A stretch of DNA of 23,213 bases from positions 1 to 23,213 of the IMG/VR virus record IMGVR_UViG_3300042691_015007; one strand, written 5' to 3'. Below are positions 1 through 23,213 of the stretch, one piece after another. Source of the stretch: a virus. How positions within the stretch are numbered: position 1 is the first letter of the stretch; each line of letters begins with the position of its first letter. The notes beneath the pieces were generated by a model. The model did no database searches. It was not told where the DNA came from and was given only the letters and a program-made list of their open reading frames with translations. The translations under genes were made by a program, and so were the position numbers.

Positions 1-120
1 TTTCATGTATTTGATGGCTTGCTTGTTGCCCTGCAACTCTGCCCCAACGATTGCGTTTGCTTGGATGAAGCGAAGGTCCATCAAGAATTTATTCATGTCG
101 TGCCAGTCTTGTGTTGTCAT
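1..120 (-). CDS. hypothetical protein, N-terminal part only
   Basis: The first 40 codons of a minus-strand gene are present; the rest lies left of the window. The protein begins MTTQDWHDMNKFLMDL and looks helical and soluble. The start is supported by a GGGAGGT ribosome site six bases upstream and by an ATGA overlap with the stop of the preceding gene. It is the last visible member of the leftward operon. No family was recognised. Confidence 0.7.
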   Translation of the reverse strand, partial: MTTQDWHDMNKFLMDLRFIQANAIVGAELQGNKQAIKYMK

Positions 121-329
121 TTGGTGACCTCCCTTATTGCTTTCTCGATCAAGCCCGAAAATTCCACCCACTCATCTAGCGTGAACAGGCTCATGTGAAA
201 GTCGCCAATCTGGGCTTCGTCAGGGTCTCTTGTTTCGTTTGGTTTGTGGTCTGGTGCTGTCACTGTTGTGATGTGCAAGCCATCCATTTCGATGGTGACT
301 TCTGTGGTTTTCATTTGGAATGTGCTCAT
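117..329 (-). CDS. hypothetical 70-aa protein
   Basis: A 70-residue acidic protein, probably beta-strands (residues 5-25, VTIEMDGLHITTVTA) followed by a C-terminal helix (residues 50-67). It is joined by ATGA overlaps to the genes on both sides, so translation is coupled. There is no signal peptide, membrane segment or Cys pair. Not recognised; the operon position suggests an accessory early function. Confidence 0.65.
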   Translation of the reverse strand: MSTFQMKTTEVTIEMDGLHITTVTAPDHKPNETRDPDEAQIGDFHMSLFTLDEWVEFSGLIEKAIREVTK

Positions 330-550
330 GATGCGTACCCCGTTACCAATACATGGTTCTTTGCTTCTTCCAATGCGCCGACAAGTTCAAGTCGGTTCTC
401 GACCTTGGAGCATTTGATTTTGAATTGCCCCGTCCCCCGGTGGAACATCAGCACAATGACAGCATCAGGCTCCTCGTCAGCGGCCTCGTTCAGTGTGGCC
501 TTGGCCGCTACTTTGTACTCATCAAATGTCAGTGATTTCAGTTTGCTCAT
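326..550 (-). CDS. hypothetical 74-aa protein
   Basis: A 74-residue protein starting MSKLKSLTFDEYKVAA, with a helix, a central hydrophobic strand (AVIVLMFHR, about residues 30-38) and a C-terminal helix, so probably a small alpha/beta domain. A clean GAGGAGA ribosome site precedes the ATG. The stop overlaps the next start (ATGA), and its own start overlaps the stop of the upstream gene. Function unknown. Confidence 0.65.
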   Translation of the reverse strand: MSKLKSLTFDEYKVAAKATLNEAADEEPDAVIVLMFHRGTGQFKIKCSKVENRLELVGALEEAKNHVLVTGYAS

Positions 551-795
551 TTAGTTTCTCCTCTTGCTCGGATAGTTGCGGCTTTACTACGAACATATGC
601 GATTGCGGTGCTCGGCTCCATCTCTCGCTCCATATCTTCTGCCATTTCATCCAACACCTTCGCACACGCCTCACGCTCGTCAGCACGGACAAGATTGGCA
701 AAGCGGTGCAACGCAACAGCAACGTGGCTGTCGCTAGGAAAAGGAATGTGATACAACAATCCAGCCTCACGCGCCATCTCAATCACTGTTTTCAT
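547..795 (-). CDS. hypothetical protein with ADEREACAKV / AIRAR module
   Basis: An 82-residue protein. I chose the ATG at 795 over the longer frame opening because GGAGG sits five bases upstream. The N-terminus (MKTVIEMAREAGL) leads into a C-terminal module, ADEREACAKVLDEMAEDM...YVRSKAATIRARG. Proteins with this 'ER-ACA..C...AIRAR' ending are common among unnamed phage genes of betaproteobacteria. The same module, with a 25-bp identical DNA stretch, recurs in the gene at 2005-2439, so part of this gene seems to have been duplicated or shuffled. The role is unknown; the helical module may be a protein-interaction tail. Confidence 0.65.
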   Translation of the reverse strand: MKTVIEMAREAGLLYHIPFPSDSHVAVALHRFANLVRADEREACAKVLDEMAEDMEREMEPSTAIAYVRSKAATIRARGETK

Positions 796-865
796 GCGAA
801 CCTCCAGCCACAACGTAGGTGTAAACAGCCTGTGCAATCAGCACGGCGATCAGTGCGTAGATCAT
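779..865 (-). CDS. 28-aa single-span membrane peptide
   Basis: A very short frame starting MIYALIAVLIAQAVYTYVV, almost entirely one hydrophobic segment (residues 2-20) with a polar C-terminus. It has a good AAGGAG ribosome site. Its ATG overlaps the stop of the 862-1572 gene (ATGA), and its 3' end holds the ribosome site of the next gene, so without it there would be an unusual gap in an otherwise gapless operon. It is likely an inner-membrane micropeptide. The GTGTAAAC motif lies inside it at 819-826. Confidence 0.5.
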   Translation of the reverse strand: MIYALIAVLIAQAVYTYVVAGGSHENSD

Positions 866-1572
866 TGTTGCTCCTTAATTGCGTAGTCGTGAAATATTGC
901 CCCCTTGCTTGCGTCACCCACCTTGCAGGACTTGACCCAGACGTTCTTTCCCGTTTTTAGCCTCCTCAGATGGCCCCTGCGCTCATGCAGGCGGGGTGAT
1001 GCGTGTGTACCCCCTTTGGGGTCTTGGCGGGGCTTGGATGGCTCAATCCACACCGTCGTCCAGTCGTAAGTCGGCAGCTTGCCCTGCTGCACCTTACGGC
1101 GGTTGGTGAAGGTGTCCCGCATAGATGGGATGTAAGCCTCAATGCGCTGGTCCATGGCGCTGTACCAAACACCAATCTGCGCCAGCATGATCTCAGCCAG
1201 TTCCCTGTCTATCGGCTCATCATCACTGACTGCGCCGTAACGGATGTTGTCATCCTCAATAAAGTAGAACATCGCAGGGATGGGGCGCAGCTTTGTGCCG
1301 CTTGGGCCTTTCCACATAGACACCGTGATGCCCTCATCAGGGTCGGTCCCTGCTACGAGCATCAGAACCTCATAGCTTGGGTGGCTGCGAGTCTTTCCCC
1401 TCCAAGTGACAAAACATTTGTCGAATGGTGGGCGATGCGTCATCACAGGTTCAAGGTTGGCGCGTTGCTTGTCAGTGAACGCACCAGACAGGTCAAACCA
1501 TTTGATGTCCACAATGTCCACGCCAGCATCAGCCATCAGCTTCATAGAGTCACGAACAAGTTGAGTGGTCAT
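862..1572 (-). CDS. conserved phage hypothetical protein, 236 aa
   Basis: The largest of the accessory genes in the left arm. Residues 1-70 form an alpha/beta N-terminus, and the middle is a mixed fold. The C-terminal third has a basic stretch (SPRLHERRGHLRRLKTG, about residues 190-206) followed by KNVWVKSCKVGDASKG, which looks like a small beta-barrel or nucleic-acid-binding tail. I recall similar ...RLHERRGH.R.L..G...WV endings in unnamed phage proteins, but know no function. The ribosome site AAGGAG is upstream of the ATG. The gene is linked by ATGA overlaps to both neighbours. Confidence 0.75.
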   Translation of the reverse strand: MTTQLVRDSMKLMADAGVDIVDIKWFDLSGAFTDKQRANLEPVMTHRPPFDKCFVTWRGKTRSHPSYEVLMLVAGTDPDEGITVSMWKGPSGTKLRPIPAMFYFIEDDNIRYGAVSDDEPIDRELAEIMLAQIGVWYSAMDQRIEAYIPSMRDTFTNRRKVQQGKLPTYDWTTVWIEPSKPRQDPKGGTHASPRLHERRGHLRRLKTGKNVWVKSCKVGDASKGAIFHDYAIKEQQ

Positions 1573-1811
1573 GTGTTCTTTCTCCTTGATGCGTCTTCGA
1601 TGGCTTTCATTAAATCTTCGTCGTCATGCGATGGGTCGCCCCACCCTATGATTTCTCGCCACAGATTGTTGCGCTCTTTATCAGTCAGCCCAACCCATGT
1701 GCGCTGTGCGTCCAGCGCTTTGTTCGCCATCTCAAGCGCGTTCTTCAAGCGGTGCAACTCAAGCTCAACGTCCTTGAGTTTTTCGATGGCCTCAAATGTT
1801 TTGGTGTTCAT
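1569..1811 (-). CDS. coiled-coil protein with AQRTWVGLTD tail module
   Basis: 80 residues. Residues 5-35 have a heptad-like pattern typical of a coiled coil (EAIEKLKDVELELHRLKNAL). Then comes AQRTWVGLTDKE and a helical tail. The AQRTWVGL(T/S)D block recurs in the gene at 2439-2867 with 21 identical bases. Such blocks are shared among many unnamed phage proteins of betaproteobacteria and behave as an exchangeable C-terminal module. There is a ribosome site GGAGAG, and ATGA overlaps link it to the gene downstream. Confidence 0.65.
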   Translation of the reverse strand: MNTKTFEAIEKLKDVELELHRLKNALEMANKALDAQRTWVGLTDKERNNLWREIIGWGDPSHDDEDLMKAIEDASRRKNT

Positions 1812-2008
1812 GCGCTCTCCTGCGTTTCTTCGTTTACGGGCCAGAGGTAATTGGCGTTGCGCAAAATGTCGTCAGCCAATTTACGGGCCAAGTTCTCGTT
1901 GAGAATAAAGTGACCCATGCTGTCAATGCGGACGACCACTCCTTGGCCTAACCCTTCTTCGTAACTTGAAATACCAACGGCGATGTAGTCGCTGCTGAAC
2001 TTTTTCAT
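1808..2008 (-). CDS. hypothetical 66-aa protein
   Basis: Start chosen at ATG 2008 (MKKFSSDYIAVGISSYEEG) because AAGGAG lies just upstream. Beta-strands (YIAVGISS, GVVVRIDS, HFILN) are followed by a helix (LARKLADDILRNA). This strand-rich body ending in 'N...A..LADDI..' resembles small unnamed phage proteins I cannot name. Soluble; function unknown. Confidence 0.6.
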   Translation of the reverse strand: MKKFSSDYIAVGISSYEEGLGQGVVVRIDSMGHFILNENLARKLADDILRNANYLWPVNEETQESA

Positions 2009-2439
2009 GTGTTGCTCCTTGCTCGGATGGCCTCGGCGCAATCAAGAGTTGCGACTTCCCAAATTGATGCGTCGCTTCGCGCTACATCCGGTGGAAGGGG
2101 CAAGTCATCACACACCATCGCACACGCCTCACGCTCGTCAGCCCTCTCCTGCTCCAGCCGCCCTTTGAACCATCCGGCAATGAAGTCAAAGAACACCTTG
2201 GCACTCTCGTCTGCATCGCCAGTGAACACCATCACTGGCCCGTTGAAGTCCAGCACACCGATTTGTTTTCCATCATGGTGAAATGTCATGTTGTAGTTTG
2301 GCTTCATTTCAAGTAGGGTGATTGGTAATTCCGATGACTGCTTGAATGTGTATGTGGGTAGCTCTTCAGGGCACTGGCAAGTTGATGCTGTGCCAAGCTC
2401 CCAGCGCTCTCCGCATTTCCAACATTGTCCGTAAAACAT
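2005..2439 (-). CDS. hypothetical protein: zinc-ribbon-like N-terminus plus ADEREACA/AIRAR module
   Basis: 144 residues. The N-terminus has CWKCGERWELGTASTCQC (residues 6-23): CxxC followed by CxC, which fits a small zinc knuckle. The centre is beta-rich (residues 45-85). The C-terminus is ADEREACAMVCDDL...DCAEAIRARSNT, the same module as in the gene at 547-795, but with two extra Cys that give the usual ACA.VC...DCA pattern. The start overlaps the upstream stop (TAATG) and has AAAGGA as ribosome site. It looks like a fusion of shuffled modules; the biochemical role is unknown. Confidence 0.65.
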   Translation of the reverse strand: MFYGQCWKCGERWELGTASTCQCPEELPTYTFKQSSELPITLLEMKPNYNMTFHHDGKQIGVLDFNGPVMVFTGDADESAKVFFDFIAGWFKGRLEQERADEREACAMVCDDLPLPPDVARSDASIWEVATLDCAEAIRARSNT

Positions 2440-2867
2440 TATGTGTTCCTTTCTTTGAGTTTGGCTTCGATGGCTTTGGCAAACTTGGCAATATCCTTAG
2501 CCAAGGTTGGCTCCTCTGCCGGATGAAACGGCCAGAACTTTTGGTATTCCAGCCAAATGGCCTCATCACTCAACCCAACCCATGTGCGCTGTGCTGGCGC
2601 GGTGTAGGTGCACTGCTGGGTATAGAGTTTGTGTTTGCCGACTGGAAGCGACATGTAGTCAAGCCGCCAGTCCTTGCCGAACACTTCGATGATTGCCCCG
2701 CATTTCGGCTCCTGCTGTGCTGGCTGCTCTGCCAGTGCTTCTCGCAGGGCGGCGTAGGCTGTGTCCACTAGTTTTTCGTCATACCACTGGCGGCCTCCAT
2801 CGGTTATGTGGGCCGCACCACACGATTCCAACGCCTCTAGCGCCAGCTTCATTGCTTCTTTGCTCAT
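2439..2867 (-). CDS. mosaic hypothetical protein with AQRTWVGLSD module
   Basis: 142 residues in three parts: a helical N-terminus (EAMKLALEALESCGAAH, residues 4-20), a linker AALREALAEQPAQQEP (about residues 37-52) and a C-terminal AQRTWVGLSDEAIWLEYQ block with tail. All three are typical interchangeable blocks of unnamed phage proteins. The AQRTWVGL block matches the gene at 1569-1811. Ribosome site AGGAGA; stop and next start overlap (TAATG). Function unknown. Confidence 0.65.
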   Translation of the reverse strand: MSKEAMKLALEALESCGAAHITDGGRQWYDEKLVDTAYAALREALAEQPAQQEPKCGAIIEVFGKDWRLDYMSLPVGKHKLYTQQCTYTAPAQRTWVGLSDEAIWLEYQKFWPFHPAEEPTLAKDIAKFAKAIEAKLKERNT

Positions 2868-3070
2868 ACGTCTTCTCCTGAAATCTTCAGTGCGTCATCA
2901 GTAATCTGTTGGACATACCGCAGTACATCTTCGAGATCAGATTTGTGAGTGAAGCGTTTGTTTACACGTTGCTTTATCTGCCACAGTGTGTCAAACGCTT
3001 CATCTGCGTGGATTGCTCTACGGCACTTCTCAGTATCCTGTGGATAGTTGAACTCGAGTACGGCCTTCAT
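2864..3070 (-). CDS. hypothetical 68-aa protein
   Basis: Start at 3070 (MKAVLEFNYPQDTEKC) rather than 3082, because GGAG is correctly placed only for 3070. The pattern LEFNYPQD..KCRRAIHADEAFDTLWQIKQR.N followed by a helix resembles a family of unnamed phage proteins whose N-terminal strand is followed by 'A.H....F..LW.I'. It is acidic at the C-terminus, and its stop overlaps the next start. GTTTACAC lies inside it at 2960-2967. Role unknown. Confidence 0.65.
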   Translation of the reverse strand: MKAVLEFNYPQDTEKCRRAIHADEAFDTLWQIKQRVNKRFTHKSDLEDVLRYVQQITDDALKISGEDV

Positions 3071-3150
3071 ACGCTGCTCCATTTAAACGCATAAGCAGTC
3101 TTGCCTTGCGCCATGTTTTTGTTACGTCCGTCTTCGATGCGTCGAGCCAT
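3067..3150 (-). CDS. 27-aa basic peptide, tentative
   Basis: A short frame, MARRIEDGRNKNMAQGKTAY..., that begins immediately after the stop of the zinc-finger gene (TAAATG) and whose stop overlaps the start of the next gene (ATGA). There is no strong ribosome site, so translation would depend on reinitiation. It is very basic at the N-terminus. It fills what would otherwise be an 80-bp gap in a gapless operon, but it could simply be untranslated spacer. Confidence 0.35.
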   Translation of the reverse strand: MARRIEDGRNKNMAQGKTAYAFKWSSV

Positions 3151-3420
3151 TTAAATTTTGGGCTCGTGATACTCCTCGTTGGAATCACCATCGTCGGATT
3201 CTGATTGCTCAACTTCTCGCTTGTCCATGTGTCCATGATATTGCTCCGTTATCCAAAATCCTGCGTGATTGACCAGCATCCCAAGAGCCGTCATTTCTTC
3301 CGGTGTCCTGCAACGGCGGTTGACGCCGTGCTCTCCTGTGCGATGCATATCAAACGCAGAGTTGCTGTTGAAGTACTGTTTACATGCTTGGCATTGATTA
3401 CGATTGCCCGTCAGCTTCAT
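3151..3420 (-). CDS. small zinc-finger-like protein
   Basis: 89 residues. Residues 10-31 read CQACKQYFNSNSAFDMHRTG plus EH, a CxxC...HxxxxH arrangement like a classical C2H2 zinc finger. It continues with RRCRTPEEMTALGM, and ends in an acidic tail (SESDDGDSNEEY). Zinc-finger proteins of this 'F....AF..H..G.H....R.C....EM...GM' type occur in many phages and are assumed, not proven, to bind DNA or protein. Start at ATG 3420, with a G-rich ribosome site; a TTG six bases upstream is possible. It overlaps the 3' end of the RHH gene by 23 bases. Confidence 0.65.
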   Translation of the reverse strand: MKLTGNRNQCQACKQYFNSNSAFDMHRTGEHGVNRRCRTPEEMTALGMLVNHAGFWITEQYHGHMDKREVEQSESDDGDSNEEYHEPKI

Positions 3421-3721
3421 GATCAACCCCCTCTCGCATCAGGCCCTTGCTGACCTCTTGTTCCACCAACTCAAAGAAGGAGAGCCCTGAGGGGAATCGC
3501 ATCTGAGCCGCCTCGATACCGCCAACGATCTTGATGGCCTTCAGAAGCCCCTCGTTGAAACCGCTGGTGTACTGATTGCCAGAAGACAGCCGAGCATCAA
3601 TGCCCTCCCGCACAATCTGAGTCATCGGCATCTTGTGGGCCTTGGAAAAGCGCTTGAGTCTGACGATGTCCTTGGGCTCAAGGTATGTCATGAATGGTTT
3701 GTAGTTTGTTGAGAATGTCAT
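3398..3721 (-). CDS. ribbon-helix-helix (CopG/Arc-like) DNA-binding protein
   Basis: 107 residues. Residues 12-45 (MTYLEPKDIVRLKRFSKAHK then MPMTQIVREGIDARL) fit a ribbon-helix-helix fold: a short strand, helix, turn, and a second helix beginning at the conserved 'P.T..VREGI'. The C-terminal half is helical and may mediate dimer-dimer contacts. Such proteins bind palindromic operators as dimers, so this is a candidate regulator of the phage. Start at 3721, with a modest GGGAAAG ribosome site. The upstream gene stops 11 bases earlier. The family call rests on pattern only. Confidence 0.6.
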   Translation of the reverse strand: MTFSTNYKPFMTYLEPKDIVRLKRFSKAHKMPMTQIVREGIDARLSSGNQYTSGFNEGLLKAIKIVGGIEAAQMRFPSGLSFFELVEQEVSKGLMREGVDHEADGQS

Positions 3722-3731
3722 TTTCTTTCCC

Positions 3732-4124
3732 TTAAAACGGATCGTCTGGCCATTTGTATGTTTCGTATTCCTTGACCAGATCGTCAAAGATTTGCTTGGC
3801 CACTTCATTGCCGTGCAGCTCGGTGCGGCTTTCGACGCCGCATCGTTTACACAGCTCTACCGCTGCCTCGTTTTCCGTGTTGACCTCGAGGAAGTCATGG
3901 AACTTGGGTTCTTTGCAGAGCATCCCTGCCTTCTGAACCCTGTTGTTGTACGGGGTAGCGGACTCGTCATCTTGAATCCGCACCAGCGCACAACCGTATC
4001 TCGCCCCAACGAAGTCACGCAGAATCTCTTCTGGGCACTCGTCAGGGTGGATTGCCAGCGTCAAGACAAAACCTGTGCGGTCTTGTTTCAACGCCACCTT
4101 TCGTGCTTCAAACTGAAGTGCCAT
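3732..4124 (-). CDS. conserved phage hypothetical protein, 130 aa
   Basis: The N-terminal half has strands typical of unnamed phage proteins: KVALKQDRTGFVLTLAIHPD, then ECPEEILRDFVGARYGCALVRIQDD. I know similar '..HPDD.PE.L....VG.RY...LV.I.DDE' proteins from many phages, none with an assigned function. The C-terminal half has Cys at about residues 69, 91 and 94 (CKRCG). It overlaps the upstream HTH gene by 17 bases. The ribosome site is weak, so the start is less certain. GTTTACAC lies inside it at 3845-3852. Confidence 0.65.
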   Translation of the reverse strand: MALQFEARKVALKQDRTGFVLTLAIHPDECPEEILRDFVGARYGCALVRIQDDESATPYNNRVQKAGMLCKEPKFHDFLEVNTENEAAVELCKRCGVESRTELHGNEVAKQIFDDLVKEYETYKWPDDPF

Positions 4125-4539
4125 TTGGGTTTGCCTCGGTCAATACATCACGGATGTACTGGTCGATGATTCCTTGAAGGACGGCGGTGCGGGTTGTCTT
4201 TCTGCCCGATGCCAGCGCAGAGATGACCCAGTAGTGGGGCTGGGTAACACCCACCGCAAAACCCTCTGTCTTGCTCTTGGGGACAAGAAGCGCCTCTGGT
4301 TTCTTTTCCTTTGGCTTCTTCTCCTTTTTTGGAGATGGCCCCAAGACTTGGTAGACATACGGCTTGGATGTTCCAGCGGCCTCAGCGATCTCCTTCACAG
4401 AAGCATTTGGGTTTGCGGTTTTGTAGTCGCGAATTTTTTGCGAGATCGAGAAATTTGAATTGTTCTCCTGCGGGATTTCGGAGATGTTCAACTCGGCAGT
4501 TTTTTCGGGTGCTGGGATTGTTTTCAAAAAATCTAACAT
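4108..4539 (-). CDS. helix-turn-helix DNA-binding protein
   Basis: 143 residues from the ATG at 4539, chosen for its GAGGAG ribosome site. Residues about 41-66 (ANPNASVKEIAEAAGTSKPY and VYQVLG) fit a helix-turn-helix. A basic linker (KKEKKPKEKKPEA) follows. The C-terminal segment ALASGRKTTRTAVLQGIIDQ resembles a second small DNA-binding or dimerisation helix pair. It sits just downstream of the SSB-like and annealing genes, so it may act in DNA replication or as an early regulator. The specific family was not identified. Confidence 0.6.
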   Translation of the reverse strand: MLDFLKTIPAPEKTAELNISEIPQENNSNFSISQKIRDYKTANPNASVKEIAEAAGTSKPYVYQVLGPSPKKEKKPKEKKPEALLVPKSKTEGFAVGVTQPHYWVISALASGRKTTRTAVLQGIIDQYIRDVLTEANPNGTSV

Positions 4540-4549
4540 GGTGCTCTCC

Positions 4550-4867
4550 TCAGAATGGGACATCGTCATCGCCAAAGTCATCTTCTTGGCGGGTCTCTTG
4601 GCGGGTGTAGCCGCCGCTCTTTTGCTCTGGGACAAAGCGGTCAACAGAGATCGACAGGTATGTCTTGCCCTGCTTGTCCACCTTCTTCCAACCAGAGAGC
4701 TTGACAACCGTCAGGCCGTCCTCGTTCTTGATGTTGGTCATGTCCTTGAGGTTGATGGCAATGTTGCCCCAGTAGTCGGGTGACTTTGGCCCCTTCTTGG
4801 AGGTCGAGGCACGAAGGGAGCCCGAGTCAGGGAAGGGCTTGTATTCAGTCTTTGGTTGGTAGGCCAT
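4550..4867 (-). CDS. SSB-like single-stranded DNA-binding protein
   Basis: 105 residues. The body (residues 30-85) is beta-rich: YWGNIAINLKDMTN, TVVKLSGWKKVDKQGKTYLS, ISVDRFVP, compatible with a reduced OB-like fold. The C-terminus is the hallmark, an acidic tail ending DDFGDDDVPF, very like the DDDIPF tip by which bacterial SSB recruits partners. It starts within the stop of the annealing protein gene (TAATG), so the two are translated together, as expected for an SSB and its recombinase partner. The fold is inferred from pattern, not a search. Confidence 0.65.
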   Translation of the reverse strand: MAYQPKTEYKPFPDSGSLRASTSKKGPKSPDYWGNIAINLKDMTNIKNEDGLTVVKLSGWKKVDKQGKTYLSISVDRFVPEQKSGGYTRQETRQEDDFGDDDVPF

Positions 4868-5517
4868 TATTTATTCTCCGAAAGTTGCTTCTTCAGTTCT
4901 GCGAAGCGATTGCGAACCCGGTCGTAAAGATCGGGGTGACTTACTTTGAGCCCATCAAGCTGAGCCTGATTGGCCTTCCAGTAACTGTTTAAACCTTTGA
5001 CGTCAGTGCAATGGTTTGTGTATGTCATCATTCCTTCAGCAAACAACTCTGCGTTTGCATCTGCCTGTCCAGTGTTGACCTGAACATCTGCCATCGCAGT
5101 GCCGTCTGGAGTCACGGCCTTGACGATTACAGGCTCTACTGCGTTGTCCTCTGGCAAATCCTCACCCGCATAGATATACAGGCCCAATCCGTGTAGCGCC
5201 AAGCCCTTGGTCATGCATCGCATGATGGAGGTGTTGACCTGAAAGGAGTCAGGGTTCTGGATCGGTTGGTTGCGGTGGTTCATCACCGGGAGGAAGCATG
5301 TCATTGGCTTGCCAAACATGGTGACGGTGACCCACACCATGCCCGTGCCGTTTACATCCATGTACGGCTTGCCGTCAAAGGTCTGCACTTCAAACGTGGC
5401 GGCAGGGTCGGCCTTCAAAGCTTCTGCCCATGCCCATGCCCATGACAGGTAGGACAGGTTTTGCTTCTTCTCAACGTGGTCGTTGACGTTCAGCTTCAAC
5501 AGGTCAAGCTGGGACAT
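4867..5517 (-). CDS. Sak/DUF1071-type single-strand annealing protein
   Basis: 216 residues. The N-terminal block NLSYLSWAWAWAEALKADP (residues 20-38) and the following FEVQTFDGKPYMDVNGTGMV, VWVTVTMFGK, then NTSIMRCMTKGLALHGLGLY are characteristic of DUF1071/Sak-type annealing proteins, which belong to the RecT/Redbeta/Erf recombination functions. It would anneal complementary strands produced by the exonuclease encoded just upstream. Start 5517 has AAGGAG. The ATG at 5607 would add 30 residues but would overlap the exonuclease gene by over 100 bases. One GTTTAAAC (4987-4994) lies in it, using a TTA leucine codon. Confidence 0.8.
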   Translation of the reverse strand: MSQLDLLKLNVNDHVEKKQNLSYLSWAWAWAEALKADPAATFEVQTFDGKPYMDVNGTGMVWVTVTMFGKPMTCFLPVMNHRNQPIQNPDSFQVNTSIMRCMTKGLALHGLGLYIYAGEDLPEDNAVEPVIVKAVTPDGTAMADVQVNTGQADANAELFAEGMMTYTNHCTDVKGLNSYWKANQAQLDGLKVSHPDLYDRVRNRFAELKKQLSENK

Positions 5518-6370
5518 TGAGTTCTCCTTGGTATTGGGAGCACCACTGGGCAACTCCGCAGAAGTTTCCGACACAGCGGCGGGGCTCTCCGAGTCTTGTT
5601 TCGACATATCCTTTTTCCTTCTCTGCCAACTCTGTGGCTTCTTCGATGGTTTTAAACACACGGATGGCAGTCTTCCTGCCTTCCCTCTTCACAGCGAATG
5701 TCGTTTCCGACATCCAGCGTTCCTCGTTGGAGCAGTTCTGAAGTTCCTCTTCAAAGTCGGCTCGCATCTTTGCTTCACGGTGCATCTCAAGACGCTCCCG
5801 GATATACATCTCAGTCTTCACGCTGTCCCACATGGGGACATCCACCACGCAGATGGGGGAGGCGGGGTAGCCTTCCTTACGGTCATGCCTGTTGAAGTCC
5901 CTGACCAATGCGCAAATCTTCAGGCCCACAACCTTGCGTTGCTTGACGGTCTCGACCAGCCACTTGTAAATGTTGAGTTGCTCAGTCCACTCTTCCTTCT
6001 CTTGCATGACTGCCCATGCGGAGGTGAACTTGTAGTCGTGGATGATGATTCCACCCTCTGCCTCTTCTTGCAAATCGATTGCGCCGCTGATCGTGACTCC
6101 AGCCACCTCGGCAAAGATGCGCTCCTCCTTGATCCACCCCGGCGTCTCGCCACGCTCCATCACCACATGGAGGGCAGACCCCAAGAGAGTCCACATCATG
6201 TCGCTGACGTCTTGCTTGATCTGGTCGTTGTACTTCTCCCGCATCCTGCGAATCTTGGGGGGAGACATGATCTCGGTGACGCTGTACTGAGCCTCACCCT
6301 TACTGTAGTATTCCCGCTTTGCGAGGGTTACCAGAGGTTCTGGTAGATTGTGAACGTTCGTAACTTGCAT
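5504..6370 (-). CDS. Cas4/RecB-like PD-(D/E)XK exonuclease
   Basis: 288 residues. Nuclease motifs are visible in order: GSALH (His68), GAIDL (Asp99), HDYKF (Asp112, Lys114) and EQLNIY (Gln131, Tyr135). Near the C-terminus Cys266, Cys271 and Cys277 (CVGNFCGVAQWC) resemble the iron-sulfur cysteines of Cas4 and AddB; an N-terminal fourth Cys is not seen in the first 60 residues. It likely resects DNA ends to give substrate for the annealing protein that follows with a 14-bp overlap. It is the first gene of the leftward operon. The start at 6370 has GGAG five bases upstream and lies 19 bases from the divergent rusA start. Confidence 0.8.
   Translation of the reverse strand: MQVTNVHNLPEPLVTLAKREYYSKGEAQYSVTEIMSPPKIRRMREKYNDQIKQDVSDMMWTLLGSALHVVMERGETPGWIKEERIFAEVAGVTISGAIDLQEEAEGGIIIHDYKFTSAWAVMQEKEEWTEQLNIYKWLVETVKQRKVVGLKICALVRDFNRHDRKEGYPASPICVVDVPMWDSVKTEMYIRERLEMHREAKMRADFEEELQNCSNEERWMSETTFAVKREGRKTAIRVFKTIEEATELAEKEKGYVETRLGEPRRCVGNFCGVAQWCSQYQGELNVPA
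6319..6349 (+). promoter_or_regulatory. weak candidate rusA promoter with 17-bp inverted repeat
   Basis: TTGCGA (6319-6324) and TAGATT (6344-6349) are separated by 19 bp, a poor but possible sigma70-like pair inside the exonuclease coding region. The perfect inverted repeat TACCAGA-GGT-TCTGGTA (6329-6345) covers the spacer and the edge of the -10, and GAACGTTCG lies just downstream at 6352-6360. This is where a repressor or activator could control rusA. Confidence 0.3.
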
Positions 6371-6375
6371 CTTAA

Positions 6376-6383
6376 CTCCGGAG
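6376..6383. promoter_or_regulatory. palindromic ribosome-binding site shared by divergent genes
   Basis: CTCCGGAG reads the same on both strands and supplies the Shine-Dalgarno sequence for both the leftward exonuclease (ATG 6370) and the rightward rusA (ATG 6390). The spacers are similar in length. The intergenic gap is only 19 bp, so the two 5' transcript ends must overlap as antisense RNAs. Confidence 0.6.
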
Positions 6384-6389
6384 GTTTGT

Positions 6390-6824
6390 ATGACTGACAT
6401 CTGCAATGATAGTGATGATACAACAGAATTGCAATCCCTTGCACAAATTATTTTTGGTGAGCCAGCATCAAAAGCCAACAGCCGAAGGGTTGTGAAGTTC
6501 GGGTCAATGTCCCGGCTCATCAAAAGCCAGAAGGCGCTGAACTATTCGGAGATGTTTAAACAACAGTGCAAGCGCCTGCCATACCTGATGACGGGAGACT
6601 TGAGAGTTACTCTCTGGATTTACTACGCAAGCCGTAGACCCGACTTGGATGAGTCCCTGATCCTCGATCTGATGCAGGGGCTGATCTACGAGAACGACCG
6701 ACAGGTCAAGGAGCGCCATGCGTACTGGGGGCTTGACCCAGAGAACCCAAGGGCAGAGATACTTATAGAGAGGATCGAAGAGATCGCCCCCAAAAAGAAA
6801 CCCCAGCGCAAGGGCCGGGGTTAA
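6390..6824 (+). CDS. rusA: RusA-like Holliday junction resolvase
   Basis: 144 residues, the usual RusA length. The family signature is clear: RRPDLDESL with Asp85 and Asp87, followed by YENDRQVKERH with Asp103, matching the acidic residues that bind metal in RusA. The C-terminus is basic (PKKKPQRKGRG). RusA cleaves Holliday junctions as a dimer and would complete recombination begun by the exonuclease and annealing protein encoded divergently. The start has CGGAGG five bases upstream. The first codons contain the promoter of the leftward operon, and GTTTAAAC occurs at 6554-6561. Confidence 0.85.
   Translation: MTDICNDSDDTTELQSLAQIIFGEPASKANSRRVVKFGSMSRLIKSQKALNYSEMFKQQCKRLPYLMTGDLRVTLWIYYASRRPDLDESLILDLMQGLIYENDRQVKERHAYWGLDPENPRAEILIERIEEIAPKKKPQRKGRG
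6406..6434 (-). promoter_or_regulatory. promoter for leftward recombination operon
   Basis: On the minus strand TTGCAA (-35, 6429-6434), a 17-bp spacer and TATCAT (-10, 6406-6411) place the start of transcription near 6399, leaving a leader of about 29 bases with the ribosome site of the exonuclease gene. The promoter lies inside rusA codons 6-15. The match to the sigma70 consensus is good. Confidence 0.6.
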
Positions 6825-7000
6825 AGGAGAAGCAACTGCAAGGGGGAGAAACCCTGCGCCGCCAGTGTAAACGAAATGCAGGCCGCGTGCGTGCAGGCTC
6901 ACCGCGTGAGCTACTGCGTTTAAACATGCGTTGATTTGTATTGGGGCGCATTGGGGCACGTTGATTTGCTCTAAGGGTTTATCCCTAAGAACGTTCGCAA
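6825..7000 (+). other. non-coding region with repeats and palindromes
   Basis: First part of a 608-bp stretch without a gene. It contains GTGTAAAC (6865-6872), a GCTCAC-CGC-GTGAGC hairpin (6897-6911), GTTTAAAC (6918-6925), and GAACGTTCG (6989-6997). It also has a nested repeat: CGTTGATTTG at 6929 and 6959 flanking two tandem ATTGGGGCRC units (6940-6959). No convincing coding frame was seen. It looks like a control region ahead of the 7008-7036 promoter. Confidence 0.5.
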
Positions 7001-7007
7001 TCTCTTC

Positions 7008-7036
7008 TTGCAAGCTCCAATAAGCTGTGATACAGT
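7008..7036 (+). promoter_or_regulatory. sigma70-like promoter for small RNA and replication operon
   Basis: TTGCAA (7008-7013), a 17-bp spacer and TACAGT (7031-7036) preceded by TGA, giving an extended -10. Transcription would start near 7043, directly in front of the structured RNA. GAACGTTCG lies 11 bp upstream of the -35, where an activator or repressor could act. Confidence 0.55.
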
Positions 7037-7042
7037 TTGTCC

Positions 7043-7161
7043 TGCTAGGTGTGGAAACCAAGCGAAGTGAAAGCCGTTAGATAAGACTCCGACCCCGTAT
7101 GGGGTAGCGTCCTCCACAAGGGGATGTTTTTCCACCGGGGTCTTTTCTAACGGCTTTTTTT
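7043..7161 (+). ncRNA. candidate structured phage small RNA with intrinsic terminator
   Basis: A 12-bp perfect outer stem (7070-7081 with 7146-7157) encloses a second 8-bp stem with one G-U pair (7083-7090 with 7137-7144). Inside are ACCCC-GTAT-GGGGT (7092-7105) and a weaker CCTC/GGGG hairpin. The outer stem ends in a run of seven T, so the RNA terminates itself. With the promoter at 7008-7036 the product would be about 120 nt. The closed multi-branch fold is more elaborate than a simple terminator. It may act as a free RNA or as an attenuator for the genes from 7433. No known family was recognised. Confidence 0.6.
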
Positions 7162-7432
7162 CGTCTGTACTTTCCACGCCCCGCCGTACTCCGCACGACA
7201 GCAGGGGCCGCAAGTGGGGCCGCTCGGAAGAAAACCGCGACACGGTATGACCTATGGTCTAGGGGGCAGTTCCCGAAGAATCCGTGCGGCTGGTCGCATC
7301 ATCAAGCCGAGGGTATACGGACAATCCGTAACATGATGATCCTGCTTTGCAGGGGTGGAACCTTCCCCTTCTCCTCACATCCCGTGGGGTAGGGGGTCTT
7401 TGGGTGGAAATTATCCATCCGGCGGAGGAGAG
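7162..7432 (+). other. non-coding leader, structured
   Basis: A gap between the terminator and the first gene. It contains the direct repeat GGGGCCGC (7204-7211, 7216-7223), short hairpins ACGGA-CAA-TCCGT (about 7317-7329) and CCTGC-TTT-GCAGG (about 7340-7352), and a possible outer pairing of GCGAC and CACGG with CCGTG and GTCGC. It ends in a strong GGCGGAGGAG ribosome site. No tRNA or convincing gene was seen; it may be an untranslated leader. Confidence 0.4.
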
Positions 7433-7666
7433 ATGGAAAGCATCGAATACTACAAGGCTGTTGCGCAAGAGTTGCGGGAGCATCTGGATTACAGGAAGAG
7501 GAAGCCACTCCTGTGGCTAACCAAACAGGAGGCTTCATTGCTCCTCTCCGCAAACAGGCAGTGGGGAATTGATGAAAACAAATTCCGAGCGATTTACAGG
7601 GAGATACAGAAAAAGGTGACAGAGATCAACCGCAGAGAGAACCAACCAACCAAGGAAACTTTATGA
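7433..7666 (+). CDS. hypothetical 77-aa helical protein
   Basis: The ATG at 7433 is chosen because GGAGGAG sits directly upstream; the frame is open further 5' but has no ribosome site there. 77 residues: MESIEYYKAVAQELREHLDY, a central LLWLTKQEASLLLSANRQWG, then a basic helical tail (FRAIYREIQKKVTEINRRE). It is likely an all-helical soluble protein. It is first in the rightward operon leading to the primase-helicase, with an ATGA overlap to the next gene. Not recognised. Confidence 0.65.
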   Translation: MESIEYYKAVAQELREHLDYRKRKPLLWLTKQEASLLLSANRQWGIDENKFRAIYREIQKKVTEINRRENQPTKETL

Positions 7667-7878
7667 GAGAAGAACGCATTTACTTTGTCGGCACATCGGA
7701 TAACAATATCCGTCTGGTCAGGGCATCTTCACGGCAACAGGCCTTGATGCATGTCGCACACACATCGTTTGTTGTACGCAAGGCAAGTCAGGATGACTTG
7801 GTTTCTGCGTTGACCAGCGGTGTCACGGTGGAAAGCTACCGTGCGCCAGAACAAACTGAACTCAACTTGGAGAACTGA
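7663..7878 (+). CDS. hypothetical 71-aa protein
   Basis: 71 residues: MREERIYFVGTSDNNIRLVR ASSRQQALMHVAH, a strand-turn-strand followed by a helix, then SFVVRKASQDDLVSALTSG. The arrangement 'Y.V.....I.LV.A.....A..H.A...F.V..A...DLV..L..G' looks like a small alpha/beta domain seen in unnamed phage proteins. The ATG overlaps the preceding stop. Function unknown. Confidence 0.6.
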   Translation: MREERIYFVGTSDNNIRLVRASSRQQALMHVAHTSFVVRKASQDDLVSALTSGVTVESYRAPEQTELNLEN

Positions 7879-7879
7879 T

Positions 7880-8029
7880 ATGAAGAAGATCATCGTAGCC
7901 CTTACCCTCGCCGCAACAGCCACCCTGACTTGGGCGGCTTGCTCGACCAGCTCGTTTACAGCAAACGGCAGAACCGTTTATTGCTCGACCTGCTGCTACG
8001 GCAACAACTGCACGACCAACTGCTATTGA
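7880..8029 (+). CDS. exported cysteine-rich peptide
   Basis: 49 residues. MKKIIVALTLAATATLTWA is a textbook Sec signal peptide (two Lys, hydrophobic core, small residues before the cut), most likely cleaved after residue 19. The mature part is only about 30 residues, with six Cys, several near the end (CSTCCYGNNCTTNC) and otherwise Ser, Thr and Asn, suggesting a disulfide-linked periplasmic or secreted peptide. The Cys after the cut is not in a good lipobox. It starts two bases after the previous stop, with GGAG upstream. Possible roles include envelope modification or superinfection exclusion, but nothing in the sequence decides. Confidence 0.65.
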   Translation: MKKIIVALTLAATATLTWAACSTSSFTANGRTVYCSTCCYGNNCTTNCY

Positions 8030-8134
8030 TTGACGGGCCGAAAGCGGATGCTGCGGTGACGCATGGCCCATAGCCATGAAGGTTGCAGTGCAGCGAGTAG
8101 GCCCAACCATCGCCCCTCTCATTTAGGAAGCAAC

Positions 8135-8383
8135 ATGCGAGACTACAAACAAGAATACGCCAACTACGATGGCACACCCGAGGTTAAGAAGAAGAGAGCG
8201 CAGAGAAACAAAGCCCGAAGAATGCTGGAGCGTGAAGGGATCGTGAAGAAGGGTGACGGCAAGGATGTCGATCACATGACCCCTCTCAGTAAAGGCGGCA
8301 CAACTGCCCGCAGTAACCTTAAGGCCAAGCCCGCATCGGCCAATCGCTCGTTTAAACGCACATCCACCGGGGCCATCAAATGA
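8135..8383 (+). CDS. small HNH-type endonuclease
   Basis: 82 residues from the ATG at 8135, preceded by AGGAAG. The N-terminal half is highly basic and helical (KKKRAQRNKARRMLEREG). The C-terminal half has an HNH core: DVDHMTPLSKGG with His47, SNL with Asn61 and SANRSF with Asn70. It is shorter than homing HNH enzymes. Small phage HNH proteins are often linked to packaging or DNA processing; here the gene overlaps the primase-helicase start (ATGA), so a replication-linked nicking role is possible. GTTTAAAC lies at its end (8350-8357). Confidence 0.7.
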   Translation: MRDYKQEYANYDGTPEVKKKRAQRNKARRMLEREGIVKKGDGKDVDHMTPLSKGGTTARSNLKAKPASANRSFKRTSTGAIK

Positions 8384-10074
8384 TCGAAGCGCTCGTAGCG
8401 GATACATACTTCAATGATTCGACACGGGTGATCTGCCCCTTCTGCACTCCAGACCGCAGAAAACAAAACGTCAAGGACATGACCCTCACCCGCAAGAGTG
8501 ACGGGGCCGTTGTCTATCACTGCCATCACTGCTATGCATCGGGTTCAGTGCAACCCAAGGAGAACAAATTGTCAGCAGTCCCTGCCGCAACAATCGTCAA
8601 CAACAGGCTCACCCATCAACATTACCAGTGGCTCAAGTCACGGGGCATATCGGAGATCACAGCAGATGCCATGCGTCTGTTCTCAGCGGAAAAGTTCTTC
8701 TCCCGACTCAGCAAACCAACACAGGCCATTGGCTTCCCTTACTACCGCAGTGGGGCGCTGGTCTCAGCGAAGTACCGAAGCATCGAGGCCAAGGACTTCA
8801 CCCAAGACGCAGGTGGAGCGCATGACTTCTTTGGCATCGATAAGGTAGAGAAGGGCCAGCCCCTCATCATTGTCGAAGGCGAGATGGATTGCCTGACAGC
8901 CATCGAGGCGGGTATCGCCAACGTGGTCAGTGTTCCCGGTGGCGCTCCCGTCAAGGTCGCAGATGGCAAGGTGCTACCGACAGAGGACAAGAAGTTTGGG
9001 TTTGTCTGGAATGCCCGAGAGATCATTGATGCCGCACCCTACGTTGTTCTCGCTACAGATCAAGACCCTCCCGGTCAAGCGCTGGCAGAAGAGTTGGCAA
9101 GGCGCATCGGCAAAGAGAAATGCAGACTCGCCAAGTTCGGGTGGAAGGATTTAAACGAAGCATGGCTCGACGACGACCCGACGGCAGACGACACGCCGGT
9201 GGAGCGTTTAAACAAGATCATCAATGACGCCGAGCCGTACCCCATCAACGGCATTTCAGAAGCAACCTCATTCATCGACAAGATCAACGACCTCTACACC
9301 AAGGGCACGGGCAGAGGGTTCAGCACAGGGTATCAGTCGGTGGACAACATCTACACAGTCGCACCGGGGCAGATGACTGTGGTGACGGGTTACCCGTCCA
9401 GTGGCAAGTCGAATTTCGTTGACCAGTTGATGGTCAATCTCGCAAGGTCATCGGATTGGAAGTTTGCGATATGCTCGTTTGAGAACCAGCCCGAGGTTCA
9501 CATCACCCGCCTCATGGAACTTTACACGTTTCAATCCTTCTACGAAGGCCGGGACAGGATGAGCGAGAGCGCAAAGATGGATGCGTTTAAATGGGTCAAT
9601 GACCACTTCCTTTTCATCGACACCAACGGCGAAGAACCCAGCACCCTCGAGTCGATCCTGACAAGGGCGAAGGCGGCAGTGAAGCGAATGGGGGTGCGTG
9701 GTCTGGTGATCGACCCGTACAACTACATTGAAATGCCGGGGTCAGACAAGACGGAGACGAATGCCATCAGCGACATCCTGACGAAGGTCAAGAAGTTCTG
9801 CATGGCTCATGATGTACACACATGGTTTGTCGCCCATCCAAGCAAGATCAATCGCTCTGGTGTCGAACAGCCCCGTCCAGACGGGATGTCGATCAGTGGT
9901 TCGATGGCGTGGTGGGCGAAGACAGACTGTGGACTGACGATCCACAGGAAGGACAACTACACGGAGTTGGCTGTCTGGAAGTGCCGCTACCGATGGGTAG
10001 GGACTCAAGGGGAAACAACCCTGATCTTCAACAAGACGGCAGGGACATACTCAGAGAATCTGGATATGTTTTAA
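8380..10074 (+). CDS. T7 gp4/Twinkle-like primase-helicase
   Basis: 564 residues with the full bifunctional order. A zinc-binding primase domain (Cys19, Cys22, Cys48, Cys51) comes first. A TOPRIM fold has EGEMD (166-170) and ATDQDPPGQA (Asp227, Asp229). The DnaB-type helicase has Walker A GYPSSGKS (337-344), Walker B LVIDPYNY (442-449) and a C-terminal FVAHPSK motif. It would unwind the replication fork and prime lagging-strand synthesis. It starts in the stop of the HNH gene and ends just before a strong terminator. Its only two TTA leucine codons are at 9149-9156 (ATTTAAAC) and in the GTTTAAAC at 9206-9213. Confidence 0.92.
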   Translation: MIEALVADTYFNDSTRVICPFCTPDRRKQNVKDMTLTRKSDGAVVYHCHHCYASGSVQPKENKLSAVPAATIVNNRLTHQHYQWLKSRGISEITADAMRLFSAEKFFSRLSKPTQAIGFPYYRSGALVSAKYRSIEAKDFTQDAGGAHDFFGIDKVEKGQPLIIVEGEMDCLTAIEAGIANVVSVPGGAPVKVADGKVLPTEDKKFGFVWNAREIIDAAPYVVLATDQDPPGQALAEELARRIGKEKCRLAKFGWKDLNEAWLDDDPTADDTPVERLNKIINDAEPYPINGISEATSFIDKINDLYTKGTGRGFSTGYQSVDNIYTVAPGQMTVVTGYPSSGKSNFVDQLMVNLARSSDWKFAICSFENQPEVHITRLMELYTFQSFYEGRDRMSESAKMDAFKWVNDHFLFIDTNGEEPSTLESILTRAKAAVKRMGVRGLVIDPYNYIEMPGSDKTETNAISDILTKVKKFCMAHDVHTWFVAHPSKINRSGVEQPRPDGMSISGSMAWWAKTDCGLTIHRKDNYTELAVWKCRYRWVGTQGETTLIFNKTAGTYSENLDMF

Positions 10075-10080
10075 AGAGAA

Positions 10081-10112
10081 GGGGGGTGAAGTCCAAGCTT
10101 CACCCCCCTTTC
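10081..10112. terminator. bidirectional intrinsic terminator
   Basis: An 11-bp perfect stem, GGGGGGTGAAG (10081-10091) with CTTCACCCCCC (10098-10108), and a 6-base loop. It is followed by TTT on the plus strand and by a T-rich CTTCTCTTT on the minus strand. It lies between the convergent primase-helicase gene and the last gene of the 16.1-10.1 kb minus operon, and so should stop transcripts from both sides. Confidence 0.85.
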
Positions 10113-10362
10113 ACTTCAGCGCATAAAACACGGCGCTGATCACGTTGTTGTATCTCCCGTAAATCTGGGGAGTGTCTCTGTGCGTGTAAACGCACCAGTA
10201 CTGTTTGGCTGGGCTGTACTTGATGTACCGCTCACCTCGTCCAAACTTCTGAGAGTTTGCAGAAGTTTGAGAGTTTGGAACCAGTTCAAGCAAGTGGGCA
10301 TACTTTGTGCTCTGTCTGATGAAGTGAGGGCATGGATCAATCAGCGTCTTGACCTTACGCAC
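10111..10362 (-). CDS. hypothetical 83-aa protein, GTG start
   Basis: Last gene of the long minus operon. It begins with GTG (MRKVKTLIDPCPHFIRQ) overlapping the stop of the upstream gene in an operon that otherwise uses ATG. The middle is basic and aromatic (GRGERYIKYSPAKQYWCVYT). The C-terminus ends in NNVISAVFYALK. It contains a symmetric GTGCGTGTAAACGCAC site (10180-10195). Not recognised. Confidence 0.55.
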   Translation of the reverse strand: MRKVKTLIDPCPHFIRQSTKYAHLLELVPNSQTSANSQKFGRGERYIKYSPAKQYWCVYTHRDTPQIYGRYNNVISAVFYALK

Positions 10363-10585
10363 AGATGAAGTCGTAGGTCTTTACGTCAACCACCAGTTTT
10401 GGGAACACCAGCAGTTTGCCAATCATCACGGGTATGACATCGCTCCCCATCACGAAGGCCACATACCAGATGTCGATTGGCTCATCAATGACAACAGCCA
10501 ATGCAAACACGGCCTTGTCCTCACCGATGTCGTGGATCGTGACCTTGAGATGCTCGTCACGCAGTTTTTGGATCAGGTCTTTCAT
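10355..10585 (-). CDS. hypothetical 76-aa protein
   Basis: The ATG at 10585 is preceded by GAGGAG. 76 residues, strand-rich with hydrophobic stretches (AVFALAVVIDEP, DIWYVAFVMGSDVIPVMIG). They may be membrane-associated, but charged residues interrupt them, so a compact beta fold is more likely. The start overlaps the upstream stop (TGATG), and the stop overlaps the GTG of the next gene. Function unknown. Confidence 0.6.
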   Translation of the reverse strand: MKDLIQKLRDEHLKVTIHDIGEDKAVFALAVVIDEPIDIWYVAFVMGSDVIPVMIGKLLVFPKLVVDVKTYDFICA

Positions 10586-10812
10586 CAATGTATCTCCTCA
10601 GATCGGGGTCTTAAAAATCGGTCAAGGTCATGGGCGGCAGAGATGATGTTCATCATCTCGGGCTTGGGCATATCCCCAGCAATCTGCACCACAAGCTTGA
10701 CCATCAGTCCGAAGGCCATCTCGGGTGTCAGTTTGTTTGCGTCAAAGACATCAAACACTTGCTCGTATGCATCATTGATGCGTTCAATCTCTTCTTGATC
10801 AACGGTCATCAT
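10585..10812 (-). CDS. hypothetical 75-aa helical protein
   Basis: Two adjacent ATG codons (10812 and 10809) follow GGGAGGC; the second is better spaced, the first is coupled to the upstream stop. The protein (MTVDQEEIERINDAYEQVFD then DANKLTPEMAFGLMVKLVVQ and ISAAHDLDRFLRP) is acidic and all-helical. Not recognised. It sits between a single-span membrane peptide and another small gene, all linked by overlapping stops and starts. Confidence 0.6.
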   Translation of the reverse strand: MMTVDQEEIERINDAYEQVFDVFDANKLTPEMAFGLMVKLVVQIAGDMPKPEMMNIISAAHDLDRFLRPRSEEIH

Positions 10813-10934
10813 GCCTCCCAAAAAAGAAAAGCCACCATGAAAATGGCGAACAAAAGAAAGATCACCAGTTCGGCTTGGTCGCTGATGATCTCTCGGTGCG
10901 TGGGGATGGGCTTGGCTGGGCCTGTGTATCTCAT
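10809..10934 (-). CDS. 41-aa single-span membrane protein
   Basis: A short frame starting MRYTGPAKPIPTHREIISDQ, then a hydrophobic span LVIFLLFAIFMVAFLFW (residues 23-39) and a two-residue end. It has a good AAGGAG ribosome site. ATGA overlaps on both sides (stop of the 72-aa gene with its start; its stop with the next start) make it very likely to be translated. The topology suggests a cytoplasmic proline-rich N-terminus and a C-terminal anchor in the inner membrane. It could be a holin-like or regulatory peptide; no lysis gene was seen next to it. Confidence 0.65.
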   Translation of the reverse strand: MRYTGPAKPIPTHREIISDQAELVIFLLFAIFMVAFLFWEA

Positions 10935-11149
10935 GCTGTCTCTCCTTGTGGCCCATATGAGCGGGTCTCGTCAGTTGCGGGTTCGTTCAGTTCGATGGAC
11001 TCCACCTCCCAATCGGCAGATTCTGTGCCATACGAACCGTCTGATGCCAGTTCTTGCCAAGCCAATTCCTCGGCCTCATCAATGTTCTCGGCCTCGATGG
11101 TCAGGTTGACGTAGGAGGTGCGCCTCAATTCGATCTGGTAAGTTTTCAT
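10931..11149 (-). CDS. DpnD/PcfM-like small protein
   Basis: 72 residues: MKTYQIELRRTSYVNLTIEA then ENIDEAEELAWQELASDGSY, and a second strand WEVESIELNE. The pattern strand, strand ending in 'EA', 'DEAEELA' helix and final strand matches the small DpnD/PcfM-type proteins found in phages and plasmids, whose function is not established. Its upstream neighbour has the same layout, and both end in GETA, so they are probably tandem paralogs. ATGA overlaps on both sides. Confidence 0.55.
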   Translation of the reverse strand: MKTYQIELRRTSYVNLTIEAENIDEAEELAWQELASDGSYGTESADWEVESIELNEPATDETRSYGPQGETA

Positions 11150-11319
11150 GCTGTTTCTCCAATCAGTTCAATGTCGTAAACCTCGCCCTCACCCTGCACA
11201 CAGGCTCGGGTTGGGTCGAACCAGTCAAGGGCCGTGGCCCCCGCCTCTTCTTTGCTTGCGGCCTCCACCTCAATGGTCTGCCAGTAAGACATCACCACCT
11301 GCACTTTGTATTTGCTCAT
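11146..11319 (-). CDS. DpnD/PcfM-like small protein, paralog
   Basis: 57 residues from the ATG at 11319, preceded by AGGAG: MSKYKVQVVMSYWQTIEVEA then SKEEAGATALDWF and VYDIELIGETA. It has the same strand-strand-helix-strand layout as the next gene, with the matching 'EA..KEEA' junction and an identical GETA terminus. It starts 11 bases after the VWA gene stop. Function unknown. Confidence 0.55.
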   Translation of the reverse strand: MSKYKVQVVMSYWQTIEVEAASKEEAGATALDWFDPTRACVQGEGEVYDIELIGETA

Positions 11320-11330
11320 TTTGCTTCTCC

Positions 11331-12941
11331 TCAAGCGGCAAGCTTGATTTGTTTAAACGAAACAGCACCGATGTCAGCGATGTCATTCACTGCCACGGCG
11401 TTGCCGTAGATGCCAGAGACATCGGCCTTGATGCCGACACCAATGGTTGTCACACCCAGCGCGTTGCCGGACTGGATTTGTTGGCGAACCCCACCGGGGT
11501 TGCCGTACCCGTCAGTGATCACGAAGACCAACTTGCGGTGTTCATTGCGCCGTGCCAGCAACTCATGTGAGTAGCGCAGGGCGGTGTAGTCGTTTGTCCC
11601 ACCAGCAGGGCTGACACGCCCGATCAGGGTGTTGCCCTTGCGATGGTTCATGCCGAAGGGCTTGATCTCAAACACGGCAGACCCGAAGGCCACAACCGCA
11701 GTCTTGACCCCAGCCGCATCAAGCGTCTCCAGCAGGGCACGGCACGTTGCAACAGCAGGGCCAATGCGAGGCTTCTTGCCGTGGTCGTTGTCGAACATCG
11801 AACCCGAGATGTCCAGCAAGATCACAACCGCAGAGTCCACACCCTCCACATCGAGGCGGCGTTTAAACACACGGTCGTTACCAGTGGCCACAGATGGCAG
11901 GGCATGGACGTTGACCACACCAGCCTTGCGGTTGCGGCTGAACTCAGTCAGACCCGAGTTGTCGAACAGGCGCTTGACCTCATAGCGAAGCTTTGCAGGG
12001 ATGGGGGCAGTCTCCAGACCATCCCGCTCGGTGTCCCGAAGGCAACCGCTACCCTTTCGGATTTGCTCGGAGGTGTAGTTGCCCATCACCCCACCGCTGG
12101 GCAGTTTGGGCTCGACCTCCCTTGCCTCGACATCAACAGGGGATTGGACGGGCGCATCAGGGGCCGCAGGAGCCTCTTTGCCCTCTTCCGCACCCTTACC
12201 CTTGTCCTCACCCTGATCGGGGCTTGTAGGCCCATCCTGACCATTTGTAGGGCCATCCTTGGGCTTGCCGGGGCGACCATCGGGCTTGTCGTTGGGCTTG
12301 TCGGGCTTCTGACTCTGTTGCTTGATCTGTTCGTAAACCCACAGAGCAATCTTCAAGGTGTCGGTGCTGGACGTTGCGCTTTCGCACTTCACCGCCGCCA
12401 TGTTAAAGATGGCAGTCAGGCGGGGGTTGCAGGGAACCTTGACAGTGGCGTGTTTACGGCAAGCCACTGCGAGGATGTAGGGGTACTGGCGGGGATCGTT
12501 CCAATCCTTGACGGTCGCCAATGCCTCACGGGTCATGGTGTCGATCAACTCACCCAGCAGGGGGCCGATGTTGCCGAGCAGACCAGAGGCAATCCCGGTG
12601 TTCTCGATCCAGCCATCTTCCACGGCGTTGTGCAGGGTGCGGATGTAGTCGTTATCACCTCTTGCATGGAAGTCGGTGTACTTGTGGTGCAACAGTTCAT
12701 GCACCACATAACCCGCATACTTGACCACCAGCGCACGGCTCACCGTGGAGTCATCAGGGATGCCAGCAAGGTACAGGTTGCCATCCGAGTTGATGCCAGC
12801 GGTCTGGACATCATGCCGCCAGTAGACAGACACACGGCGCAGACCCAGAGAGTTGCCCACCTTGTGGGCGAAGGCCTCCAGACCCAGACGGAACTCAAGG
12901 CCACGCACGGAGGGGCGAGAGAGAATGGTTTCGATGTTCAT
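11331..12941 (-). CDS. CobT-like VWA-domain protein with HExxH motif
   Basis: 536 residues from the ATG at 12941 (GAGG upstream). Residues 1-200 form a helical domain with VVHELLHHKYTDFH (HExxH at 81-85) and HNAVEDGWIE (104-113), a zinc-metallopeptidase-like arrangement known in CobT-type VWA proteins. Residues 205-285 are a low-complexity Pro/Gly/Lys/Asp linker. Residues 365-536 are a von Willebrand factor A domain with the MIDAS motif DISGS (377-381), a distal Thr in GGTNDYT (about 449) and ITDG (Asp477). It follows its MoxR partner by 7 bases. Cobalamin synthesis is not implied; the pair probably remodels a protein target. Confidence 0.8.
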   Translation of the reverse strand: MNIETILSRPSVRGLEFRLGLEAFAHKVGNSLGLRRVSVYWRHDVQTAGINSDGNLYLAGIPDDSTVSRALVVKYAGYVVHELLHHKYTDFHARGDNDYIRTLHNAVEDGWIENTGIASGLLGNIGPLLGELIDTMTREALATVKDWNDPRQYPYILAVACRKHATVKVPCNPRLTAIFNMAAVKCESATSSTDTLKIALWVYEQIKQQSQKPDKPNDKPDGRPGKPKDGPTNGQDGPTSPDQGEDKGKGAEEGKEAPAAPDAPVQSPVDVEAREVEPKLPSGGVMGNYTSEQIRKGSGCLRDTERDGLETAPIPAKLRYEVKRLFDNSGLTEFSRNRKAGVVNVHALPSVATGNDRVFKRRLDVEGVDSAVVILLDISGSMFDNDHGKKPRIGPAVATCRALLETLDAAGVKTAVVAFGSAVFEIKPFGMNHRKGNTLIGRVSPAGGTNDYTALRYSHELLARRNEHRKLVFVITDGYGNPGGVRQQIQSGNALGVTTIGVGIKADVSGIYGNAVAVNDIADIGAVSFKQIKLAA

Positions 12942-12948
12942 GTGAACC

Positions 12949-14406
12949 TCACAGGTATTTTTGAATCTCTGTCTCGTTGATGCAAGACAGGTAGATGGCA
13001 GTGAGACCGGGGAGGGACTCAACTGGTTGACGGGCGGCAATGGTGGATGCCCACGCCTTGTCCACGGGCAAGACCCGCAGGGCACGGACAAACGCAATCA
13101 CAGACCGAATGGAGGGGGCATCAATGACCTCGCCTGTCTGCACCTTCTCACGGGCCACACGCACAGCACCAAGGATGTGGGCGGCAAGCTTGATGTCGCA
13201 CCCAGTGTGGCGCACCACAGCGTCCACCTCGGACATGATGGGGAGGTAGTCGAACTGCACCACACGGGCGAAGCGGTCAACCAGAGCGCTGTTCATCTGG
13301 CGTGTGCCAGCGTAGCGGCCCGAGTCATCACCGTTGCCCAGCGTGTTGTCGGCGGCAAAGACCAGCACACCGGGGGCACGGGTCTGGACAGACCCACCGA
13401 AGGACACGGCGCTGTTGGGCTCAAGGAACCCGTTGAGAGGGGCCAGTTCGCCGGGATCAGCGTTGGTCACCTCATCCAACAGGATCACAGTGGAAGGGTG
13501 TGTGAAGGCGGCAAGGAAGTCACCACGCTTGAACACGGTCTGCCCATTCTCAAGACCCACTGCACCGATGTAATCCTCGACAGAGGTGTACTTGTGGAAG
13601 TTGATGCGTTTAAACGCACGGCCTGTCATGGCGGCAAACTGTCGAGCGGTCTCAGACTTGCCAGTGCCCTTTGGCCCACCGAACCAGACGTTCTCGCCCA
13701 AGTCCTGAGACAGGATCAGGTGCTGGAGGATGTCGGCAGTCCAGATGAAGTTGGGATCAACAGCCGGGGCAGAGGGGTCATTCCAGATGTCCACCTTGAG
13801 GGGGTCACCCTTACGATCCAGCACCTCTACACCAAAAAGCTTCAAGCAGGTCACATTGCCCACCACATGAACAGAGGAAAGGTCTGCGACCACAGACTGA
13901 GCACCAGCGGCCTCGACTGCTTTGCGGAAAGGTGCGAAGGCATCAGCGACAACCTTGTTGACGGCCTCTTCTACCTTACGGTCATCAATCTTGGTCTCGC
14001 CAAGCTTCTTGGCAATGTCCCGAATCTCGGTGCGCAGGGTGTCATCATCCTGAATCCGGGCATTGCGGTCATCTGCCAACTCATCGGACAGTTTCTGGTG
14101 AAACCTCTTGACGGCCTCGATGGCCTTGAGGGCGGCGGCCTCTGCACGGTTTGCAACAGACCCCACGGCATCCACGGCGGCGGTGTCTGCGCCTTGAACA
14201 GCAGACACAGCCACAGGGGTGGCGGCTTTGATGTCGGCGAGGGTCAGGCTGTTGGCCCGGACACAACTGACAAGGTAGTCGGCGGCCTTGCTTTTCTGCT
14301 CGGCTGGTGTGCCGGGGAAAGTGCCACCACCCCGCAGGGCGTAAGCACCCAACACCACACCAATGGGAAGCTTCAAGATTTCGATTTTGATTTGCAGGTC
14401 AGTCAT
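12949..14406 (-). CDS. MoxR/CobS-like AAA+ ATPase
   Basis: 485 residues. The first 200 are Ala-rich and coiled-coil-like (for example AEAAALKAIEAVKRFHQKL). The AAA+ domain follows: Walker A GPKGTGKS (244-251), Walker B VILLDE (307-312), sensor 1 AADN (351-354), an arginine finger region ALVDRF (374-379) and a C-terminal helical lid. This is the MoxR group that works with VWA proteins as a chaperone-like remodelling pair. The ATG at 14406 is preceded by GGAGAA and by GTTTAAAC (14418-14425). It is flanked by SprT-like and VWA genes in one operon. Confidence 0.85.
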   Translation of the reverse strand: MTDLQIKIEILKLPIGVVLGAYALRGGGTFPGTPAEQKSKAADYLVSCVRANSLTLADIKAATPVAVSAVQGADTAAVDAVGSVANRAEAAALKAIEAVKRFHQKLSDELADDRNARIQDDDTLRTEIRDIAKKLGETKIDDRKVEEAVNKVVADAFAPFRKAVEAAGAQSVVADLSSVHVVGNVTCLKLFGVEVLDRKGDPLKVDIWNDPSAPAVDPNFIWTADILQHLILSQDLGENVWFGGPKGTGKSETARQFAAMTGRAFKRINFHKYTSVEDYIGAVGLENGQTVFKRGDFLAAFTHPSTVILLDEVTNADPGELAPLNGFLEPNSAVSFGGSVQTRAPGVLVFAADNTLGNGDDSGRYAGTRQMNSALVDRFARVVQFDYLPIMSEVDAVVRHTGCDIKLAAHILGAVRVAREKVQTGEVIDAPSIRSVIAFVRALRVLPVDKAWASTIAARQPVESLPGLTAIYLSCINETEIQKYL

Positions 14407-14419
14407 TGCAGTTCTCCGT

Positions 14420-14998
14420 TTAAACAAGGTTCAGGACATCGCTGTCCACAGGGCAAGAGGGAAGGCCAAGAGCGGCCCATTTGGAAGTCAGGCGCACGGT
14501 GTAGCCACAAGAGGGGCACACAGCCTTGAGCATGCGAGTGGTCTGCACCTTCTTGGTGTTCATGGTCAGGGCGGCGTGAGGGTAAGGGCCGAGCGAGTCC
14601 ACGATTGCCCCGAAGGTGGGGACGAATGAGGCGGCAGGGCCAGTGGCCTTCCAGCCCTTGGGGCCAGCAGAGGGCTCAAGATGCATCTTCTGGGCGATGC
14701 TCTGGAAGTTGACCCCGTGGTTCATGGCCCCGGCAGTCGAGTGGCAGAGTTCATGCACCAACACATCGAACACCCGCAGGGGGTCATCCAGCACAGGGCT
14801 GATCAAGACCTCGAAGGTTGCATCAGCAGAGGCGGTGTCTGCCCAGCACTCACCGATGGCCCCACTGCGTTTGGCGTTGGACGGGAAGCCGCACGAAACA
14901 CGAACGTTCGTTGGCAAGGGTGAGCACACCGCATCAAAGAAGGGGCGCAGTTCAGAGACGGCGGCAGAGAGCCAGTCTTCACGGTTGTTGATTGTCAT
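14420..14998 (-). CDS. SprT-like zinc metalloprotease
   Basis: 192 residues. VLVHELCHSTAG holds HExxH (82-86), with a possible third ligand His94 in AMNHGVNF. The C-terminus has CPSCGYTVRL (Cys161, Cys164) and SCP (Cys182), a zinc-ribbon-like end lacking an obvious fourth Cys. The layout is that of SprT/Spartan-type proteases, which in cells degrade DNA-protein crosslinks. In this phage it could clear proteins from DNA before packaging. Its stop codon TAA lies inside a GTTTAAAC site, and the MoxR gene starts 13 bases later. The HELCH motif and zinc end are seen; the substrate is inference. Confidence 0.75.
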   Translation of the reverse strand: MTINNREDWLSAAVSELRPFFDAVCSPLPTNVRVSCGFPSNAKRSGAIGECWADTASADATFEVLISPVLDDPLRVFDVLVHELCHSTAGAMNHGVNFQSIAQKMHLEPSAGPKGWKATGPAASFVPTFGAIVDSLGPYPHAALTMNTKKVQTTRMLKAVCPSCGYTVRLTSKWAALGLPSCPVDSDVLNLV

Positions 14999-15031
14999 TG
15001 CAATTCTCCTGTGCTAGTGATTGTAAAGGGT

Positions 15032-15346
15032 TTAAACCGAAGGGGTCAAGATGGTGTTGAAACGATCAGACCCGACACGCTCAATGAGGGCATCGATCTG
15101 TTGCTGGGCGAGGCCACGAATCTCACGCAGGGTCATGCCCTTGCTGGCAACGGGCATCCCTTTGAACTGTCCGACAACGTGAAGCACCTTGCCGCCAGAG
15201 CGGGGGTCAGACACAGCCCAGAAGCCGAGGTTGTCCCGGTGCAGGTGGAGGGTGTGGGTCACAGACCCAGCATGGCAGACCAGCAGGTGTGACTTGACGG
15301 TCTCGATTTCAGAGCCGTCCTTGCGGCGCAGGGTGATGGTAGGCAT
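15032..15346 (-). CDS. hypothetical 104-aa protein
   Basis: 104 residues, beta-rich N-terminus (MPTITLRRKDGSEIETVKSH, then LHRDNLGFWAVSDPRSG), a GMPVASKGMTLREIRGLAQQ linker and a C-terminal helix. It starts with MPT after a CACCTGAAAGGAACC leader. The stop TAA is again embedded in GTTTAAAC (15030-15037). It lies between the SprT-like gene and the repeated hairpin element. Not recognised. Confidence 0.65.
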   Translation of the reverse strand: MPTITLRRKDGSEIETVKSHLLVCHAGSVTHTLHLHRDNLGFWAVSDPRSGGKVLHVVGQFKGMPVASKGMTLREIRGLAQQQIDALIERVGSDRFNTILTPSV

Positions 15347-15369
15347 AGGTTCCTTTCAGGTGTTTAAAC

Positions 15370-15411
15370 GGATTGCACTCCAATGCCCGGCAGGGCATCA
15401 GGCTGAAATCA
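15370..15411 (-). ncRNA. repeated intercistronic hairpin element, copy 3
   Basis: Begins at the stop codon of the 93-aa gene. On the minus strand it reads GATTTCAGCCTGA, the hairpin ATGCCC-TGCC-GGGCAT, then TTGGAGTGCAATCC, and lies ahead of the 104-aa gene. The stem differs from copy 2 by a compensating base-pair change, while the flanks are conserved, so RNA structure is being kept. Confidence 0.6.
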
Positions 15412-15690
15412 GGCGGCGGTCAGTACGTCACGGATGGTCAGGCCAGTGGCACGTTTGACGATCAGGTCAGGCCAGTCACCCAATGGCAGGGCAGACAGTT
15501 GCTCAAGCATCAGGTCAACGTTGTCTTGAGAGCGCAGGACACGGGCAACGTGCTGGGCTTGCTGGTGGGTGACCATTGCACGGGTCAGCACCTCGAAGTT
15601 GGTGCTGGATGGGTTTTTGTTGAACTCACGCTGGGCTGTCTTGAGGGCAGACAGGGCGAAGGACTGAACGTAGGACAGGGTGATTTGCAT
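15409..15690 (-). CDS. hypothetical 93-aa helical protein
   Basis: The ATG at 15690 is chosen (MQITLSYVQSFALSALKTAQ); upstream codons fall in the repeated hairpin element. The protein is all-helical (FNKNPSSTNFEVLTRAMVTH, QAQHVARVLRSQDNVDLMLE) with a final segment of short helix. It is one of three tiny genes heading the MoxR-VWA operon, each preceded by the same hairpin element. Possible adaptor or regulator; not recognised. Confidence 0.6.
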   Translation of the reverse strand: MQITLSYVQSFALSALKTAQREFNKNPSSTNFEVLTRAMVTHQQAQHVARVLRSQDNVDLMLEQLSALPLGDWPDLIVKRATGLTIRDVLTAA

Positions 15691-15710
15691 GATGGTCTCC
15701 AAAGGGTGCG

Positions 15711-15751
15711 GGATTGCACTCCAAAGCCCAGAGGGCTTCAGGCTGAAATCA
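15711..15751 (-). ncRNA. repeated intercistronic hairpin element, copy 2
   Basis: Starts at the stop codon of the 52-aa gene: GATTTCAGCCTGA, the hairpin AAGCCC-TCT-GGGCTT, then TTGGAGTGCAATCC, ahead of the 93-aa gene. Compared with the other copies the second stem pair is A-T instead of T-A, a covariation that keeps pairing. Confidence 0.6.
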
Positions 15752-15907
15752 AGCGTAGGAATCAGCAACCATCAGACGGGCAACCAAAAGGGTGTCATCT
15801 TTCGACAACAACATGGATGCGAAGGGGTGCTTGCGGTCATAGGCCAGCACTGCGAGGGCGTTGGCATCAGTGGGGTTGGCACGGTATCGGTCAATGAGTT
15901 TTTGCAT
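15749..15907 (-). CDS. hypothetical 52-aa protein
   Basis: The ATG at 15907 follows GGAGACCC. 52 residues (MQKLIDRYRANPTDANALAV then YDRKHPFASMLLSKDDTLLV and ARLMVADSYA), helical, with a repeated 'R..NP....N...L' feel shared with the 93-aa protein (FNKNPSSTNFEVL). They may be diverged paralogs. It is the first gene of the leftward operon after a long structured leader. Confidence 0.55.
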   Translation of the reverse strand: MQKLIDRYRANPTDANALAVLAYDRKHPFASMLLSKDDTLLVARLMVADSYA

Positions 15908-16112
15908 GGGGTCTCCAATCAGTGCAAGATGGCACTGCAATGCCCACAGCATGGGCATCACGTTGGCATCTCATAGGGGATGTTTTATCTACCGTCACGG
16001 TGGACAGGTACAGGGCTTGAACCCTGTCTGACTTGCTCCCGGACTTCCTCCGGGTTTCGCCTCAGACCGACCGTATCGTGGGCCGTTCACATCAGCACTA
16101 TTGCTAGTGCAT
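15908..16112 (-). ncRNA. structured 5' leader of the MoxR-VWA operon
   Basis: If transcription begins near 16112, the leader is about 205 nt with successive hairpins: GCACTA-GCAA-TAGTGC (16095-16110, GNRA-type loop at the very 5' end), CCCGGA-GGAAG-TCCGGG (16038-16054), ACAGGG-TTCAAG-CCCTGT (16010-16027), ACCGT-G-ACGGT (15991-16001) and finally the repeated element. The density of perfect stems suggests a regulatory RNA. It is not a tRNA: the TTCAAG loop has six bases and no acceptor stem is found. Confidence 0.5.
15928..15960 (-). ncRNA. repeated hairpin element, copy 1 (in leader)
   Basis: TGATGCCCA-TGCTG-TGGGCAT followed by TGCAGTGCCATC, in front of the first gene (ATG 15907). It matches copies 2 and 3 in stem type and in the AGTGCNATC tail, but lacks the CAGCC block. 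It is the most diverged of the three. Confidence 0.5.
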
Positions 16113-16118
16113 GGACGA

Positions 16119-16149
16119 ATGATACCACTATCGTGTAAACAGGTGTCAA
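16119..16149 (-). promoter_or_regulatory. promoter for the leftward MoxR-VWA operon
   Basis: On the minus strand a perfect TTGACA (-35, 16144-16149) and TATCAT preceded by TGG (extended -10, 16119-16124), with a somewhat long 19-bp spacer. The spacer contains GTTTACAC (16133-16140 as GTGTAAAC on the plus strand), so a protein binding that motif would block or bend this promoter. Confidence 0.55.
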
Positions 16150-16214
16150 ACAATACCCGAGTGATTTGTGTGGGTACTCCAGATGATGGGGTGATTGCAG
16201 GGGGTCTACAGGGA

Positions 16215-16448
16215 CAGTGCCAGATGCACTGCATCTATATATGTTGGGTGCATTCTGGTGAGTTGGACTAAAAAGTACTAATGTGAAAGTGAGTACTTTC
16301 GTTAAGTATAAGCAAGTACTGATATTCGTTAAAACGATCAGGAAGAGGGGTCAAACGACTTCCTAGGGGGGTAGTGGCGGGTAAGGGTCAAAGTGGCTGG
16401 AAGGGCCGTTTAAATCGATTTTAGAGCCATGTATGTTTATACAGTACT
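16215..16448. repeat. A/T-rich control DNA with palindromes and AGTACT repeats
   Basis: Part of the 739-bp gene-free region (15908-16646). It contains overlapping inverted repeats CAGTGC-CAGAT-GCACTG (16215-16231) and AGATGC-ACT-GCATCT (16222-16236). AGTACT occurs at 16274, 16292, 16315 and 16443, three within 47 bp, and GAAAGT-GAGT-ACTTTC lies at 16285-16300. TTCGTTAA occurs twice nearby. It could serve as an unwinding or protein-binding region beside the DnaA-like boxes; no gene was seen. Confidence 0.45.
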
Positions 16449-16497
16449 AGCTTACTTTGGAGCATTACATTAGCACTGAGGTACACAAAAGAGAGGG

Positions 16498-16592
16498 TGT
16501 GGATAAAGCTGGGGATAAGCTGTGGACAGAGTTATCCACAGTATCCACAGGTGGTTGTGGACAAGTTGACGTTATCCACAGGCTGTGGATAA
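16498..16592. other. cluster of DnaA-box-like sequences, possible replication origin
   Basis: Four exact TTATCCACA boxes (16498-16506 reverse, 16532-16540 forward, 16572-16580 forward, 16584-16592 reverse) and at least three near matches (GTATCCACA at 16541, TGTGGACAG at 16521, TGTGGACAA at 16556) lie within 95 bp. Two boxes form the inverted pair TTATCCACA-GGC-TGTGGATAA. Host DnaA binds this 9-mer. The site sits between divergent operons next to A/T-rich DNA, as in an origin, but origin activity is inferred. Confidence 0.6.
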
Positions 16593-16593
16593 T
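16566..16593 (+). promoter_or_regulatory. rightward promoter overlapping DnaA boxes
   Basis: TTGACG (16566-16571), a 16-bp spacer and GATAAT (16588-16593), each one base from consensus. The inverted DnaA-box pair fills the whole spacer and enters the -10. Transcription would start near 16600, just before GTTTAAAC (16606-16613, within CTGTTTAAACAG), and run into the terminase and portal genes. Binding of DnaA would be expected to block RNA polymerase here. Confidence 0.55.
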
Positions 16594-16646
16594 GCGAACG
16601 AAGCTGTTTAAACAGACAGGCTGGATGAAACCACAGGAGCGAAACC

Positions 16647-17285
16647 ATGAGCGAGACAGGAAGACCCGGAAGGGCCACGAAAGACCAACTGCTGGAGGCG
16701 CTGGAAGCGGCACATCTGCCGGGGGATGAATACATCGATGAAGGCCCGGAACTCAGCGAAGCGGAACGGTTAGCCGCTAAGGCAGAACCTCCAGTAATAA
16801 GGGTAGACGGAAAGCCAAGAGGAACAGAGGAATACAAGAGAGTTCCACCTCTCACGCCATCAGCAATGGAGTTCGCCAAAGGCATGATCGCTGGGAAAAC
16901 CATGCGTCAAGCCTACAGGGATGCATACCCAAACGCCAAGGGATCAGACCAAGTGATCACCAGCGCCGCATACAGACTGAGCAGGGATGAACGCATCCAG
17001 AAGATGCTGAATGAAGCATGGGGCGAGACAGTGGAAGTGCTGGCAGAGGATGTGGCGGCAACGAAACGATATGTGTTGAAGGAGCTGTTGGCACTCAGCA
17101 AGGGAGGCAAGCAGGAAGGCTCCCGGTTGAAAGCACTGGAACTGATGGGCAGAGCGGCTGGAATGTTCCAACAGACCACTGAAGCAGTGGCAGAGAAGCC
17201 CACAGCAGAGCAGTTGCGCAAGGAGCTGTCGGGTCACCTCAAGCTCTTGGACAACGTCAAGCCACTCAAGGCGAAGAAGGCGTAG
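16647..17285 (+). CDS. terS: terminase small subunit
   Basis: 212 residues. Residues 70-115 (TPSAMEFAKGMIAGKTMRQA, YRDAYPNAKGSDQVITSAAY) form the helix-turn-helix type start typical of small terminases, followed by RLSRDERIQKMLNEAW and a helical C-terminal part (about 150-200). The charged N-terminus (1-65) is variable. Small terminase binds the packaging site and loads the large subunit. The large subunit lies 463 bp downstream, separated by an unusual regulator gene. The ribosome site CAGGAG is upstream. The family call rests on pattern and position. Confidence 0.75.
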   Translation: MSETGRPGRATKDQLLEALEAAHLPGDEYIDEGPELSEAERLAAKAEPPVIRVDGKPRGTEEYKRVPPLTPSAMEFAKGMIAGKTMRQAYRDAYPNAKGSDQVITSAAYRLSRDERIQKMLNEAWGETVEVLAEDVAATKRYVLKELLALSKGGKQEGSRLKALELMGRAAGMFQQTTEAVAEKPTAEQLRKELSGHLKLLDNVKPLKAKKA

Positions 17286-17482
17286 AGGGCAACGGTCATC
17301 AGCAGGGGAGCGTGTAAACGGCTGGGATGGCGACCCCACCCACGCCCCACCCCCCAAAATGCGCAGCGACGGCCCCGCTCCCGCTTACGCTCTAATCCAC
17401 TCATCCCATCACATTCCCACACATACCCCCATCAATCGGAAATCCCCACCCCCCGGGGGTATATATATTTTCGGGAATACCC

Positions 17483-17511
17483 TTGCGAACGTTCGTTTGT
17501 GCGTTTAAACT
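17483..17511 (+). promoter_or_regulatory. candidate leaderless promoter for the wHTH gene
   Basis: TTGCGA (17483-17488), a 17-bp spacer and TAAACT (17506-17511), four of six matches each. The expected start of transcription coincides with the ATG at 17518, and no ribosome site is visible, so the mRNA may be leaderless. GAACGTTCG overlaps the -35 and GTTTAAAC (17503-17510) overlaps the -10. The preceding 17286-17482 holds GTGTAAAC (17312) and a GGGTAT...ATACCC pair, but no gene. Confidence 0.4.
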
Positions 17512-17517
17512 CTCGGC

Positions 17518-17751
17518 ATGTTGAATGAAAAGCATCAATTGGTATTGGACTTCATCCGTGCGTATGTGCGTTTACACGGCGTCCCGCCGTCGTATTCCGT
17601 GATTGCTCGGGGGTTGGGATTGAAGAGTAAGTCGAACATCCACCGGGTGATTCACATCCTTCAGGATGAGGGACTGTTGGTGATCAAGCCCCACAAGTTC
17701 AATTCGATCAAGCTTCTAGATAAGACGGTGAAGGGGGTAGCTTCTCTATGA
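17518..17751 (+). CDS. LexA-type winged helix-turn-helix protein without protease domain
   Basis: 77 residues: MLNEKHQLVLDFIRAYVRLH, then GVPPSYSVIARGLGLKSKSN and IHRVIHILQDEGLL. This follows the LexA N-terminal DNA-binding domain closely (start with a short helix, 'G.PPS...IA..LGLKS.S..HR....L...G.L'), but it ends after 77 residues, so the self-cleaving S24 domain is absent. It may be a stand-alone DNA-binding regulator. It sits between terS and terL and its stop overlaps the terL start. LexA-like winged helices read GAAC half-sites in several bacteria, which fits the GAACGTTCG over its promoter, but binding is inference. Confidence 0.7.
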   Translation: MLNEKHQLVLDFIRAYVRLHGVPPSYSVIARGLGLKSKSNIHRVIHILQDEGLLVIKPHKFNSIKLLDKTVKGVASL

Positions 17752-19244
17752 TGACTCGTCAGGAGGTGGAGAAGTACCGTGAGTTGATTCCTCTCGTCGC
17801 AGATGATGAGAGAGCCAAGATCATGATGTTGTTGGAATACGACAGGGTGGAGAAGTGCAGGGAGTCGTTCATTTACTTCGCCTCCCACATGTGGCCCGGG
17901 TTCATTTCCGGGAAACATCACCAGATCATGGCCAACGCTTTTGAGCGTGTTGCAAAAGGTGAGTTGAAGAGGCTCATCATCAACATGCCTCCTCGGCACA
18001 CCAAGTCCGAGTTTGCCTCCTACCTTCTCCCGGCGTGGTTCTTGGGGAAGTACCCCGAGAAGAAGATCATCCAGACTGCTCACACCGCAGAACTGGCTGT
18101 GGGTTTTGGCCGCAAGGTGAGGAACCTCGTATCGTCCGAGACCTTCTCCCGGGCGTTTGACACCAAACTGTCCTCTGACTCAAAGGCCGCAGGTCGCTGG
18201 AACACGGACAAAGGTGGTGACTACTTCGCGATTGGTGTTGGTGGCGCGGTAACAGGTAAGGGCGCTGATCTTTTGATCATTGACGACCCCCATTCGGAGC
18301 AGGAAGCCAAGCAGGGCAACCCCGCAGTCTTTGACAATGTGTATGAGTGGTACACATCCGGCCCTCGGCAGCGTTTACAGCCCGGTGGAGCCATCATCAT
18401 TGTGATGACACGCTGGTCAAAGAGAGATTTGACCGGGCAAATACTGAAAAACTCCGAAAAAGACGGTGTAAATGAGTGGGAAGTCATCGAATTCCCCGCA
18501 ATTTTGCCCTCGGGCAACCCTCTTTGGCCCGGATTTTGGAAGAAAGAGGAGCTCGAGGCCATTAAGGCCGAGATTCCCGTCTCCAAATGGGAAGCGCAGT
18601 ACCAACAGAACCCCACATCCGAGGGAAATGCGATCATCAAGCGTGATCACTGGCGGATTTGGGAGTCGGACGTCGCTCCCGCTTGTGAATACATCATCCA
18701 AAGTTGGGACACGGCCTTCGAGAAGTCCAACCGGTCCGACTATTCGGCTTGCACAACGTGGGGTGTCTTTCAACACCCCAACCAACATGGCGATCTGAAG
18801 CCAAACATCATCTGTCTGGACGCAGTGAAGGCTCGTATGGAGTTCCCTGAGCTCAAACAGAAGGCTCTTGAGATGTACAAAGAGTGGGAGCCGGACACAT
18901 TGATCGTGGAAAAGAAAGCCGCAGGGGCTCCCTTGATCTATGAGCTCAGGCAGATGGGAATTCCGCTTTCAGAGTACACACCGGGCAAAGGAAGCGATAA
19001 GATTGCGCGTGTAAACGCAATCTCGGACCTTTTTGCCTCGGGAGTTGTTTGGTGCCCACAAACAAGATGGGCAGATGAGTTGATGGAAGAGTTGGCGGCA
19101 TTCCCTAACGGGGACCATGACGACCTTGTTGACTCCTCAAGCCAAGCGCTGCTTCGGTTTAGAAGGGGCGGCTTCATCCCAATCGAGTCGGATGAGCCGG
19201 AAGAGCAGCGGTATTTCCGCCGCAAGAGTAACGCCTTCTATTAA
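17748..19244 (+). CDS. terL: terminase large subunit
   Basis: 498 residues. The ATPase domain has the Walker A-like NMPPRHTKSE (79-88), Walker B LLIIDDPHSE (175-184) and VMTRWS (219-224). The nuclease domain has Asp321 in SWDTAFE, Glu388 in LIVEKKAAG and Asp458-Asp459 in GDHDDLVDS. It packages and cuts phage DNA at the portal. Two ATG codons in tandem begin it, overlapping the wHTH stop. Its sole TTA leucine codon lies in the degenerate motif GTTTACAG (about 18374), and GTGTAAAC occurs at 19009-19016. It is followed by the portal gene after 9 bases. Confidence 0.95.
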   Translation: MMTRQEVEKYRELIPLVADDERAKIMMLLEYDRVEKCRESFIYFASHMWPGFISGKHHQIMANAFERVAKGELKRLIINMPPRHTKSEFASYLLPAWFLGKYPEKKIIQTAHTAELAVGFGRKVRNLVSSETFSRAFDTKLSSDSKAAGRWNTDKGGDYFAIGVGGAVTGKGADLLIIDDPHSEQEAKQGNPAVFDNVYEWYTSGPRQRLQPGGAIIIVMTRWSKRDLTGQILKNSEKDGVNEWEVIEFPAILPSGNPLWPGFWKKEELEAIKAEIPVSKWEAQYQQNPTSEGNAIIKRDHWRIWESDVAPACEYIIQSWDTAFEKSNRSDYSACTTWGVFQHPNQHGDLKPNIICLDAVKARMEFPELKQKALEMYKEWEPDTLIVEKKAAGAPLIYELRQMGIPLSEYTPGKGSDKIARVNAISDLFASGVVWCPQTRWADELMEELAAFPNGDHDDLVDSSSQALLRFRRGGFIPIESDEPEEQRYFRRKSNAFY

Positions 19245-19253
19245 GGAATTGAC

Positions 19254-21743
19254 ATGGCAGCATCAGATATGGTCCCCGGCATTGGTGGAGCCCCTTTGGG
19301 CATGCCCCCTCTAAGCATCGACGACATCCAGCAAGACGACACCCCCGCAATCGAGATCATGATCGACAACCCGGATGATGTCGAAATCGGCCTCGACGGC
19401 ATGACCATCGACCTCATGCCCGATGAGGAGACCGCCGAAGATTTTGGTGCCAACCTCGCCGAGTTCATGGACGAGGGAGAGCTGGGCAAGCTGGCCGGAG
19501 ACCTGATCGCTGAGTACGAGAGCGACGTCTCCTCCCGCAAAGAATGGGCAGACATGTATGTGCGAGGACTTGAGGTCCTCGGCATGAAGTATGAAGAACG
19601 CACTGAACCTTGGGAGGGTGCCTGCGGGGTCTACTCCACAGTCCTAACAGAGGCTGCCATCCGGTTCCAGTCCGAGACCATCATCGAGACCTTCCCCGCT
19701 CAAGGCCCCGTCAAGACGCAGATCATTGGCGCAATCGACAAACTCAAAGAAGACGCAGCCGAGCGTGTCCGGGAGGACATGAACTACAAGCTGACCGAGC
19801 AAATGCCCGAGTACCGCCCTGAGCATGAGCGCATGCTCTACAACTTGGGTTTGGCCGGTTCGGCCTTCAAGAAAATCTACTTCGACCCCAGCATGGGCAG
19901 GCAGGTCGCCATCTTCATCCCCGCAGAAGACCTGATCATTCCTTACGGCGCATCCAACGCCCGCACCGCAGAGCGTGTAACCCATGTGATGCGCAAGACA
20001 AAGAATGAGATCAAGAAGCTTCAAGTCGCAGGCTTCTACCGCGATGTTGATCTGGGTGAGCCCCAGATGTTCAACACAGACATTGAGAAGAAAAAAGCCG
20101 AAGAGCAGGGCTACGATTTAAACGAGGACAACCGTTACCAGCTTCTGGAGATGTGCGTTGACTACGATATGCCCGGGTACGAGGATGAGGATGAGATTGC
20201 CCTTCCCTACGTTGTGACCATCGACCGTGCCACCACAAAGGTTCTGTCGATCCGCCGCAACTGGAACGAAGAAGACAAGCTCAAGCTGCGCCGTCAGCAC
20301 TTCGTTCAGTACACCTACATCCCCGGTTTTGGTGTTTATGGTCTGGGCCTAATCCACGTCATCGGTGGCTATGCCCGTGCCGGTACTTCCATCATCCGCC
20401 AACTGGTGGACGCAGGTACTCTGGCTAACCTGCCCGGTGGTGTGAAGACCCGTGGTCTCAGGATCAAGGGAGATGACACCCCAATTGCTCCCGGTGAGTG
20501 GCGCGACGTGGACGTTCCGTCCGGGACCATGCGTGACAACATCATGCCCCTGCCCTACAAAGAGCCCTCACAGGTTCTGGCTGGGTTGCTTGAGCGCATC
20601 ACAGAGGAAGCTCGCCGTCTGGGATCAGTCGCAGACATGAAGATCAGCGACATGGGTGCCAATGCACCCGTGGGTACGACTCTGGCTCTTCTGGAGCGCC
20701 AGCTCAAGACCATGAGCGCGGTTCAGGCTCGGGTCCACAACTCGATGAAGGAGGAGTTCAAGCTCCTCAAAGAGATCATCCGAGACAACACCCCCGCAGA
20801 GTATGACTACATGCCCATGGGTGGTAAGCCTGCCGCCAAGCGGGAGGACTACGACATCGTTGAGGTGATCCCAGTCTCTGATCCAAACAGCGCCACGATG
20901 GCCCAGCGGATCATGCAGTACCAAGCCGTCATTCAGTTGTCGGCTCAAGCCCCTCAGATTTACGACCTGCCGCAGTTGCACCGTCAGATGATTGAGGTGC
21001 TGGGTATCAAGAACGCAGACAAGCTTGTGCCCATCGAAGATGACATGACACCTCGTGACCCAGTGTCGGAGAACATGGCCTTCTTGACGGGAAAGCCCAC
21101 AAAGGCTTTTGTCTACCAAGACCACGATGCCCACATTGCCGTCCATACATCTATGTTGCAAGACCCCTTGCTGATGGCGCAGATTGGTCAGAGCCCTCAA
21201 GCTCAGAAGATGCAGGCCGAGATCATGGCCCACGTATCCGAGCACTTGGCTTTTGCTTACCGCAAGAAGATCGAGGAGCAGTTGGGTGTTCCTCTTCCGG
21301 CTCCCAACACCGAGATGCCGGAAGAGGCAGAGGTCATGCTGGCAAAGATGGTTGCCATGGCCTCTCAGCAGGTGCTGGCTCAGAGCAAGGGTCAGGCTGC
21401 TCAACAGCAGGCCCAACAACAAGCTCAGGACCCCGTCATCCAAATGCAGATGCAGGAGCTCAAGATCAAAGAGCAAGAGGCTCAGATCAAGGGCATGAAG
21501 GTGCGCGGAGACCTCCAACTCAAATCAGAAGAGCTTGGCCTCAAGGCCCGGGAAGCTGCGCAAAAGGTCGGCGAAGACCCAGAACTTGCCTACCAGCGAT
21601 TGCAGACTGAAATCTCTCAGATGCAGGAAGTCCACGCCATGGAGATGGCTGCCAAACAACAGCAGATGATGCTTCAGCAGCAAGAAGCTCAGCAAAAAAT
21701 GGCTCAACAAGCAACGCCCCCAATGGGCGGTAAGGGGCAGTAA
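19254..21743 (+). CDS. P22-type portal protein
   Basis: 829 residues. After an acidic N-terminus the core (about 90-560) has segments typical of large podovirus-like portals: ADMYVRGLEVLGMKYEERTE, PWEGACGVYSTVLTEA, LYNLGLAGSAFKKIYFDP, RHPF-free helical domains, and PVGTTLALLERQLKTMSAVQ near residue 465. The last 150 residues are Gln/Met-rich and coiled-coil (for example QMQMQELKIKEQEAQIKG). The portal forms the dodecameric gate for DNA packaging. The length and sequence fit P22-like rather than HK97-like portals. It ends in a TAATG overlap with the next gene. Confidence 0.85.
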   Translation: MAASDMVPGIGGAPLGMPPLSIDDIQQDDTPAIEIMIDNPDDVEIGLDGMTIDLMPDEETAEDFGANLAEFMDEGELGKLAGDLIAEYESDVSSRKEWADMYVRGLEVLGMKYEERTEPWEGACGVYSTVLTEAAIRFQSETIIETFPAQGPVKTQIIGAIDKLKEDAAERVREDMNYKLTEQMPEYRPEHERMLYNLGLAGSAFKKIYFDPSMGRQVAIFIPAEDLIIPYGASNARTAERVTHVMRKTKNEIKKLQVAGFYRDVDLGEPQMFNTDIEKKKAEEQGYDLNEDNRYQLLEMCVDYDMPGYEDEDEIALPYVVTIDRATTKVLSIRRNWNEEDKLKLRRQHFVQYTYIPGFGVYGLGLIHVIGGYARAGTSIIRQLVDAGTLANLPGGVKTRGLRIKGDDTPIAPGEWRDVDVPSGTMRDNIMPLPYKEPSQVLAGLLERITEEARRLGSVADMKISDMGANAPVGTTLALLERQLKTMSAVQARVHNSMKEEFKLLKEIIRDNTPAEYDYMPMGGKPAAKREDYDIVEVIPVSDPNSATMAQRIMQYQAVIQLSAQAPQIYDLPQLHRQMIEVLGIKNADKLVPIEDDMTPRDPVSENMAFLTGKPTKAFVYQDHDAHIAVHTSMLQDPLLMAQIGQSPQAQKMQAEIMAHVSEHLAFAYRKKIEEQLGVPLPAPNTEMPEEAEVMLAKMVAMASQQVLAQSKGQAAQQQAQQQAQDPVIQMQMQELKIKEQEAQIKGMKVRGDLQLKSEELGLKAREAAQKVGEDPELAYQRLQTEISQMQEVHAMEMAAKQQQMMLQQQEAQQKMAQQATPPMGGKGQ

Positions 21744-21937
21744 TGGACCACCAAATACTTGAGCACATCAGCAAAAAGCTGAGAGAGCGTGAGGTGGAGA
21801 TTGCAAGAGTTGTGGGTGACGGAGGGTGCAAGTCCTTCGATCACTACAAAGAACTGTGTGGTTTTATTCGGGGTCTTCAGACCGCGCAGTTTGAAATTGA
21901 AGACCTCGTCCGAAAAATAAAGGTAAACGATGACTGA
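21743..21937 (+). CDS. hypothetical 64-aa protein between portal and GroES-like gene
   Basis: 64 residues (MDHQILEHISKKLREREVEI then ARVVGDGGCKSFDHYKELCG and FIRGLQTAQFEIEDLVRKI), all-helical. Short genes of the '..F..Y....G...GL..A...I.DL' type often lie just after the portal in phages and are of unknown function. The start shares the last base of the portal stop, and the end overlaps the next gene by 8 bases. Confidence 0.65.
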   Translation: MDHQILEHISKKLREREVEIARVVGDGGCKSFDHYKELCGFIRGLQTAQFEIEDLVRKIKVNDD

Positions 21938-22328
21938 CTTTAACGTGCAGGCCGTGGACCTGTCTGGCATTCTCAACCAGCCGGTTGCAGACAAAGCCAA
22001 ACAGATTCCCGATCCAGCGACTTATCACCTCCTGTGCATGCTTCCAGAGGCGAAAGAAGAATACGAGGGTGGATTGCTCAAATCCAGTCAGACGATGCAG
22101 TTTGAAGAACTGCTGTCGCCCGTACTCTTCGTTGCCAAGATTGGACCGGATGCATTTAAAGACGAGAAACGCTTCCCAAGCGGGCCAAGTTGCAAGGTTG
22201 GTGACTTTGTTCTGGTACGACCCAACAGTGGCACCCGGATGAAAATCCACGGCACTGAGTGGCGACTCATCAACGATGACTCAGTTGAGGCCGTGGTGGA
22301 AGACCCACGCGGCATTCAACGCCCATAA
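21930..22328 (+). CDS. GroES-like (co-chaperonin fold) phage protein
   Basis: 132 residues. The C-terminal part reads CKVGDFVLVRPNSGTRMKIH then GTEWRLINDDSVEAVVEDP, which corresponds to the GroES pattern 'VGD.V.......G......G.EY.......I.AV'. The N-terminal half (GILNQPVADKAKQIPDP...YHLLCMLPE) contains 'YHLLCMLPEAKEEYEGG', comparable to 'R.LV.....E.....GGI' of GroES. Phage co-chaperonins such as T4 gp31 help host GroEL fold the capsid protein, and this gene sits just ahead of the probable scaffold and capsid genes. The call is pattern-based. Confidence 0.6.
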   Translation: MTDFNVQAVDLSGILNQPVADKAKQIPDPATYHLLCMLPEAKEEYEGGLLKSSQTMQFEELLSPVLFVAKIGPDAFKDEKRFPSGPSCKVGDFVLVRPNSGTRMKIHGTEWRLINDDSVEAVVEDPRGIQRP

Positions 22329-22337
22329 GGAGCAATC

Positions 22338-23213
22338 ATGGCAGAGTTTGAAAAAACCGAGTTTGAGTTTCCGGACGAGGCGGAAAGCAAGAACCCTCGC
22401 GAAGGCGGCAAGGTTGTAGAGACTGAAGACACGGACATCGAGATTGTTGACGACACTCCCGAAGAGGATCGTGGCCGCAAACCTCAAGACCCTCCCAAAG
22501 AGGTAACCGACGAGGAGCTGGAGAAGTACACCGACCAGCGCCTTAAAACTCGTTTGGCCCACTTGGGCAGGGGTTATCACGACGAGCGCAGAGCCAAAGA
22601 AGCCGCACTCCGAGAGAAGGAAGAAGCCATTAAGGTGGCCCAGCAGATTGTCGAAGAGAACAAAAAACTCAAAGGCAGCCTGCATCAAGGCCAAAGCGCT
22701 CTTCTCGAGCAAGCGAAGAAGGTTGTTGCCAATGAAATGGAACAAGCCAAACGCAAGTTCAAAGAGGCATACGAAAGCGGCGACGCAGACGCACTGACGG
22801 CAGCTCAAGAAGAGATGACGATGGTGAAGATGAAGGCCGAGCGTGTAAACAATTTTCGGCCTGCCCCTTTACAGGAAGAAAAAACTGAGTTACAACTGCC
22901 CAAATCGCAGCCAGCTCCTCAATTGGACGAAAAAACACGTACTTGGACAGAGAAAAATACGTGGTTTGGACCCAATAAAAAAATGACGGCCTATGCTCTA
23001 GGTCTTCATGATGAGCTGGTAGCAAAAGGCTACACCTCAGGAAGCGACGATTACTACAAAGAAATCGACGCAGAAATGAGGAACAGATTTTCAGATGTAT
23101 TCGAGTCTGATAAGCCGGAGGATGCTCCTTCTTCTCCGAAAAGATCGAATGTTGTCGCACCGGCAACGCGTAGTACTGCTCCCCGAAAGGTCGTACTTAC
23201 CAAATCGCAGGTC
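22338..23213 (+). CDS. probable capsid scaffold/head-assembly protein, 3' truncated
   Basis: The frame is open to the end of the window (292 codons seen). The start MAEFEKTEFEFPDEAE has AAGGAG upstream. Residues 1-75 are very acidic. Residues 85-175 are a long charged helix likely to form a coiled coil (RRAKEAALREKEEAIKVAQQ, NEMEQAKRKFKEAYESGDAD). The segment after 195 is less charged (RTWTEKNTWFGPNKKMTAYA and YALGLHDELVAKG). Acidic helical proteins directly downstream of the portal usually are scaffolds, which fits its place. The true C-terminus, where scaffolds contact the capsid, is not visible. GTGTAAAC lies at 22843-22850. Confidence 0.65.
   Translation, partial: MAEFEKTEFEFPDEAESKNPREGGKVVETEDTDIEIVDDTPEEDRGRKPQDPPKEVTDEELEKYTDQRLKTRLAHLGRGYHDERRAKEAALREKEEAIKVAQQIVEENKKLKGSLHQGQSALLEQAKKVVANEMEQAKRKFKEAYESGDADALTAAQEEMTMVKMKAERVNNFRPAPLQEEKTELQLPKSQPAPQLDEKTRTWTEKNTWFGPNKKMTAYALGLHDELVAKGYTSGSDDYYKEIDAEMRNRFSDVFESDKPEDAPSSPKRSNVVAPATRSTAPRKVVLTKSQV

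Follow-up and report, generated by a model that had tools for sequence, protein, structure and literature searches.

A palindromic octamer dispersed through freshwater phage genomes, putative operator of a small LexA-type protein

Known systems of dispersed sites

Dispersed repressor sites are described in cluster A mycobacteriophages (L5, Bxb1), whose repressors are of the gp71 type: tens of sites (20-30 per genome) are dispersed genome-wide, many of them away from promoters; one precedes the repressor gene, and their sequence drifts between relatives (PMC6550527). The phage word examined here, GTTTAAAC together with GTGTAAAC, resembles these stoperators in that dozens of sites are dispersed, most of them within genes, that a copy often lies upstream of the presumed repressor gene, and that the word drifts between related phages. 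Stoperators are, however, asymmetric and oriented with transcription, whereas the phage word is palindromic and free of orientation bias; stoperator phages are temperate and carry an integrase or parABS, whereas a PF00589 search of 15 genomes for tyrosine integrases found none here. The proposed reader also differs, being a LexA-type winged helix.

With the LexA family the phage protein shares the PF01726 winged-helix domain, the fold and, as predicted, an autoregulated promoter, but it has only 77 residues and lacks the S24 self-cleavage domain. The classical LexA site is CTGT-N8-ACAG, with half-sites farther apart than those of the phage word, which has 8 bp and no spacer. The GntR/HutC consensus GTMTAKAC is an 8-bp palindrome in the same frame as the phage word (PMC4494728), so winged-helix dimers can read a site this short; GntR/HutC is nonetheless a different family with an extra C-terminal domain, and no GntR model matched the phage protein in the Pfam scan. 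HIP1 of cyanobacteria (GCGATCGC) is likewise an iterated palindromic octamer present about once per kb, but it is a host-genome feature tied to methyltransferases (PMC4390886). The likeness to HIP1 drawn in the initial annotation thus extends to numbers only, the phage word being linked to a phage DNA-binding gene. No phage word of this kind is described in the titles and abstracts of the literature searched.

Abundance of the word in the window

The window, that is the whole stretch of 23,213 nucleotides analysed (IMG/VR record IMGVR_UViG_3300042691_015007), contains GTTTAAAC 13 times, GTGTAAAC seven times, GTTTACAC three times and GTGTACAC not at all (Table 1). The initial annotation had counted correctly, with 13 copies of GTTTAAAC where about 0.1-0.8 are expected and 10 of GTGTAAAC/GTTTACAC, and site positions bear out the spread that it described over coding and non-coding DNA on both strands. 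The remaining one-mismatch octamers of GTTTAAAC reach 0-5 copies each with both strands summed, and the runner-up palindromic octamers four. Base composition predicts 0.25 copies of GTTTAAAC, a dinucleotide model a mean of 0.14 (maximum 2 in 300) and a third-order Markov model 0.81 per strand; under the Markov model the enrichment has P ~5e-12, or ~3e-7 once corrected for 65,536 octamers. Chance is ruled out as the origin of these copies by the Markov, corrected-P and dinucleotide nulls alike. Longer palindromes had also been noted around the word; they are present at 13608 and 10184, but the pooled flanks of 174 sites extend only weakly (Y at -5 and a slight preference for G at -6) and lend no support to an extended palindrome of 14-16 bp as the functional unit, which is about YGTTTAAACR.

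Table 1. Word sites, promoter-like sequences and the proposed reader gene in the window
Feature	Position	Strand	Context
GTGTAAAC	819..826	+	25 bp upstream of minus-strand gene start
GTGTAAAC	2960..2967	-	coding
GTGTAAAC	3845..3852	-	coding
GTTTAAAC	4987..4994	.	within Sak-like annealing protein gene
GTTTAAAC	6554..6561	.	within RusA-like gene
GTGTAAAC	6865..6872	+	intergenic
GTTTAAAC	6918..6925	.	intergenic
GTTTAAAC	8350..8357	.	22 bp upstream of primase-helicase start
GTTTAAAC	9206..9213	.	within primase-helicase gene
GTGTAAAC	10184..10191	+	coding; extended form GTGCGTGTAAACGCAC
GTTTAAAC	11351..11358	.	CobT-like gene 3' end; 31 bp upstream of next start
GTTTAAAC	11861..11868	.	within CobT-like gene
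GTTTAAAC	13608..13615	.	within CobS-like gene; extended form TGCGTTTAAACGCA
GTTTAAAC	14418..14425	.	12 bp upstream of CobS-like start
GTTTAAAC	15030..15037	.	spacer of promoter-like site preceding SprT-like gene
Promoter-like site, TTGACC-18-TACAAT	15049-15020	-	precedes SprT-like gene
GTTTAAAC	15362..15369	.	15 bp upstream of minus-strand gene start
GTGTAAAC	16133..16140	+	long intergenic region
Promoter-like site, TTGACG-16-GATAAT	16566-16593		precedes small terminase gene
GTTTAAAC	16606..16613	.	directly downstream of promoter-like site preceding small terminase gene
GTGTAAAC	17312..17319	+	intergenic
Predicted LexA-like gene promoter, TTGCGA-17 bp-TAAACT	17483..17511	+	read from sequence
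GTTTAAAC, putative operator	17503..17510	.	in predicted promoter of LexA-like gene
LexA-type winged-helix protein, 77 aa, proposed reader	17518..17751	+	Pfam, TIGR00498 (partial), fold, synteny
GTGTAAAC	17570..17577	-	inside LexA-like gene
GTGTAAAC	19009..19016	+	within large terminase gene
GTGTAAAC	22843..22850	+	coding; probable gene running off window

Conservation and distribution among related phages

The enrichment is not an artefact of the window. In almost every large contig of a close relative (terminase identity 80-100%, lengths reaching 63 kb) the word is again the top octamer, with 17-49 (about 20 to 50) copies per contig. Among the ten relatives analysed whole, GTTTAAAC ranks first in nine, as it does in the window; the tenth, G008, has GTTTAAAT, the form to which the word has drifted in one subclade. 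In large non-drifted genomes of at least 46 kb, GTTTAAAC and GTGTAAAC together provide 32-73 sites, except in G010 (23). Synonymous shuffling leaves 0.3, 1.1, 3.2 and 2.2 copies where 7, 20, 26 and 31 are observed, which rejects codon or dipeptide use as the cause of the word. The word thereby passes both of the checks that the initial annotation had named as able to refute it, the Markov count and codon or dipeptide use. Between two genomes at 81% identity, 13 of 16 word sites are kept, against 20-24% of octamers. Retention is alike in coding (130/174) and intergenic DNA (49/63). The word is held in place by selection across this freshwater phage group.

In ten related genomes taken together with the window, which is counted again as part of G001, 392 of 539 sites (~73%) fall in called CDS, and intergenic DNA is enriched 2.5-3.7 fold in sites over a uniform spread. 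Most sites lie far from gene starts. Regular spacing is ruled out: sites are spaced at random (CV about 1), roughly one per kb. The asymmetric form shows no bias with respect to transcription (78 in the same orientation, 83 opposite), and GTGTACAC occurs nine times where 26 copies are expected under independent half-sites. Sites overlap promoter-like sequences in 11% of cases against 4%, a difference partly inflated because GTTTAAACT resembles a -10 box.

A LexA-type protein as probable reader

The initial annotation had listed a protein site among its options, and this is the best explanation of the word. We consider that GTTTAAAC, with GTGTAAAC and the drifted forms, is somewhat more probably than otherwise the operator of the LexA-type protein encoded downstream of the site at 17503. 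This protein scores 40.7 bits against PF01726 (curated cut-off 23.7) and 40.2 bits against TIGR00498 (cut-off 110.95), the latter match covering the N-terminal 71 residues only. Its AF2 model (pLDDT 80) has as best PDB match 3jso, a LexA-DNA complex, and its gene adjoins the terminase in relatives, at the same place as in the window. The -10 box of its predicted promoter falls inside GTTTAAACT and is overlapped by the putative operator; comparable arrangements exist in G009, G364 and G366. The word is found at most 60 bp upstream of the LexA-like gene in 10 of 13 genomes, which are not independent of one another, compared with 13% for other genes. In the clade with the drifted word GTTTAAAT, the recognition helix carries a unique A39+V41 pair. 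This shift in the specificity of protein and word is a single evolutionary event.

Farther relatives were also compared. A clade devoid of the LexA-like gene is devoid of the word too, and in a sister clade, which has a diverged version of the gene, the word is mostly missing; since gene and word are both inherited, such co-occurrence is confounded by descent. The sister genome G373 has another dispersed word, of which three copies precede the LexA-like gene and four lie elsewhere. A systematic search for words enriched upstream of this gene gave clear matches in clade A and, in the sister clade, one good match (G372) and one weak one (G374); the G374 word, GTTACAGT, has 15 of its 19 copies in one frame and is given little weight, as repeated codons may partly account for them. 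Synechococcus phages carry a LexA-like protein 40% identical to that of the window, and in Ssp-JY39, the one genome read, no iterated palindrome was found. Observations that count against LexA-like reading include the single origin of the shift in specificity; the wider spacing of half-sites in classical LexA; a conserved Arc-like protein; G371, in which 14 copies of GTTTAAAC go with a LexA-like gene that is very diverged (E 0.005) and lacks a site just upstream; and clades in which no word site precedes the gene.

If the LexA-like protein is the reader, a dimer would bind the word with a threshold that may tolerate one weakened half-site, and would repress its own promoter and other promoters bearing the word. 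Repression of promoters alone does not account for the whole set, given how many sites are remote from any gene start; at intragenic sites the protein could act as a transcription roadblock, in the way that mycobacteriophage stoperators block transcription elongation, could organise the genome by coating it sequence-specifically, or could do both. We read the words as a putative set of operators spread over the genome, akin to stoperators except that the sites are palindromic and show no preferred orientation.

Alternative roles and readers

The same reader could serve a different function, the LexA-like protein coating, compacting or marking phage DNA during replication or packaging, with transcription control secondary. 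The large share of coding sites, conserved as well as intergenic ones, their random spacing at about one per kb, the lack of orientation bias and the failure to detect a tyrosine integrase in the 15 genomes are consistent with such a nucleoid-like or segregation role, but the intergenic enrichment and the overlap with promoter-like sequences, itself partly inflated, argue against it, and we regard it as possible yet rather unlikely.

Each of the other candidate readers is improbable. The first is a conserved Arc-like protein (ribbon-helix-helix; window 3401-3721), present in all word-bearing relatives of at least 55 kb, with a fitting motif and a weak match to phrog_2639 (E 0.047). Ribbon-helix-helix proteins are common binders of 8-bp palindromes, and short palindromes suit them. 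However, the word is upstream of this gene in 0 of 10 genomes, the putative DNA-contact strand KPFMTYL is unaltered in the clade with the drifted word, homologs also occur in word-less sister genomes, though at only ~20-27% identity, and the structure model is weak. An HTH protein at 4108-4602 was also rejected as reader, no homolog being detected in the word-bearing G004 and G009. Equally doubtful is a nucleoid or regulatory protein of the host, which the phages would recruit or titrate by gathering sites. A shift in host range could account for the drift to GTTTAAAT, and G371 could have the same host; but the word is tied to the promoter of a phage gene and is not enriched in the host DNA searched. 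The word occurs less often than its reversed control both in the candidate host, a Burkholderiales MAG weakly assigned from binned contigs only, and in 40 members of the same family, which lends no support to the suggested mimicry of a host word.

Methylation, another of the initial proposals, or an origin like that of HIP1 from a methyltransferase combined with biased repair, is very improbable despite a density and a drift at first and last positions like those of HIP1 (PMC4390886): a PF01555 profile search of 12 genomes, bearing on a phage-encoded enzyme only, found no N6/N4 methyltransferase, NPPY-like catalytic motifs are few in the phage genomes searched, and neither positional conservation nor promoter placement is expected.

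Significance

The landing partner of the word is most likely the small LexA-like protein that the phages themselves encode, and a single protein may thereby regulate or structure the genome in its entirety. More tentatively, a LexA-type protein without protease could be a sequence-specific genome-wide binder, part repressor and part nucleoid protein, in a large group of freshwater phages without detectable integrase, its dozens of conserved palindromic sites drifting with the protein so that words differ between relatives. To our knowledge, sets of operators that span a genome have been described chiefly from temperate phages of actinobacteria. If a palindromic, orientation-free set of this kind, tied to a 77-aa LexA-type protein, exists in a common freshwater phage group in which no integrase was detected, then control or coating of an entire genome by one small protein of the phage would be more widespread. 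The protein and word variants that occur naturally in the group may reveal how a regulator and dozens of its sites change together.

Enrichment of the word in the window and in the phage group

The counts reported in the initial annotation, 13 copies of GTTTAAAC and 10 of its weakened forms GTGTAAAC/GTTTACAC in the 23-kb window, are exact. That annotation offered several readings of the word: methylation site, nucleoid-protein site, recombination or packaging signal, and host mimicry. In the window, a dinucleotide model predicts a mean of 0.14 GTTTAAAC (maximum 2) and a third-order Markov model 0.81 (P about 5e-12, or 3e-7 once corrected for all octamers); the remaining one-mismatch octamers are rare. 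The longer palindromes initially described are not general, the core being 8 bp with Y at −5. From end to end the window is identical to a stretch of the 58,443-base contig G001 (IMGVR_UViG_3300031758_000088), and it encodes terminase, portal, primase-helicase, a Sak-like annealing protein, exonuclease, a RusA-like protein and CobS/CobT-like proteins.

Relatives were sampled as 80 contigs with terminases 80-100% identical; the majority of the genomes used are metagenomic contigs of unknown completeness. GTTTAAAC ranks first among octamers in the large relatives, and the genomes of 55-63 kb that were examined first have 21 to 49 copies versus about 1-3 expected; as counts were taken over whole contigs, they answer the genome-wide test proposed in the initial annotation. 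One subclade (G008, G017, G014, G367) has drifted, carrying GTTTAAAT 8-32 times and GTTTAAAC 0-5 times, with several cases of a one-base change of the word at homologous positions.

Positions of features in the window
Feature	Position	Description
Arc-like gene	3401-3721	ribbon-helix-helix protein with an extra conserved C-terminal part (MRFPSG..F.EL)
Second palindrome GAACGTTC	6352, 6989, 14902, 17487	copy at 17487 overlaps the LexA-like promoter (−35 box and spacer)
CobT-like (VWA) and CobS-like (AAA ATPase) genes	11331-14998	adjoin a conserved gene judged SprT-like by eye; GTTTAAAC close to several gene starts
DnaA-box cluster	16498-16592	perfect boxes TTATCCACA / TGTGGATAA at 16498, 16532, 16572, 16584; non-coding, ahead of the small terminase gene
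LexA-like gene	17518-17751	77 aa, overlapping the terminase start

Several relatives have clusters similar to the four DnaA boxes of the window, which mark a possible DnaA-dependent origin.

Selection on the word and placement of its sites

Coding copies number 7, 20, 26 and 31, versus 0.33, 1.1, 3.2 and 2.2 after within-gene synonymous codon shuffling. The enrichment survives this check, and since the shuffle removes most copies, neither codon use nor dipeptide use accounts for the word. Between genome pairs 78-81% identical (pairs that have genomes in common and are not independent), the word is retained at 61-81% of aligned positions, ordinary and same-composition octamers at only 17-24%. 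Retention at coding sites distant from starts (130/174) is as good as at intergenic ones (49/63), and Phe-Lys codon pairs in frame inside the word are retained in 48 of 64 cases, compared with 27/46 for TTTAAA outside the word and 35/84 for other Phe-Lys codings. The double-weakened form GTGTACAC is found 9 times, versus 26 expected from independent half-sites, and this deficit suggests a reader with two half-sites and a threshold.

Of the 23 window sites, eight precede a gene start by 7-33 bp. Intergenic sites reach 2.5-3.7 fold and coding sites about 0.8 fold expectation in ten genomes plus the window, with rough gene calls, starts taken from a simple script, and a window that overlaps G001 in the same sample. 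Promoter-like overlap (threshold 9 of 12 matches) concerns 11% of intergenic sites versus 4% of random intergenic positions, a difference inflated in part because GTTTAAACT resembles a −10 box. Spacing of the sites is random.

A LexA-like protein as candidate reader

The LexA-like gene, present at the same place in relatives, scores 40.7 bits (cut-off 23.7) with PF01726, the DNA-binding domain of LexA, and covers only the N-terminal part of LexA. The top PDB matches of its AlphaFold model (mean pLDDT 80) are LexA-DNA complexes (Foldseek E-values 0.004-0.02). The word lies inside its predicted promoter, TTGCGA-N17-TAAACT, with TAAACT belonging to GTTTAAACT. It occurs at most 60 bp upstream of this gene in 10 of 13 genomes, compared with 26 of 199 other genes preceded by 50 bp or more of intergenic DNA (nominal probability of 10/13, 3e-7; the genomes are related, and several have inherited the promoter from a common ancestor). 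Such a site is missing in several clades; in those inspected, coding sequence appears to occupy the region ahead of the LexA-like gene. The second palindrome, perhaps the site of another regulator, recurs in the LexA-like promoter of many relatives.

Among more distant phages, the DSL-LC04-type clade, whose terminase is 58% identical, shows neither a LexA-like gene in the flanks examined nor word enrichment. In the sister clade, with terminases about 70% identical, 59 of 81 loci hold a diverged LexA-like gene, and GTTTAAAC is mostly missing. One genome of this clade, G373, carries three copies of the 10-mer CTGTTAATGT ahead of the LexA-like gene and four elsewhere, a number of other copies matched by 0.3% of random 10-mers; G372 has CTGTTACTGT upstream of the gene and five other copies. 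In a further member, G381 (L404-L405), the palindrome GGGTWWACCC is dispersed over 40 kb in 8 copies versus 0.5 expected, but is absent upstream of the LexA-like gene. G371 (L389-L391), a 38% G+C relative, is an awkward case: it keeps 14 GTTTAAAC, yet its LexA-like gene has diverged to the limit of what the profile can detect. In the drifted clade, the recognition helix combines A39 and V41, a pair absent from the other aligned sequences, each residue alone also occurring with GTTTAAAC; being a single event, the link to word drift is only suggestive.

Position and co-occurrence thus lead us to favour, by a modest margin of belief, a genome-wide operator set with the LexA-like protein as putative reader. 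That the Arc-like protein reads the word is doubtful: it is found in all relatives of at least 55 kb, is as conserved as the LexA-like one in long genomes, and has a fold generally suited to short palindromes, but the word precedes its gene in 0 of 10 genomes and its presumed DNA-contact strand is unchanged in the drifted clade. A host reader appears similarly improbable. The sole genome match, a weak hint of the host, is a Burkholderiales MAG whose bin includes two contigs (L128 and contig 128 of G025) with terminases of the phage group and its sister clade. Mimicry of a host word, as initially envisaged, finds no support in this weakly assigned host, where GTTTAAAC falls below its reversed control (68 versus 109 in the 3-Mb MAG, and in 41/41 genomes of the family sample), a rarity that may be partly due to the TAA stop inside the word. 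The reading as a methylation site, also proposed at the outset, is unlikely as far as a phage-encoded N6/N4 enzyme is concerned.

Known systems and proposed function

The GntR/HutC regulators, with consensus GTMTAKAC, provide a precedent for a winged-helix dimer reading so short a palindrome (PMC4494728). In behaviour, the word comes closest to the stoperators of cluster A mycobacteriophages (PMC6550527). Those stoperators have an orientation bias, whereas the asymmetric form of the phage word has none relative to genes (78 versus 83), and no tyrosine integrase was found in the phage group genomes searched; for these two reasons membership in that class is not claimed. From the position of the site in its promoter, the LexA-like protein would regulate its own expression; at the dispersed sites it may exert global repression or act as a roadblock, and it could contribute to the organisation of the phage genome.

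Follow-up and report, generated by a model that had tools for sequence, protein, structure and literature searches.

A freshwater phage carries a tight operon of three genes, all on the minus strand, which encode an SprT-like metalloprotease, a MoxR/CobS-type AAA+ ATPase and a CobT-like VWA protein with an N-terminal HExxH domain. With moderate confidence, we read the products as a MoxR-VWA machine that uses ATP to remodel proteins, has a metallopeptidase partner and probably acts in phage DNA replication or recombination. The analysed DNA, here called the window, comprises 23,213 nucleotides of the virus record IMGVR_UViG_3300042691_015007. The SprT-like protein of 192 residues is encoded at 14420-14998 (PHROG 6361, 3.7e-38), the MoxR protein of 485 residues at 12949-14406 (AAA_5, 2.5e-14; PHROG 249, 1.8e-41) and the VWA protein of 536 residues at 11331-12941 (VWA_2, 5.8e-13; CobT_C, 1.8e-7). 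MoxR starts with the ATG at 14406 and not with the TTG at 14427. The VWA start listed at 13097 is simply where the first start codon of a long open frame falls; translation probably begins with the ATG at 12941, 7 bases past the MoxR stop, from where the relatives align.

The order SprT, MoxR, VWA on a single strand was found in all 39 distinct loci with enough flanking sequence. The trio is thus a fixed set within the lineage, and the earlier note's view of the three genes as one phage operon held in the relatives. An apparent insert between MoxR and VWA in L122-L125 was rejected as an artefact of the alignment segments; in L123 the VWA frame (9484-11262) starts close behind MoxR. The ATPase has the Walker A motif GGPKGTGKSE, the Walker B motif LLDE, a sensor-1 Asn and a DRF motif, and the residues K250, D311, E312, N354 and D377-R378-F379 were 100% conserved across the lineage. 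An AAA_5-type ATPase with intact Walker A and B motifs therefore adjoins the VWA gene, as expected of a MoxR-VWA pair.

The VWA protein consists of two parts, the N-terminal HExxH domain and a C-terminal MIDAS-type VWA domain. VWA domains of the MIDAS type serve as partners of MoxR rings. The DxSxS motif (D377-S381) is encoded at 11799-11813, minus strand, and T449 and D477 complete the site; D377, S379, S381, T449 and D477 were invariant in the lineage alignment. When the model of the whole VWA protein was compared with solved structures, the Rea1 MIDAS domain (Z 22.6) and the NorD VWA domain (Z 18.7) were retrieved. This places the predicted fold closest to Rea1/Mdn1 and NorD, both partners of AAA rings. 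In L039, L041 and L043 separate genes encode the two parts, an HExxH protein (frame of 307-311 residues) and a VWA protein (frame of 221 residues), and in L041 the halves are joined by TAAGGAGACCCATG. The two parts can therefore work as separate chains. A cobT split in two has been reported for HHTV-2 (PMC8651126).

Since the model of the whole VWA protein retrieved VWA folds only, the N-terminal domain was predicted and searched alone. Residues 1-212 (12306-12941, minus strand) gave a predicted gluzincin-like zinc-peptidase domain (AlphaFold2 pLDDT 94.7, pTM 0.90). It contains HELLH at residues 81-85 (12687-12701) and HNAVED at residues 104-109 (12615-12632), both on the minus strand, with H81, E82, H85, H104, N105, E108 and D109 invariant. 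The pattern HExxH...HNxxED was present in the N-terminal domains of all 46 lineage members which, together with the constant gene order, shows that neither the motif nor the trio is due to chance. In the model, H81-H85 sits in a helix of residues 69-88 and E108 in a helix of residues 98-119, which is the gluzincin layout, and E108 is probably the third metal ligand. The closest solved folds were mostly HExxH zinc peptidases of the gluzincin type, namely BepA (Z 7.2), ERAP1 (6.6), selecase (6.6), jannalysin (6.4) and BlaR1 (5.8), all with Z below 8, a range where chance resemblance is common. Taken together, the VWA protein probably carries a predicted zinc-peptidase domain of its own. The earlier note's reading of this protein as a potential zinc protease is consistent with the model and with the invariant site.

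In the SprT-like protein, HELCH occupies residues 82-86 (14741-14755, minus strand) and the third His is residue 94 in NHGVNF. The HExxH..HG pattern was found in 71 of 73 relatives, an alignment showed invariant columns, and the C-terminal CxxC...C zinc ribbon was kept in 73 of 73. HExxH...HG..F and the zinc ribbon are shared with SprT/Spartan proteases and the phage family PHROG 6361, and related phage genes carry an SprT-like annotation, but the protein did not reach the Pfam SprT-like cut-off (PF10263, 17.1 versus 25.6 bits). Against solved structures it gave only a weak match to a minigluzincin (E 0.88). In two relatives HELCH is replaced by HGLCA, which speaks against a need for SprT catalysis. 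The idea that SprT and MoxR-VWA form one functional unit in general was not supported, since each occurs without the other elsewhere, and several other phages have PHROG 6361-type genes with no VWA partner. SprT is thus a lineage-specific companion of the MoxR-VWA pair.

The genes for Sak, an exonuclease, RusA and a primase-helicase lie near the trio in the window. Homologous or similar pairs elsewhere adjoin genes for RecT/lambda exonuclease, dnaE, clamp/clamp-loader, polymerase/primase or RadC. These replication neighbours are weak evidence because the early genes of phages lie grouped in any case. Four exact copies of the DnaA box TTATNCACA cluster at 16498-16592, in the gap that separates the divergently oriented trio operon and TerS; 0.33 exact boxes would be expected by chance in the whole window. 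All 77 relatives had DnaA boxes in the 350 bp that precede TerS, at a density of 8.76 per kb compared to 0.031 per kb elsewhere.

Three small genes upstream of the trio had been pointed out before. They are present on the minus strand at 15032-15346 (104 residues), 15409-15690 (93 residues) and 15749-15907 (52 residues, counted from an ATG at 15907), but their homologues turned up in some lineage members only; the ORF list and family searches assigned the first two to no known family. Close behind the VWA gene, a minus-strand ORF of 57 residues at 11146-11319 showed a weak DpnD/PcfM-like match. A DNA search of phage records with the trio gave no match, and a scan of genome contigs found a single distant relative among about 85,000 genomes, so that no prophage or host could be assigned. 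Rfam and tRNA scans gave no matches, and a promoter scan gave no excess above shuffled sequences.

From the conserved operon, the intact motifs of the ATPase, MIDAS and zinc sites, and the predicted folds of the peptidase-like and VWA domains, we infer how the system could work, that is, ring assembly, contact between ring and adaptor, proteolysis, a DNA-related substrate and joint action with SprT. The MoxR protein would assemble into an AAA+ ring powered by ATP, with the VWA protein as its adaptor; the MIDAS domain would dock on the ring or capture the substrate, and the gluzincin-like domain would cut or nick what the ring remodels. SprT, with its zinc ribbon, would be a second, separate zinc protease that this lineage co-expresses with the pair and that, by analogy with Spartan/SprT enzymes, probably acts on protein on DNA. 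The likeliest target would be a protein bound to DNA or associated with replication or recombination while the phage genome is copied. The earlier proposal of a protein-remodelling MoxR-VWA machine with two candidate zinc proteases is supported by the zinc-peptidase-like model, the invariant site and the fixed trio, and the suggestion that proteins are extracted from DNA fits the neighbouring genes.

The general type of machine has already been proposed for group 2.2 jumbo phages, where a MoxR AAA+ protein occurs with a vWA protein whose N-terminus carries a metallopeptidase domain (Iyer et al. 2021, PMC7824862), and the window system is a variant of it. The likeness is one of domain plan, with the MoxR gene beside the metallopeptidase-vWA gene; in contrast, the window system belongs to phages of about 60 kb, has an SprT gene in the operon and lies near replication genes. 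For the jumbo phages a role in virion assembly was proposed (PMC7824862), and the archaeal virus ATV has a MoxR-VWA pair, p618/p892, described as being without a peptidase domain (PMC7824862) and linked to extracellular tail development (PMC4124505). By analogy, the window pair might assemble head or tail proteins and its peptidase might mature them, which we consider unlikely. In a near-identical 58-kb relative, none of the scanned proteins was recognised as a dedicated head-maturation protease, so there is still room for such a role. However, HTVC023P, HTVC027P, 023Pt_psg01, DSL-LC04 and CRP-901 share the terminase and the GroES-to-capsid gene block with the window phage, and their whole records gave no VWA or SprT profile match and no AAA_5 match above the cut-off. 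This speaks against the trio being indispensable for virion assembly. In addition, the trio operon is on the opposite strand to the late genes, and similar pairs are found on conjugative plasmids, which have no virions. The plasmid MoxR-DUF3150-VWA modules have MoxR and an HExxH-VWA protein like the window, but include a DUF3150 gene and no SprT gene in the stretch seen. The phage MinM2 module uses the DUF2201 metallopeptidase-VWA family instead; the MinM2 protein matches PF13203 and PF09967, whereas the window VWA protein matched neither.

The HExxH domain might also bind metal or substrate without cutting, which would make MoxR-VWA a pure chaperone. Canonical CobT functions although its copy of this domain is degenerate, and the Z-scores of the N-terminal domain are only moderate, but the catalytic-type residue E82 is invariant and metal binding alone would not need it. 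We regard the pure chaperone as distinctly unlikely. An improbable role is host takeover or anti-defence by removal of host proteins, raised in the earlier note, for which no evidence was found. Two proteases stand in one phage operon, and the SprT-like proteases that vary among jumbo phages have been proposed to cut proteins of the host (PMC7824862); yet the trio keeps its order at every distinct locus and is not patchy, and cyanophages and plasmids whose hosts differ widely share relatives of the pair.

The window pair is homologous to the cobST clusters of phages and archaeal viruses, including cyanophage cobS, which were read as cobaltochelatase (Liu et al. 2021, PMC8651126). The homology to CobT and CobS is genuine, and with a profile the VWA protein matched CobT (PDB 9uka_G) at 1e-18, over much of its length and with a VWA C-terminus. 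However, the scores were far below the equivalog cut-offs for CobT (TIGR01651, 22.8 versus 759.05 bits) and CobS (TIGR01650, 57.9 versus 558.55 bits). The N-terminal CobT family PF06213 gave no match in the window record and matched 4 of 37 lineage members weakly (best 4e-5). HExxH was found in none of 20 canonical CobT frames, and 9uka_G has D..ALR-type residues at its place. Homologues on plasmids and in other phages frequently bear vitamin-B12 labels, and all that were checked keep the motif: it is present in relatives from Microcystis, Roseobacter (CRP-810), Zobellviridae and Gordonia/Rhodococcus phages, in a relative on a 110-kb E. coli plasmid, in conjugative-plasmid homologues and in cyanophage S-RIM8 gp150, which lies near cobS and has HEVGH...NVLED and the VWA plan. 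This argues for a peptidase-type machine. No cobalamin gene was seen in the window. Judged from the sequences, a vitamin-B12 role of the pair is unlikely, and the published proposal that viral CobST partners host CobN and raises cobalamin production as auxiliary metabolism (PMC8651126) is very improbable here. We therefore rejected a cobalamin function, and the earlier doubt about this label is borne out by the low scores and the zinc motif missing from canonical CobT.

Besides the remodeller proposed here for the window phage, a wider reading is tentative: mobile elements may use an ATP-driven MoxR-VWA metalloprotease to clear or edit proteins on DNA that is being replicated or recombined, and canonical CobT may descend from it by loss of the zinc site. 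Virus surveys often count phage CobS/CobT as auxiliary metabolic genes for vitamin B12. If the wider reading is true, hundreds of cyanophage records would carry a cobS gene that has nothing to do with B12. The zinc-peptidase site is conserved in the phage partner and unseen in true CobT, which makes protease machine versus chelatase directly testable, and the homologous pair on the 110-kb E. coli plasmid makes this test feasible in the laboratory. It would also open a way to study a viral AAA+ protease other than Clp, Lon and FtsH.

The trio was found in a viral contig of 23,213 bases, and a relative of 58,443 bases (L006) carries genes identical to those of the window. The phage encodes a Sak annealing protein, a PD-(D/E)XK exonuclease, a RusA-like nuclease and a Toprim/DnaB-type primase-helicase, together with a terminase, a portal and a GroES-like protein. 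The nearest terminases were those of phage DSL-LC04 and HTVC023P-type pelagiphages. The minus-strand operon is divergent from the terminase genes and consists of three small ORFs, SprT, MoxR, VWA and then more small ORFs. Along the minus strand, the SprT frame runs to 14420 and is followed by the MoxR start at 14406; the MoxR frame runs to 12949, followed by the VWA start at 12941. At 15370-15949, consecutive small ORFs are each preceded by alike leader sequences (repeats D1, D2 and D4 with GCCC...GGGC hairpins), which suggests a tandem duplication of small gene units. The stretch at 15990-16060 contains the tRNA T-arm-like GGTTCAAGCCC; neither ARAGORN nor Rfam found a tRNA or structured RNA there.

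The conservation of the operon was followed in related viral contigs, retrieved by searches with SprT, with MoxR and with VWA; counted were the distinct SprT genes followed by 3.2 kb of sequence or more. MoxR and then VWA directly followed SprT, in the same order and strand, in 39/39 of these genes. The earlier note had singled out the trio and the three small upstream genes for such a survey: the trio was kept together, whereas only in some of the trio-bearing relatives could the small upstream ORFs be detected.

In the VWA protein, the residues H81, E82, H85, H104, N105, E108 and D109 of the N-terminal half and the MIDAS residues D377, S379, S381, T449 and D477 are invariant, and HExxH...HNxxED was present in 46/46 N-domains of the lineage. 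When the N-terminal 212 residues were predicted alone (pLDDT 94.7, pTM 0.90), HELLH was located inside helix 69-88 and HNAVED inside helix 98-119. The top structural matches of this model were mostly zinc gluzincins (BepA, M1 aminopeptidases, minigluzincins and BlaR1). Since every Z was below 8, the predicted likeness is good but falls short of proof. Among viral proteins, the same fold was found in proteins annotated CobT or VWFA, one of them from HHTV-2, whose cobT has been described as split (PMC8651126). Likewise, in three related loci (L039, L041 and L043) the VWA gene is naturally split into an HExxH protein and a VWA protein, joined in L041 by TAAGGAGACCCATG. The nearest structures to the C-terminal domain were the Rea1/Mdn1 MIDAS domain and the NorD VWA, both of which partner AAA rings.

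The VWA protein profile recovered the PDB cobaltochelatase CobT at 1e-18, and the homology to CobT judged from sequence is therefore real. At the HExxH position, PDB CobT has GDSMALR in a weak alignment. HExxH was found in 0/20 canonical, alphaproteobacterial CobT genes within the first 260 residues of each frame, the check being weaker, by upstream frame extension, for the loci L160 and, less so, L169. Where the region was displayed, it read RG..D..ALR or near it instead. By contrast, cyanophage S-RIM8 gp150 has the HExxH motif, as do Microcystis phage, Roseobacter and Zobellviridae phages and actinophages, and also a 110-kb E. coli plasmid and three other plasmids. S-RIM8 gp150 (L148:3115-5232) lies near cobS, has HEVGH...NVLEDARIE and a VWA-like DWSGS, and is the probable partner of the cyanophage 'cobS' gene that has been listed among B12 genes. 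Liu et al. (2021) suggested a role in cobalamin production and considered cyanophage cobT to have been wrongly annotated as a peptidase (PMC8651126). Iyer et al. (2021) described MoxR with a metallopeptidase-vWA in jumbo phages and proposed a role in virion assembly (PMC7824862). We favour the metallopeptidase chemistry of Iyer et al. over the cobalamin reading.

Their virion role is not favoured by the present data for the window's phage group. In the head region, the window has a GroES-like co-chaperonin gene (21930-22328, PHROG 3188, 1.6e-7), for which terminase relatives carry the same annotation. The terminase and a GroES-to-capsid gene block are common to the window phage and HTVC023P, HTVC027P, 023Pt_psg01, DSL-LC04 and CRP-901. 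The whole records of these five phages gave no VWA or SprT profile match and no AAA_5 domain over the cut-off; the capsid module therefore does not need the trio. Another terminase relative, MinM2, has a different module, MoxR-DUF3150-DUF2201 metallopeptidase/VWA (L143:4271-8728), as if one such machine had been replaced by another.

Each of the two proteins is also found apart from the other: Microbacterium, Dinoroseobacter and Pseudomonas (Persinger) phages have SprT but no VWA protein, and cyanophage, Roseobacter, Zobellviridae and Microcystis phages, like the E. coli plasmid, have VWA but no SprT. Bordetella CN1 has SprT plus a distant and separate VWA match. Two SprT homologues (frames L122:5900 and L124:3473) have HGLCA instead of HELCH and are likely inactive; the VWA HExxH is intact in their group.

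Beside the operon, four exact DnaA boxes TTATNCACA are clustered at 16498-16592 in the divergent gap, at most 150 bp upstream of TerS. Of 77 distinct relatives, 77 had one or more exact boxes in the 350 bp upstream of TerS, at a density of 8.76 per kb versus 0.031 elsewhere. The cluster may serve as a replication origin or, alternatively, as a promoter under DnaA control. Four AGTACT hexamers (16274-16448) lie in AT-rich stretches beside the boxes and were not consistently present in the relatives examined. The palindrome GTTTAAAC occurs 13 times in the window versus 0.2 expected (4987, 6554, 6918, 8350, 9206, 11351, 11861, 13608, 14418, 15030, 15362, 16606 and 17503). It ranks first among 8-bp palindromes in nearly all relatives examined; in the relatives L112 and L114 its count is 0 and ATTTAAAT is raised instead (6 and 3). 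Six of the 13 sites are not wholly coding, compared to about 90% coding across the window.

The ATPase, MIDAS and zinc motifs are evident in the sequences of the trio proteins. Most likely, the MoxR ring would hand a substrate to the VWA adaptor bearing the zinc peptidase, where we infer the assembly, the cleavage and the substrate. SprT would most likely be a second protease, co-expressed with MoxR-VWA in the window lineage. In other elements, such pairs have RecT/exonuclease, dnaE, clamp and polymerase/primase genes among their neighbours. On the non-mobilizable 110-kb E. coli plasmid p009_B, the 'CobT' (L153:4926-7034) has DHEVAH...NALED and adjoins an AAA ATPase and dnaE. This plasmid offers a tractable test system for the MoxR / HExxH-VWA pair.

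Follow-up and report, generated by a model that had tools for sequence, protein, structure and literature searches.

Organization of the terminase locus

The window analyzed here is a fragment of 23,213 nucleotides from the IMG/VR virus record IMGVR_UViG_3300042691_015007, in which a dense array of DnaA-box-like sequences precedes the packaging and head genes (Table 1). Between positions 16498 and 16592, we found seven boxes resembling TTATCCACA with at most one mismatch, four of which are exact, together with an eighth box having two mismatches; the array is ~100 bp long with steps of 9-16 bp and mixed box orientations, and it ends 54 bp before the terS gene. Boxes with at most one mismatch number 10 in the entire 23 kb window against 3.9 expected, and 7 of the 10 are within 95 bp, for which a Poisson estimate gives ~1e-16. 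Furthermore, two of the exact boxes form a perfect inverted pair, TTATCCACA-GGC-TGTGGATAA, which occupies the spacer and the -10 hexamer of a sigma70-type promoter. The initial annotation of this DNA had described four exact boxes with near matches in 95 bp, a perfect inverted pair in the spacer of a promoter, and the reading of that promoter into packaging and head genes. All of these were confirmed, with the right arm of the pair found also over the -10 hexamer and with the genes for TerS, a helix-turn-helix (HTH) protein, TerL and the portal protein located downstream.

Table 1. Features around the terminase promoter and their positions in the window
Feature	Position	Strand	Remarks
100-bp segment with the lowest stability in the window and in the relative G001	16232..16332		Candidate unwinding element
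Leftward promoter-like match, TTAACG-16-TATACT	16305..16332	-	Inside the AT-rich segment
DnaA box, exact TTATCCACA	16498..16506	-	Sequence match
DnaA box variant TTATCCCCA, 1 mismatch	16510..16518	-	Sequence match
Weak box CTGTCCACA, 2 mismatches	16521..16529	-	Spaced 11-12 bp from neighbouring boxes
DnaA box, exact TTATCCACA	16532..16540	+	Sequence match
DnaA box variant GTATCCACA, 1 mismatch	16541..16549	+	Sequence match
DnaA box variant TTGTCCACA, 1 mismatch	16556..16564	-	One base off the -35 hexamer
Sigma70-type promoter of the terminase operon, TTGACG-16-GATAAT	16566..16593	+	-35 at 16566-16571, -10 at 16588-16593
DnaA box, exact TTATCCACA	16572..16580	+	Left arm of the inverted pair, within the promoter spacer
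DnaA box, exact TTATCCACA	16584..16592	-	Right arm of the inverted pair, over the -10 hexamer
LexA-box-like CTGT-N8-ACAG, CTGTTTAAACAGACAG, containing GTTTAAAC	16604..16619	+	11 bp past the -10 hexamer
Terminase small subunit (TerS)	16647..17285	+	phrog_51, 4.4e-08
77-aa LexA DNA-binding-domain (HTH) protein	17518..17751	+	Possible regulator
Terminase large subunit (TerL)	17748..19244	+	
Portal protein	19254..21743	+	

Conservation of the box cluster

The contig G001 (58.4 kb) matches the window at 99.99% identity across 22.8 kb, and all four of its exact boxes fall in the cluster before terS. Also in the other long relatives, the densest box cluster is mostly located before terS, with a few of them carrying one or two exact boxes elsewhere. 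The ends of two long relatives overlap (a repeat of ~4 kb in G006 and an exact match of 123 bp in G008), which is consistent with a circular map.

We then collected 80 relatives by TerL, and dereplication together with a required minimum of 400 bp upstream of terS left 34 of them. Three or more boxes are present in these 400 bp in all of the 34 relatives (mean 5.2), as compared with only 1 of 686 control tiles (mean 0.14); a box cluster conserved beyond chance, which was sought as a mark of an origin, is hence present. The cluster contains 3-9 boxes and is found each time at terS, and the boxes are kept across the same relatives while the identity of TerS falls to as low as 47%. In terms of the box forms, TTATCCACA was found 94 times, TTGTCCACA 24, TTATGCACA 17, GTATCCACA 11, TTATCAACA 6 and TTATTCACA 6 times; the positions 1, 3 and 5 of the box are the most variable, position 4 rarely varies, and positions 2 and 8 are invariant. 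The variants TTGTCCACA, TTATGCACA and TTATTCACA are forms tolerated by DnaA, and TTGTCCACA is indeed a high-affinity DnaA box in Mycobacterium and Streptomyces (PMC4285127).

Position of the cluster relative to the promoter

The DnaA boxes overlap or flank the terS promoter in the window but not in every relative. In layout A, the cluster lies over the promoter (the window, L004, L016, L026, L036, L043 and L068), and the promoter hexamers in L004, L016, L026 and L043 are identical to those in the window. In layout B (L009, L017, L023, L024, L032 and L033), a similar cluster ends at least ~70 bp before a box-free promoter of the type TGGACA-17-TAGCAT, and approximately one third of the relatives have 4-6 boxes at such a distance from a promoter without boxes. 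Both clusters are present in L051, L053, L075 and L080, while layout C has only three boxes, two of which are over the promoter (L057, L058, L074 and L078). L079 retains TTGACA-17-GATAAT, with the boxes only upstream of it. Overlap between the boxes and the promoter was scored automatically in at least 16 of the 34 relatives, a lower bound because the promoter was mis-anchored in L016, L026 and L036, and by eye in ~19; some of these relatives are only ~50% alike in TerS. The promoter and the cluster are thus conserved independently of each other, and promoter occlusion is therefore not the function that the clusters share. We also noticed that GTACT motifs adjoin the clusters of layout B and that three AGTACT repeats are present at 16274-16320 in the AT-rich segment of the window.

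Unstable DNA beside the cluster

In both the window and G001, the 60- and 100-bp segments of lowest stability are ~250 bp to the left of the cluster (to the right in the reversed orientation of G001), and G002 has its 60-bp stability minimum at the same place relative to the cluster. The instability of this segment ranks from first to ~2% across the relatives, namely in the top ~0.3% in G003, G004 and G006 and weaker in G007-G009. Intergenic DNA is usually AT-rich, and the segment, because the leftward promoter-like match sits in it, argues weakly for an unwinding element.

An Rfam scan of the region gave zero matches. Positions 15991-16090 on the plus strand are a candidate for a conserved structured RNA without an Rfam match: 9 of its 21 pairs change on both sides yet stay paired, 98.7% of the cells are paired as compared with 28-42% when the alignment is slid, and the G-U pairs agree with the plus strand.

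Replication genes of the clade and its cultured cousins

The clade encodes a Toprim/DnaB-type primase-helicase, a Sak-like annealase, an exonuclease and RusA. In the eight long relatives, no match was obtained with Bac_DnaA_C (domain IV of DnaA), DNA_pol_A, DNA_pol_B or tyrosine integrase, for all of which the positive controls were detected. None of the large unassigned proteins matched polymerase III alpha, with the polymerase family profiles covering A and B, and the proteins scanned included no match to a phage initiator of the lambda O type. All four cultured cousins, in contrast, have DNA polymerase A at 1e-62 or better and zero exact boxes. This contrast represents one phylogenetic split between clades whose hosts differ, and it fits a clade that would use the polymerase and DnaA of its host. 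Given that the clade has no detectable DNA polymerase and the box-free cousins have one, a role of the cluster in replication is therefore favoured. The phages of the HTVC023P/HTVC027P type and DSL-LC04 are similar to the clade in TerL (49-58% identical) and genome size (57-62 kb) but differ in having DNA polymerase A, no exact TTATCCACA box and an annotated terS apart from terL.

No DNA similarity to 15900-17400 was found in cultured phages. A search for a prophage host gave just two contigs of metagenome-assembled genomes (MAGs), which were binned to different groups (Burkholderiales and Geobacteraceae), and the host is hence uncertain. In the Burkholderiales MAG holding the contig of a relative, dnaA is flanked by exact TTATCCACA boxes. 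Also, positions 11331-14998 on the minus strand of the window encode VWA (CobT-like), MoxR/CobS-like AAA and SprT-like proteins with a G+C content of ~59%, above that of the rest, and the SprT-like gene adjoins the cluster in many relatives as well.

Possible roles of the array

Judging from its sequence, the array is very probably bound by DnaA, and the binder would be that of the host because no DnaA of the phage was found. The host replication switch would then probably start the copying of the phage there, control the packaging genes, or do both. Among the readings, we favour a host-DnaA site that is the replication origin of the phage or belongs to it, to which we assign a probability of about 0.5. 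From the boxes, their conservation, the overlap with the promoter, the AT-rich minimum and the absence of detectable polymerase and DnaA-like domains, we infer a course in which host DnaA would occupy the array and help open the nearby AT-rich DNA; the primase-helicase of the phage would be loaded next, and the DNA polymerase of the host, which is proposed here because that of the phage was not found, would copy the phage. In the sub-group with the last boxes inside the terminase promoter, the same DnaA complex might block or tune transcription of the packaging genes; such control of the promoter, which is suggested by layouts A and C, is compatible with an origin. Several observations do not favour an origin, however: the phage has its own helicase, whose loading by DnaA is a conjecture, the distant sub-group of L057, L074 and L078 has only three boxes with two of them over the promoter, the GC skew has no consistent switch at the cluster, and the AT-rich segment is also promoter-like.

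The initial annotation had proposed an origin using host DnaA, a switch repressing late genes, or titration of DnaA. Binding of DnaA is indirectly supported by the exact boxes, their conservation in 34 of 34 relatives and the tolerated variants, but occlusion of the promoter did not hold as a common function. A switch for packaging alone, in which DnaA on the pair in the -35/-10 region blocks RNA polymerase or activates from the upstream boxes while replication starts elsewhere, appears rather unlikely to us. Such a switch would time the expression of terminase, and it accords with the retained hexamers and with the overlap in about half of the relatives; indeed, DnaA is known to repress dnaA and nrdAB via such boxes (PMC8203912), and, among the matches listed, ~14 of the 22-24 promoter-like sites near box pairs in viral contigs begin 10-29 bp from the pair centre. 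The relatives of layout B are nonetheless difficult to reconcile with this switch, and promoter occlusion is not the sole job of the cluster, because about one third of the relatives keep it ~70 bp from the promoter.

It is improbable that the array is a datA-like sink that soaks up DnaA and stops initiation in the host. High-affinity boxes would multiply with the copy number of the phage, and larger arrays do exist in some unrelated viral contigs (12 boxes in L167 and 19 in L178), but pure titration with 3-9 boxes per cluster has no need of overlap with the promoter, and titration alone is unlikely because the location is fixed at terS. Even less probable is a binding site for a phage protein, namely a cos/pac site of TerS or a site of the LexA-like HTH protein, with an incidental resemblance to DnaA boxes. 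Packaging sites are commonly found beside terS, and the HTH gene is in the operon; the exact 9-mer and its tolerated variants are, however, those of DnaA, the boxes are fixed while TerS diverges, and the pair recurs in at least 108 dereplicated viral places, mostly without detectable relatives of these proteins. A repressor of the phage that recognises this same 9-mer is possible, although none has to be assumed.

Returning to the favoured origin, we may further speculate, with little confidence, on a copy-number timer: DnaA would repress the packaging promoter early, and multiplying genomes with ~seven boxes each would dilute DnaA and open the promoter. If true, packaging would begin only once enough genomes exist, and the site would be both origin and sensor. 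Apart from the timer, the results point to a freshwater-type group of phages that has no detectable polymerase or initiator and apparently depends on the DnaA of its host; in part of the clade, the site is fused to the packaging promoter. The cell-cycle control of the host, the replication of the phage and its early-late switch would thereby be linked.

Comparison with known systems

Like bacterial oriC of the E. coli type, the array has high- and low-affinity TTATCCACA boxes in opposed arrays near AT-rich DNA. The phage array is unlike oriC in being ~100 bp long, in its place 54 bp before terS, in overlapping a promoter and in having the AT-rich segment ~160-270 bp away. The DnaA-regulated promoters of dnaA and nrdAB similarly have boxes at and beside the -35 and -10 hexamers, but the phage promoter serves a packaging operon, and the cluster in sister phages is apart from the promoter. 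Phage lambda encodes its own initiator O, with iterons; no initiator of this kind was found among the proteins scanned, and the clade furthermore differs from lambda in having more boxes and in their location at the terminase genes. Lambda is nonetheless similar in that DnaA boxes adjoin a phage promoter (pO/pR) near replication control (PMC3985674). In the papers found, DnaA boxes of phages are mostly treated incidentally, with lambda as the worked example.

Box pairs in other viral contigs

When viral contigs were scanned for TTATCCACA-N2-4-TGTGGATAA, at least 130 places (at least 108 after dereplication) were found, many of them in phages without a detectable relation to the clade. Among the matches listed, promoter-like sites are near the pair in 21 of 108 places as compared with 68 of 529 control places, a mild excess, and are ~7-fold more frequent per position at 10-29 bp from the pair centre than in the rest of the flanks. 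These results suggest that phages have repeatedly put paired DnaA boxes beside promoters; the use of DnaA by phages may be under-recognised, and a timer is possibly widespread. We also compared TerL groups of unrelated phages for a pair before the gene; 4 of 7 groups had one where 2.0 were expected, which is not significant (p ~0.09), and, in the largest such group outside the clade, the promoter beside the pair points away from terS.

The 19 boxes of L178 (7065-7191) and the 12 of L167 (~872) are each within 320 bp. The pair is present at three places in one 39 kb contig (L133, L142 and L166) and at two in one 60 kb contig (L140 and L165); these repeated pairs have a common flank (e.g., TAGTTCA..AAACTTATCCACA) and resemble a repeated regulatory unit.

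LexA-like element and a dispersed palindrome

The CTGT-N8-ACAG element is present as a single copy in the window and in G001 and is retained in many relatives. The gene of the LexA-type HTH protein shares the operon, and a tblastn search found this protein in 77 of 80 relatives; autoregulation or control by host LexA is possible. The 8-bp palindrome within the element, GTTTAAAC, has 13 sites in the window (e.g., 16606, 15362, 15030 and 14418) and is ~20- to 65-fold enriched in most of the clade, both within and between genes, with observed/expected counts of 21/0.45 in G001, 30/0.45 in G002, 39/0.9 in G006 and 49/1.4 in G008. It might be a dispersed site similar to HIP1 or to stoperators. This palindrome is almost absent in the cultured cousins and unenriched in Burkholderiales genomes, and it is the most over-represented 8-mer in seven of eight genomes of the clade, with GTTTAAAT leading in G007.
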